Assembly: GCA_037447655.1 (NCBI GenBank)
Contig: JBBHKE010001722.1
Coordinates: 37,625-101,624, forward strand
DNA: 64,000 nt
Reading direction: 5' to 3'
Source of the DNA: Zygnema cylindricum
Taxonomy: Eukaryota; Streptophyta; Zygnematophyceae; Zygnematales; Zygnemataceae
The notes beneath the pieces are model-generated. The model saw only the letters and a program-made list of their open reading frames with translations, did not search any database and had not been told where the DNA came from. Positions 1-64,000 of the stretch are shown here, one piece after another. Made by a program: the position numbers and the translations under genes. Each line of letters starts with the position of its first letter. The stretch's first letter is position 1.

Positions 1-674
1 AGACTATTCCTTACAGGCAAGTAGTGGGAAGTCTAATCTATTTTATGAATTGTACCTGACCGGATTTGGCTGCAGCTATAGGAGTGTTGAGTAGAAGTCT
101 AAATGCTCCCACTAAGAGGGATTGGGAGGCAGCTAAGAGAGTCCTTAGATATTTGATAGGAACTAAGGATCTATGGTTGCATTTGGGTGGGGAGAATACT
201 GACATCACTACTTGGAGTGATGCCAGTTATGGTGATGCTCCGATGAGGAGATGTACTTCTGGATATGTATTATATGTGGGTGATGGGGCTTGCTGTTGGA
301 GTAGCAAACAGCAAAAAGTTATTGCTCAGTCCACCATGGAGGCTAAGTATATGGCCTCTTGCTCTGTTGTAAAAGAATTGATGTGGGTCAAGTCTTTGCT
401 TGGTGAGCTTGGTCACCTTAAGAGTGGTGTGCAGAAATTTTTTTGTGATAATCAGGGAGCAATCGCTATTTCTGCAAATCCTAAACAGCATTTTAAAGCC
501 AAATACATGGACATTAGACTCAGCTTTGTTAGAGAGAAAGTAGAAAACAAAATAATCAGTTTAGAGTACCGACGAGATAGTGAGATGGTAGTAGATATGA
601 TGACCAAACTTGTGCCTTCCCCTAAGCTAATTTTCTGCAGGGAGAAGTGTGGTCTTAAATTAAAGATTGACTAG
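1..674 (+). pseudogene. Copia pol 3' end (RNase H), truncated by window edge
   Basis: This is the C-terminal part of a Ty1/copia polyprotein (end of RT and RNase H), read in the frame that opens at base 3. The RNase H part is seen in TTWSDASYGDAP, WSSKQQKVIAQSTMEA and FCDNQGAIAIS, and closely matches the copy at 51654-53450. A TGA sits after residues MNCT (bases 57-59), where that copy has an arginine codon. The STMEAEY motif of that copy reads STMEAKY here, a charge reversal at a likely catalytic glutamate. The ORF ends in TAG at 672-674, 13 bp before the LTR. The element is dead, and its 5' part lies outside the window. Confidence 0.9.
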
Positions 675-687
675 AAAATAAGGGGAG
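675..687 (+). promoter_or_regulatory. Polypurine tract of the copia element
   Basis: The purine run AAAATAAGGGGAG lies directly before the LTR start (TGTAGAAATT). This is the plus-strand priming site of an LTR retrotransposon. The same tract is found in inverted orientation at 42950 and 51641. Confidence 0.8.
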
Positions 688-1729
688 TGTAGAAATTAAT
701 GCTCTATTTTAAGTATTTTCTAGGTCTAAATAGAAGTACAGAAAGAAGTCGAGGCACTCTACCTCTAACTTCTCTCCAACTCTCAAACATGTCGCAGTCA
801 CTGAGAAATTGGAGAGGGAGCTAGAGCCATGGCTACCAAGGCTATCCAGAGGTTTACGGGAAATATATAGTAGTTAGGGGTTTTATTTACTAAAAGGTAT
901 TTGCCGACCATAGGATTTGATCCTGGTACCTGCCGGCCGGCAAATAGCTGATAGCCGGTAGCCTTAGCCGTTAAGCCTAGACCTAGTGTTACGTACTATA
1001 TGTTTTGATATTTATTTAAACATTTCCACGTAGGATAATTCATTTAACTTTAATTGTTAAGGAGATAGATTGATCCGGTAATGTAAAAGTACGAATTAGA
1101 AATCAATACCGCAAATTTATTTCATTAGCGAAACGAATACCGCACATGTATTTATTACGGCTGCGATTAAATGTGAATTTAATCGGATGGCTGGAATTAG
1201 CGCCGAGATTGCGAAAGAAGATTTCGGCGGTTTGTGGTCATCGCCACGTCGGATGACACGTGGCGAAATTACATTGGATCGTGGTATCTCCAGAGATTAC
1301 AACACCGAATCCGGATATGACATGTGTCGACATTTAGGCCATGTCGTACAATGTCAGAGATAAACTACACCGGCAGTTGTAGTTTTGTGTACGGAACTCT
1401 AATTTGATTGGCTTCGTACATCAATAGATAGAGTCTGTGAGAGAGACAGGACTTAGAAAAAATTAGAAGATAGGACCCTCTCTCCCAGAGAGCTTCTATA
1501 CAAAAGGTCAATTTTGACCCTCCATAACTTACTGCTCAAGAGAGCAAATTCAGAGATTATTTTTGCTATTGGCTCAGAGAAGTCTTGCCTTTACAGGGGT
1601 GAAGTTGGTGAGAGTTTTTGTTTGCCAGGGTGGCAGTTATTTTTGCTGAAACACAAAGGGGTCAGGGTTATCCTAGACGCTTGTTGGAAGTTGTCCACTT
1701 TGAGGACCTATGGAGGTCTCAGAGTTTCA
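688..1729 (+). repeat. 3' LTR of copia element (1,042 bp)
   Basis: It starts TGTAGAAATTAATG just after the polypurine tract and ends GGTCTCAGAGTTTCA. Both ends match the LTRs of the complete inverted element at 50597-57008. It contains a stem-loop (about 759-828), an antisense tRNA-like module (about 905-985) and a TATA box near 1497. The matching 5' LTR is outside the window, so no target duplication can be read. Confidence 0.88.
1497..1505 (+). promoter_or_regulatory. TATA box of the copia LTR
   Basis: TATACAAAA follows the conserved block CTCTCTCCCAGAGAGCTTC. The equivalent site in the LTR at 8634-9634 is TATAAAAA (9403-9410), and in the LTR at 57014-57724 it is TATAAATA (57503). This places U3 upstream and R/U5 downstream. 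Confidence 0.55.
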
Positions 1730-2044
1730 CACTTAAGATATAATACTCAGAAGTTTCCTAAAAACTATTTGCAGATTTACTACTTAAAAGTCAGGATACA
1801 TAAAATGCTCTAAGTCTTAAGCCTTATAATCTTGGTGTTCTACCGCCAATAAAAGTGTACTTGAGATGAGCGTCCAAAATCAACCCACCTACTGAGATCT
1901 ACGTGTTCATAATCTTGCCAACCCAAACTATCATCGTACAGTCAACATTACTCAGAATTTATATTAAGTGATAGTACAAATACTTGTCGGCTAAGTCACT
2001 TGTGATACTTTTATGAATCTTGTCCGTTGACTTGATTCATATCA
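1730..2044. other. AT-rich DNA, no gene seen
   Basis: Sequence flanking the LTR. All reading frames are short and nothing is recognisable. Confidence 0.5.
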
Positions 2045-2345
2045 ACCGCAGTTGCGTTGTCCCGTACCGAATCACATTTATGTTACCTGCGGTTATGGTG
2101 TCCTGTACCAAATCATATCCAAGATAACAGCAACAGCGTTGTTTGTACGGATCATATCAAAAGTAATAGCAACTGCGTTTTCCTGTCTATTGGCTGTACG
2201 GATCATATCCAAAATAACCGCAACTGCGTTGTCTTGTATGTGTCGCTGCTTCGCAGCTACAATGCTCTGTTTGCATAGCAACTGCGCTGCTTTGTTTGCA
2301 TAGCAACTGCGCTATTGCGTTTACGTCGTAGTTGCGTTGTCCTGT
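2045..2345 (+). repeat. Degenerate tandem repeat (GCAACTGCGTTGTCCTGT units)
   Basis: About five imperfect units built on GCAACTGCGTTGTCCTGTA plus CGGATCATATCCAAAATAAC; the last units are shortened to GCATAGCAACTGCGCT. The overlapping ORFs in several frames come from the repeat and are not genes. Confidence 0.7.
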
Positions 2346-5300
2346 ATTACACTGAAGTGATGACGCATGTCTTTGTGAAACTTACGCTACAAATTACTAC
2401 CTTTCTGCCGTCATACTAGTTTAGTAAGACTTAAAGTTTTCCAAAATCAACAACAAGCATGGCTCGCACCGTTGTACACATTCCCAAGTTGGTTGGTCGA
2501 ATCTTACGAGATTCCACCGTCAAACAACGGGAGGATACTTTCAATAAAGGTTCGACTGATCACAGGCGTGACGGTAAATTTCGTAACACCAGTATTCCGT
2601 TGTCATTTACTAAAGAATCTTCTCCTCCGATGCTCGAAACCGTTTCAGCCATTGCCGCTGAAGCTCTCAAGATAGTGGATCAAACCATACATGAAGCACA
2701 TCGCATGAAAGAACGCTTGTGCATTCTATCTACTATGATTTTTAACACTTTAAAACTCTCTTCAACCTCTGATACCTCTGCTGCAACTATCTCTTTATAA
2801 GCACTACAGCTGCACAAAAATTTTGCTGCTATTAAACCTACATTTGTAGAGGAGCGAAATTCCCTCGATCTTCCTATAAGTTTTTTGGATTACGGGAAGG
2901 GTTCATTGTTGATGAATGGTATAGCCCTTTCCCTACACCTCATGGTTACGGGTGCAAAGCCGGTGATATTAGGCTCTAGCTTTGCACTCAAGCTTCGTCT
3001 AACTCTGGACAAGCTTCAGCCCACTGCAACTCGCTTGTAAACATTAGCGAGTACAACCAGGCAAGTCTGAGGAATCACTAAGGAACCGCTCGTCTTCCGG
3101 TTCCAAAATGGAATAGTCACAGACTTCGCAGAGATCTACGTTCACGCTCTGGTCACTAAATGTAGTGACTATGAATGCCTATTGGGATAGGTTATTATAT
3201 TTCGTGTAGGGGTGGAGTTTACATACTTGATCAGACATTTTCTTATAGGCCCACTAACTTTCCAGAACGCAAAATCTGCATTTCGCTAATTTCCGCTAGG
3301 AAACCCATGCTTATTATGGCGCATTCGGCCACCTTCATACCTGCATTTTCAAGGATTTTTGTGTTGGCCGAAATACTTCATTCATTGTCAACAAAATATT
3401 TTTTTCTTGACTGTTCTTACTTGCTCGAAATTTTCAGTGACCCTATATTTCTTATAGATACGAGGGAATTTGATCGCATCTATAACCTCACCTTGTCAAT
3501 TCCACTTTCGACATTCTCTCTTCGAATCCTAATTCCTATAGACTTGTCTGGGTTTTTACCCATTAATTGAAATATGGTCCAATTAAGACCCTATCCGAAT
3601 GAATTGGTGATTTTGGACCTCTTCGCTTGAATTGGAACTTCCCTCCTTTCTTGTTTGCGAAATTGATTATTAATTCGATTTTATTATTTTGTCAAAATTG
3701 ATCCTTTACCACAAAAAGCAAAAGTACATCATTGTAACTTGTTATATTCTTAATACCCAGATTTGTTACCAAAATTTGCATATAAGCATATGTATACTGC
3801 CCTCCCACAAGACATCTGGATTGTGGGCAACCATTGTTGTTTTGAGACAACTGCTGGCACTGAAGATGAAGAAGATGCAGCAGTAGTCATCGTAGAACAA
3901 AACAAAAAAGGAAGCTTCTACAAATACCGATGGCTGAACAACAACTTTGACAGACTATAACTTTCAAAACCAATGGTCGTGAAAATTTACTACAGTGTAG
4001 ATAACATACAAAAGAACACACACACAAAATTTCAATGAATTCCGCTCACAAATCTGTGAGATATGCAGAAATGAAATTACATTAAACTGAGTGTACAGTT
4101 TTCATATCATTTGTTCCTAATGAATCAAATTCACTAAGTCCTACTTCTATACACCGAAATTACACTAGGCTGTACGGAGGCATTCCAGCCATACATATAA
4201 CATTATAACACAACAAATAGTATGAGTATACCTGTGTACTAAAGGTATGTCATAAACCACATTCTTAACACTAAACAACTAATTCACTACAAACAAAATT
4301 ATATTCTACCAAATATTTACACCGGAGTTCAGACAACGTAAAGTTATACTGATCTAGTCATGCCTTGTCAGCATTTGTTGGCGGCGGCTGTTAGCCGTCC
4401 GACTAGAGGATTTCTCACCGTAGAATTGACTTCACGAAGTCCTGTGGTCCTGCCGAATTTCCGTACGTCCACGGAAGACATACTCACGCATTTCTCTCAA
4501 GTGACGACGCGTGTCCCAAGTGTGAATGAACCGTGAACTCCCAAATTCACTGACACACTAATTTTGGTAACCACTGAACCGAACTCAACCAAAAATAGCT
4601 TAAGTCCTGAATAGCTCACTCTCCCTCACAACTTAGGCATAGAGAGGACTAAAGCTTTCTAAAAACAACAACCATCACTTACTGGATATTAGTTGAATCG
4701 ATCTAGTTATTACCGGATGGGAGTGCTAAGGAATGTCACGGGGCGGGAAAGGTCTCGGTTTAGCCGATCGCCGCACCAAATTATTTTTTTGAATTGGTTC
4801 GCATCGTGCATTTCTTACAAACTTTAGAACATCGTATGGGATATATATTGGAAAATGTCGTGGCCTATAACGATGCAAGACCCAAGGTCTTCGTTGATTA
4901 TCAACGGATCAAACAATTTAATGGTCTACCCCTTATTATTGACGCCGCTCGCCATGGTTCACTAGCACAACGTGTTTGCTCTAAATGGACAAACCTAATC
5001 CATATTGGTCGACTCTGCGAGGCTAACCTGTCAATCCTGTCAATTTATCCTCCTCCTACAGATGTTAGTTCGTCCGCTTCCTACAAATATTCAAGCTGCC
5101 ATTCTTCCTTTCCATAAGGTGCAGCCTTGCAGGCAAAAGGATTGTCTCCCTAATTTCAATATCAATGTCTTGGGTCAACCTCTCAAGGTTCTTTCTACCT
5201 TAGTTTTTACCCACATTGGCATGCATTCTCTAATGACGGTCCGGCATGCTCCGAAACATTTATACTGTCGAGCTTGAAGAGCCTAACTCAGCAAGAACAC

Positions 5301-5476
5301 CTCTTGCATTTCATCACTAGCACTACATCCGCCCCTAGTCTTTAAGCCGCCCATGGCCTTGTAGAACGTCAAAGATACACTTTATTAGGTCGTGTCATGG
5401 ACTTGCAGTCTTTTTCCTTTGTTTTAGGTTTTGGAATTGCAACTGGTCGCCTCTCTCAGGCACATGCGTCTTAACC
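2346..5476. other. Probable remnant gypsy internal DNA, no confident gene
   Basis: Contains short open stretches (2459-2800, 113 codons; 3175-3570, 131 codons; 4794-5117, 107 codons) with no motif I recognise. The region ends at a G-rich tract like the one that closes the gypsy element at 8209, so parts may be decayed gag of a related element. There is no zinc knuckle or protease motif to support that. Confidence 0.35.
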
Positions 5477-5492
5477 AGCTGGGGGGGGGAAT
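5477..5492 (+). promoter_or_regulatory. Gypsy polypurine-tract-like G run
   Basis: CCAGCTGGGGGGGGAATG closely resembles GAGCTGGGGGGGGAATAA at 8191-8211, which ends the gypsy polyprotein. It probably marks the 3' end of another gypsy copy whose LTR is lost or rearranged. Confidence 0.45.
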
Positions 5493-5759
5493 GCATCACT
5501 AAATATATCGTTTCGTCCCACTCTTAAAGGGACCACATTTCAAATTTTCCTCTTTCCTTCTTTTATTCCACTTGTTCCAAAAATCTCTATCTACGATTTC
5601 CTCAATCCTATTTATATATCCTGGTCTATCCTTGCATACACGGTTGTCTTGTCTGCAAGTTCTTTGTATAATCCACCCACTCCTCAAGGACTGCTGCTTT
5701 TCAAACACGCAGCTATAATCATTCAGTTAATTGCCATAAACAAACACCTGTGGCTTACG

Positions 5760-6388
5760 TGTTAGGACAAACAATTATCGCAAAAGAGCAGTTGGCCTTT
5801 GCACAAGCCATGGAGGCCATGACAACTGAGAATCCCGATGCTACAAAATGGAAATTCGACACCAATTTAACAAAGGCTAAACAAGAATTGAACGACGTAG
5901 TTTTATAGAATGTCGATGCTTTGTTTTTCAATGAACCATCTAGGACATCACCAACTTAAAAGATGTCGATGGACCCGATATTTTAACCGAAGCATCGTTT
6001 GTCAGAAACCGAATGGGAAATGGTAGACAAGCGATGTGCTCATCTAGAGGAAGCTGGCCTAATCTATCAGTCAAACTCCACATTTGCGGCTCCCACCGTC
6101 ATGCCTTGGAAAAAAGATTCTGAGGGTAATTTTATTGAACGTCGAATGTGCGGTGATAATCGTGAACTGAATGCTATAACTGTTAAAGATCATCATCTTA
6201 TGCCTCTCGCCGAGAAAATATTTGATCACGTACGCGGGGCGAAGTATTTTAGTATCCTTAACCTCCGTCAAGGATTGAATCAAATTGAGATAGAGGAAAA
6301 AAACCGGCATAAAACTGCCTTTTGGGTTTGTGACGGTCGATGGGAATCGGGTGTAATGCTGTTTGGACAAAAAAATGCTCCAACTCTA
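5760..6388 (+). pseudogene. Ty3/gypsy reverse transcriptase fragment
   Basis: The frame that opens at 5999 reads RRMCGDNRELNAITVKDHHL and GAKYFSILNLRQGLNQIEIE. These are the gypsy RT blocks usually written R-M-C-V-D-Y-R-x-L-N and F-S-x-L-D-L-x-x-G-Y-x-Q-I. In the second block the first catalytic Asp is replaced by Asn (ILNLRQG). The linker upstream, FNEPSRTSPT, is also gypsy-like but has stops. The frame ends at 6391, where a copia LTR fragment begins, so the YxDD block and the rest of RT are missing. Confidence 0.85.
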
Positions 6389-6617
6389 TGAATGTGTCCA
6401 AATCTCATATTCTAACTTTGCATTCTGTGGTGGAACTGACCACACATAAAGTCTTATTTCACAGGGGTGAATCTATATTTGGGTTTTGATTGTCAACGGG
6501 TCAGTCATTTGGGTTTATATCAAGTTAGGAGTCGGCACTATCTAGATTAGCTTCTTTGGATCTGCTTACTCTGAGGGCCAATGGAGGTCTTAAAGTTTCA
6601 ACTGGGCCAATGGAGGT
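6389..6617 (+). repeat. Copia LTR 3'-end fragment inside the gypsy element
   Basis: Reverse-complement match to about the first 215 bases of the solo LTR at 47896 (shared blocks include GTGTCCAAATCTCATATTCT and GGCACTATCTAGATTAGCTT). It ends with a short duplication of GGCCAATGGAGGTCT (to about 6640). It interrupts gypsy pol between RT and integrase. Confidence 0.8.
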
Positions 6618-6719
6618 CTCACAGTTTCAACTTACTGTCTAGCCTCTATTTCGGATCCTTATCCCGCCACAAATCCTTGGCATGGTGGGCCCCTCATTCT
6701 TTTTCTATCCTCACAAACC

Positions 6720-7640
6720 TTCTAGTGCGGCACTACCATTGACGAAAAAGACAGAGTGAAAAAGAGAGCCAAATATTACCTCTTGCACGAAGGATCTTTA
6801 GTTTGTTTGTTAGCGGATGGAAGCCATAGGTACGTCCCACATCTTATCGAGCGGCTTTCTCTAATTGAGCAGATTCACACCGAGCTTGGTCAATACGGTA
6901 CCAAGCGGACGTTAAGCCTAGTTCAGGCATAGTATTGGCGGTCAAGAATGCAAGCCGATGTTGCTGCCATTCTACACAAGTGTACCACCTGCGACCGTCT
7001 CCGAACTTCTTTCTCTAATCGACACACTATGCTCCAACCTCTACCTTTTAAGGGTTTATTTAATCGATGGTCGGTCGATCTGGCCGGATCTTTTCACATC
7101 ACACGTAGAGGAAAACAATACATCATCATTATGATCAAAAAAATTCAGTATGTGGGTAAAAGTTGTAGCTCTACCTCACTGGACAGGAAAGTTAACCACC
7201 GTAGCCTTTAAGGAACATGTCTTTATGAGATACGGTGCCCCAGCCGAGGTCCTTACACATCAAGATACAGAATTTCGGGGAGAATTTTAAGAGATGCTTG
7301 AAGAGGCTCTCATCGATCATTGTCGTACTAGTCGCGATCACTCGCAGGCCGATGGCCTATCTGAACGAGCTGTCCAGACATTTAAGCGTGCCTTAGGTAA
7401 GCATTGCTTAGAGAAACACATTTCGGTTTGGGACGAGTCCCTCGGCTACATTACCATGGGATATCGCATGTGGGTTCAAGCTAGCCTTGTCAATTTCAAC
7501 CGTTATTATGTTTTATTTGGCAGAAAACAGCTTCTCAGTCGCAATATTCAGAAAGCCGCAAGTTTTTCCACTTCCGCTAATATCAAACACTATCTTTTTA
7601 GAAGAACTCACTTGTCGTGCTTTGCTTTTTGCCTGTGAAA
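6720..7640 (+). pseudogene. Ty3/gypsy integrase
   Basis: Broken integrase in several frames. An HHCC zinc-binding region is recognisable (IEQIHTELGQYGTKRTL, a TAG, then ILHKCTTCDRLR). The catalytic core follows: RWSVDLAGSF with the first Asp, EVLTHQDTEFRGEF with the second Asp, then SQADGLSERAVQTFKRAL with the Glu. Stops and shifts occur near 6930, 7210 and 7288. The order zinc finger, D, D, E and the spacing are typical of gypsy integrases. It continues into the C-terminal part at 7790-8209. Confidence 0.88.
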
Positions 7641-7667
7641 TGCCCATGGCTTTTGATAATCTGCATA

Positions 7668-7762
7668 TTGCCCAGCATTGAGACACACTTCTGTTTGCCA
7701 CCACTCGACGCGTTGCCCAACATTGAGACACACTTCAGTTTGCCACCACTTGAAGCCGCAGT
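7668..7762 (+). repeat. Direct repeat, 2 x about 47 bp
   Basis: Two adjacent copies of a unit containing CATTGAGACACACTTC and GTTTGCCACCACT, differing at a few bases. It lies in the gypsy polyprotein just after integrase. Confidence 0.8.
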
Positions 7763-7789
7763 TTAACGCCGCAATAGAAGCCCTAATAG

Positions 7790-8209
7790 GTGGGAGACTA
7801 TGTGTATCTTGGCAAGCAATCTTTTGACACTTTGGACACGGATGTTTCAGCACACATCTTACATATTATTGTGGTGGATCCGAACGGAATGTTGGGATTA
7901 AAAAGAGCGGACGCACGAAATTTTCTAGAACACTCCAAGAATTGTGCTCCATGATATTTACCAGATTTGTTGCAGGATATGGATCCCATGCAGATGCTAA
8001 TTACGGAGGCAACAGCATGTACCTTTTGCCATGGATCCGACTGGGAAACTACCATGTTACTTTGTGATCATTGCAATCAGGGGTTTCACATGGAGTGTTT
8101 GGTGCCACTATTGTTGACGTTTCTGGATGGTCAATGGTTTTGGCAAGGATGTCGCGAGCTTGCGGTCATGTTGGCCAGTTCCCTGCCAGCTAATGAGCTG
8201 GGGGGGGAA
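7790..8209 (+). pseudogene. Gypsy polyprotein C terminus with PHD-type zinc finger
   Basis: One frame reads VGDYVYLGKQSFDTLD (the usual post-integrase G-D-x-V-x-L block), then a linker ending KNCAP, a TGA, YLPDLLQDMDP, and a PHD finger: CTFC, then CDHC, then GFHMEC, then WFWQGC. PHD fingers have a C4-H-C3 zinc ligand pattern. Here the first Cys of the last pair is replaced by Trp (WFW where WFC is usual). The frame runs into the G-rich polypurine tract at 8200. By position the finger could be a chromatin reader replacing the chromodomain seen in chromoviruses; that role is inferred. The TGA fits CGA decay. Confidence 0.75.
8193..8209 (+). promoter_or_regulatory. Gypsy polypurine tract
   Basis: GGGGGGGGAATAA closes the polyprotein frame and marks the start of the gypsy 3' LTR. 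Confidence 0.6.
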
Positions 8210-8633
8210 TAAACTGACCTAACGATAACCAACTAAGTCGTCAACCTTTCTTTTTCTTCCACCTTGTTTGTTGTTGTATTTATTCATTTACACTTTTTAT
8301 GTCTTATTACAGTCACGATGTTTTGTTATTATTTGGGTTTAAGTGGTGCACAGCTGATGATATTGCATGCATCTTCATGTTAGTTGACACATGCATGACA
8401 GTTGTCATCCTGTATCTTGTCGGACATTCTTATTGTAATATTTGGGTATTAGGATGGGGGGCCGCCACTCTAATTTGTGTTAGTGTCTTATTTTGGTTTT
8501 GCAAGACCGTACTTACTTACATTTCTCTTTCGCGTCGACCGTACATATTTACAGGGGCGTACGCCTCAACCGTACATATTTATTTTTCGCCGTTATTTCC
8601 AAAGACGGCGTATTGTCGTGTTCGCGTCAACCG
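8210..8633 (+). repeat. Gypsy 3' LTR, 5' portion
   Basis: Starts just after the polypurine tract. Bases 8223-8405 recur at about 10697-10876 (shared blocks TTCCACCTTGTTTGTTGTTG and GTCACGATGTTTTGTTATTA). The end is obscured by the copia solo LTR beginning at 8634. Confidence 0.65.
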
Positions 8634-9634
8634 TGTTCAAATTAAAACACTTTCTTATGTATTTTCTAGGTTTTTTAAATAATCTAAGATGAGGAAGGAA
8701 AATGCAGAGGCAGCCTAGTTCTAACTTCTTTCTCTAGCCCCCATTCTTGTCGTAGTCATTAGAGGCTAAAAAAAGAAGCTAGAGCCATGGCTGCCTATGC
8801 TTCTCATAGAGTCAAAAGGCAGTCCTTTGTTAAACTTACCAAAAAGATTAACAGACCCATGATTTGATCCTGGTACCTACCGTTTGTCCAAATAGCCCAG
8901 TATTATTACCACGTAGCCTAGCACTTGTATCGAAGTATATAGGGTACGATAGCTACTTAAAGATGTGCAAATAGGAAAATTCATTTAACTAACGAACGGA
9001 CCACAGTCACATAGACACAGTTAGACACAATCACATCGAAAAGTAGTGCTTGTATTTTAACGGCTATAAATTAAGGCGGATATCAATTAGACGGCGGAGA
9101 AAGAAGCCAACATCGCGGAATGAACATTTTGGCGGTTTGCGATCATTGCCACACCGAGTGACACGTGGCAACCTGACATTGGATGGCGACATCTCCGGGA
9201 CATACCATGACGAACTTGGACATCGTAAGCGTCGTCCCCTTGGCCATGTTGTACAATGGCTGTACAGAAAGTACTCCGGGCTAAGTACCTTTCTGTACTG
9301 TACACTTAATTGATTGGCTTTGTACGTTAATAGTAGAGGGTTAAAGGAGGGGATCAAGACTTAGAAAATATAGGTAATAGCCTCTCTCTTAGAGCGCTTC
9401 TGTATAAAAAGGTTATCTTTGACCATTGATAATTTACTGCTCAGGGGAGCAAATTCAAGGATTCTTTTTATGGCAGACTCAAGGGAGTCAGCTCTACCAA
9501 AGGGTTTAGTTTGGTTAGTCTATATTCTGTTAAAGTGTCAGCAATACTCATACAAAGATGAAGGAATTGAGGTTATCTTAGAGGCTTCTAATAAGCTCCC
9601 TACTCTGAGTACTAATGGAGGTCTCGGAGTTGCA
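8634..9634 (+). repeat. Copia solo LTR (about 1,001 bp)
   Basis: Begins TGTTCAAATTAA and ends GGTCTCGGAGTTGCA, homologous along its length to the LTRs at 688, 47896 and 50597. It has a stem-loop (about 8715-8790), an antisense tRNA-like module (about 8860-8925) and a TATA box (9403-9410). No polyprotein adjoins it, so it is a solo LTR. Flanking pentamers (AACCG, AAACA) do not match cleanly, so the target duplication has decayed or the ends are off by a few bases. Confidence 0.8.
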
Positions 9635-9690
9635 AAACATACATGTTTATTTTTCCTGTAATTTAAGCCGACGACAAAATTTACCGTTCG

Positions 9691-9886
9691 CGTCCGTACT
9701 TAAGATTTTACCGTAACTACAACTTTACCGTATCTGCATCTCCGAAATTTCTTGCGTCTACGAATTCGATTGTTTTGCATGAGTAAGGCGTCCGTACCTA
9801 AGATTTTACCGTAACTACAACTTTACCGTATCTGCATCTCCGGAATTTCTTGCGTCTACGAATTCGATTGTTTTGTACAGACGAGT
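9691..9886 (+). repeat. 98-bp tandem duplication
   Basis: Two nearly identical head-to-tail copies, starting at 9691 and 9789, each containing AAGATTTTACCGTAACTACA and TTGCGTCTACGAATTCGATT. Only a few substitutions separate them, so the duplication is recent. Confidence 0.9.
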
Positions 9887-12609
9887 CGACTGTCAGTTCA
9901 GACAATGCGACGCGATTAGACAAAGTTAAGTCGTGAACCATTTGGAGGTTCACGCATTCACATGTAGATAGGAAGGGTTTTTATTCGTAGGTTATAGATT
10001 CAGTAACGTAGGGCATGGGATTCTGCCCGCCTATTGGCTGAATCCGAACTAGACACAATATTTACATAGCACGTTGCAATCCTATTCGTTTGTTTTCGCT
10101 AGTCGTAGACGCTGGTACTTAGTAGATTTTAGATTATTTTCGCACACAATTTTCAAATTGCATGAATTTTCAGTATTAAAGATTATATGTAGCCATTCTT
10201 TTGTTTGTAAAATTGTCCGGACAGCTTATAAGCGATTTTCTTCCTTAGCGTGAAGCGTCAGGATCTATTACAGTATCAATCTTTTGTAAAGCCTTACTTA
10301 TTAATCTATACGGCTTCGGCCAAGACCTGCATGGTTTCGCTTCAACTCTTTTCCTCCGTTTGAGTGGATTTCGATTGCGGCTTTATAACACGATTTTCTT
10401 TTCCCAACTATGGTTGAACTTTAATTGGTGTGGAAGTTGCATGTTGGTTGTATCATTTTGTTGTTTTTATTTCTTGTGATTGTGTATTTATTTCTATTTA
10501 GCGTATGCGCATCTTTTGAGTTTGGTTATCTCAAACCTCATAAGTGTTTTGCATATTATCATTTTCAGTTTTTGTTTTCCGTCTCGGTTGTTTCTATTTT
10601 GATTTATTCTCTTTAAGTCTAAATTCAGATTGTCTTCGATAGGATAACTCCTACAAGGAATAAAATAGACCGTGGGGCCTAGTGGCCATCCATTGGCTTT
10701 GTACCATAACCAGCTAAGTTGTCACCCTTTTTTTTTTCTTCCACCTTGTTTGTTGTTGTATTTATTCATTTACATTTTTGATGTTATATTTTAGTCACGA
10801 TGTTTTGTTATTATTTAAGTTTAAGTGGTGCACAACTGATGATATTGTATGCATCTTCACGTTAGTTGACACATGAACTACAAGTTACACTCGGTCGCAC
10901 TTACAATGATGTGTTCCATGGACTCAGTTCAATACTTTCATAGGAGACTCCAAAAACGAGCTCCATGGCCTCAATTCGTCAAGTTCACACCCAATTTCTG
11001 TAGCGTCGCCGCAACTGGCGTTCCATCAAGTCCTAAGGCCGTTCTTGGGCCCTATCACGCTATGGTACGGCTTTCTACCGTTGTCGATGTCAAGTCCGTT
11101 GTCGCTGTCAAGTTCATTGCAATTATTGCAGTTCCAACCTGGGCGGCATAGAAAACGCGAGCCGCGAAAAGAAACAACCGCGAGAAGAAGTCAGCGTTCA
11201 CATTAAAACTTTTGTCGATCATTTCGTGAACCGATAGAACAAATAACTATTCATCAATTCGCTTGAACAAAAAAACGTTTGTGCATCCATCCGCTTAATC
11301 TTGACAACTCGTTACAAACGTGTTTCGTTGCTTATCTCAATGTGTGCATACCAACTCTTTAGATTACATGTGCGCATTTAGGTGTGCAAAGTTCTACCGG
11401 TGTGCCAAAATAAAAAAGTACAAGCAAACACGAACTTAAGTATGTGTTAAATAACTTAACATAAACAAATAGTTAATCTTTCTTTTTTTTGAATTCTAAA
11501 TAAGATGGTTCAACTACAGCTAAATTAAACCGATCGGCATAAGGAGTTGAATAATGGTAAATAACACGAAAATTAATTCCCATTTAAAAAAACCTTTCCT
11601 CTAATGATGATTATTGGAGTAGGTTTCATAAAACAATCATTCGCAGCATCTTCAATAAGCCTAATTTAATATAATTTCCTTAAAAGATTATAATACAATA
11701 GCAGTCAACTTTGAGAGATAATCTTCAATACTCTTTTTACGCATAAATTGAATTAATGATTTTGTAACGGATAAGTGGCATGATGTCCACAACAACAGTG
11801 AATAATTAGTAGAATCAATGTTTTTTTCGTCGCTGATAACATCCTTTCTTTTTGCACACGTGTCTTTTTATTAACCCAAAAACTGCGATGAAAAGGTAAG
11901 GATATTTCCCTTCGACTGGTAGTGTCCAAACGGGGGTTAAACACTTGTGCACGAAGAAACAAAGATTGACGCATCAAAAATGCCATTGACACTTATTGAT
12001 TCACGATATTGTTTTTTTATATTTTTACCCCTTGTCATGATCATTATGCAAATCACGTGGGCAAACAACCAAAAATCATGTGAGATTTTTTGGATAAACT
12101 TTAGACGTTGCCCCTTTTTTTTCCTTGTGTACTCGAACGGATCACCAACGCGAGGTTTTGATCAGGCTTCTTGTTGTTATTGATATTACTATTATTAAAC
12201 ATGAAGAAGGGAAACCCAAAGGTTTTGTATCTAACAAATACTACAATAAAACATATACAACTGTTCATCGAACCAATAAATTAGCCTCAATGGACAATAA
12301 GAACGACAACCACAACAACAACAAAAAACGATACCAAAAATTAAACCAAGAAAACTTTGTATTTGTAAGTGTAGATTCCCAAAGTTCTACGGAGTAAATG
12401 GTCTTTCTCTCTTAATTTTTTGTTGATTATCGACCAGCTACACATTTGAGTTTCACACAAGAAATTGGTAATTTGTTATTCAATCCTAAACAAAAAATGC
12501 ACCAACAACCATTGAAGCAAAATAATCAAAACACAAGAACACAACTTTTCCAACAAACATAAATGCCTGCTGATTTTCCAAGCCATTTTTAGCATTTAGC
12601 GCCCTTCAA
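9887..12609. other. AT-rich DNA with a second gypsy LTR piece, no confident gene
   Basis: Bases about 10660-10876 repeat the gypsy LTR sequence of 8210-8405, including a GGAATAAA start. The rest shows no recognisable gene. A 92-codon ORF (10873-11151) and others at 11947-12397 lack known motifs and have no supporting context. Confidence 0.5.
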
Positions 12610-12740
12610 AGTTTTGGTAGGTCTCTCTCTTGCTCTCTCACCCCCCTCAGACAGTCTTCCTTCCACTATCTCCACACAACCCCCTCCTCTCCCCTCTATC
12701 CTGCCCCTCTTCCTCCACCACCTCCTTCTCCTCCACTGTT
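12610..12740 (+). repeat. Pyrimidine-rich tract
   Basis: A C/T-only stretch (TCTCTC, CCCCTCCTC, CCACCTCC blocks), like the larger pyrimidine arrays inside the LRR gene introns. Confidence 0.6.
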
Positions 12741-13001
12741 TTTAGGTAGTCCAAATGACACTAGAGACATCATTTTTTTAGGTGGTGTTACAACTCTTTC
12801 CAAATCGTTTCACCGGAACAAAAAAAATATAAATATTAATTGTAATGCTATTTAGTCTTCAAAGGTGCAAACAAACTAGGACCGGATTAGTATTATGAAC
12901 TCAAATAGCACATTTCCAAAAGGATGGTGGCTAGCCCATCTCGACCAAAAAACCTTCATTTCTTTGATATTAAGTAACAACAAACATTACCAAATGATTT
13001 T

Positions 13002-13007
13002 TTTATT
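13002..13007 (-). terminator. Poly(A) signal AATAAA
   Basis: Canonical AATAAA on the minus strand about 20 bp after the TAG of the heptapeptide exon. Position fits; the AT-rich context makes chance occurrence possible. Confidence 0.4.
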
Positions 13008-13028
13008 CGCAAGTTTTGAGGTGTTCTC

Positions 13029-13243
13029 CTATTGACCGCCGGAATGCTTTCCAACTCCTGGAGGATGTTTTCCGACTCCAGGAGTATGTTTTCCAACTCC
13101 AGGAGGATGTTTTCCAACTCCAGGAGGATGTTTTCCAACTCCAGGAGGATGTTTTCCAACTCCAGGAGGATGTTTTCCAGCTCCGGGAGGATGTTTTCCG
13201 ACACCCGGAGGGTGTTTCCCAACGCCTGGAGGATGTCGCCCTC
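13029..13243 (-). CDS. LRR gene candidate last exon: HPPGVGK heptapeptide repeats
   Basis: Acceptor TTTTCTACAG. The exon enters in phase 1, matching the Pro-rich exon's donor (joined: [14 protein letters not shown]). It encodes about nine copies of HPPGVGK and stops at TAG (13029-13031). Differences between the 21-bp units fall mostly at third codon positions of this frame (CCA/CCG/CCC/CCT, GGA/GGC/GGT, GTT/GTC, CAT/CAC), with only isolated replacements (Val to Ala, Pro to Thr), which suggests selection on the peptide. An AATAAA (13002-13007, minus strand) follows the stop by about 20 bp. Possibly a separate Pro/Gly-rich wall-protein gene if not part of the LRR gene. Confidence 0.52.
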
Positions 13244-15925
13244 CTGTAGAAAATTGTGAATAATGTTGAATAAATGAGTCATTTAAGAAATACAAAGCGT
13301 TCAAAAGATGGCATTCAAAAAGATAAAAAATAAAATACTTGGAGAAATAATTACCGCCATCTTTCCAAGGTAAAATGACCTGTAAAATGCCTTCTTCTTT
13401 ACCAAAAAGAATGAATGTACTGAACAAGCTTGTGAATGAAATGCAGTTTCTCGAATGATGATTTGCACCAATTTATTTAATCAAAATGCCCAACTAGAAA
13501 GGCAAATTGCACAAAGAGAATGTAACCATTTCAAAAAGAATTAATTCTGTAGGATCATACATAATAGACAGACCAACGGTATCCCAATAATACACTTTTT
13601 GCAAAAAGGATCGTATGTCTTTATTTTAATGAAGAATTGGAACTTGGTCTAAGTGCCTATTAGACATGGCCGTATTCGTTTTATTGGCAAATACACATTG
13701 CGTATAATTGGCACCGTAAAATCGTATTCAGCTTAGATTTGAAACACAACCAAAAACAAACCCACACGATGTATGCCGAGAAACACGTGGGCCGGAGGAA
13801 TTGTGTACACTCCCCTCCTGATTAGTATGGATCATCATAAGTATGGACCATGTCTAATTTTAGACATGGATTTTTGGCACCCAGCTAACAAATTTTACGG
13901 ATTACCATAATTGTTAACCTAAGGTGGCCAAGAGCACCTAGATCGGCACATAATTTTTGTGCGCAATGTAGCATAGACCATATATTGTCATTCACAATAC
14001 AGGATCATCTAAAATTGTTTAATTACGGTGATAGAACAGTGAACCTAAAAGGGACGTCTTGACACTAGAGTTATAAGTAAATGATCCGAAAAATCTTTTT
14101 CAGTATGAAAATCTGTCCGTGGTGTGCCTTTGAATAGCTTCCTCAAGATTGACAAGAAAAGTCTGAAATCTTGTGGCATGGTAGAAGACACACAAAAGTA
14201 TCGATTGCAGACTTTCGAACTGCCTAAACTAATATGTGGACAAAGAATTTGATTGCGTAAAAAAATGATATTTTGGCAAGTTCAAAATATACGAAATTGT
14301 GATCCGACGCAAAATAAAAACAACTGATAATTATTGAGAAATTCAATGGAGCTTCAAAGTCTAAACTAAAAAAACAAGAACAATTTTGGCATATTTGTAA
14401 TACTGGATTTGTTTTAGTGTGTGATGAGGTGGAAATCAAGCCCGATTTTTTTTTTCCTCACTTGCAGAAGTGAAACGTCATTTTGCGTGAAACATTTAAC
14501 CTTTTTTTAGTACCGCTTGGGGAACTCATGATAACACTTGAATTTGCAACCGTCAAAGTATATAATTTCGCATGTAACGACAAAGATTGTGGCTGTCCTA
14601 GACAAAAAGTTGGACAGCTACGAGTTCTTGAGTCAACGTTACGCCACAAATTCTAACTACCAAACCGTAAACGACAAGTTCTGTATTTTAGAGTGCTGAG
14701 TACTGGATTGACGTACGAGAAGTATCATTTTTTGGACTTTAGTGGTACAGAACTTAGAAGTTATTTGAAATGGCGCGTCGAATATTTTGGCCTTTTCAGT
14801 CGGATGGGTCAGTTTCCAACCCTAGGGTTAATAGTGAGAATTCGTTGGCCTACGAACTAGTTTGACATGTAAAATATACTTGTTGATTCATCTCCAAACA
14901 TATTTCTCACCAATGGATGTGGTGGTATTTTTTCTTTTAACATACTGACAAAAACGTCCACAAAAAAATACAAAAATAAGACAAAATTATCATTCTTTAA
15001 ATATTGTACAGAGACGACCTATAATATTTCCAAACCAATTTCCTGAGTAGCTAAAAACTTAGTATATACATATAAAAATTACATATAAAATATATTCATT
15101 ATATATGTCGGATATATAAATATACATCTATACACATACGTATATTAAAACATGTACTCAACAATCTGCTAGTCTTAGAAGATCATGACCTCCAAGGGAG
15201 CTTTAAACAAGAAAAAGTAAACACACAACTTATCGTCAAGTTCAACAGAAATCCTGATTTTGGCTGATGATTTTTTCTTAATCATCAACTGTGCATCTTT
15301 AGGGGTTCATCTGAGTGAAAAATTAACATTAACATTTATTTTTCTCTTTACCACTATTTTTGTGTATCATTAAGGTTTTGTTTTTGAAAGCACTCACTCA
15401 ATTTCCTGGGCGGTGGGGCTGATACTGAAACCCAAAAACCAAACACATCAAATAATCGATACATAAAGTGAGTTAAAATGGAAACATCGGAAAGCATCTT
15501 GATTCAAATCGAGAGACGTCAAATACAAAATCAAATTTTAAAATAAATTTCATCTCTACCACAACTTATTCTTTACTATGGTTTTGAACTAGCAACAAAC
15601 GATCTTGGAAAAAAAACTGATACTTAGGCGTTCTAACTCTCACATGGGAAACGATAGAAACGAGCAGAAAACAAGTCAAAATCAAAAGACCAACACGGCT
15701 CATTCTGATGACGTTTATTACTAGCTTAGCTACAAAATAAAAAGCCACTCTGTTCCCAACAAAAAACATCTATGATTTTACATTAATTAACATAACTCAC
15801 CTATTTTGTTACTGTTTTTGAATGCTTATCACAAATAACAATAGCAGAGCCCGGAGTTATTCATCAAAATGGGTTTTCTAACACATACATTTTGTGTCTA
15901 AAAACTGTTTCATTGTAGAAAAAAG

Positions 15926-15987
<62 letters not shown>

Positions 15988-18900
15988 CTTTGAAATTATA
16001 TTTTAAACATTGATTCTTTTTCAAACAACTTAATTTCATTAAAAAATGCTACTTTAAGCTAGAGGTACCATAAGTTTGTATTTGTGGTAGTTTGTTAAAA
16101 ATAGGTTTATTGTTAAACTTTCAATTTCATGCAAAGATTATACCCATTGAAAGAACACGCATGTTTAATCAGTTCACATGCAATTAACAACAAGAAAATT
16201 TATAATCTTTTATTATTTTCTCTATTTTCAGAATTGAGTGATCTACACAAAGTATAGACAGAAGTGCGAGCAAACCTGGAAGAGGTGTCGGAGAGACCGG
16301 AGGAGGACGCACTGGAGGCAAAGGAGGGGGCTGGACCACTGGAATGGAAGGATTTAGCCAAAAGCAAGGAGGAGGAATATTTAGGACCAACTCTGAGTTC
16401 TTATTTAACATTTTGTTCTTTCCAAAAGTTTAGGTTTAACATTATTTCTCTTCTATGAGTTTTTGTATCAACAAAATCTCTAATTCCAAACGATCCGCTT
16501 CTTATGCATTCACCAATATTGAAGTTCCAACCAACTCTGAGACATGTCTTTATTATTCTGCTATAAAAACAATTGACTTGTACGAATCCACACCTGAATG
16601 GCCCAAAAGCAGCCTGTAATTCTAAATTAAAAATTTACAACTGGAGTTCCAAAAACAACATCAAACTATCTTTGTTTCAGTCCTCATGTTCACTAATAAG
16701 TTTTTAAACATATTCAATTTAAATTAGGATCAAATATTTCATTCATATTTTTAAACTTTTACAAGTGTGATTTGCCATTTAAGTGGATACACATAACAAA
16801 TTCAATAAAACAAAATTGTGGCTTATAAATCCTTGTGCAATTATCATAATTAGAACTTTATTGGCCACAAATTACTGTCGTGCACAATACCACTATGAAT
16901 ATTTTATTGAGCATAAATGGTTACGTAAAAAAAAAAATTCAAAAAAGGGAGATCATTATGGAGAAGACATTTGTTATTGGTGCATATCTTGTCAAAAGAG
17001 GTCATACATTTGCAAATGAACTTGCTATCCTGATTCGTGTATCCTTCATTGCATGCACATGATGTCCCGTTTGTGCCATTGGAACAAATACCACCTCCCC
17101 CACAAGGGCCTCCTAGTTGGGTTGCGTCGCAAAACGCGTCACACTCGCTTTTACTTCGTTGATCACTTGATGCACACCCGGTTGGGAGGTTTGGGCCGAA
17201 TAGGCAATTGGTGGATAAGCCGTCACATTCTAGGCGCCCGTTGACTCTGGCAACCGGTCCGGTGATGTAGTTGTGATCAATGAAACTGCAAATACGGTTT
17301 GCCATCGTAAAAGAAAATTACGCGACAAGCCATCAATATCCATTATAACACGTCTAAAAAAATAAACATGTTTAGAAGGCATCAAGCTTGATTCATGTAA
17401 AGAAGACAAACAAAAGGTGCGGACAACAAACCTTTACGTAATTTTATTTTTTGTTTTGCTTATTAAAATATATTTCTACACATGAATTACTCATTTTTTA
17501 TTTTTAGCGATCATTACTTTGATTATAATAATTGTTTATTATTATTATGAGTAGTTTTGTCATGAATCATTTTTTATTATTTATTTTTATTGTTAGTTGG
17601 CATTATAGAGATTATTATTGATTAATTCTAATAATTACTGTTCTTACCTAGTCTATGTATTGAGTATAAAATATTATTATTATTTTTAACTCTAAATATA
17701 TTTCTTAATTGTTGCGTTCAGTGACTATTATTATTATAATAGCAATTATACATATTATTATTTATTCATTTCTATTTTTACTATTATATATATAGCTATC
17801 ATTAATTATTATTGAATATAAGCTACAGGTGTCATAAATTAATTTTATTGTTTGTCCGCAGATAAAATTACTATTACTATTATTACAGATTATTATTATT
17901 GAAATTTACTATTACAGATTATTTTTATTTGTTTGGATTACTAACAAACGTTAGTCGTTATTGTTATAATTTATATTTTTTTTAAATAAACATGAGTATT
18001 AAATATTATTATTTTACAAGCATTTATTATTAATAAGTATTTATTAATAATTATTATGATCGTTAGCATATATTTTATCAAAAAGTACTAATTTTTTTTA
18101 GTAATTGCTATTTTTAATGATTAATATATTTTAAATATTTTTAGTAATTGCTATTTTTAGTGATTAATATTTTTTGTGATCTTCATTCTTAGGTTCTCGT
18201 TATTTCTCTGTTAAAATTTTATCAGTAGTGACAAGTTTATCAGTAGTGTCACGTGTCTTACAAGAGTTGCAGGGATGTGATTTGACCAATGGACGATGGA
18301 ATGCTTCCAGTCAACTGGTTGTAAGATAGACTTCTGTGGCGTAGAACATTCACAAACCCCCAACACTCCCAAAAGTCTCCTATTTAGCCGGGCTAGCTTT
18401 TAAGCTCGCATGAGTGATACAAAAAAAACCCTAAAAACCCTTTGAAAAAATCATCATAAAAACTCTTTCCCTTCACCTTTTTCCTCTTCCTTCCTCTACC
18501 CTGTAGGAGCACGCTATAGCCTTTCATCTCAACCGGCCGGACTGATTCCTATTGTTGTTGAAATTATTTTTTCTTTTTTTCTTATTGTCGTTATATCATT
18601 ATATGTTTTTGGAATTGATTTTTGTCATTAATAATATAATTTACATATACGCTAATTATTTTAACAGTTTTTATTATTCTTTGTTTGTTTTCTAATTATT
18701 GAATTTTTTCATTACTTTTCTTGTTATATATTATGTTTATTATTTTTGATTACCATTATCAACAGTTGTCATTATTTTTAATCCTATCATGAATTATATT
18801 TCAATAAATTTTAATCACTGTTAATTACTACTACAATCATTATTACTGTATATTAGGATCACAATTATTATTATCAGTTTTATTATTATTATTATTATCA

Positions 18901-21900
18901 TTAACTGTTGTTATCATTGATTTAAACTAACTCCAACTATGATTATTATTCACTAATATATCTATGAACCATAAAACATTATTATCACATTTAACTATTG
19001 TTTTTTATTTTAGTAATTTCCATAATCATCAGTTTATAAAGCTATAAGTTAATATGATTATTCATCATTAATCCAAACAGTTGTTATAAACAACATTTAT
19101 TATTATACGTAATTATTTTATTGATCTTTTAAAACACTGGCCAAACAATTATTACTTTAGATTTTTATTAGCATTATTAGCTAGAGTTATACTAATAAGT
19201 ACTAATACCACTAACAATTTATTAGATATATTATTAAATGTAATTATATGATTAAATATATATAATGTTGTTTATTAATAGTACCAATTACGATGATTTT
19301 GTTAATATATATTTCTTTTATTATGTACAATTTATTATTTGTTATTAAATATTTATTACTTCTTTTCATTTTGTTTTTTTAAACTGTTTTAATTATTTAT
19401 CAAATATGTCTAAACATTTATTACATATTATTAATTGTTTCGATAAATTATAAATTATTTGCCATATAATATTTTTTTGTTTTTGTAATACCAATCATTT
19501 CTTATACAATAAATTATACATATCATATTCTATCACTTATCTATCACATTATAAGAATTTTTCAATTTGTATTAGGAATTCTACATTGAATATTATTTAT
19601 TGTACTTAATTCATTTTTTATTATTTACTATTTAATATATCATGTTTGTTTACTGTTTACTGTCTACTATTTACTGTTTTCTTCTTACTGTTTACTACTT
19701 ACTAAAAACTAAATACTATTTACCATTTACTTTTCCAATTTACGATTTACTTTTCCTATTAAACATTTACTTTTCCTATTTGCTATTTATTGTTTACTGG
19801 TTACTATAAACTATTTACAATTTATTATTTTCCTTTTTATTATTCTTTATTTATTAATTATTCAATAATTATGTATCATTTAGTAGAATTTATTTTGATT
19901 ATTTTTTATTGTTTCGAATACTTATTGTTATTGAGTGTTATTACTACATATTTCTTGTTTTTATTCTAACCATCTATTCTCAATAACATATAATGATAAT
20001 ATAATATTATTTAATGTTAATTAATATTATGATTACTTTCTGATATATATTGACTATTTATGATTATTATCAATTGCTATGAATCTATATTAGTATTCAT
20101 CATTGTTTCTAATAAAAAATAGTTATTATTGTTTTTTTTTTATTACTGATTAAAATTACTTATTACGATTTTTATTTATATTTTAATGCTTTATTAAATA
20201 ATAAATACTATTCATAACAAATATTTTTATAATCATCTATATTGATTTATGACTAATTAATGATATTGATAGCTCTTACTAATAATTGCAATTGTTAAAT
20301 GTTACAATGAATAAATATTGTTAAATGATACTATATATTGTTATTTTTACTTACTACAATTGAGTGCAAATTTAACTTGTTACTATTCATTATTATTATG
20401 ATATGTTATTATTTAGCTTAATCTCTCCCCTCTCTCCCTCTCTCCCTCTCTCTCCCCCCCTCTCCCTCCCTCTCCTTTCCTCTCCCTAATTTTTATTTCC
20501 CTCCCTCTCCCTCCTTTTTCTCTCTCTCCCTCTCCCTTCTTTCCTCCATCTCCCTTCCCTCCACCTCTTTCCCTTCCTCCCTCCCTATGTTCCTCCCTTC
20601 CCCTCCCCCTCCCCCTCCACCTCGCCCTCGCCCTCGCCCTCGCCCTCGCCCTCGCCCTCGCCCTCGCCCTCGCCCTCGCCCTCGCCCTCGCCCTCGCCCT
20701 CTCCCTCTCCCTCTCCCTCTCCCCCTCCCTCTCCCTCTCCCTCTCCCTCTCCCTCTTTCTCTCTCTCTCCCTCTCATCTCCATCTCACACTCCGCCTCCA
20801 CCTCCCCTCCCTTTCTCCCTCTCTCTCACCCTTCCTTCCCTCTCTCCGACCTCCTCCACCCCTTTCTCCCTCCCCTACCCCCTCCTCATCCCCCACTCCC
20901 CCTCACCCTCCCCCACGCCCTCGCCTCTCCTTGCCACTCTCACTCCCTCTCTCCCACCCCATTCCCTTTTTCCCTCATCTTCCCTTACCCACTCCCCCTC
21001 CCACACCCCCTCCCCCTCCCCCTCTCCCTCTCCCTCTCCCTCTCCCTTTCCCTCGTCGTCTCCCTCTCTCTCTGTTTCTCTATTGGCCTCTCGCCATCCC
21101 CCCTCCCTCCCCCTATCCTTCTCTCCCGTAAATAATTATTATTAGCGTTATTATTATTGTTATCAATTAATGTTACTGATAAATATTAGTTTTTTTTGTT
21201 AAGACTTGTTATTTCATAAGTATAAATATTAAATATAATCGTTAACTTTTCACTTTTTTAATTTACCATTATTACTTTTCGATCATTATTAGCCTCATTG
21301 ACATAATTAATTGTTATATAAATATTACAATGTGTAGTTATTATTGGTAATTATTGTTATATATGGTTTAAACAATAATATATATATATATTTACGTACA
21401 TATATGTCTGTAAGTTATTCTTGTGTCAAATAGTAACACATTTTTTTAGTAATTAATGTTTTTAATAATATTATTTTTTGTAATTTTTTTTTCTTAGTAC
21501 TCATTACATATTTATTAAAAGTTTATCATCAGTATCACGTGTCTTACAAGTATTGGAGGGATGTGAGTTGACCGATGGACGATGGAATGATTCCACTCAA
21601 CTGGTTGTTAGGTAGATCTCTGTGGCATCGAACATTCACAACCCACCAACACCCACCCCCCCAAACGGTCTTGTAATTAGCCAAGCTAGCTTTCAAACAC
21701 CCAATGGGACCCCTATAATAAACCCTCAAACCACACTTGAAAAAATTACTTTAAGATGGTCCTTCCTCCAAACCCTCAAACCCCCTTTGAAAAAATTACT
21801 TTAAGATGTTCCTTCCTCCACCATTTTCTCCCACCCTCTCTGTATGCTCTAGAAGCACGCTACCTCAGCAAGCCGGAATGGTTATTTTGGTTACTACAAT

Positions 21901-24900
21901 CATGACCATTATTCTTTTTATTGCCATTACATCAATAGATTTTATTGATGTTTGGTTTTTACAGTACTAATATCATAAAAATATTTTGTTGTTATTTTTG
22001 TTATTTTTATATTTGTTTATATTAATTATTTTCATTATTTTTCTTACTATAAGTTATTATTGCTGTTTTTAATTATCATAATTATCAACAATAAGTATTG
22101 CGTATTATTATTGATAGTAGTATCATAATTAATTTTTTATTATTTATTATTATTTTTTATCGGTATTATACATATTATAATTGAATAAAATTGATTCACA
22201 TTCGCATTCATAATAGCATTTACATTCCAATTCACATTCACCTCCACATTCACAGTCAAATTCACATTCACACTCGCATTCACATTCGCATTCACAATAG
22301 AATTCACAATCACATTCACAATCGCATGCACATTCGCATTCACATTCGCGTTCACATCCATATCCACATTCACACTCACACTCACATTCAAAGTCACATT
22401 CTCAGTCACATTCACACTCGCATTCACAATCGCATTCACATCCACATTCACATCCATACCCGCATTCACATTCACATTCACACTCACACTCACATTCACA
22501 CTCACACTAAAATTCAAAGTCACATTCACATTCACATTCATAATCGCATTCACATTCGCATTCACAATCGCATTCACATTCGCATTCACAATCGCATTCA
22601 CATTCGCATTCACATTTGCATTCACAATCGTAATCACAATCGCAATCAAAATCGCATTCACATCGCATTCACATTCGCATCCACATCCATATCAACATTC
22701 ACACTCACACTCACATTCACACTCTCGCACTCAGCCATTTACAGACACATTCACATCCACATTCTAAACCACATTCACATCCACATTCACATTCACATTC
22801 ACATCCACATTCACATTCGCATTCACAATCGCAATCACATTTGCATTCACATTCACATCCACATCCATATTCACATTCTTACTCACACTCACACTCACAC
22901 TCGCACACTCACATTAACAGTAACAATCACACTCGCATTCACAATGGCATTCACAATCGCTTTCACAGTAGCATTCACATTCACTCTCACACTCACTCTC
23001 CCTCGTCGTCTTCCTCTCTCTCTGTTGGCCTCCCACCGTACATATATATGTACGTAATTTTTGTATCAAATAGTAATAAGAAAATTAGTAATATTTTCTT
23101 AGTACTCATTATATATTTATTAAAAGTTTATCATCAGTGTCACGTGTCTTACAAGTAAAGGAAGAATGTGGGTTGACCGATAGACGATGGAATACTTCCA
23201 CTCAACTGGTTGTTAACGAGATCTCTGTGGCATCGAACATTCACAACCTACCAACACCCACCCCCTCAAACGTTCTCGTTAGCCAAGTTAGCTTTCAATC
23301 ACCCAATGAGAACCCTTTTTGAAAAAATCACTTTAAGAAATTCCTTCCTCCACCATTTTCTCCCTCCCTCAATGTATGCTCTAGAAGCACCCTCAGCAAG
23401 CCGGAATGGTTATTATAGTTACTAAAATCATGACCATTTTTCTTTTTATTGCCGTTATATCAATAAACTTTGTTGGTATCTGTTTTATTTACTAAGTTGT
23501 TATTGCTATATTTAATCATCATTATTATTAATTATGAGTATTGCGTATTATTATTGATAGTAGTATCATCAATAATTTTTTTGTTGTTTATTATTATTTT
23601 TAATTGGTATTGTATATATTATAATTGAATAAAATTTATTCAAATCATTTTTGTTATTACCTAATCTATGCATTAAATAAAAATTATTATTACTATTTTT
23701 AGCTGTAAATATTTTTATTTATTATTACGATTAATGATTATTATTATTATTATAAATAGTAATTTTACTTATTCTTATTTATTAATATATTTTTTACTTT
23801 TATTTATATAGCTATTATGAATTTTAATGATAATCAACTACTGGAGTCACTTACAAATGTTATTATTTGTTGTTATCTTAAATTAGTATAACTATAATTA
23901 CGGATTATAACTATTGAAAATTTACTATTACTAATTATTACTATTAATGTGGAATTCTAATTAAAAGTTCAACGTTATTGTCAAAATGATTATTTATATA
24001 AAATACTCATGGCTAATAAATAAAATTAATTATTTCTAGAAATTGAACTTATATGGTCGCAATCAATATACACCTACACTTATTATCGTTATTATTAATA
24101 CTAATAATCATGATTTTATCAATTATTTTTATTAATATTTATTATTAATATTATGTATTGTTATTCTTATTATTCTTATCTACATTATTATCATTTATCA
24201 CTATCATTGTTTGCTATTATTCATTATTCATTACATTTTTTATCATGAAAGATTATCATTGTTATTCATTAATTTTAACATTATTATTATATATTAATAA
24301 TATATTTTATGATACTCTTTATTATTGCAAAAACATTCATTATTGTTACTAATCATTATTATTAATAGAAAATTACTTCATTGTTTGTTATCGTTAAAAT
24401 AATTTTTTTATTATTTTTCAGATGTATAGTTAGTATTATTAGTATATCTATTTACTATTAAAACGGAACCTGTTTATTACTTTTAATGTTATTATTATTA
24501 CACAATGATATTATTATTTACTGCAATCATTATTATGATTATTTTCTATTTATGTTATTCTTCATTAGAAGCCTTATTTCTAATTATTTCGATTTGTATT
24601 TCTAGGTTATTTGTCTTATTCATAGGATGCTTATTAATGTTAAGGCAACTTTTTATTATTTTTATAATATTTTTTTATTAATAAACATTATTATTAGCAA
24701 ACTGAGTTTTTTTTTAAAATGATGATTTTTTTATTATTAAGATGGATAAGTAGTACATTTAAATTTATATTTATATTAAACTGTATTTTCACATCCATAT
24801 TCATATTCATGTTCAAATTCATATTCAAATTCACAATCACATTCACATTGACATTCACATTCACTCTCACATTCACATTCACATTCACACTCACATTCAC

Positions 24901-27900
24901 ACTCACATTCACATTCACATTCAACCTCACATTCACAATCACACTCACACTAACACTCACATTCACATTCATATTCATGTGCATATCTCTATCCATACTT
25001 ATATGCATATTCACATTCACACTCACACTCACACTCACACTCACATTCACATTCAAACTCACACTCAAACCCACAATCACACTCACATTCAAATTCACAT
25101 TCACATTCAAATTCACATTCACATTCACATTCACGTTCACATTCAAATTCATGTCCATATTGATATTGATATTGATATTCCAATTGACATTAATATTCAT
25201 AATCACATTCATATTTCACATTCACATTCATATATATATTCACATATATTTTTGACATTCACATTCATATGCATATTTCACATTCACATTCACACTAACA
25301 TCCTCATTGAAAATGGCACTCTCACTCACACACTCACATTCACAATTCACATTCAATTAAATTCACATTCACGTTCACATTCACGTTCACATTCACACTC
25401 ACGCATTCACACTCACATCACATTCGCATTCGCACTCGCAGTCGCATGCACATTCACATTCACATGCACATTCTCATCAATATCCATATAAACCTTATCG
25501 CTCACACTCACACACACTCACATCCACAGACATTCAACTTCACGTTCACCTTCACGCTCAACTTCAGGTTCACGTTCACCTTCACCTTCACGTTCACATT
25601 CACTTTCACATTTGCATTCACAATCGCATTCACATTCGATTTCAAAATCGCATTCACAATCGCATTCACATTGGCATTCACATTCACATCCACATTCACA
25701 TGCGCATCCATATCCACATTCACACTCACATTCACATTCACACTCGCATTCACAATCGCATTCACACTCGCATTCACACTTAAGGCATTCAGACTCGCAT
25801 TCAAACTCACATTCACAATCGCATCACATTTGCATTCACACTTGTAATTCGCATTCCCATTTGCATTTGACTTCGCATTCCCATTCGCATTCGCATTGGC
25901 ATTCGCATTCGCATGCACATTCACATGCACACTCACATCCCAATTCACGTTCACCTACACGTTCACCTTCCCATTCACATTCGCGTTCCCGTTCGCAATG
26001 GCGTTAAAGCGTTAGCGTTCGCAATCGCGTTAACGCGTTCACCTTCGCCTTCCATTTCCCCTTCAACTTTCCCTTCCCCTTCCCGTTCCCTTTCCCCTTC
26101 CCTTCCTCTTCCCCTTCCCCTTCCCCTTCCCCTTTCGCATCCACTTCCACTTCTACATACACGTACAGATTCACATACACATTCGCATTCACATACACAT
26201 TCACATACACATACACGTACACATACACGTACACGTACACCTCCATGTACACGTATACGTCCACGTACACGCACACGTCCACATCCACGTCCACATACAC
26301 ATTCACATTCACATTCACATACACATTCACATACACATACACATACACATACACATTCACATTCACATTCACATAGACATACACATTCACATTCTCAATC
26401 ATAATCACAATCATAATCACAATCATATTCACATTCACATTCACATTCAAAGTTATATTTATATTTAATTTTATATTTATGTTTATTATTATTATTAGAA
26501 AATTTTTTTTTTGAAGTGTATGTTGATTAAACTTAAGGTGTCATGTGTCTTACAAGTATTGGAGGGATGTGATTTGACCGATGGACGATGGAATGCTTCC
26601 ACTCAACTGGTTGTTAGATAGATCTCTGTGGCATCGAACATTCACACACCACCATCACCCACACCCCCAAACAGACTTTTAATTGGCTGCTCTAGCTTTC
26701 AAACCCCTATGAGAATTTGTTTATTGTTCTTTTTTAAATTGTTGTCACCATATTGTTACAAATTTCTTTTAATAACTATATTTCATAATTAATAAGACTT
26801 ATATATACTAAAAACATATTTTGCAATTGTTACTATAGATTAGTATTGTTATTTATTACTATTTTTTAATACTACTTAGTGCTATATATCATTATTATCA
26901 TCTATTTTTATTTAATTTTATTATCTCCCCCTCTCACGTTCTCTCCCCCTCTCGCCCTCTCCACCTCCCTCCTAATTCCCCTCTCCTCTTCTCCACCTCT
27001 CATCCTACCCCCCTTCCCCCCCTTCCCCCGACCCCTCCTCCACATCCGCATCAACCACCCCTCTCCCACTTTTCCCCCCTCCCTCCCTTTCCCCCTCCCT
27101 CCCCCCCTCCCTCTCTCCATCTCCCGCTACCTCTCCCCCTCCCTATCCCTCTCTCTCTCTCTCTCCCTATCTCTCTCCCCATCTCCCGCTCTCCCTCTCT
27201 CCCCCTCTCCCCCCTCTTCCTCTCCGTCTCACTCTCGCTCTCTCTCTCCTTCTCCCTCTCTCTCTCCCTCTCTCCCTCTCCCCTTATCTCTCCCTCTCTC
27301 TCTCTCCCTCTTCCTCTCCCTCTCCCTCGATACCCTTTTTCCACTTCCTTTTTTACCCCCCTTCTTTTTTGGTTCTTTTTAAATATTTATCATTATTTTT
27401 AATTATTTTCTATAATTATCAACATAAATATTATTATTAATGTTATTTTTATTGTTAGTTACCACTATTTTTTTCAATTTTTGCTTACTTATTTATTTTA
27501 AGGTTATCATTCATCTTTCTTACAAGGTTGAGAGGGATGTGAGTTGACCGATGGACAATGGAATGCTTCCACTCAGCTGGTTGGTAGAGAGATCTCTGTG
27601 GAATCCAACATTCATATTCCACCAACACTCACCCCCCAAAAAGGCCTCCTAGTTAGCCAGGTTGGCCTTCAAACCCATGAGACCCCCAAAATAAAACCTA
27701 GAACCCCCCTAAGACGATCACCATCAAAACTCCTCCCTCCACCCCTTTTTCCCTCCCACTATCCCTCCCTCACTCCCTCCCTCTAACCTATAGGAGTCGC
27801 CATGACCCTCCACCTCATCGGGTCGAAATGATTATCATTGTTATTATAATCATAATTGATGTTTATTATTGTCACTCTATTGTAATGTTATTTCGGTCTT

Positions 27901-30900
27901 CGTTTACTTTTATCACTTTTTATTTTTATTTATTATTTTCATGACGTTCTTTACCATAAATTACTATTGTTATTCTTAATCATCAATATTAGTAATCATT
28001 ATTTTTTTTTATTATTTAAAATTATTTTTACAAAACTTGATAATTAACTGTTAAGCATTGTTACACGTGTTTATTTCCGTAGCTACCTATTATTACAATC
28101 AATGAGTAAAACTATAGAAAGTCAATATTTTCTATTATTGTTTTAGTTATTTATCATTATTTTATTTTATTATTATTTTTTATCGTTCTTATTATTTTTC
28201 AGTATTTCTAGATCATTATAAAAGTTAAATTATTATAATATTTTGAATATCATAATTATTATCATTCAAGCTTACAATTAACATTATAATTTTTAATTCT
28301 TATTATGATTATCTTTATTATTGTTAAACTATCAATATCTATAATTATTCAGTGTTTGATATTGTTATTATTTTAGTATTACTATTATTGTTACTCATTA
28401 TTATTAATTATTGAAACATGATCATTTTAATTATTGTTATTATTTTGATTATTGCTGATATTATTATTGCTATTATAGATTGATAACATTACTATTATTA
28501 GGACATAAATTCATTAATATTCGGATGCTTGTTTTACAAAAACAACTCAATAATAAGATTACTATTAGGATGGGTACATTCCATTATAAGGATGGATAAG
28601 CAATAAACATTATTAGGATTTATGATTATATACCCCTCCCCCCCCCTCTACCTTCCCTCTACTCTTTTTCACACTTTCTCACTTTTTTCCCCTCTACTTT
28701 CCTCCTTTCTCTTTCTACCTCCCAATTACTCTCTTACCTTTTCCATTATTGCCACCTCCCCCTCCCCCTCCCCCTCCCCCTCCCCCTCTCTGCCACTCAC
28801 CATCTCCCTCTCTCTCCCGCCTACCCTCTATCCCCCCCTCCCTCTTTTTCCATCCTTCTCTCTCTCCATCTCCCTCTCCATCTCCCTCTCCCTCTCACTC
28901 TCCCACTCCCTTTATCTCTCCCTCTTCCTTGATGGATCTCAAGAAAATGCAGAGTGGAAAAGAGAGCCGAAGCATTCATAAAATATCACAAGAGAGAGAG
29001 CATCCCACGGAAGCCAATATATTCCATGGGAAACATTTCTTCACATAAGATTAACTCTTCCTCTCTTTCTACACCTCAACATATAGAACTTTCAAACGAA
29101 ACATCACTACTTCAAACTAAACGAAACATCAAACATAAAGTGCGCATTACGAGCCTACCAATCAAATCGCGTCAAAACGCTAGAGACCTAAGTACCAAAG
29201 TACTACTCAAATGTATGATTCTAACGTATACAAATACTTGACCGTCGCCAAACAGAATCTACGCGAGACTAAAAATCAACTTAAGAAATAAAACAACAAA
29301 CCAAACCACACGATTGAACTAAAAAAAAATTAGACAGCGAGCCAGTCACGCGACGGTCGATTACAAATTTGATTCTAAAAATCCTCCTCTCAAATTTGTA
29401 ATCATTACACCAAACCAAATTTAGGTCTCCCCCCTGCAACACTTTATAGGTCGCAGCTTTCGTGAGCATATCCGCGGCTTCCACCAAAGTAGACACGTAC
29501 AAAAATTGGATCTCTTTCGCAACGACCAAATCTCTTACAAAGTGCCACTAAATCTTGATGTGTTTTGTCCTATTGTGAAACACAGGATCTTTCACCCAAG
29601 CCATCAAACTCATACTGTCAGGAAAGATTTTCAAACAACCATTCAACAATCGAAATTCCCAATTCTCCAAACATCTTCATAATCCGAATAAACTCTTTAG
29701 ATGTATGACACATTGCTATACACTCGACTTCGGTTGAACTAAGTGCGACGGTCAGATGTAGTCGTGAACTCCAAAAAACTGACGTGTTGCCAAAAACAAA
29801 GGCAAAATCGGACATAGACTTCCCCGTATCGAAGTCGCCGCCCCAATTTGCGTCACAAAATCCAACGCACTCCAACGACGCTGTCCATATCGAAACAACA
29901 ATCCAATTTTAATTGTACCTGCAAGATATCGAAATATTCTCTTCACGGGCTCCCAATGAAATTTTTTAGACGCTTGACGAAATCGGCTCACGACAAAAAC
30001 GGCGGCCGAGATGGTAGGCAGCGTGCAACACTTAAATACATCGAACTTCCAATTGCGTCAGAATAAGGCACGTCGATGGTCTCCTCCTCAAATTTGCGAT
30101 ATTGTGCTTTCAAGTCAAGCGGTGTCAAAACTGGCTTAGAATCCAGCATAGCAAATCAAGTTAGTACTTCTTTACAATACTGTGCTTTCAATAATTTAAT
30201 TTCATCGTTATCAAATCTTACAACTTCCACTCCAAAAATATATCGTACATCTCTCAAATCTGTCACTTTAAAATGTAAACGCAAGTACAACTTTAATTCC
30301 TCGATTCGCGCCAACCTGTTAAAAATCATTTAGAAATCGTCCACGTAGACAAAAAAAACAATTTGGTCTTTCTTTTCACCTTTCATGTAAACGCTTGAGT
30401 CAGAAACTGTACAAATGACTTCAAACTCAGTGAAGACTTTGTATAATCGTAAATACCAAGTCCTAGGCACATGCTTGAGTCCAAACAAAGACTTTCGCAG
30501 CCGCCATTCCTTTCTCTCTTTCGAAATCACTCCCTCCGGAACCTTCATATAAACTTTCTCCTCTAAATCACCATTTAGGAATGTTATTTGCACGTCGATT
30601 TTGTGCACGTGCTTACTATCGGCAGCGGCAATAGCAATAATCTTATTCAAAGAATCAAACTTCACTAGTGCATATGTTTTAAGATAATCAATTCTCTCCC
30701 TTTGTTGAAATCCTTTACATACTCAACAAGCCTTATGATCACAATTTCCCTCGATGTCACAGTTTTTGTCCTAAAAATCCATTTGGTATCAATAGCATTT
30801 TTCCCTTTTGATAGACTTACCTTCTCAAAAGTGCGATTATCAATTATATAATGAAGCTCCTTCTCCCATGCTGGTTTCCAATGATTTTCCCAATCACACG

Positions 30901-33900
30901 ATTTGCGAGCTTTGGTTTATGATTGTGGACCACCTGACAGATTCTCCAATAAGCCGTTGAAATAAAATAATGCGAATTTTCCACATTTCCTTTTCGATCA
31001 AATGAGAAACGAGCTGGATTTTTCCCCTTATTCTCTCGCATGCTCCTCCGCTGCTCAATTTTTTATTTTTTTTTCGGTTGCTTTTCAATTATACTCGGTC
31101 TACTAGACTTAGAAGCCTAAGATTTCCGAGTGTTCAAAAACATTTTGGAATTTTCACATCGATTTGAATCTACTACAATGTCATCCAAATTGAATTTCCC
31201 TTTCCCCCTCTTAACATTGGAGGTGGATTCTGGCTCAATTTCCGAATCCGAAACTTCAATGTCGAGAATTTCTCCAATTTTAAACTACTAATTGAATTCA
31301 AGATTGGAAGTACGCTTTGCCAAACGAGATATTCTAGATAAAGGGTATTCATGAAAGTCCATATTTCGAGATTCCTCAATAACATTGCGAATCGGATCAC
31401 CAACCCAATAAAGTCTCCCTTTGAAGCTATAACCAGTAAATTAACCACTCCAACTCCGAGATGCAAATTTTCCTTTTCTTTTTTGAGATAGAATATAAAC
31501 CATTCCGAAACTGAAGTAAGTTTCCCAATTACAAATGTAATTTACAGTTAGAATTGCATCTCCCCACAAATAAATGCTTCGGCCGGATCCGTGTACCATA
31601 GAGAGCACCATTTCTTGAAGCGTGATTCTTCTTCTACCAATGCCATTGAACTTCGGTGGGTAAGATGCGGTGTATTGATGTGAAATTCCCCACTCCTTAC
31701 AATATGCATCAAAAATTATGAATTCCCCCCTGATATCTGACAGAATAGATTTTAAGTTTTTTTCACATTGCCTTTCGGGCCACCACATGCTACTCATGGA
31801 AACGTTCAAATGAATCAGATTTTTTTTTGAGTAACATTACCCATGCGAAGCGTGAGAAGTCATCCACCGCCACTTTAATTCTTATTTCCACCAATTGTTT
31901 TTGGTTTGATGTCTCCACATAAATCAATATGTACCAATTCAAACGGATGTTTCGATCGATAGATCGGATTTTGAACCAAATGTGGCTTTCGGATTTGTCT
32001 CCCGATACTACACCACTCACATTAATTAATCTTTTCCACCGATGCCAAATCCAATCCTCCCACACTTCCGTGTTTTATTTTTTTTCGTAGGCTTCTCTCA
32101 GATGTGTGGCACATCCAATAATGCTAGAGAGTAAGATCTCCCTTTAACTCTGAAATTCGCAAAATCATGTCGTCAAAAATTGAGGGGGATTTTGGCCGGC
32201 GCTATAGTAGGTGGCTATACATAACATCTGTCACTTCTCTTTTTTCAATTTGTACGTCGTCAGATTGGACAATTTTTATTATAGAATCTCCAAAAGCCTG
32301 TGGGACACTTAAGAGATTCACTAAACCGCTACGAATAAAAAGTACATTAATCAATTAGGTTGGCATCACTTTTTCAAATCCGCATGAGTCCAGAATAGGT
32401 AGATCTAAAGTACATCTATACGTACAATACCAACTGTACCTATAGAAATCACTTGTCCACTTCCAATAATGATTGGCTTTGGGATCATAAGTTGATGCAT
32501 ATTGTTAAAAAGTGACGCCTTTGTACACACGCGATACGAAGCGCCTGAATTAGTAATCCACTTTTCTTTCCGGTTGCGTAACACTTGTCAAAAAATCTAT
32601 CGACAAGTTAAAGAACTCCAATGTAAGCGCTCTTTCGCTTCTTTCAAAATGGCCATCCACCATAAAATGGCCTCCTAGTCCACCATGGCGACCACCACGA
32701 CCGCCGCAACCACCTTTAGGGCCACCACCACGACCACCATTTCGGCGGCCTCCTCATCTACCACTATCGCATCTATTTTCATTTTTTGAGTAGCATTGAG
32801 GGCTTATATGGCCCCACTTCCCGCAATAATGACATTGACGTTCTTTATCCAGATAAGATGCGGCCATGTGGCCATATTTTCCGCACTAAAAGAGAGCAAT
32901 AATGGTTAGATCTGAATATGTGGGCTGGGAAGGAGGTTTCTCGACCCTTTTTTATCCTCCTCCCCTTCTTTTTCTCGGATTTCCTCCTCTCTTTCCACCT
33001 TTTCCCCAAAGATAATTTAGATCTGCGGTTTTCATTGACGTAGAATTAAGGGTACCGGCCGGTGGAGTTTTCCTCGACAAACTTGGCTAATTTCCCTCGG
33101 TCGATTTGAGGAAAGTGATGATGTAATCCATGGTAGGAAATTCCCTCGATAAGAGAATGTCCCTCAAATGTATCATTTTCTCCAGTAAGGCATTGAAGTA
33201 AGGCATTGATGAAAACAGATGCCAAATCATTCTCTTCTATAAATTTTTCGTTATTTGCAAGTGGCTCAATAATAATACTGAATCTTTTCAAGGCCACATC
33301 GATAGTCTCGCTCGGCTTCACTTTGAAAGATGTATAATCCGTATAAATGCGTTGGCCTTTATTTTGTTGGCGCTTCTCAAAATAATTCTCAAAGGCCATC
33401 CAACAATCATGAGCATATTTTTGAGTGAGGAAGAAATCATGAATCAAAATATTACATGATTGGAATAAGCTGCCTATAGCGGAGAGAATTTCCTTCATCC
33501 ATACACGTCTAACGGTCCGATCCGAGATCGACATATTCTTTTCCCCATTTACCACTTTCTAAAGTCGTTTGAGAATAAATTGACCTTTAACGTATTTCTT
33601 CCACGATTGATAAATCGTTCTATTAAAGAGGACGATCTTTCCGGGCATAGTTTGGACTTGTTCCTCCCCCTCACTTCACTTATCGAGATAGGAATCATCA
33701 ACAATGGAAAGTTTCCCTTTCCGAATCCACCCTTTCCTCTCCTCCTCATTATCAGCACCTCCTTCCGAATCACCAATGCTTAGATCCGGATGTGGATCTA
33801 CGAAGAGGGCTTTGCGATTTCCCTCGGAGATCCGCTGGTCCATATAACGACAAAAGCCCTCCATCAACTTTTGAAGGCAATCTTCCATGATATCAACCAC

Positions 33901-36900
33901 CTTTTTTTTTTCCCCTCTTTTTGACCAAATGGATCTGCCGATAAAGTTTCCTCAAAAGATGTTGCAGTGAACTTAGACGGGGCTTCTACTTTTTCTTCTT
34001 TTTCTTTTTTTTCCGATCCGATAAAGATTCAAATTTAGCCGGAGGTTCCGGATCCCGGAGACGAGGAATCCGAAAAGGGTATTATTTTCTCTTTCCCCCC
34101 ATGGCGGCCAAACTAGCCACCTTTTTCCCCTCACTTGAGCACACAAGGCTCTGATACCACTTGGTAGATCTCAAATAAAATGCAAAGTGCAAAAGACAGC
34201 GGAAGCATTCATAAAACATCAGAAGAGAGAGAGCATTTCACGGAAGCCAATATATTCCATGGGAAACTTTTCTTCACAAAAGATTAACTCTCCCTCTCTT
34301 TCTACGCCTCAATATATAGAACTTTTAAACAAAACGTCACTACTTCAAACTAAACGAAACATCAAACATAAACTGTGCATTACGCGCCTACCAATCAAAT
34401 CGCGCCAAAACGCTAAAGACCAAAGTACCAAAGTACTAATCAAAAGTGTGCTTTTGACGGACACAAGGACTTGACCCTCGCCAAACAGGATCTACGCGAG
34501 ACCAAACATCTACATAAGAATAAAATAACAAACCAAACTGCACACTTGAACTAAAACCAACCTAGACGGCCGCGCGTTTGTGACACAACGGGCGATTACA
34601 ATTTGATTCTAACATTCCTTTCTCTCTTTTTCTCCCTCTCCCTCTCCCTCGATACCCTTTTCCAACTTCCTTTTTTACCTCTTTTTCTTTTTTTTGTTCT
34701 TTTTAAATATTTATCATTATTGTTATTTTTTTTCATTGTTATGTTTATTATTATTGTATGTTTGCTAAACTTATGGTGTCATGTGTCTTACAAGCCTGCG
34801 AGAGATGTGAGTTGACCGATGGACGATGGAATGCTTCCACTCAATTGGTTGCTTTTAAGCCATCTGTGGCATCGAACATTCACACCCCACCATCAGTCAC
34901 ACCCCCAAAAGGTCTCCTAGTTAGTATCTTTGACACGTTCTACATTTAAAAAAAACGAGGGCGAATTCCTAATAAAGACATATAGTGGATTTTTTTTCCT
35001 CTATCACACTCCTTTTATTGGATTCAACATCATTTTGGTGTAATCCATAGGTTGGACTTTTGGAAACACAATATTTGTACAAAACCGTATTCTTTGTCAA
35101 ACCCCTATGGGCGCCCCTTTTTATTCACCTTCTAAAAAAAAATACGAAATAAAAAACTCTTAAAAATGAAAAAATTAAACGGAGAAGCATAATTACAACA
35201 TACATTGTTTTGCCACCAAGTGGCTTTTGTCATAATCCCACCCTCCCACCTTTTTCCTCCATGAGAAAAACATAATAATTTGTAAAATCAATGGAAAAAG
35301 CACCCCACAAGAAAAATAGGTAAAATTATCAATGAATTTGGTGTTTTCATCCCACACGGATTTCCATCTTGACGTCTCTACCTCCCCCTCCCCCTCAACC
35401 CCCCACCCCACCCCACCCCACCCCACCCCAACCTACCCCACCCCACACACCGCTTTTTTCCTATCGTGAAATATAAACTTCCAAAATTGATTCTTTTTAA
35501 ATAAACAAGAAAGCTAGAATCTCCATACACAATAGAAGACTTCAAAAAAAGAAATCCTCAGATATTGACAAAAAACATCAAAAGGTAAAACTTCTTTTGT
35601 TCCATTTTTTACCATTTACAAATAATAACATCCCAACCCCCCCTCCACCTCCAATTTGGTGACCAAAATTAAAATACGAAATAGAGAAACTAATGTAAAA
35701 TGAAATCTTTGGTCATTCCTTCTAATGCAATTATATGTTTTACAAACCTGATTTTCTTTCTAGTTTTACGCATCAAATGCATCCCCTATTCAAGTTTTCA
35801 CTCACAAGAATAGCAATCGTGTGAGGTTGCCTATCTCCGCCGCAATGCTCCCTCCTAGTCCTAAGTCGTTTAAACTTCTGCACCCCCCACTTGAAGGACT
35901 TTAAACGAAATCCTTTCATCCTTCTCCCCCCTCTCCGACCATCTTGTCTCATCGAACTCGTGGGCGCATTGTGGCGGAGCTTGCACATATCCTATGAATC
36001 AGAATTAATTGTGAAACTCAGGGCGAGATTGCGAGATTCCGTATGCAATTCAGCGGAGAATCGTGACAATTCAGCGGAGAATCGTGACAATTCAGAGGAG
36101 AATCATGACAATTCAGCGGAGAATCGTGACAATTCAGAGGAGAATCATGACAATTCAGCGGAGAATCATGACAATTCAGCGGAGAATCGTGACAATTCAG
36201 AGGAGAATCGTGACAATTCAGAGGAGAATCATGACAATTCAGCGGAGAATCATGACAATTCAGAGGAGAATCATGACAATTCAGCGGAGAATCGTGACAA
36301 TTCAGAGGAGAATCGTGACAATTCAGCGGAGAATCGTGACAATTCAGAGGAGAATCGTGACAATTCAGAGGAGAATCATGACAATTCAGCGGAGAATCGT
36401 GACAATTCAGCGGAGAATCATGACAATTCAGCGGAGAATCATGACAATTCAGCGGAGAATCATGACAATTCAGCGGAGAATCATGACAATTCAGCGGAGA
36501 ATCATGACAATTCAGAGGAGAATCATGACAATTCAGCGGAGAATCATGACAATTCAGCGGAGAATCATGACAATTCAGCGGAGAATCATGACAATTCAAC
36601 GGAGAATCATGACAATTCAGCGGAGAATCATGACAATTCAGCGGAGAATCATGACAATTCAGCGGAGAATCATGACAATTCAGCGGAGAATCATGACAAT
36701 TCAGCGGAGAATCATGACAATTCAGCGGAGAATCATGACAATTCAGCGGAGAATCATGACAATTCAGCGGAGAATCATGACAGCAGAATTTGCGCGCATC
36801 GATAATGACTCACGCCCAATACACGCGACCGGAGTCATCGCAGTCGAAATAATATGCACCGCATATGATCGCGGGAAATTTCTCCTTGTTCACGACAGCC

Positions 36901-37146
36901 GCCTTCACCGCCTCCAGAGCCGACTCTGCAGCCGCAGGATCGACAGAAAAGAGTCAAAGGATCAAACTAAAGATATTTTTCGCACATTTGAAGATATGTG
37001 CTGCACAAAAGAAAATAGAAAAAGAAGGACAGCGGAGGGGAAAACTCACTGTCTGGTTCCGCCATGACTCCAGTATAATCTCCCGTGACGAGTGCCACGT
37101 GGCACACCAACATAAGCACTGTCGCGATGACCATGGTGGGCGCCAT
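13029..37146 (-). CDS. LRR / EGF-like / Pro-rich surface protein, multi-exon gene
   Basis: A split gene of about 24 kb deduced from exon phase and splice sites. In transcript order: signal-peptide exon (37146-37050), LRR N-cap exon (36925-36814), seven 72-bp LRR exons (35877-35806, 34863-34792, 27595-27524, 26625-26554, 23224-23153, 21619-21548, 18333-18262) and a C-cap/Cys-rich EGF-like exon (17285-17008). Probable Pro-rich exons follow (16390-16276, 13243-13029). Exon 1 ends in phase 1, the next eight junctions are phase 2, and no stop occurs in any of the ten well-supported exons. All donors are GTAAGA, GTGAGT or GTATGA. The protein (about 330 residues before the Pro-rich part) would be secreted or displayed on the cell surface. 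LRR plus Pro-rich tail resembles LRR-extensins; a transmembrane alternative exists. No kinase motif was found. The 3' half of the model is less sure than the LRR part. Confidence 0.75.
13244..15643 (-). other. AT-rich intron-like DNA
   Basis: No confident exon. A 63-codon minus-strand ORF (14458-14649) and an overlapping plus-strand frame around 14474-14655 are open, but neither is joined to usable splice phases or shows a known motif. Confidence 0.4.
15644..15729 (-). CDS. LRR gene candidate alternative exon: transmembrane helix
   Basis: Acceptor TTTTATTTTGTAG, donor GTGAGA. It enters in phase 1, so it fits after the Pro-rich exon. Reads [12 protein letters not shown] then [15 protein letters not shown], a hydrophobic helix after a basic segment. 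If used, it would anchor the protein in the membrane. The same ORF could instead be a signal peptide starting at MSRVGLL of a separate small gene. A following candidate exon (about 15411-15437) would end the frame after a few residues. Confidence 0.28.
15928..15985. repeat. (TA)n microsatellite
   Basis: About 28 uninterrupted TA dinucleotides. Confidence 0.97.
16276..16390 (-). CDS. LRR gene candidate exon: Pro-rich linker
   Basis: Encodes [17 protein letters not shown], then [19 protein letters not shown], a Pro-rich stretch of the kind that follows the LRRs in extensin-like wall proteins. The donor CCAG/GTTTGC leaves phase 1. The acceptor could be ...CTCAGAG (phase 0) or ...CTCAG (phase 1). 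The complementary strand also has an open Gly-rich frame here ([12 protein letters not shown]), so strand assignment rests on agreement with neighbouring exons. Confidence 0.42.
17008..17285 (-). CDS. LRR gene exon 10: C-cap and Cys-rich EGF-like module
   Basis: The acceptor GTATTTGCAG joins exon 9 in phase 2. The exon opens with a last half-LRR ([11 protein letters not shown]), then [13 protein letters not shown], a Cys-rich cap with SECDAFC, and an EGF-like module: [16 protein letters not shown], then SCACNEGY, closing in FICK. Ten cysteines and two NGT N-glycosylation sequons fit an extracellular domain. The likely donor GTATGA follows TGCAAAT and leaves phase 1. Direct joining to the Pro-rich exon at its phase-1 acceptor would create a stop (T plus AG), so an intermediate exon or another acceptor is needed. 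Confidence 0.72.
17310..20415. repeat. TTA/ATT-rich low-complexity DNA around exon 9
   Basis: Long A+T stretch built from ATT, TTA and TATT words with short runs of (ATT)n, for example near 18880-18900. It contains exon 9 at 18262-18333 and its conserved flanks (18248-18545). The rest has no gene signal. Confidence 0.7.
18262..18333 (-). CDS. LRR gene exon 9: LRR 7 (72 bp)
   Basis: Acceptor TACGCCACAG, donor GTAAGA, phase 2 to phase 2. Encodes [18 protein letters not shown] then TSLQL, with the final codon completed by the next exon (TT plus T gives Phe). Confidence 0.9.
20418..21128 (+). repeat. Pyrimidine hexamer array, (CTCCCT)n and (CTCGCC)n
   Basis: C/T-only DNA about 700 bp long. Core 20618-20700 is a near-perfect (CTCGCC)n run, giving way to (CTCCCT)n at 20701-20760 and degenerate variants after. 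The long PR- and LP-repeat ORFs here are repeat artefacts. It lies in the intron between LRR exons 8 and 9. Confidence 0.93.
21548..21619 (-). CDS. LRR gene exon 8: LRR 6 (72 bp)
   Basis: Acceptor GATGCCACAG, donor GTAAGA, phase 2 to phase 2. Encodes [18 protein letters not shown] then TSLQY plus split Leu. Confidence 0.92.
22187..22995 (+). repeat. (TTCACA)n hexanucleotide array
   Basis: About 800 bp of TTCACA units with frequent TTCGCA and AATCGCA variants. Because six is a multiple of three, all frames stay open (HIHI, VNVN), which explains the false ORFs. Intron between LRR exons 7 and 8. Confidence 0.95.
23153..23224 (-). CDS. LRR gene exon 7: LRR 5 (72 bp)
   Basis: Acceptor GATGCCACAG, donor GTAAGA, phase 2 to phase 2. 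Encodes [18 protein letters not shown] then TFFLY plus split Leu. The Pro after GQ and the Phe pair are unusual for an LRR, but length, phase and splice sites are kept. Confidence 0.88.
23430..24780. repeat. ATT-rich low-complexity DNA
   Basis: A+T DNA dominated by TTATTA and ATTATT words; no exon found. Confidence 0.6.
24783..26450 (+). repeat. (TTCACA)n array grading into TTCGCA and TACACA variants
   Basis: About 1.7 kb. TTCACA units dominate to about 25600, mixed with TTCGCA to 25990. A short block of CTTCCC units follows (26050-26135), then TACACA/TACACG variants to 26450. The intron between LRR exons 6 and 7 holds it. ORFs of 100-178 codons on both strands are artefacts. Confidence 0.95.
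26554..26625 (-). CDS. LRR gene exon 6: LRR 4 (72 bp)
   Basis: Acceptor GATGCCACAG, donor GTAAGA, phase 2 to phase 2. Encodes [18 protein letters not shown] then TSLQY plus split Leu, the closest match to the plant LRR consensus LxLxxNxLxGxIPxxIGxL. Confidence 0.92.
26925..27340 (+). repeat. Pyrimidine-rich array, CTCTCC variants
   Basis: C/T-only DNA with (CTCTCC)n, (CTCTCT)n and CCCTCC blocks, in the intron between LRR exons 5 and 6. It ends CCTCGATACCCTTTT, a sequence also found at 34642-34660. Confidence 0.92.
27524..27595 (-). CDS. LRR gene exon 5: LRR 3 (72 bp)
   Basis: Acceptor CACAG, donor GTAAGA, phase 2 to phase 2. Encodes [18 protein letters not shown] then TSLST plus split Leu. 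The intron bases before the acceptor differ slightly from the other copies (GGATTCCACAG). Confidence 0.9.
27840..28620. repeat. ATT-rich low-complexity DNA
   Basis: A+T DNA with many ATTATT runs; nothing coding seen. Confidence 0.6.
28625..28924 (+). repeat. Pyrimidine-rich array split by a copia insertion
   Basis: C/T-rich DNA including (CTCCCC)n at 28757-28787. The array stops at the copia TSD (28925-28929) and resumes at 34615 (TTCCTTTCTCTC), showing it was one tract before insertion. Confidence 0.9.
28930..29380 (-). repeat. 3' LTR of the intronic copia element
   Basis: Homologous to 34162-34614 throughout, with many substitutions. Its outer-sense start is degraded (TTTTAGAATC instead of TGTTAGAATC). 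Flanked by TTCCT. Confidence 0.9.
29382..29391 (-). promoter_or_regulatory. Polypurine tract of the intronic copia element
   Basis: GAGAGGAGGA on the minus strand, immediately inside the 3' LTR. Confidence 0.7.
29618..30665 (-). pseudogene. Copia reverse transcriptase and RNase H, degraded
   Basis: RT pieces: [33 protein letters not shown] and FFVYVDDF with an intact YVDD. RNase H pieces: [11 protein letters not shown] and [11 protein letters not shown]. These blocks are diagnostic of copia pol; frameshifts and stops separate them. Confidence 0.88.
31173..32080 (-). pseudogene. Copia integrase, degraded
   Basis: Core block [19 protein letters not shown] (normally DDxSR with a Tyr or Trp strand) is followed by [11 protein letters not shown], where copia integrases have S-D-N/R-G-x-E-F, and by a weak third block. 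Several frameshifts. Confidence 0.8.
32530..33920 (-). pseudogene. Copia gag and protease, degraded
   Basis: Gag (33046-33900) contains [17 protein letters not shown] and a Gly-Arg-rich segment (about 32650-32760). A zinc knuckle [14 protein letters not shown] (C-x2-C-x4-H-x4-C) is intact at about 32790-32830; a second knuckle is broken. The protease block reads WITNSGAS, so the catalytic Asp of DSG is Asn. Frames are interrupted in several places. Confidence 0.8.
34147..34159 (-). promoter_or_regulatory. Primer-binding site, tRNA-iMet 3' end
   Basis: TGGTATCAGAGCC on the minus strand, two bases inside the 5' LTR, is complementary to the 3' end of plant initiator tRNA-Met (GGCUCUGAUACCA). 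Confidence 0.93.
34162..34614 (-). repeat. 5' LTR of the intronic copia element
   Basis: On the element strand it starts TGTTAGAATCAAA and ends GATCTACCA, next to the primer-binding site. Flanked outside by TTCCT. Confidence 0.93.
34615..34665 (+). repeat. Resumption of the pyrimidine array after the insertion
   Basis: TTCCTTTCTCTC continues the array cut at 28929. It shares CCTCGATACCCTTTT with the array ending near 27340. Confidence 0.8.
34792..34863 (-). CDS. LRR gene exon 4: LRR 2 (72 bp)
   Basis: Acceptor GATGCCACAG, donor GTAAGA, phase 2 to phase 2. Encodes [18 protein letters not shown] then TSLAG plus the split Leu. The flanking intron sequence is shared with exons 5-9. The complete copia element at 28930-34614 lies in the intron that follows. 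Confidence 0.9.
35397..35453 (+). repeat. (CCCCA)n microsatellite
   Basis: About ten CCCCA pentamers, with the G-rich strand on minus, in the intron between LRR exons 3 and 4. Confidence 0.9.
35806..35877 (-). CDS. LRR gene exon 3: LRR 1 (72 bp)
   Basis: Acceptor GGTGCAG, donor GTGAGT, phase 2 at both ends. It encodes [18 protein letters not shown] then TRLLF, with the terminal Leu split across the intron. This is a typical first plant LRR. It differs more than the other six from the family consensus, as expected of the oldest or outermost unit. Confidence 0.88.
36046..36780 (+). repeat. 21-bp minisatellite, 35 units, in LRR-gene intron 2
   Basis: Unit CAATTCAGCGGAGAATCATGA, 735 bp in total. 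Only two positions vary often (CGG/AGG and CAT/CGT), plus one ACGG. Because 21 is a multiple of three and the unit lacks stops, ORFs of 193-334 codons open on both strands. It lies between the N-cap exon and LRR 1, so translation is not expected. Confidence 0.95.
36814..36925 (-). CDS. LRR gene exon 2: LRR N-terminal cap
   Basis: The acceptor is CTGCAG after a pyrimidine-rich run; the donor is GTGAGT. The 112 bp read [16 protein letters not shown], then [18 protein letters not shown]. The Cys pair followed by a G-x-V-x-W strand is how plant LRR ectodomains open (N-cap). It enters in phase 1 and leaves in phase 2. The last two bases (GC) plus the first base of exon 3 (A) make Ala, giving [16 protein letters not shown], a normal cap-to-LRR1 transition. 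Confidence 0.75.
37050..37146 (-). CDS. LRR gene exon 1: signal peptide
   Basis: The ATG at 37146 is the first in its frame and sits in CCCATGG. The 32 codons begin [19 protein letters not shown], a short N terminus with a hydrophobic core, followed by VTGDYTG, which fits signal-peptidase cleavage. The exon ends CCAGACA before GTGAGT, leaving phase 1. The next exon starts in the matching phase. Confidence 0.75.
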
Positions 37147-38511
37147 GGGCTGCAGGGTTGCCACGTCACACTGACAGGAAAATTCTAGACCTAAAGCCAG
37201 GTGGCAATTTTCGTCCACTTAGATCCGTTTTCCAGTTCCGTTGGGGCTTGGTCCGCGGTTTCAGATGTGGGAAAGCAGCTTCAGAGTTTAGACTGCGGTC
37301 GAGAAGGGAATCCAAAGTGCGATATTATTATTATGAACGGCCTGCGAGGCCCCTCTTGTCGTCTGCCTCCGTGCTTCGTCGGAGGAGAGTCGCGATTTGT
37401 GCATCGCCGATACACACGTGTGGACGGTGAGAAGAAGTGAGAAGACTCAACGGAGGACCGCGTGGACCTTGAGGTTCAAAAGTTGGATACGCACAATTGC
37501 GCAGGAAATCGTTAAAAGACAAAATGTTTGTTGCAAATGGGACAAACTGATTTAGCAGGTCTCGATGACCATAATCTCTTTTTTTGGAAGTGTAGTGCTT
37601 CTCTAACAACGGTCCTGGTGTGCAATGTTGCACGAGAAGGAACGTGTGTCGCCGGTCAATCCGCGAGCGCCACATATCGAAGGGTCTTCCCAAACACGTG
37701 GAGTAATACCACGTCAACCCGAGGACAAAAAAACACGTGCGAATTGTTCACGTGCAAACTGTTAGCGAGGAAAGACTGTGAGAAACCCATAGATGTCTCA
37801 TTCGTACGTATTTTGACATTTAACCGAAATTTCGTTATTTTTTCCAGTTTTTGATTTTTTCGTAAATTTCGTACGGATATAATGTACAGGCTAGATGTAC
37901 GGAAGATTCCAAAAAAGAGACGTCGCTTCATTTCCGCGCGCGAAGACGGTCTCGTCCAAAGTTGTCCAATTTGTACGGATTTGGACATTTTGCGAAAATT
38001 ACGTAAGTATTCGTCGCTTTCATACTTTTCGTAAATTGTGTACAGTTTTTGCTGTACGAAAATGAACTGAGATGTACGAAAATATACGAAAGTGTCACCA
38101 AAAGAAATCCTTAAAAAATGTGAAAAAGAAATGTAATGTATGACACTATACGGAAAGTGTGCCGGAAAAACCTTGAAGTACGGAAAGTTTAAGCAGCTGT
38201 ACTGAAATATACGGGCAAAGTACGAGAATGTACCTTGAAAGTTGAAAACTCTAAAACTCCCCCTCAAATAACCCTAAAATGTACAATCATATACGGATAC
38301 CGAACGTAAATGTAGGAAAAAATGTACGGGTGCAAAGATATTATCAACATTTCAAAATCGTTCGATGCGCACTGTACGTAATACTCATTAATTTACTCCA
38401 TACGTAATATGCGCCCGGGACATCTACGTCTGGTCGTTTGGTTTCATTTAAAACTTTTGTCATCGTATTTTTCATTAGCGATTAAATATTTCTATGAAGT
38501 TATTTTTAGTA
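37147..38511. other. Upstream region of the LRR gene
   Basis: Presumed promoter and 5' UTR of the LRR gene. No clear TATA box was seen. A 203-codon minus-strand ORF (37656-38267) lies in DNA rich in TACGAAA/GTACGGAAA words; its composition looks repeat-like and no motif is recognised. Confidence 0.4.
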
Positions 38512-38622
38512 TGAAATTGAATTCGGTCAACGCATTCTAAAAACTATTGAATTTTGTTTCGTGTGCAAATTCGTTATTTTGGGGCGTTTCATGCGTGCGT
38601 TTTATGCGCATGAGACATCTAT
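38512..38622 (+). repeat. Dispersed repeat, copy 1
   Basis: About 110 bp also found at 61305-61418 (shared TTTATGCGCATGAGACATCT-like end and GGGCGTTTCATGCGTG). Copies are roughly 80-85% alike by eye. Confidence 0.8.
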
Positions 38623-39776
38623 GGAGAAACCTCTTGTTTGATTGTGTCCCTCACTCAGAGGTCGCAAACAGTCAATCGAAACCGTGACGGACCGTTAACC
38701 GACCGCCCGCGCCGGATCCGGAACGGATTCAGTTGGCAAATTTTGTGGGTCGGGCGGTTGCGGTCGGTTTATTCACCAGAAAAAAAAGTCAGCAAGCTTC
38801 AGTACCGTGACTTAGTTAACTCTGTTGTACATTTTGTAGGATTTGTGACTTAGTTCACTCCGTTGTACATTTTGTAGGATTTTTTATTTTTGTTCGTTTC
38901 CGCTAGCAGCTTCATCTGTTGGTTCCATAGTTCAAAAGTAGGCGTTTTATGGTAGGCCTTTCGTAGGCACAAACTGTGTTATGGTCTTTTCATGTGATCT
39001 TCTTAGATTGCTACTTTGATTAGCGACCGCCTGAAGACGTTTAATTATCAATCGATCGATGTGAAACTCAACCCTGTTACATTATTTTAACATTTTGCGA
39101 CTAATACAATATGGGTCTTAAGTTCATATTGTACAATTTACAGACAATAGGCACATTGTTAGGCCTACTGTTGGTTTTTGGTGCGATTCTGGGCGATTCT
39201 CCGACACACCGATTTGATTCATATCGTTTATGTTTTATACGTGAATCGATTTGCTTAGTATAGGCGATATTTTCGAGAGGGGAATTGTAGCGGGATTTTG
39301 TCAATTTTTCAGTTTGTAGTTTTTTTTGTTAGAACATGCAGTTGTCCCCCACGTCTTATTGTGCGGTGGACATTTTACACGTGGCAGATTATGATTGGAC
39401 CGCCACTTAGTGAGTGTATTAGCTTTAGACTATTTTGTCATGTGCTTAGAAAAAGACAATTACCATTCACAGAGAGAAAAAGACAGAATTGCATCCAACT
39501 TTATTGATAGGGACAATTTGTCCACTTTGTTTTACAATCAACTTGTATTCCTACCTCTTTATAATGGGAGCATACAAATTAGTCTAAACTACTGTGTTTG
39601 TCTTTTTCTCTACCCCCTCTAAGCTCTGATCACTGTCTGGTCACTTATTCTAGATTTTTCGCGACTAACCGTGCCTGCCCGTAACCGAAAAAGTACAAAA
39701 TTAATCAATGTACGACGGAATAAGCCAATAACTACGATTTGTCGCGTTCCCTAAGATTTGCGAAATGAATAGTGTA
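38623..39776. other. Intergenic DNA with pieces of a dispersed element
   Basis: No gene seen. 38928-38960 (TTCAAAAGTAGGCGTTTTAT) and 39100-39170 (AATATGGGTCTTAAG) recur in inverted orientation at about 62405-62440 and 61715-61775. Confidence 0.5.
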
Positions 39777-40222
39777 CTACACCGCGCATCGTTATTAGTG
39801 TCAAAGTCACTAATTTGGGTTCTTAAAATTTTGATTTTTTTCCTCAAATAGGATACATGATTTTAATTTTTCCTTGACGTTAATTAGGGTACCGTACAAA
39901 ATAGCTTAAAGCTCGAAATACACTAAAATTTAAATAGTGTGGTATACGGTCGACCTCAGACTTTACATAACTGTACCTTTTCAAGTGAAAATTTACAAAA
40001 AATAAATTAAATCAGACGCGCATGCATAAGAACGTGCGCTCAAAAAAACGTGATTAGTCTGACACGTAAATTAGTATGGCATGTACAGATATTTTAAATT
40101 CGCGACGGCGTACGATTTCCAATATTCTGTACGAAAAATTTCAAATTCTTAATTAGCATCAATTACGGTAAATTTCCTCAACACTATTTAAACTTTCACA
40201 CTAATAACGATTCGCGGTGTAG
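39777..40222. repeat. MITE-like inverted-repeat element, copy 1 (446 bp)
   Basis: Ends CTACACCGCGCATCGTTATT and AATAACGATTCGCGGTGTAG form terminal inverted repeats of about 25 bp. No coding capacity. Confidence 0.8.
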
Positions 40223-41007
40223 TGTGTAGCAGTAATATATTCTTACATATATGTTGGCGATAACAAATTTATTCATCCGTAGCAATATGTCAACCCCTTT
40301 TGCCGTTCGATTACCTATATTTAACGTGTTATATTGACATTGTAGACCTACCGTCCTCCAGCTTGTGTCGTTTCACTGTTGAAGAGATGCGTTTTGCCTT
40401 TGCGTCTATTATCATGTCGACGTGAAATGGCATAAGAACCTTGAGACCCCTTTAAAAAAAAATCCGTACCGGATGGAAACAGACAAAACAAAACAAACTG
40501 TGTACTTCTCTTTGTCGTATTAGACAAAAACAGAAAAAACATAGCGAATCGTGCACAATTCCACGTCCTTTGAAATCGTTTGAAATTTTTGAAACATTAC
40601 GGCACGTGCGAATATATGTTACTATTTGTTTATCGAAAATACGTAGTTTTAAAACACATCACGCATGTGATTTAAACATAAGGTTGAAAATGACGTTTTT
40701 TGTCGTGGAAGTGGGCTGAAAAACACAAGACGACAAATTTTCGTACATCCTAAGTTCGAGGATGACGCAAATTGTCTACAAATTTGCAATTCCTTCGTAC
40801 GGTTGCAACTTAAGCAGTACGGCGCTAAGTTTTACAAGAAAACGACAGAAAAAAACCCTTACTTATGAACATAGGGACATACCCTACGATGAAGAAAACT
40901 AGAGAAATTTTACAAACAACGTAACAACAAGAAAAAAAACAATGCAAACCGCGAAGGTCATAGGAACTCAAACGAGCGTGACGCGATATCCTCCCGCAAA
41001 GAATTAA
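40223..41007. other. Intergenic DNA, no gene seen
   Basis: Around 40838-40890 (AAAACGACAGAAAAAAACCC, then TTACTTATGAACATAGGGAC) it matches 63597-63650, another dispersed repeat. Confidence 0.5.
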
Positions 41008-41562
41008 CTACATCGTGAATCGTTATTAGCGTTTAGAAATTATTAGTGTCGATAAATAATTAGTATTGTTAATAATAATTTGGGTATTGCAATTTTTTTT
41101 AAAAAATGTTTAATTGTAAATTCTCCATTACGGTGATTTAGGTACACCAGATATGTCGTCATTATATAAACAGTAAAATAGGTAGAAGTACAAAATTTGA
41201 CAATCCATACAACGTCGCGTCCTTTTACTATAATTAATCCACAATTCTACTTTGGGTTTGCGAACGCGTTTGTCGCAAACTCGACTCCAAGTTTTAATCT
41301 AAGGCACATCTCAGATGCACCGATATGTTACGCTATTATTTTAACGATTTTCAATAACGGTACATTGCCGTATCTAACAAACACCTTTCGTACACCACAC
41401 TATGCATGAAATAAGTACGGTATGATCGTTAACGCTAATATACAGAGTCCGTAATTAACGTCAAGGAAAAATTAGATTTATTGATTGTATTTTATGTATC
41501 GATGTCAAAATTTAGGGGTGCCGATACAGAGTTCGTAAGGCTAATAACGATTCACGGTGTAG
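41008..41562. repeat. MITE-like element, copy 2 (555 bp)
   Basis: Terminal inverted repeats CTACATCGTGAATCGTTATT and AATAACGATTCACGGTGTAG. Confidence 0.78.
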
Positions 41563-41695
41563 TGGATTTTGTTGGATTTGCATCCACGCTTTTTGCACTC
41601 GCATGGCTACAGGAGTCACGGGACATTCGTCATGGCACTTCATCCTATTGTATAAGTGTACGGTTGTGCACGGCTCATTTAGTACTACAATACAA

Positions 41696-41898
41696 TACAC
41701 CGCTCATCGTTATTAGCGTTAAAAATTTATTAATGTTAATACCAAATTATAATTAAAAATACTAATTTAGTGCAAGGAGACGTGGCAGGTTGTAGTCCAT
41801 CTCTTTAAATAATGTCGTTAACTCTATTTTGTGATTTTTTAATAGAAATAGTTGCGGTCGAGCTAATATTGCTAACCCTAATAACGATGAGCAGTGTT
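41696..41898. repeat. MITE-like element, copy 3 (203 bp)
   Basis: Terminal inverted repeats TACACCGCTCATCGTTATTA and TAATAACGATGAGCAGTGTT. The shortest copy, lying directly next to the copia LTR at 41902. Confidence 0.75.
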
Positions 41899-41901
41899 AG
41901 C

Positions 41902-42949
41902 TGCAATTTTGTGTCCTCCATTGGACTACACAATTCAGGAAGCTTCTAGATAGTACTTAACTAACACACTTCAAGCCACAACCACTACAGCCAAAAAAAG
42001 GCAAACTAACAATTTGACTGGACCCCTGTGCAGCCTCGACTCCCCTGAGTCCGTAGCAAAAAGAATCACTGAAAACGACCAACCAGCCGATAAGTTATAG
42101 GGTGGCAAAGATGCAAATTTATACAAACTCTCAAAGAGAGAGAGGACTATCTACCTGATTTCTCCTAAGTCCTAGTTTTTCCTAGTTCTCTCTCACAGCC
42201 CCTATCTACTGCCTGTACAAACCAATCAGAACACTGTACAATACCAGAAAGTACTACTGACGATGTACTTTATGTACGACCTCTGTACGACAAGGCCATT
42301 AGGCGGACTCGTGTCCATTTTCCACTCGTCCGTACATTCCTCGGAATTCCCGCGACCGAATGTCATCTCTCCACGTGGCGCCAGGTCATGCCACGTCACT
42401 AAATGCCAAAGTGACCATTTCGAGATTTCGGCGATTATGTGCGCCGTTAGATTTGACGCGAAATGGAATCTCACCTGTAATAAATACTTGGGTAAATATT
42501 TGTTTCGCTGTCGAAACAAAATGCGCAATATCCGTTTCAATTTAGTACAGTACTTCGTATTTCGTAAAACTGTATCTATGCGCGCCGTAAAGAGTTTCAG
42601 TTAAATGATTTCTGTAAAGCACAATAGTTTAAAAATTAATGAAACCCTATATCTCCTAACGGACTTCTACGACAGACTTGTTAGAGCTAAAGGCTACGCC
42701 GCGCTCTGCAGGTCGGGGGTTCGAGTTCTGCCGTACTCAACCTTTTGTTGAGAGTAACTTAAGTCACTCTTTAGTCCTTCCTATGGAGCTGAGGCAGCCA
42801 TGACTCTATCGCTCTCTCTCTCCTTCAGTGACTACAACAAGTATGGGGGTAAGAGAGAAGAGATGGAGGCAGGCTGCCTAAATTTTCTTTATATGTTTTC
42901 CGCTAATTAATTTAGACTTAGAAAATACAAATACTACTTATTTTCAACA
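41902..42949 (-). repeat. 3' LTR of a decayed copia element (1,048 bp)
   Basis: On the plus strand it runs TGCAATTTTGTG ... TTTTCAACA, of the same type as the LTR at 58394-59519. It holds the tRNA-like module (about 42670-42742, with GGTTCGAGTTC) and the stem-loop (about 42800-42870). Followed by the polypurine tract. Confidence 0.88.
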
Positions 42950-42960
42950 CTCCCCTTATT
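42950..42960 (-). promoter_or_regulatory. Polypurine tract
   Basis: AATAAGGGGAG on the minus strand, between pol and LTR. Confidence 0.8.
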
Positions 42961-42962
42961 TT

Positions 42963-45003
42963 CTAGTCTAATTTTAATTTTTCTTTTAATCCACAGTTTT
43001 CCCTACAAAATTTTAGCTTTGGAGAGGGCACAGGTTTGGTCATCATGTCAGCCACCATTTCCTCATCAGATTTATATACAAGGTTCACTATTTTATTATC
43101 CACTTTTTCTCTCACAAAACTTAATCTTATGTCCATATATTTAGCCTTAAAATGGTGTTTTTGATTGGCTGCAATTGCTATGGCCACTTGATTATCACAA
43201 AACACTTCATGCACTCCCTCTTCGTATACTCCAGTTCTTGCAGGAAGGACTTGACCCACATCATCTCTTTCACACCAGAACAAGAGGCCATGTACTCAGC
43301 CTCCATAGTGGACTGAGCAACCACCTTTTGTTGCTTACTGCTCCAACAGCAAGCACCTTCCCCAACATACAACACATACCCAGAAGTGTATCGTCTCATA
43401 GGTGCGTCCCCATAACTGGCGTCACTCCAAGTAGTGATGTCAGTGTGCTCCCCTCCCTAATGCAACTATAACTCTTTAGTACCCACCAGATATCTCATTT
43501 CTCTCTTGGTTGCCTCCCAATCTCTCTTCCTAGGATCATTAAGACTCCTACTGAGTACTCCAACTGCTGCCGCTATGTCCGGCCTGGTACAGTTCATAAA
43601 ATAGATTAAACTTCCTACAACCAGTCTATAAGGGATAGTCTTTATAAACTCTCTCTCCTCTGGACTCATCTGATCGTCTAAGATCATCACACCTCCTTTT
43701 ACACTCCCATCACTTACTTTTTTCAAGTCCATGGGAGTAGTACTACTGTTAGCATTTTCCATCTAGAATTTCTCAAGCATATTTCCTATTGCTTCTTTCT
43801 GAGTAAGTCTGATGATCTTCTTCCCCCTATCTCTCTCCATTTGGATCCCCAAAATATATTTTGCCTCCCATAAATCCTTCATATCAAAATTTGCCCCTAA
43901 GATCTTTCTTTAGCCTATTGATCTTCTCCAAAGACTTACTTAACACAAGCAGATCATCCACATAAATTGCAATAAAAATGACACCATTCTCATCTTCAAA
44001 CATATAGATAGAATGGTCTGAGCTGATACGGATATATCCCAGATTGGTGAGAAACTCATCTAGTTTATTATTCCATTGTCGGGGAGCCTGCTTCAGTCCA
44101 TATAAGGATTTTATGAGCCTGCAGACTTTGCTCTCTTCTCCTTTTTCCACGAACCCCTCGGGTTGCCTCATGAAAATTTATTCCTCTAAGTCACCATTAG
44201 TAAAGGATGTCTTAATGTCCATCTGGTGGATTTCCATGTCTTCCGCTGCTGCCAGACTGAGGAGAATCCTTACTGAAGGGAACCGAATTACTGGAGCAAA
44301 GGTCTCCTCATAGTCAATCCCCTCCTTTTGGGTGAACCCCTTCGCTACCAATCGAGCCTTATATCTCTCAATGGTATTATCTGGGCTCAGTTTTAGTTTA
44401 AATACCCATTTACACCAAATAGGTTTTCGGTCTAGGGGGCAATCCGCTAGTTCCTAAGTATTTGCTTCCATGATAGAAGCCATCTCATCATTTATGACTC
44501 TAATCCATTTTTCTTCCTCTGGACTATTCACTTCCTCCGAGTAAGACTGAGGCTCATCTGGGTGAGATAGCTTAGTTACCTTATGAGCGGCTTGTTTTTC
44601 CTGTATCCTTTTGCTGCTCCTCCTTCCTCCCTCAAACTCCGAAGCTCGAATAGATGGAAGTCTTGGATTTCTTCTCACTGTCTCATTGGCTCCCCTGTCC
44701 ATGGAAGCTAGTTTTTGTCCCGCTTCTTCTATCTCATCGAAGTCCATAGGAGTATGTGAGGTTTCCGGTGAGTCTCTTTTATCTTGGATATCCCCTGAAT
44801 TTGCAATCACGGTTTCACTCATGTCCCTTTCGGGACCAATCGAGTTCTCCTCACTTTCGGACTCAAATCTGATTCTTATCTTCTTTGAATATTTGAAGGG
44901 GTCAAATGACTTCCCTTCATCCATGACAACTAAGTGTTTGACCAGAATGATGTCTTTCTTTGCTAAGTCATAGACTCTATTTCCCTTAACATCCTCATCA
45001 TAT
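42963..45003 (-). pseudogene. Copia pol (end of integrase, RT, RNase H), broken
   Basis: In element order: YDEDVKGNRVYDL and HLVVMDEGKSFDPFKYSKK (integrase C terminus); RYKARLVAKGF and EIHQMDIKTS (RT palm); RQPEGFVEKGEESKVCRLIK and FIAIYVDDLLVLSKS with intact YVDD; then RNase H blocks (CCWSSKQQKVVAQSTMEAEY). Stops and frameshifts at about 44180, 43880, 43780, 43465 and 43190. The element breaks off at about 45003, where it is fused to the tail of the unknown gene. Gag, protease, most of integrase and the 5' LTR are missing. Confidence 0.9.
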
Positions 45004-45151
45004 CCTTTGCAGTTTCCGAAAGAATATCCCTCGTTGCCGGAGGTGTCTATGTAGTTTTCGACTATATCTTTGTTGTGTCCGAATGTATCACTGTTTTTTG
45101 CTGTCGCCTAGATTTGCGCCATTTCGGAACAAAAACCTCCTCGTTTATTTG

Positions 45152-47217
45152 TCATTGCTCGTATTTATACTTCCACGGTCTTTTCATCTCCTGATAGAAA
45201 TGGATGTTGTACAACCCATCTAATTCCATCGCAAAAAAAAACAGCTCTTGACACAACTCGTGCTCCTTTTCCAAAGCAAAGTCCACAACGTTTTTAATAG
45301 CTACCTCTTGAACATTGAAAAGGCTCAGATCCAAACGATTGTATGGATCAACGTAACAAAACGCATTATTATCACATTCGAATCCTTCCACCAACAACGG
45401 AGCGTATTCAAAAGAGCCCCCTTCGGGATCGATTCACACTACATTTGCCACCAACCAATCGTAATGGTCGTTGTACAACGGACAGATCCGCACGATACCT
45501 TTCTTCGAACCAACATACTTCTCCAAACAGGACCTCAATATGTCCATAGCACCGTCCCACCACTTTTCATCTTGACCCCTCTCAATCTCGTCGAGACTAG
45601 CGATACGCACTTCTATCGTTTGATGTCGCCACTTTTTCAATACCGCGCCAAGAGCTTCGAAACACCTCCCGCACTTGGACGACGCCGACATCACCTTCAT
45701 ATCTGCGATTGTCACTTTCAAGCCGTCTAAATCGTTCACCCCCGAACCCAAGTCCACGACACCACAAAACAAACCTTGAAAACGACATGGAATTGGCGAG
45801 AATGGGTGGCAACCGTGCGTTTGATTGGAATCAATCCTTTTGGAAGAGCACCAAGAAGAGAAGAGTACGGAAACGTCTCTAAATAATCACCGACGAATCC
45901 GTTTAATCTCGGTGACCATTCAATCTTGTAAGTTATAGGGATTCCCGTGCCTTCGCCTTCCTCGGGCCCTATGCGACCTCTCCCATTGGTCGAGCCGCTG
46001 CTAGGTTGCGCGATGAAACGTAAGGCGGGGTTAAAAGACGTGTTTTTGAAGTATCTCAATAACTTGAACATACTTAAAATCTGTTTGACGTCCGCCGTCA
46101 ACGCGAAACACTTCAAAAAAATTTTTGCGTCGTCTTCGTATTTTTGCAACCTTGGGAGGAACCCTATTTTCTTCACTCGCCCGTAATGCCCGATGGCTTG
46201 GTGTTCTATATTTTTTGCGCTCTCTCAAAACACCCTCTCTGCCCGCCATAAAAGTTTCCCGCTTTTATAGGTCGAATGCTCTTTCGCCACCTCTTTCCAA
46301 TCTTTAGGACTCCTCGTGTTGCTTTTCGTTGACGGGTCGTTTGGTCCGACCAACCATCTATTCAAATTCTGAACGTGGCCCCTTACATCGTCAAACCCCT
46401 ACGGCTCAACATAGTCAAAAATACCTCTCTTTTCTATAATTACAAAAGTTTACGCCTTCCTTATAAAGAACATGCTGATAATGTCTGTTGGGTCTCTCGT
46501 ATCGATTTCCCCCCTTTCGCAAAGTACTCTAGGAAGGGGGAATCTTCTGCTTGGATCGTCAAAGTTTTTCGAGTTTTTTTCCGTCGGTGTTTGACTACTA
46601 AGTGCACGGTCCTCTTCAGGAAGGGTTTTGGCTATATTGGTTTGCTCAGGGCTCGCCCTATTCTCAGTGCTTTCGCCCTGCACATTTACGTTTTCCTCTA
46701 CAAGAGAAGTGTCATCAGCGTTTACCTCCGGCGTCGTATTTTCCTCCGTGCTAGGTTCGAGGTCATCTTTCGGTGCATTTTGCTCGACGCTTGGGTCGGT
46801 TGCCTCCTCCGTCGCATTATGCCCGGTTGCTCGTGCTACCTCCGCACTTTCTTCTTCACGGCCTGTGCCTTCTTCTCCTTCTTTTGTTCTTGGGAAGTCA
46901 TTGTCATTCTTTTCTCCCTTGACTCTACCTCTGCTACGCACTTCCGAAGTTTCCCTCAATTTCCTAATAGTTTTGTCAAACAAAGCGGTAGGCAGATCGT
47001 CGATGTTTATGTTGAGATCGGGATCGTTTACTATTTCTTGGAAAAACAGAAATGTCGCTTCTTCGACCGAGTTACAATTTTCAGCCGCTAATAATCGATT
47101 GGCTACGCGGCGTATAAAATCCTTTTGGGAATTGTCAAAGGGGGGTGGGGGAGAGGAGGGGGGAGGGGGAGGAGGAGGAGCGGGAGGAGGAGCATCGGTA
47201 GAATTGTCTATCGCCAT
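45152..47217 (-). pseudogene. Unrecognised gene of about 690 codons, broken
   Basis: One minus-strand frame runs from MAIDNSTDAPPPAPP (47217) to WKYKYEQ and TGA (45152), interrupted by TAA (about 46450), TAG (about 46405), TGA (about 46217), a one-base frameshift (about 45775) and TGA (about 45433). Parts in order: Pro-rich N terminus; a helical block (KDFIRRVANRLLAAENC ... TALFDKTIRKLRE); an acidic Glu/Thr-rich linker; a conserved-looking central region (NRWLVGPNDPS, IGHYGRVKKIGFLPRLQKYE, TYKIEWSPRLNGFVGDY); and a Cys-containing C-terminal region (SASSKCGRCFEALGA, DEKWWDGAMDILRSCLEKY). No family is recognised. It could be a retrotransposon- or virus-like protein, or a captured host gene. Two TGAs fit CGA decay. 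Confidence 0.6.
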
Positions 47218-47639
47218 ACCTAACTAGCTTATCCACGTGTACCTCTATCTTTGCTAATGTAAACTACAATACCTCTATCTAAGACCTATCCTTCTACTTT
47301 CAAATGCTATTTCCCTATTTCTCCAACAATAATGTTTTTCGACTAACTCTAAGCCTAACTAACTAGTTTAACGCTCGATCAACGTTTTCATAAAATTATT
47401 ACACCTGCACACGCTAACACAAAAATGGTTATAGTCGATGAACAAACACAATGCAAAATTGACAGTACACAACAAAAAACAAAATTCACGCCCACGAAAA
47501 CTAAAAACAACACAAGTAAACCCAGAGGCAATTATATTTATTTATAAATAATAAATATCATAGCCTTTCGGGTCTATTTGAAGATTCAAACTCCACGTCC
47601 AACATCAACATGTAGCATAAGATGGGATGGGCCCAACCA
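47218..47639. other. AT-rich DNA, no gene seen
   Basis: Sequence just upstream of the unknown gene. Nothing recognisable. Confidence 0.5.
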
Positions 47640-47895
47640 TAGACTACATCACCTGTTGTTCCCCCCTCAATACAAAAGAGAGAATGCCTCGGCCGTTTTT
47701 GCGCTAAGTCTTTATGTTTTTTCCCCACACAATCCTTGTTCAATTTCGACCAAAGTTGAAGTAGCTTTCGTGAGTGGGAGTTTCGCAACTTAACCATTAT
47801 TTCACGCTGATTCACTCGGCCGTTTTCGCGCTAAGTCCTTGAGCTTTTCCCCCACACAATCCTTGTTCAATTTTGGCCAAAGTTGAACTAGCTTT
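47640..47895 (+). repeat. 127-bp tandem satellite, left part
   Basis: Units contain CTCGGCCGTTTTCGCGCTAA, CACACAATCCTTGTTCAATT and AGCTTTCGTGAGTGGGAGT. CGGCCG anchors fall at 47691 and 47818 (127 bp apart). The array is cut by the solo LTR at 47896. Confidence 0.9.
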
Positions 47896-49089
47896 TGAAA
47901 CTCTGAGACCTCCATTGGCCCTCAGAGTATGCAGATCCAAAAGAAGCTAATCTAGATAGTGCCGACTCCAAGTTGATATAAACCCAAATGACTGACCCCT
48001 TGACAGTCAAAACCCCAATATAGATTCACCCCTGTGAAATATCACTTTCTGTGTGCTCAGTTCCACCACAGAATGCAAAGTTAGAATATGAGATTTGGAC
48101 ACATTCACCCACTTTGACTTTCCCTTAGAAATACAACCACCCTGGCAAACAAAAATTTTGACTGACTACACCCCTATGTAGCCTGGACTCCCCTGAGTCC
48201 GCAACAAAAAGAATCACTGAAAATGGTCAAGTAAATTGATAGTTATGGCTGCCCAAAGTTTGCCATTTATACAGGGTGCTCTCTGGGAGAGGCAGCAGCC
48301 TACCAAAAATTTATCTAAGTCCTATTCCCTCTCTAAAACTCTATCTACTGAAGTACGGCACGAATCAAATTACTGTGTCGTACAGAAAAGTACAGGTGCC
48401 GGTGTACTTTCTGTACGACCATTGTACGACATGGCCAAAATGTCGACACGTGTCATATCCGGATTTGTTCCCGTAATCCCCGGAGTTGCCGCAATCCAAT
48501 GTAGTGTTACCACGTGTCACTCAATGTGGCGGTGATCGCAAACCGCCAAAATCGTACGCCGCGATCTCGGCATCCTTCGCGGCCGTCCGATCGAATTTGG
48601 ATTTCAATCGTGGCCGTCATAAATACCTGCGCGGTATTCTTTCCGGCGTCAAACAAACTGCGCGGTATTTATTTCGTAATCGTACCGTACGTCGTACTTT
48701 ACACAACTCTTTCTATGCAGTATGCATATAGTTCTAGTTAAATGAATTAGTCTTATTGTAACTGTTTAAATAAACATCATACCCTGTAATATGTAATATA
48801 ATTTAGACTATCTGGATAAGACTACCGGCTATTGCGGTTGTGACAAATGGTAGGTACCAGGATCAAATCCTAGCTCTGCCAAAACTACCTTTTAGAGAAA
48901 ACCCCCTATAAAACAACTGTCTGTCTCCCTCTAGACAGCACAGGCAGCCATGGCTAACTCCTCCTCCAGTCTTCAGTGACTGCGACAAGTGTGGGGACTT
49001 GAGGAGGAGTTAGAGGCAGGCTGTCAATATCTACTATTTTGCTTTTTATTTTGCAATCTCTAGACCTAGAAAATACTTGAATTCCAACA
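47896..49089 (-). repeat. Copia solo LTR with target duplication (1,194 bp)
   Basis: Plus strand TGAAACTCTGAG ... AATTCCAACA, flanked by the 5-bp target duplication GCTTT on both sides (47891-47895, 49090-49094). No internal region remains. Contains the U3 block with TGTACTTTCTGTAC, the tRNA-like remnant (about 48815-48890) and the stem-loop (48954-49012). Confidence 0.95.
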
Positions 49090-49440
49090 GCTTTCGTGTG
49101 TGGGATTTGGAAGACTTAGCCATTATTTCACGGCTAATTGACTCGGGCGTTTTCGCGCTAAGTCCTTGAGCTTTTTCCCCACACAATCCTTGTTCAATTT
49201 CGGCCAAAGTTGAAGTAGCTTTCGTGAGTGGGAGTTCCGGGACTTAGCCATTATTTCACGGCTGATTCACTCGGCCGTTTTCGCGCTAAGTCTTGAGCTT
49301 TTTCCCCACACAATCCTTGTTCAATTTCGACCGAAATTGAACTAGCTTTTGTGAGTGGGAGTTCCGAGACTTAGCCGTTTTTTCACGGTTGGTTCACTCG
49401 GCCGTTTTCGCGCTAAGTCTCTGAGCCTACTCCCCACAAA
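49090..49440 (+). repeat. 127-bp tandem satellite, right part
   Basis: Continues the array after the solo LTR; anchors at 49145, 49273 and 49400 (128 and 127 bp apart). The last unit is truncated where the 92-bp array begins. Confidence 0.9.
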
Positions 49441-50200
49441 ACTTGGCACTTCGAAGTGGCCTAGGACTTGGCAAAGGCCTCCAATGTGGCATAAGCTTGG
49501 GGTAAACGCTTTAGAACCGGTCCAAAGCAAGACTTTAGCACTCCAATATCACCCAAGACTTGGCAAGGCCTCCTAAGTGGCTTAAGCTTGTAGTTAACGC
49601 TATAGAACTGGTCTAAAGCAAAGCTTTACAACTCTGGTCTGTCATAGGACTTGGCAAAGGCCTCCAAGGTGGCATAAGCTTGGAGTTAACACTTTACAAC
49701 AAGTCTAAAGCAAGACTTTACAACTACAATAGCCTAGGACTTGGCAAAGGCTTCCTAAGCGTCTTAAGCTTGGGGTTAACGCTACGGAACCGGTCTAAAG
49801 CAAGGATTTACCACTCCGGTATGGCCTAAGACTTGGCAAAGGCCTCCAAGGTGGCAGAAGCTTGGAGTTAACGCTTTAGAATCAGTCGAAAGCAAGACTT
49901 TACCACTCCCGTATGGCCTACGACTTGGCAAAGGCCTCCAAAGCAGCTTCAGCTTGGGGTTAACGCTATGGAAGAGGCTTCCGATATGGCCTAAGACTTG
50001 GCAAAGGCCTCCAAGGTGGCATAAGCTTGGGGTTATTGATTTAGAACCAGTCCAAAGCAAAACTTTACCACTCCCGTATGGCGTAGGACTTCGCAAAGGC
50101 CTCCAAAGCGACTTAAGCTTGGGGTTGACGTTATAGAATTGGTCTAGAGCAAGGCTTCACCACTCCGGTATGACCTAAGACTTGGCAAAGGCCTCCAAAA
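49441..50200 (+). repeat. 92-bp tandem satellite with alternating subtypes
   Basis: GACTTGGCAAAGGCCTCC recurs at 49465, 49557, 49648, 49738, 49830, 49922, 49995, 50087 and 50179, mostly 90-92 bp apart with one shortened unit (73 bp). Units alternate between a GGTGGCATAAGCTTGG type and a CTTAAGCTTGG type, a dimer of about 184 bp. Confidence 0.93.
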
Positions 50201-50460
50201 CTGGTTAGAGGTATACTCCCCCCCATTGTCACCACTTATTCTCTTAATAGGGGTTTTGTGCAACTTCTCACTCAATGTTTTATATTCTTTGAAGTAAGTT
50301 GATGATCCTGATTTTGTTTTTAGGAAGTATACTCTACAATATCTGGACCAGTCATCAATAATTGTCATCATGAACCTCTTACCTCCTACCGAAGGTACTT
50401 TTGCTGGTCCCCAGATATCTGTGTGGACTAGATCTAGTACTTTCTCACCTTTGTATGTGG
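50200..50460 (-). pseudogene. Copia integrase fragment
   Basis: Reads GEKVLDLVHTDIWGPAKVP, FMMTIIDDWSRYCRVYFLK and ISGDNGGEYTSNQF: the first two catalytic Asp blocks of a copia integrase. It fuses abruptly to the 92-bp satellite on one side and to an LTR fragment on the other. Orientation and type suggest it is a remnant of the same element as the gag at 57725-58370. Confidence 0.85.
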
Positions 50461-50464
50461 CAGT

Positions 50465-50591
50465 TCCTTAGCTCCTTAGGCGGGGCTAAAGAGTGACCTA
50501 AGTCACTCTCAACCAAAAAGGTTGAGGTTGGTAGGACTCGAACCTCCAACCGGCAGGGCAAGGCGTAGCCGGCAGCCCTTACCAGTCTGTC
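50465..50591 (+). repeat. Left piece of a copia LTR split by a nested insertion
   Basis: Reverse-complement match to 59090-59230 of the LTR at 58394. It carries the tRNA-like module on the minus strand (B-box GGTTCGAGTCC). The LTR continues at 57009 after the inserted 6.4-kb element; its first about 250 bp are missing. Confidence 0.85.
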
Positions 50592-50596
50592 GTAGT
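50592..50596 (+). repeat. Target-site duplication GTAGT (left)
   Basis: GTAGT here and at 57009-57013 flank the complete copia element exactly. Confidence 0.93.
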
Positions 50597-51640
50597 TGAA
50601 ACTCTGAGACCTCCATAAGTCCTCAGAGTGGACAGCTTCCAAGAAGCCTCTAGGATAATCCTGACCCCTTTGTGTTTCAGCAAAACTAACTGCCACCCTG
50701 GCAAACAAAAACTCTAACTACCTCACCCCTGTGAAGGCAAGACTCTCCTGAGTCGATAGCAAAAAGAATCTCTAAATTTGCTCCCCTGAGCAGTAAGTTA
50801 TGGAGGGTCAAAGTTGACCTTTTGTACAGAAGCTCTCTGGGAGAGAGGGTCCTATCTTCTAATTTTTCTAAGTCCTATCTCTCTCACAGACTCTATCTTC
50901 TGATGTATGGACCAATCAGATTACAGTTCCGTACGTAAAAGTACAGCTGCCGGTGTACTTTATGTACGGACATTGTACGACATGGCCTAAATGTCCACAC
51001 GTGGAATATCCGGATTCGCTCCTCTAATCCTCGGAGATGCCGCGCTCCAATGTTACATCGCCACGTGTCATACGATGTGGCGCTGCCCACAAACCGCCGA
51101 ATTCTCCTTCCGCGATCTCGGCGCTAATTCCGGCCGTCCGATTAAACTCGCATTTGATCGTAGCCGTAATAAATATATGCGCGGTATTTGTTTCGCTTAC
51201 GAAACAAATGCGCGGTATTGATTTTCTGTCCGTACCGTAATCCGTACTCTATATATTATCGGATCTATGTATCCCGTAATATATTTCAGTTAAATGAATA
51301 ATTGTATGTAAACATGTTTAAATATTTATCGTAATATACTACCTAACAGCACTTCTAGACTTAACGGTTAAGGCTACCGGCTATCTACTATCTGTCGGCC
51401 AGCAGGTACCAGGATCAAATCCTGCCGCCGGCACATACCTTTTAGTAATTAATCCCTAGACTAATATAAATTTCCCGTAAACCTGAGGATAGCCTAGGTA
51501 GCCATGGCTCTAGCTTCCTCTCCAATTTCTCAGTGACTGCGACAAGTTTGAGAGTTGGAGAGATAAGCTAGAGGTAGACTGCCTCGGCTTCTTTGTTTCT
51601 ATTCAGACCTAGAAAATACTAAAAACCATTAATTTCTACA
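50597..51640 (-). repeat. 3' LTR of the complete copia element (1,044 bp)
   Basis: TGAAACTCTGAG ... TTTCTACA on the plus strand. Holds the tRNA-like module (51354-51434) and the stem-loop (51509-51573), and keeps the block GTTTCGCTTACGAAACAAAT (about 51190) that the 5' LTR lacks. Confidence 0.95.
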
Positions 51641-51651
51641 CTCCCCTTATT
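51641..51651 (-). promoter_or_regulatory. Polypurine tract
   Basis: AATAAGGGGAG on the minus strand, just before the LTR start TGTAGAAATT. Confidence 0.88.
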
Positions 51652-51653
51652 TT

Positions 51654-53450
51654 CTAGTTAATCTTTAATTTCAGACCACACTTCTCCCTGCAAAAAATTA
51701 GCTTTGTGGAAGGCACAGGTTTGGTCATCATATCTGCTACCATCTCACTATCTGGTCTGTACTCTAAACTGATTATTTTGTTTTCTACTTTTTCTCTAAC
51801 AAAGCTGAGTCTGATGTCCATGTGTTTGGCTTTAAATTGATGTTTAGGATTCGCAGAAATAGCGATTGCTGCCTGATTATCACAAAATATTTTTTGCACA
51901 CCACTCTTAAGGTGACCAAGCTCACCAAGCAAAGACTTGACCCACATCAATTCTTTTACAGCAGAGCAAGAGGCCATATACTCAGCCTCCATGGTGGACT
52001 GAGCAATAACCTTTTGCTGTTTGCTACTCCAACAGCAAGCCCCATCACCCACATATAATACATATCCAGAAGTGCATCTCCTCATCGGAGCATCACCATA
52101 ACTGGCATCACTCCAAGTAGTGATGTCAGTATTCTCCCCACCCAAATGCAACCATAGATCCCTACTTCCTACCAAATATCTATGGACTCTCTTAGCTGCC
52201 TCCCAATCCTTCTTAGTGGGAGCATTTAGACTTCTACTCAGCACTCCTACAGCTGCAGCTAAATCCCGCCGGGTACAATTCATAATATAGATTAGACTTC
52301 CCACTACTTGCCTGTAAGGAATAGTCTGCATGAACTTCTGTTCATCAGGAGATAATTCCTCGTCTAAGACTATGACTCCTTCTTCCTCACTCCCCTCACT
52401 TCCCTTCTTCAACTCCATTGGAGTTGTGCAACTATTAGCTTTATCCATTTGAAATTTTTCAAGCATGTTCCCTATTGCTTCCTTTTGAGTCAGTCTTATA
52501 ATTTTCCTTTTTCGGTCTCTCTCTACTTGAATTCCCAAAATATATCTTCCTTCTCCCGTATCCTTCATTTCAAATCTCCCCTTAAGATCGGTTTTCAGTT
52601 TGTTAATTTTTTCCATTGATTTACTTAAAACAAACAAATCATCATCATAAATTGCAATAAATATAAAACCTTCCTCATCTTCGAAAACATAGATTGAGTG
52701 ATCTGAGCTGATCCTAATATATCCCAGACCGGTAAGAAACTCATCAAGCTTCTTATTCCATTGTCGAGGTGCTTGTTTCAAACCATAAAGAGATTTAATC
52801 AGCCGGCATACCTTACTCTCCTCTCCTTCCTCCACAAAACCTTCGGGTTGTCGCATGAAGATCTCCTCTTCCAATTCTCCATGCAAAAAGGCTGTCTTGA
52901 TGTCCATCTGATGCACTTCCATGTCTTCCGCCGCTGCTAAACTGAGAAGTATGCGGACGGAGGGAAATCTGACCACCGGGGCAAAGGTTTCCTCGTAGTC
53001 AATTCCTTCCTTTGGTGTAAATCCCTTTGCCACTAATCTGGCCTTGTAGCGCTCGATTGTGTTATCTGGGTTCAATTTTAGTTTGAAAACCCACTTACAA
53101 CCGATTGATTTTTGGTTAGGTGGACAGTCCACCAGCTCCCAAGTATCGGCTGCCATGATTGAAGCCATCTCCTCATTGATGGCTGTCTTCCACCGGTTTC
53201 TTTCTGGACAAGTCATCGCCTCTCCATAAGTTTGAGGTTCATCTTGATGAGATAGTTTAGTTACCTTGTTAATAACCTGTTTTTCTTGCAGTCTTTTGCT
53301 ACTTCTCCTCCCCCCTTCAAAATCTGAGGCTGGAATAGATGGTTCTCGTGGATTCTTTCGAACAAACTCGACTTCTCCCCTATCCCTTGATTCCGAATCA
53401 ATTTCCACCACGTCTTCCGCTTCGAATAGAGTTGTCACTGGAGTTTCCAC
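51654..53450 (-). CDS. Copia reverse transcriptase and RNase H (598 codons open)
   Basis: Read 5' to 3' on the minus strand: linker with ASDFEGGRRSSKRLQEKQ; RT blocks WKTAINEEMASIMAADTWEL, CKWVFKLK, RYKARLVAKGF, EVHQMDIKTAFLHGELEEE, SLYGLKQAPRQW; the active-site strand FIAIYDDDLFVLSKS; then the connection and RNase H (WSDASYGDAP, STMEAEYMASCS, FCDNQAAIA, HMDIRLSFVRE). The active site is YDDD, where copia RTs normally have YVDD, so activity is doubtful even though the frame is open. The frame begins after a TAG; it is part of a once continuous gag-pol. Confidence 0.95.
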   Translation of the reverse strand: METPVTTLFEAEDVVEIDSESRDRGEVEFVRKNPREPSIPASDFEGGRRSSKRLQEKQVINKVTKLSHQDEPQTYGEAMTCPERNRWKTAINEEMASIMAADTWELVDCPPNQKSIGCKWVFKLKLNPDNTIERYKARLVAKGFTPKEGIDYEETFAPVVRFPSVRILLSLAAAEDMEVHQMDIKTAFLHGELEEEIFMRQPEGFVEEGEESKVCRLIKSLYGLKQAPRQWNKKLDEFLTGLGYIRISSDHSIYVFEDEEGFIFIAIYDDDLFVLSKSMEKINKLKTDLKGRFEMKDTGEGRYILGIQVERDRKRKIIRLTQKEAIGNMLEKFQMDKANSCTTPMELKKGSEGSEEEGVIVLDEELSPDEQKFMQTIPYRQVVGSLIYIMNCTRRDLAAAVGVLSRSLNAPTKKDWEAAKRVHRYLVGSRDLWLHLGGENTDITTWSDASYGDAPMRRCTSGYVLYVGDGACCWSSKQQKVIAQSTMEAEYMASCSAVKELMWVKSLLGELGHLKSGVQKIFCDNQAAIAISANPKHQFKAKHMDIRLSFVREKVENKIISLEYRPDSEMVADMMTKPVPSTKLIFCREKCGLKLKIN

Positions 53451-54466
53451 AGCCTAGTCCTTTTCGGTCTGATTTGTACCTGCAAGAATGTCATCTTCTC
53501 TAAAACCTAGATAGTTAGGAAGCTCAAAGTCATCGGAATTTTCTGACTCAAATCTGATTTTTACTGACTTCGTATATTTGAAGGGATCCACAGACTTTCC
53601 TTCATCCATAACTACTAGATGCTTTACTAAGATTATATCTTCCCTTTTAGATCATAAACTCTATATCCTTTAACATCTTCATCATATCCTAATAAGTATC
53701 CCGGTTTTCCTTTAGGATCTAGCTTCCAATTGGACCGATCAGTATCTAGACTGATCACTTGACTGCCGAAAACCTTTAAGTGAGATATGTCTGGTTTCCG
53801 GCCTGTCCATCTCTCATAAGGTGTTTGATCTTTTATAGCTGAAGTAAGAACTCTATTCTTGAGGTAATTAGCACAGTTCATTGCTTTTGCCCAAAACCTT
53901 TTTCCTATCTTTTTATCTGACAACATACTTCTAGCACTATCACTTAGTGTTCTATTTAACCTTTCAGCTACCCCATTCTGTTCCGGATTTTCTGGAACTG
54001 TCTTTTGGTGTTGGACCCCATCTTCCCTCAGAAAATCCTCAAACTCGTTAGAAGTATACTCTCCACCATTGTCACTCCTTACTCTCTTGATTGGAGTTTC
54101 ATAGAGTTTTTCACTCCATGCTTTATATTGTGTAAAACAATCCTGAGCTTCTGACTTGTTTTTCAAAAAATACACCCGAGAATACCGAGACCAATCATCA
54201 GTTATAGTCATCATAAATCACTTCCCCCTCGGTGAGGGCACTTTAGCCGGTCCCCAAATATCTGTGTGTACTAGATCTAGAATTTTTTCTCCCTTATAGT
54301 TGGCTGATTTAGGAAAGGGTAATCTGTGTGCTTTACCTTGAGCACATCCACTACAATCACTTATATCATCACTCTCACTGAACTGAATCCCTTCCACCAC
54401 TCCCATCTTTTTCATCTCTCTTAACTTATCTAGATTCACATGCCCAAGCCTCTTATGCCACATCAT
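53451..54466 (-). pseudogene. Copia integrase
   Basis: HHCC zinc finger (MWHKRLGHVN ... CSGCAQGK), then catalytic blocks DLVHTDIWGP, VRSDNGGEYTSNEF and PEQNGVAERLNRT (the D, D, E residues). C-terminal part includes YERWTGRKPDISHLKVFGS and PGYLLGYDEDVKGYRVYD. A TGA splits it at about 54215, a frameshift occurs at about 53645, and a TAG at about 53453 separates it from RT. Confidence 0.93.
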
Positions 54467-54487
54467 AATATCATGAACACCAGCATA

Positions 54488-54880
54488 TTAAAGTTTCTTC
54501 GTTCCATTACTTAAAATCAGCCTAAACATCCCATGGCTACTTTTCTCAGCAATGAAATAGACATCCTCCTCAAAACTAGCAGTAAAAACTCCTTCCCTAG
54601 TGCTAGTGAAAAAACCCTTATCATCTAATACTAATGTAGAGATAAGATTTTTGTTCAGCTCCGAAATAAACAATACATCGGAGAATGTTAATATGGATGT
54701 CTTTCCTTCTACTAACACTTTCAGATCTACCGATCCTACAAGAGTAGTGGTGACTATCCTCCCATCCCCGTACTCTATCTCTACGGTGGGAATCTTTCTT
54801 ATCTTAGTGAACAGGTGCCTATCCTTACACATGTGCATGGAGGCACCTGAATCTATGATCCAGCCTGCTTCACCTTTCAA
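54488..54880 (-). pseudogene. Copia aspartic protease
   Basis: GWIIDSGASMHMCKDRHLF carries the DSG catalytic motif; a glycine-containing flap region (IEYGDGRIVTTTLVGS) and SDVLFISELNKNLISTLVL follow. A TAA follows LSNGTKKL, and a TGA separates it from gag upstream. Confidence 0.92.
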
Positions 54881-54892
54881 TCCACCGTAAGC

Positions 54893-55968
54893 TCATTTCT
54901 GCCTTCGTGGAATTTCGACCTCATTTTTCGCCTCCAACTCCTCATCCAAAAGGAGCTCATCGTCCTCGTCTTCGGATTCCGCTTCAAGTACCTGTGTGAC
55001 AAGGGCGTTTTTCTTTCCTCTCGGGGTACCACCGGACTGCCCCTCCTTTAACCGAAGCTCGGTTAGCTTAGTGCACTCTGCCATATAGTGCCCTAGATTC
55101 TTACAAAAATGACATAAACCTTTGGGAGCCCTTGGTTCGAACTCGTCGGCCTGTTTTTTTCTGCTCCATACCCCCATAGTTTCCGACCGGTTTTCGGGAA
55201 TCCCTGTTCCTCCAATCAGTCGCTGTTGCCAAGGCTTGGCCACTCTTTCCTCCCCTTCGGATCTCAATTGTATTCTCTTGAACGAGAATCATCCCTACCA
55301 CTGAGTTCCATATCCACCTTGAGTCAGGCAAGTCCTGCACACGGTAAACTATGTTCACGAACTCATCAGGTAACTTCATCAGTAAACAGTTAACCTTTTC
55401 TTTTTCACTAAAATCTTTTCCCGCACTCTCTAGCTCCATGAAGAGTGTAGCAAGCTCATTGCAAAAATCCAACATATTTCCCCCTTTGTATACATACTCC
55501 TTAACTTTCTGATCAGCCAACTGTTGTTGCTGAATCGTACCACTTCGGTACATCTCTATGAGAGCCATCCAAAGATCGGATGCCCTTTCTACCTGCAAAT
55601 GAGGACATGCAAGTCCTTGAGTGAGATGGCGTAGGATGAAGTGCTTTGCCGCCATATTGTTGAAGTCCCAGGTTTCAGTATCATTCTCCTCGTTCCTCGG
55701 AATAGGTGACATGAATGCCGAACCAGTTGCTATTGGTGTGGTCGTCTCCTTCTCCTTTCCTTTGTCCACCACCTCTCCTTCTTTTGTTTCCTCCGTTGAA
55801 GGTGGATCCTCTTTCCTGGTGAATCTGCTTCCTCCAAACCCTGGAGGAATTCCAAGACTTGATGGACGTCCCAACCGTCCACTCACTATCCCCCAAAACC
55901 TTTTTTCGCATAGAGCTCCTATCATCATACTTTCCCAGTATATGAATCCAGTTCCATTAAAGATTGGT
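54893..55968 (-). pseudogene. Copia gag with zinc knuckle
   Basis: The frame is open from the primer-binding site (PIFNGTGFIYWESMMIGAL) through the capsid-like region (MAAKHFILRHLTQGL, MYRSGTIQQQQLADQKVK, LMKLPDEFVNIVYRVQ). A one-base shift near 55270 moves it to the frame with the zinc knuckle CHFCKNLGHYMAEC, followed by an acidic tail (SEDEDDELLLDEELEA). No ATG is seen upstream of PIFNG, so the start codon is lost or a non-AUG codon. Confidence 0.92.
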
Positions 55969-55976
55969 ACCTAGAG

Positions 55977-55991
55977 GGTGGGCCCATAACC
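55977..55991 (-). promoter_or_regulatory. Primer-binding site, tRNA-iMet anticodon arm (half-tRNA type)
   Basis: GGTTATGGGCCCACC abuts the 5' LTR. It is the exact complement of GGUGGGCCCAUAACC, the anticodon arm of plant initiator tRNA-Met. Drosophila copia, yeast Ty5 and Volvox Osser use such an internally cleaved tRNA fragment. Confidence 0.92.
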
Positions 55992-57008
55992 TGAAACTCT
56001 GAGACCTCCATAAGTCCTCAGAGTGGACAGCTTCCAAGAAGCCTCTAGGATAATCCTGACCCCTTTGTGTTTCAGCAAAAAAAACTACCACCCTGGCAGA
56101 CAAAAACTCTGACCACCTGCACCTCTGTGAAGGCAAGACTCCCCTGAGTCAATAGCAAAAATAATCTCTGAATTTGCTCCCCTGAGCAGTAAGTTATGGA
56201 GGGTCAAAGTTGACCTTTTGTACAGAAGCTCTCTGGGAGAGAGGGTCCTATCTCCTAATTTTTCTAAGTCCTATCTCTCTCACAGACTATATCTACTGAT
56301 GTACGGAACTAATCAGAATAAAGTTCCGTACGCAAAAGTACAATTGCCGGTGTACTTTATGTACGAACATTGTACGACATGGCCTAAATGTCCACACGTG
56401 GAATATCCGGATTCGCTCCTCTAATCCTCGGAGATGCCGCGCTCCAATGTTACATCGCCACGTGTCATACCATGTGGCGCTGCCCACAAACCGCCGAATT
56501 CTCCTTCCGCGATCTCGGCGCTAATTTCGGCCGTCCGATTAAACTCGCATTTGATCGTAGCCGTAATAAATATATGCGCGGTATTGATTTTCTGTCCGTA
56601 CCGTAATCCATACTCTATATATTACCGGATCTATGTATCCCGTAATATATTTCAGTTAAATGAATAATTGTATGTATACATGTTTAAATATTTATCGTAC
56701 TATATACTACCTAACAGTACTTCTAGACTTAACGGTTAAGGCTACCGGCTATCTACTATTTGTCGGCCGACAGGTACCAGGATCAAATCCTGCCGCCGGC
56801 ACATACCTTTTAGTAATTAATCCCTAGACTAATATAAATTTCCCGTAAACCTGAGGATAGCCTAGGTAGCCATGGCTCTAGCTTCCTCTCCAATTTCTCA
56901 GTGACTGCGACAAGTTTGAGAGTTGGAGAGAGAAGCTAGAGGTAGACTGCCTCGGCTTCTTTGTTTCTATTCAGACCTAGAAAATACTAAAAACCATTAA
57001 TTTCTACA
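55992..57008 (-). repeat. 5' LTR of the complete copia element (1,017 bp)
   Basis: Matches 50597-51640 end to end, apart from a 27-bp deletion near 56580 between short repeats (GCGCGGTATT). Ends at TTTCTACA, followed by GTAGT. Confidence 0.95.
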
Positions 57009-57013
57009 GTAGT
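57009..57013 (+). repeat. Target-site duplication GTAGT (right)
   Basis: Right-hand copy of the duplication at 50592-50596. Confidence 0.93.
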
Positions 57014-57724
57014 AGTCCGTTAGAATAAATAGGGTGTGGTTGCTATTTAAACAGTAACTTGAGCATTAATCTGATTAACGGAATAAATATTAGAAGATAT
57101 AGAAACAAGGTTGATTTTATAGTGCGCACGAAACAAATGTACCGGACATTTGTTTTGAACGGCTAGCATTAAAAGCCGGTTTGGATCAGACGGCCCGCTT
57201 CATCGCCGAGATCCTAAAATAGGCGCCTTGGCGATTTTTCGGACGTGACATGACCTAGCAACACGTGGCAAGATATAATTGGGAAGCACCAATCCCGGGG
57301 AGCATGAGGACGAGTCCGAAGGAGACAAGAGTCTACTCCATGGCCTTCTCGTACACAAGTCGTAAAAAAAGTACATTGGCTTTAGTACCTTTCTGTACTC
57401 TACAGTTTTCTGATTGGTTCGTACATCAGTAGATAGGGGTTGTGAGAGGGGTTTATTACTTAGAGGATTGAGGAGGTAGCCGCCTCTCTCCCAACAAGCT
57501 TGTATAAATATTGACATCTTTGCCACTTGATAATTAATCGCTTGGTCAGGCGTTAAGTGTGATTCTTTTTGTTGTGGACTCAGGGGTGTCCAGACTACAC
57601 AGGGGTGCAGTCACATTGTCTAGTTGCCTGCTTGGGTGGGAGTTGTTCTAGTTGAAAGTGGGTTAGTGAAAAACTACCTAAAGGCTTCCTCAATTTTGGT
57701 CCAAATGGGGGACACACAATTGCA
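57014..57724 (+). repeat. Right piece of the split copia LTR
   Basis: Continues the LTR begun at 50465; homologous in reverse complement to 58394-59090. Ends GGACACACAATTGCA, matching the LTR end at 58394. TATA box TATAAATA at about 57503. It lies inverted inside the gag of the next element. Confidence 0.87.
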
Positions 57725-58370
57725 CTGTCATCCATTTCCTGCACTCGGTACACTATGTTCTCAAACTCATTAGGCAACTTCATGATGAGAGTGTTGACTT
57801 TCATTTTCATTGTACTGGTCTACTCGGCACTCTCCATCTCCATATACAAACAAGAGAGGTCATTACAATAGTCTAGCATTTTCCCCCTTTTGTAAGTATA
57901 CTCCCCTAACCGTTGCTCGGCCAACTGGAGCTCTTGAATGGTACCGGCTCTATAAATATCCACTAAGTTCTCCCACAACTCCTCGGCCTTAAAGATGTGG
58001 AGATGGGAGTATACCAAAGCTTGAGTAAGATGCCTCACAATGAAGTGTCTGGCTGCCATGTTTGTATACCCCCACATTTGAATATCGTTTTCTTCGGTCT
58101 TCACGGCCGCCCTATCGGGTACCGTGGCCATAGGAGTAAGAGGTGTCTCCTTCCCTTTCTCCTTTTCGAACACACCGTTGTCTACGCTGTCTTCCTCCTC
58201 CATTGGAGCAGATACTGCTACAGAAAACCTCACTCCACTAAACCCTGTTGAAATTCCTTCAGATGGACGTTTCACTTGTCCACTCACGATACCCCAGTAT
58301 CATTTTTCACACAAAGCCCTTACACTAATGGCTTCCTAACAAATGAACTCAGATCCGTTGAAGATGGGCA
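57725..58370 (-). pseudogene. Copia gag fragment
   Basis: Reads MAARHFIVRHLTQALVYSHL, YRAGTIQELQLAEQRLGE and LIMKLPNEFENIVYRVQEMD, clearly paralogous to the gag at 54893-55968. Broken by a stop after MEMESAE. It ends where the inverted LTR begins (57724). Confidence 0.9.
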
Positions 58371-58378
58371 CCCTAGAG

Positions 58379-58393
58379 GGTGGGCCCATAACC
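58379..58393 (-). promoter_or_regulatory. Primer-binding site, tRNA-iMet anticodon arm
   Basis: Same 15-base sequence as at 55977-55991, next to the LTR at 58394. Confidence 0.92.
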
Positions 58394-59519
58394 TGCAATT
58401 CTGTGTGCCTTATTGGACTACAGAATTCAAGAAGCGTCTAGATAGTTTCTGGCTAGGATTACAAATACCCAAGTAGGCAAACAAGCAATGTGACTGCACC
58501 CCTGTGCAGTCTGGACTCCCCTGAGTTTGCAGCAAACGTAATCGCTAAAAACGCCCTACTAGGCGATTAATAATCAAGTGGCAAAGATACCAAAATATAT
58601 ACAAGCTCATTGGGAGGGAGGCGAATACTGCCTAAATCTCCTAAGTCCTAAACCCTTTCACAACCCCTATCTACTTATGTACGAACCAATCATAAAACTG
58701 TAAAGTACAGAAAGGTATTATGGCCGGTGTACTTTTTGTACGGTTTGTCTCGGCCATAGAGTGGACGCCTGTACTTTCTGGACTCGCCCTCATGCTCTCC
58801 GGTATTCCTGCTTTCTAATGTTATCTTGCCACGTGGCGCCAGGTCAGGTCAAGCCTGAAAACAGCCAAAGCGCCCATTCTGGGATCTCGGCAATGATGCG
58901 CGCCGTTGGATCCAAAACGGCTTTGAATGCTAGCCGTTGAAAATCAATGTTCGGTAAATTTATTTCGTGCGGTTTCAAGTTTGCACTATAATCCGAATTG
59001 TTTCTATGCTATTTATCCGTAATTTCGTAAATCAGATTAGTGAACTCTAATATATTTAAATACTTATCATACCCCATGTACTCTAACAGACTATGACAGG
59101 CGGACTAAGGCTAACGGCTATGCCTCGCCTTGCCGGTCGGAGGTTTGAGTCCTACCAATCTCAACCTTTTTGGTAGAAGTGACTTATGTCACTTCTTCTG
59201 ACCTGCCTAAGGAGCTAAGGCAGCATCGAGTCTTGCCTGACTCAACTTTCTTTGTAGAAGTGACTTATGTCATTTCTTCTGACCTGCCTAAGGAGCCAAG
59301 GCAGCCATGGCTCCACTACCCCGTCTCTCCTTTAGTGAATAGGAAAAGCCTAAGGAGCCAAGGCAGCCATGGCTCCACTACCCTGTCTCTCCTTTAGTGA
59401 ATAGGAAAAGTATGGGGGATAGAGGGGAGAGGTGGAGGCAGGATTCCTACTCTTTTCTTATCTATTTCCATTAAGCTATTCAAAACTAGAAAATACCTTA
59501 TATCTCTAATGTTTCAACA
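58394..59519 (-). repeat. 5' LTR of a second copia element (1,126 bp)
   Basis: Plus strand TGCAATTCTGTG ... TGTTTCAACA. tRNA-like module at about 59090-59170 followed by TTTTT. Contains a tandem duplication of about 63 bp (TAAGGAGCCAAGGCAGCCAT at about 59290 and 59352). Inserted within the plus-strand copia fragment that starts at 59520. Confidence 0.9.
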
Positions 59520-60095
59520 TAGTGCACTAAGCTAACCGAACTTCGGTTAAAGGAGGGGCAGATCGGTGGACCTCCAAGAGGAAATAAAAAGGCTCTTGTG
59601 ACTCAGGTACACGAGGAGGAATTTGAGGACGAGGACGAGGAGCTCTTGCTGGATGAGGAGTTGGAGGCAAAGACCGAGGTCGAAATTCCTCGAAAGCAAA
59701 AATGTGCTTTTGGAGGTTTGAAAGGTGAAGGAGGTTAGATTGTGGATTCCGGTGCCTCCATGCACATGTGTAAGGATAAACACCTGTTCACTAAGATGAG
59801 AAAGATTCCCACCGTAGAGATAGAGTATGGGGATGGGAGGGTAGTCACTACTACTATGGTAGGATCGGTAGATGTGCTAGTCTATGTGGAGGGAAAGGCA
59901 TCCATTGTGACATTCTCTGATGTGTTGTTTATTTTAGAGCTAAACAAAATCCTCATCTCAACGTCTGTGTTAGATGATAAGGGTTTTGAGCCTAGCAGTA
60001 GGAAGGGAACCTTCACTGCTAGCTTTGAGGAGGAAGTTTATTTCATTGCTGAAAAAGGTAGCCAAGGGATGTTTAGGCTGATTTTAAGCAATTAT
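59520..60095 (+). pseudogene. Copia gag tail and protease fragment
   Basis: Starts abruptly at the LTR end with CTKLTELRLKEGQ (after the zinc knuckle), then the acidic tail FEDEDEELLLDEELEAK, and the protease IVDSGASMHMCKDKHLF with DSG. A TAG replaces the Trp codon just before IVDSG. Homology to the gag/protease at 54488-55100 ends after RLILSN (about 60090). Confidence 0.9.
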
Positions 60096-61140
60096 GAGCG
60101 ATTTGACTCTCCACGTTTATGGGCGTAAACGTGGGCCTTCAGATGCATAATCGGATACGCCATCGTCTGACACTTTCAGTTCGGAATAAGTGACCCAGCG
60201 TAGGTCGATTTTTAGCGTCTGAACGAATAGCACCGTGCTTCGTGGAAAAGTGAACAAATATCCACGACGACCGCGCGACTAGGTGGGTACACGTCGCATA
60301 TGACATGTGCCTTCCGCCAGGGAGGATGCGAGCCCACCGGAAGCTGCAATAAAATCTTTGACGAGGGATATTGTTTCACGCTTCTGTTGCCATCCAATAA
60401 CCAATCTAAGATTTTTGTACGCTTTTACAAATCTTAAGTTTCGTCCGCCCGTACAGATTTTATTCAATACGTCGTACGAGTCACATTTTACCTTTGCTAG
60501 TAAAAATATGTGGTCACAATTCGCTGTCGGAGATTCTTTGAAGATTATCATAATCATATCCATCTATTACGTGGACAAATCAGATTGTGCCACTCAAATA
60601 AAATGTCGGTTACTAACCCGACACAATGGAACGATAGCTTCTGTAAACAAATTTTTGACGTTTACAAAGACCGCCCAATGGAACAACGCTCTTAAAGGTA
60701 GACGCCGCAAAATGTAACCAACAAAAAAGTACTAATTTTGTAATTCATACAATTACTTATTTTAGGGTATGGTTACATGAAGAGGTCTTTGTAATAGTAC
60801 GGACAGTAAAACAACAAAATTTATGTATTACAGAGGCCTCGTTATATTGCGTATCGTCTGTAAACAAGTTTTTACATACATGTTCTGATTTGAGCTTCCT
60901 TGTAAGTTGACGATCAAATATTTAAAATAGTCAAAGATTTGAAAACCGACCATTTTCGTATGGAAATCCGTACTTGCGTATTACGTATGTGAACTTCGCA
61001 AGTGTACTTCACGTCAATATATTTTAGAGATCTCCTTCACTCTGCTGACTTTCAGGAAAAAACTGTATTTCTTTTTGGCAAAGATTTTACGGTCACCTTG
61101 TCTGAAGGCACGTGACTTTGGAGACCTGTGATTTTTTATT
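60096..61140. other. AT-rich intergenic DNA, no gene seen
   Basis: Overlapping short ORFs (60307-60717 and others) have no recognisable motif. Confidence 0.45.
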
Positions 61141-61149
61141 TTTTTTAAT

Positions 61150-61275
61150 ACCTCGATATATCGACGATATATCGGCGATGTATTGCGATATTTTGATTTT
61201 CGATATATCGATTATTGGGTACCTGAAATTCGATATATATATCAAATATCGGCAAAAGGTCCTCGATACCCAACA
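61150..61275. repeat. CGATATATCG palindrome cluster
   Basis: Several copies of CGATATATCG and close variants (ACGATATATCGGCGATGTA, TTTTCGATATATCGATTATT) within about 125 bp, bounded by CCTCGATA and TCCTCGATACC. Confidence 0.75.
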
Positions 61276-61304
61276 CTAGATGTTTTTATATTTTTTATTT
61301 TATT

Positions 61305-61418
61305 ATAATGTCAAATTCGGTTAACGCATTTTATAAAGTTTTGAATTTTGTTTCATGCGCATATTCGTTATTTTTTGGGCGTTTCATGCGTGTGTTGTAT
61401 GCGCATGAGACATCTATG
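61305..61418 (+). repeat. Dispersed repeat, copy 2
   Basis: Homologous to 38512-38622 in the same orientation. Confidence 0.8.
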
Positions 61419-61856
61419 TTTCTAGCGCTATTTTTTGTTGTTTGTTTTGAAATATTCAAATTGCGAAAGTACATGTATATGATACGGAAGTACAAATTTT
61501 GAAACGAAATTGGTCGGTTTCGAAATCTTTTACGATTTTAAAGATTGGATCCTCAACTTACGTGGAGCCATTCAAATTGAACCACGTATATAAAAACTTA
61601 TTTCCAGACGTTACACGATGTAACCGAGGCCTCTGTATTGCATAAATATTGATGTTCGTACTATTACACAGACCTCCTGATGTAACCATAATTCAAAAGT
61701 AGGTGAAAGTAGGCCCATACAATATGCCTATTGTTTGCAAAACATACAACATGACTTTAAGACCCATATTGTATTCGGACCTATTCGGACCTATTCGGAC
61801 AAAAAAAAAAATTTTACACCGTCAAATTCAGACAATCGGACGGTTGATGATCAAAG

Positions 61857-62349
61857 TACACCGTGAATCGTTATTAGCGTAAAAAAATAGATAGCGTAAT
61901 GAAACAATTATAGTACTTTACGGTAAATTGGGTTTTTTAGGGTACACAATGATACTAATTTATCATTAACTCTAATTTGTAAACTGCTTTGTAAAAATTT
62001 TCGGCACATAATATGTCCACACTAAAACATGTGGATGTACGAAATTGTTCAAATCGTACGCCGTCGCGTTTTTTTGACATCCGCGTATGTCGGAAAATAT
62101 TTACGCAATTACATATTATTATATTTTTTGTGCTTTTATATTTTAAAAGGTACGGAATAGTACGGATCTGACAGTCCGTACACCACACTATTTAAAAAGG
62201 CACTAAATTACAGTTATGAACCGTATTGAGCGGGGTACCTCAAATAACGTTCATAAACATTTAGCGTACTTTATTCTATTTGAAAATTTGCCGAAAAAAA
62301 GAGGTACCCCAATTAGCGTCATGTACGCTAATAGCAATTCACGATGTAG
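61857..62349. repeat. MITE-like element, copy 4 (493 bp)
   Basis: Terminal inverted repeats TACACCGTGAATCGTTATTA and TAATAGCAATTCACGATGTA, the same family as the three copies at 39.8-41.9 kb. Confidence 0.78.
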
Positions 62350-64000
62350 CGATCTAGGAAGATCACATGAAAAGCCCACAACACCACTTACGATAAAGGC
62401 GCCGACCAAAGGCCTACCATAAAAACGCCTACTTTTGAACTATGGATGTAACCACACCCTCATTGGCATTTTGCCGCTATAAAATGGTTCGACTTTGTAA
62501 AACGACCGTCAGCTTCAGTGAAACAGTGTGTATATTGTATAGTACGAAGAATCCTGGAAAGATACAGCTGAACAACAATATCCGCGATGGGATTGGATAT
62601 TGCGTATCTTCGATAAAATTTGGAGTGTCCACAGCAGCACCCTCAAATTTTCCCAGTCACTTCCAGTTTACTGTTAGGGCGTGTCCCCATGTAACAAATT
62701 TTTTGAAACGTTACTTTGGATTTTAGCGCCGATTTTACGGTGTACTTTTCAAAGTGTGCCTATGTCAATCCTTACTTGTGCGTTCATTACTTCGAATATG
62801 TGACAATTGTAGACGTCTATACAATGTGCGACAGTCTACGAAACTAAAAGTAGACGAGTACGAAACTACGAAACTTCCTAAAAACAGCGACGCTAACTAC
62901 GAAACTTCCTAAAAACGGCGACGATTGTAGACGTCGAGGTTTTTATGACGTTGTAGATGTTTAGGGTTTTGTGACATAGCGAAGTCATGCTACCATGTGA
63001 CGTCATCAGTACGTTCATTTTCTGCCATGGCTTTCCGATTTCGTTTTCTTATCTTTTATCATTCGATATGCCATCAAACCTAGACCAAAAATATTAAAAA
63101 AAAAGAAAAAATATATACCTTTCATTTGATACAATTATTGCTGCATCTCGTGTAAATATGAGAGAAAGAGTGGTCGAGTGAGAAAGAGGGGGAGAGACGA
63201 GGACGCCGTAAAATTTTGCAAAGGACCCACGCAGGAAGGTGGAGGTCCACGACCCCTGCAAATTTTTTCCGTACATGTTTGTCATTTTCCTATGTGCATG
63301 CGTGTGACGAGGAGTGAAAAAAATAGCGTGTACTTTCCTTCGTGCAAATTTTTTCGAAAACGTTTGACACGTGCGTTCCCGGTTTTCTATTCTTCAATAG
63401 GGTAGTATTTTGATTAAAATCAGGTCGCGATTTGATTCCAGTGCAAGTGTGAAGATGAGGTGGAAGTGGGTCGCGATGATAACAACGCCAAATTGCCGTA
63501 CCTTTCAAGCTCCAACATGACGCAAAATGTACTTGTGTCTTTGCTCATTTTTCGTACGGCGTAATATTTTCTCGTTGGAAGGCCCATTTTCTGTGAAAAC
63601 GACGGAAAAAAAACCCTTACTTGAACACATGGGGGACATGCCCTTACTCTGCACCATTATTTCATATGATACCCGAGTGAAAGGCACTCCCTTACAGTTG
63701 ACATTTGCCCTTAACCAGATTGCATCGGACGTTTAGCCGGTTGTGTGGCGACTCAAATGTCTTTTCAGGTCAAGGCTAGTAGCGGACTGGCCGTCAAATC
63801 CTGACACAAGTTGTACTTACGTATCTGTACATGATGGCGTATGCGCTTACTCCCAACCAAGATGATCGATTCACTTTCCAAAGTCATCTACGCTGTAATT
63901 TACATGTAGCCTATTGCTTATCTTTAAAAGCGTATCACGGTGAACAGAACAGCAGGAGTTCCAGCAGTGTAGATGCCCCCCGACACTGGAGGTCGGTGAA
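62350..64000. other. Intergenic DNA, no confident gene
   Basis: 62400-62440 is an inverted copy of 38928-38965, and 63490-63660 resembles 40740-40890. ORFs at 62442-62726, 63178-63405 and 63527-63736 carry no motif I recognise. Confidence 0.45.

Follow-up and report, generated by a model that had tools for sequence, protein, structure and literature searches.

The 64-kb window analyzed here (the whole stretch of Zygnema cylindricum DNA) probably carries on its minus strand a split gene encoding a secreted or extracellular leucine-rich repeat (LRR) protein, whose duplicated exon units have diversified on the concave face of the repeat array and which does not include the proline/histidine-rich exon at 13 kb. 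The LRR exons are real and, judged from sequence, the locus is very probably a real gene, a variant of a single-LRR-exon layout that is already known. New here are the flanking intron shared by six of the units and the concave-biased change among the copies. The locus also exemplifies a gene missed by ORF-based annotation.

Exon structure of the LRR gene

Ten minus-strand exons keep their GT-AG sites and join in frame into 330 residues without a single stop. Exon 1 (37050..37146; donor GTGAGT, phase 1 out) supplies the ATG and a predicted signal peptide, and exon 2 (36814..36925; phase 1 in, phase 2 out), called from the spliced model and PDB matches, the LRR N-cap. Seven 72-bp LRR exons follow: X1 (35806..35877), X2 (34792..34863), X3 (27524..27595), X4 (26554..26625), X5 (23153..23224; the least regular copy), X6 (21548..21619), and X7 (18262..18333), the last six called by motif scan and shared flanks. 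Exon 10 (17008..17285; phase 2 in), again from the spliced model, encodes the last partial LRR, the C-cap, and an EGF-like Cys spacing. All seven 72-bp exons have a CAG acceptor and phase 2 at both ends, with GTAAGA (6/7) or GTGAGT (1/7) as the donor, and each was located at the borders claimed for it in the preliminary description, whose in-frame join to N-cap, signal-peptide, and Cys-rich/EGF-like exons also holds. The LRRs are 24 residues long, of the form LxxLxLxxNxLxGxIPxxIGxLtx, and the residue split at the phase-2 junctions of the array is Leu in six of eight cases, the outer two being Ala and Phe. An ORF caller does see only fragments, as had been anticipated, the coding frame staying open for at most 137 codons at a stretch across the ten exons.

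Such exons are not expected by chance. Both strands of the window contain 392 AG-72-GT segments, six of which are open in phase 2 and encode L..N.L.G.IP, and the maximum in 100 dinucleotide shuffles of the window was 0; X1 (35877) does not fit this strict motif. A search for a longer LRR motif contained in a single 72-bp exon came up empty because that motif extends across the exon boundary. In the six similar exons together, the coding frame has no stop in 138 codons, and the other frames have 4/144 and 6/138. A codon-position test over whole exons detected no third-position excess, and a selection signal is visible only once concave and framework codons are separated (see below).

The spliced protein matches Pfam LRR_1 (2.9e-24) and LRR_8 (4.8e-19) and, in the PDB, the ectodomains of MIK2, GSO1, FLS2, and PEPR1, as well as TDR, HPCA1, and LRX2. 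The PEPR1, TDR, and HPCA1 matches begin at residues 51 to 54, within the N-cap exon, and cross the next splice junction; the C-x6-C of the N-cap falls in this aligned stretch, and LRRNT_2 is absent from the Pfam list at an E value of ≤1. Signal peptides were predicted with a custom hydropathy filter only; 7 of 2,314 ATGs passed it, at five distinct places, two of the seven being in exon 1. A protein search retrieved 6,003 proteins at an E value of ≤0.001 among 7,961 scored, and the 120 matches listed bear LRR domains; these listed matches are useless for orthology.

One gene or two at the 3′ end

The preliminary description proposed one 24-kb LRR gene. Its LRR core is borne out, but membership of the Pro-rich 3′ part is doubtful. 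Exon 10 can either read through to a TAA at 16906-16904 (16904..17007; AATAAA at 16908) or be spliced in phase 1 at 17007 (GTATGA). Further along the minus strand lie a possible Pro-rich exon in phase 1-1 (16276..16338; weak donor GTTTGC), used by the one-gene model only; a rival signal-peptide exon of a second gene (15577..15703; phase-1 donor GTAAAG, or GTTTGT at 15600); a small phase 1-1 exon encoding SAPPPRKL (15398..15424; donor GTGAGT), compatible with both models; and a terminal exon with nine HPPGVGK-type heptads (13029..13243; TAG at 13031-13029, AATAAA at 13007). This terminal exon is coding; seven of the nine heptads are identical in protein.

The 13-kb exon is more likely part of a second, small gene for a predicted secreted protein starting at 15703. 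A separate gene is favored because of this second signal peptide and two well-placed AATAAA signals, one at the end of each open frame, against a background of one per 474 bases on that strand. The LRR gene would then span about 20 kb. By comparison, we regard it as rather unlikely that exon 10 is spliced at 17007 to the Pro-rich exons and on to the HPPGVGK exon in a single 24-kb gene, and the corresponding product, a 431-residue LRR-EGF-Pro-rich wall protein with a layout comparable to that of LRR-extensins (LRXs), is equally doubtful; this arrangement shares the LRR core with the favored one, and the odds of the two are not exclusive. All three 3′ exons are in phase 1 at their joins, and the frame continues to the TAG. 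Moreover, the best-looking donor of the 15703 exon (GTGAGA, after 60 nucleotides) is in phase 0 and misses the HPPGVGK frame, and the second-gene model needs weaker phase-1 donors. LRX proteins are likewise built of LRRs and then a Pro-rich part, and LRX2 (PDB 6qxp) is among the PDB matches, with a best stretch that covers the last LRR and extends into the Cys region. On the other side, a signal-peptide-like ATG, of a kind that passes the filter so rarely, sits at 15703 between the two parts; the HPPGVGK exon is reachable in frame from it; the donor of the Pro-rich exon at 16338 is weak; and the Cys region alone has no LRX match at an E value of 10 or below. LRX membership thus remains a lead, since the LRX2 match was lost once the LRR was removed. 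The Pro-rich exons as translated contain no Ser-Pro(4) repeat.

The Cys-rich exon itself has the spacing C-x8-C-x5-C-x8-C-x-C-x12-C. C-x-C-x2-G-Y-x8-C is an EGF-like spacing, and exon 10 fits a six-Cys EGF-like pattern that includes it; the EGF-like Cys pattern has five matches in the window, exon 10 and four in simple repeats. Pfam EGF scores are under the curated cutoffs (EGF_Teneurin, 0.041 to 0.14; EGF, 0.36). A protein search with this exon alone gave four candidates, none at an E value of ≤10, among proteins of about 237 to 754 residues, a range that excludes long receptor kinases. Eight stretches in viral contigs and 56 in prokaryote contigs fit a short pattern, and none encodes a relative; a comparison of the Cys-rich part with 240 retrieved proteins, including 120 copia matches, gave a best E value of 0.15. 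Folded alone, the exon reached a mean pLDDT of 41.9, and its predicted fold is therefore too poor for comparison.

Duplication of exon-plus-intron units

Similarity in the flanking introns is common to X2 to X7; none was found between X1 and the other LRR exons. Because six exons share flanking intron, the array grew by duplication of exon-plus-intron units: one ancestral LRR exon would have been copied together with its flanking intron to yield the six, most likely by unequal crossing-over between intron simple repeats. With a profile of the repeated-unit core, no additional unit turned up in the rest of the window, and a stretch of 21 bases preceding the repeated exon has no exact match in the viral contigs. 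Each unit starts and ends inside a codon in the same phase; gain, loss, or skipping of a unit is therefore frame neutral, and the phases would allow a copy to be added, lost, or perhaps skipped in splicing without a frameshift. The six units thus preserve a record of LRR array growth in which each exon was copied along with the intron around it and, if the same is true in relatives, gains and losses of repeats can be counted directly at the locus.

Selection on concave and framework codons

In known LRR proteins, the xxLxLxx residues line the concave binding face. We compared the five exposed xxLxLxx codons (concave set) with the 18 others (framework) over six copies of 23 codons, a split that follows this known fold rule and was applied with the exon translations already seen. 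Pairwise diversity among copies is 0.49 in concave codons, 0.10 in framework codons, and 0.13 in the 24-bp acceptor flank; further out in the intron, where alignment is less sure, it is 0.43 to 0.44, the concave value being only slightly higher. The five concave codons account for 57 of the 93 pairwise amino acid differences (P = 5.9e-5 by exact permutation). pN/pS is 0.575/0.158 at concave codons and 0.063/0.223 at the framework. With all codons pooled, pN (0.181) and pS (0.211) are nearly equal, and the case for selection therefore rests on the concave/framework split. In tree parsimony, nonsynonymous change exceeds synonymous change at concave codons (P = 0.0002) and falls below it at framework codons (P = 0.018). 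Fourteen runs (two equally short trees, each with the full set and with each copy left out) gave P values of 0.0002 to 0.031 for the concave set and 0.006 to 0.15 for the framework, the latter staying under 0.05 in 12 of them; omitting X2 weakened both tests (0.0099 to 0.031 and 0.068 to 0.15, respectively). Exposed xxLxLxx residues have thus changed faster than the synonymous rate among copies of the gene, and purifying selection has kept the scaffold while they diverged.

These data also bear on whether the locus is an old LRR gene in decay, or already dead, that repeats are dismantling while its exons are still devoid of stops. The introns (0.9 to 7.2 kb) hold long simple repeats, including hexanucleotide repeats of up to 1.7 kb and, after exon 2, a 35-copy 21-bp tandem repeat found by repeat scan (36046..36782). 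The X2/X3 intron houses a decayed minus-strand copia-type LTR element (28930..34614), whose ends and 5-bp direct repeat (AGGAA) were placed by eye and which contains a gag match (PF14223; 33049-33558). X5 has irregular framework residues (QPTFFLY), pooled pN is close to pS, and two of the parsimony runs leave the framework test above threshold. Decay nevertheless seems improbable to us, given framework codons conserved relative to synonymous change and 10 stop-free exons with intact splice sites. The LTRs of the copia element are 85.5% identical over 469 bp, and this 14.5% difference suggests a long period after its insertion in which the exons remained open.

Proposed function

The favored product, a secreted LRR protein, would bind a variable extracellular partner, a protein or a peptide, presumably as a receptor-like protein or decoy with no kinase of its own, although a transmembrane or kinase part may lie beyond the window. 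That it is instead the ectodomain of a receptor kinase, with transmembrane and kinase exons outside the window or within it beyond recognition, is very improbable: among solved structures its nearest relatives are receptor-kinase ectodomains, and plant-type LRRs are usually paired with kinases, but a motif scan of all six frames of the window found no form of HRDxKxxN, DFG, or GTxGYxxPE, and the frame past exon 10 either stops inside 104 bases or runs into Pro-rich exons that contain a stop.

Comparison with known LRR genes

In land-plant LRXs, the LRRs are typically encoded by a single exon. The Zygnema locus resembles plant LRXs in having a predicted secreted LRR domain followed by a Cys-rich part and differs in that its Pro-rich exons are possibly part of a separate gene. 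Rice LRR kinases and brown-algal ROCO genes already provide examples of one LRR per 72-bp phase-2 exon. The rice study describes 72-nucleotide single-LRR exons in LRR receptor kinases, with phase-2 introns splitting the first Leu of xxLxLxx, and proposes array growth by exon duplication (PMC3050792). The 72-bp exons described here split the same Leu in the same phase; unlike in the rice genes, no kinase was found, the C-cap is Cys-rich/EGF-like, and six units are alike in both exon and intron, with introns of the lengths given above.

Brown-algal LRR-ROC-COR (ROCO) genes likewise have 72-bp phase-2 exons with one LRR each, exon shuffling, and positive selection at concave-face residues (PMC11378527). 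Both the exon type and the fast-changing concave positions recur here; ROCO proteins are LRR-GTPases, whereas here a signal peptide and a Cys-rich/EGF-like exon after the LRRs are predicted. A report on Tetrahymena describes thousands of LRR genes with 90-bp exons, phase-2 introns, and tandem arrays (PMC6564038). Equal-length LRR exons in tandem, phase-2 introns, and an interlocked frame are thus shared, but the exons here measure 72 bp and the Tetrahymena LRR unit is longer.

Among the titles listed in a literature search for secreted LRR genes with EGF-like, proline-rich parts in streptophyte algae, there was no such gene, and a search for LRR exon shuffling with concave diversifying selection in streptophytes found only the brown-algal ROCO paper. 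We hold it to be an unlikely extension of our findings that this is a green-lineage locus making variable secreted LRR-EGF binders by unit duplication, a diversifying concave face, and in-frame exon inclusion or skipping, as an independent counterpart of ROCO. If the pattern holds in relatives, it becomes testable whether a plant-type extracellular LRR protein diversifies like the brown-algal immune candidates.

Retroelement frames in the window

The absence of stops had also been said to set the LRR exons apart from every retroelement frame in the window. This stands for the exons but not for the retroelements, as a copia reverse-transcriptase frame on the minus strand (51654-53453; RVT_2, 4.7e-80) is open for 599 codons. 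Among the 120 matches listed for this frame, 20 carry an organism or species prefix (identities, 36 to 45%): 18 name land plants, one is PITA_30085, taken as Pinus, and one is a bacterial MAG.

Structure of the LRR gene

The LRR gene on the minus strand opens with a signal-peptide exon (exon 1, 37146-37050, phase 1 out) and an LRR N-cap exon (exon 2, 36925-36814, phase 2 out). It continues with seven LRR exons (X1 to X7: 35877-35806, 34863-34792, 27595-27524, 26625-26554, 23224-23153, 21619-21548, and 18333-18262), each of exactly 72 bp, in phase 2 on both sides and preceded by CAG acceptors, and reaches exon 10 (17285-17008, phase 2 in), which encodes a partial final LRR along with a Cys-rich part. 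Donors of the 72-bp exons are GTGAGT in X1 and GTAAGA in X2 to X7. As the preliminary description had proposed, all these exons join in frame; spliced, exons 1 to 10 specify 330 residues with no stop. Pfam recognizes LRR_1 (2.9e-24) and LRR_8 (4.8e-19) in this protein, and its top matches among solved structures are the MIK2, GSO1, and FLS2 ectodomains. Alignments to PEPR1, TDR, and HPCA1 begin at residues 51 to 54, within exon 2, and cross the splice junction into the LRR exons. Six of the 392 AG-72-GT segments in the window are open in phase 2 with L..N.L.G.IP, a combination found in none of 100 dinucleotide shuffles. The product is a predicted secreted or extracellular LRR protein, with no kinase recognized in the window by a six-frame motif scan.

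Cysteines in exon 10 are spaced C-x8-C-x5-C-x8-C-x-C-x12-C, ending in C-x-C-x2-G-Y-x8-C, which is the pattern of an EGF-like domain. This pattern occurs five times in the window, the four matches besides exon 10 all lying within simple repeats. Pfam and PDB matches of the exon are weak (EGF_Teneurin, 0.041-0.14; EGF, 0.36; Notch EGF, 0.15), and its single-sequence fold was of too low quality for use. No relatives were found in the protein collection (candidates of about 237 to 754 residues) or among viral or prokaryote contigs.

Growth and diversification of the repeat array

X2 to X7 share not only the exon but also flanking intron on both sides, a likeness not detected around X1. The repeats have thus multiplied as exon units that preserve the phase. 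Searched with a profile of the unit's core, the 64-kb window yields these six places and one extra piece (21926-21778), with nothing else at E ≤ 1; the piece is apparently upstream sequence of the X6 unit, displaced by local duplication, and a 50-bp duplication lies at 21720-21820. In the simplest reading, the exon-plus-intron unit was duplicated in tandem, probably through unequal crossing-over. Introns between units hold long simple repeats, some of one kind in adjacent units. Degenerate TTCACA-type hexanucleotide arrays (22194-22996, 133 copies; 24788-26449, 276 copies) and GA-rich arrays (20423-21073 and 26924-27328) are candidate sites for such exchange. The X2/X3 intron also houses a decayed copia-type LTR element on the minus strand (28930-34614; LTRs 85.5% identical over 469 bp), whose ends and 5-bp direct repeat, AGGAA, were placed by eye.

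Each 72-bp exon holds 23 whole codons (numbered 0 to 22), five of which (0, 2, 3, 21, and 22) specify the exposed xxLxLxx positions, which make up the concave strand in known LRR proteins. These five concave codons account for 57 of the 93 pairwise amino acid differences among the six copies (P = 5.9e-5, exact permutation across all 33649 five-codon choices). Nucleotide diversity is 0.49 in the concave codons versus 0.10 in the 18 framework codons and 0.13 in the adjoining 24 intron bases; it is 0.20 in the 20 columns past the exon and 0.24 at 24 to 75 columns upstream. At greater distances on either side, where the alignment is less certain, intron diversity reaches 0.43-0.44, and the concave value is only slightly higher. 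pN/pS is 0.575/0.158 for concave, 0.063/0.223 for framework, and 0.181/0.211 for all codons. By parsimony on a tree of the copies, the concave nonsynonymous rate exceeds the synonymous one (25.5 changes/12.1 sites versus 10.5/16.7; p = 0.0002), and the framework nonsynonymous rate falls below it (8 changes/40.2 sites; p = 0.018), in small samples with changes rounded to whole numbers. Intron changes on that tree (10/24, 25/35, and 6/15 gap-free columns) run at about the synonymous rate. Fourteen runs, on each of two equally short trees with the full set and with each copy omitted in turn, gave p values of 0.0002-0.031 for concave and 0.006-0.15 for framework codons; 12 of the 14 framework values were below 0.05, and omission of X2 weakened both tests. 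The presumed binding face of the protein has diversified, which, together with the in-phase multiplication of its repeats, points to a putative role in recognition of a variable partner.

The one-LRR-per-exon layout is already known, because similar exons have been described elsewhere. Rice LRR kinases are described as having 72-nt phase-2 exons with one LRR each, the first Leu of xxLxLxx being split, and exon duplication was proposed for them (PMC3050792); brown-algal ROCO genes, alike in exon length and phase, have 72-bp phase-2 LRR exons subject to shuffling, with concave sites positively selected (PMC11378527). LRR exons of Tetrahymena are also phase 2 but measure 90 bp rather than 72 bp (PMC6564038). 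Particular to the Zygnema locus are six exon-plus-intron units of one gene that can still be aligned, the contrast between concave and framework codons among them, and the combination in a predicted secreted protein of LRRs with an EGF-like, Cys-rich part for which no relative was found.

The 3' end: one gene or two

The preliminary description extended the gene over 24 kb, down to 13029, a span that takes in an exon of HPPGVGK repeats (13029-13243, minus strand). This exon is coding: its nine 21-bp units contain 13 minority bases, 11 of which occupy third codon positions when read as HPPGVGK. Its in-frame joining to the LRR gene is feasible through two small phase-1 exons. However, a signal-peptide-like ATG lies between the LRR gene and this exon at 15703, one of only seven (five distinct places; two of the seven in exon 1) that our own hydropathy filter picked from the 2314 ATGs of the window. 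From this start, four variants with calculated lengths of 105 to 122 residues enter the HPPGVGK exon in frame. They rely on a phase-1 donor, either GTTTGT or GTAAAG; GTGAGA, which lies nearby and looks better as a donor, is in phase 0 and unfit for the HPPGVGK frame, which counts against a separate gene. Left unspliced, exon 10 adds three Cys before a TAA at 16906-16904, overlapped by AATAAA at 16908; a second AATAAA, at 13007, stands 22 bases past the end of the TAG (13031-13029), in a minus-strand background of one AATAAA per 474 bases. On these sequence features, we favor two genes as the probable arrangement, the LRR gene spanning 37146 to about 16904, and regard the single 24-kb gene as less likely.

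Retroelements and other open frames

A copia reverse transcriptase frame on the minus strand (51654-53453; RVT_2, 4.7e-80) is free of stops for 599 codons. The window therefore retains at least one intact retroelement frame, and the earlier statement that the LRR exons differ in openness from every retroelement frame was wrong. Among the 120 matches listed for this copia frame, 20 carry an organism or species prefix, of which 18 are land plants, one we read as Pinus, and one is a bacterial MAG, at 36-45% identity; such a spread is consistent with a green plant or a streptophyte alga.

The intron that follows exon 2 contains a tandem repeat at 36046-36782 (21-bp unit, 35 copies, 96% matches). 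Frames stay open across it in both orientations, for 350 and 326 codons on the plus strand and for 263 on the minus. A one-strand chain of frames of 217, 150, 162, and 257 codons (44454-47223, minus strand), with zero Pfam matches above the cut-off, could represent either an element in decay or an unrecognized gene. Finally, an open frame on the plus strand (7955-8212) encodes a PHD finger (4.1e-8) and is a fragment of a gene or else belongs to an element; the RVT_1 match close to it, at 5987-6391, is weak and falls below the cut-off.
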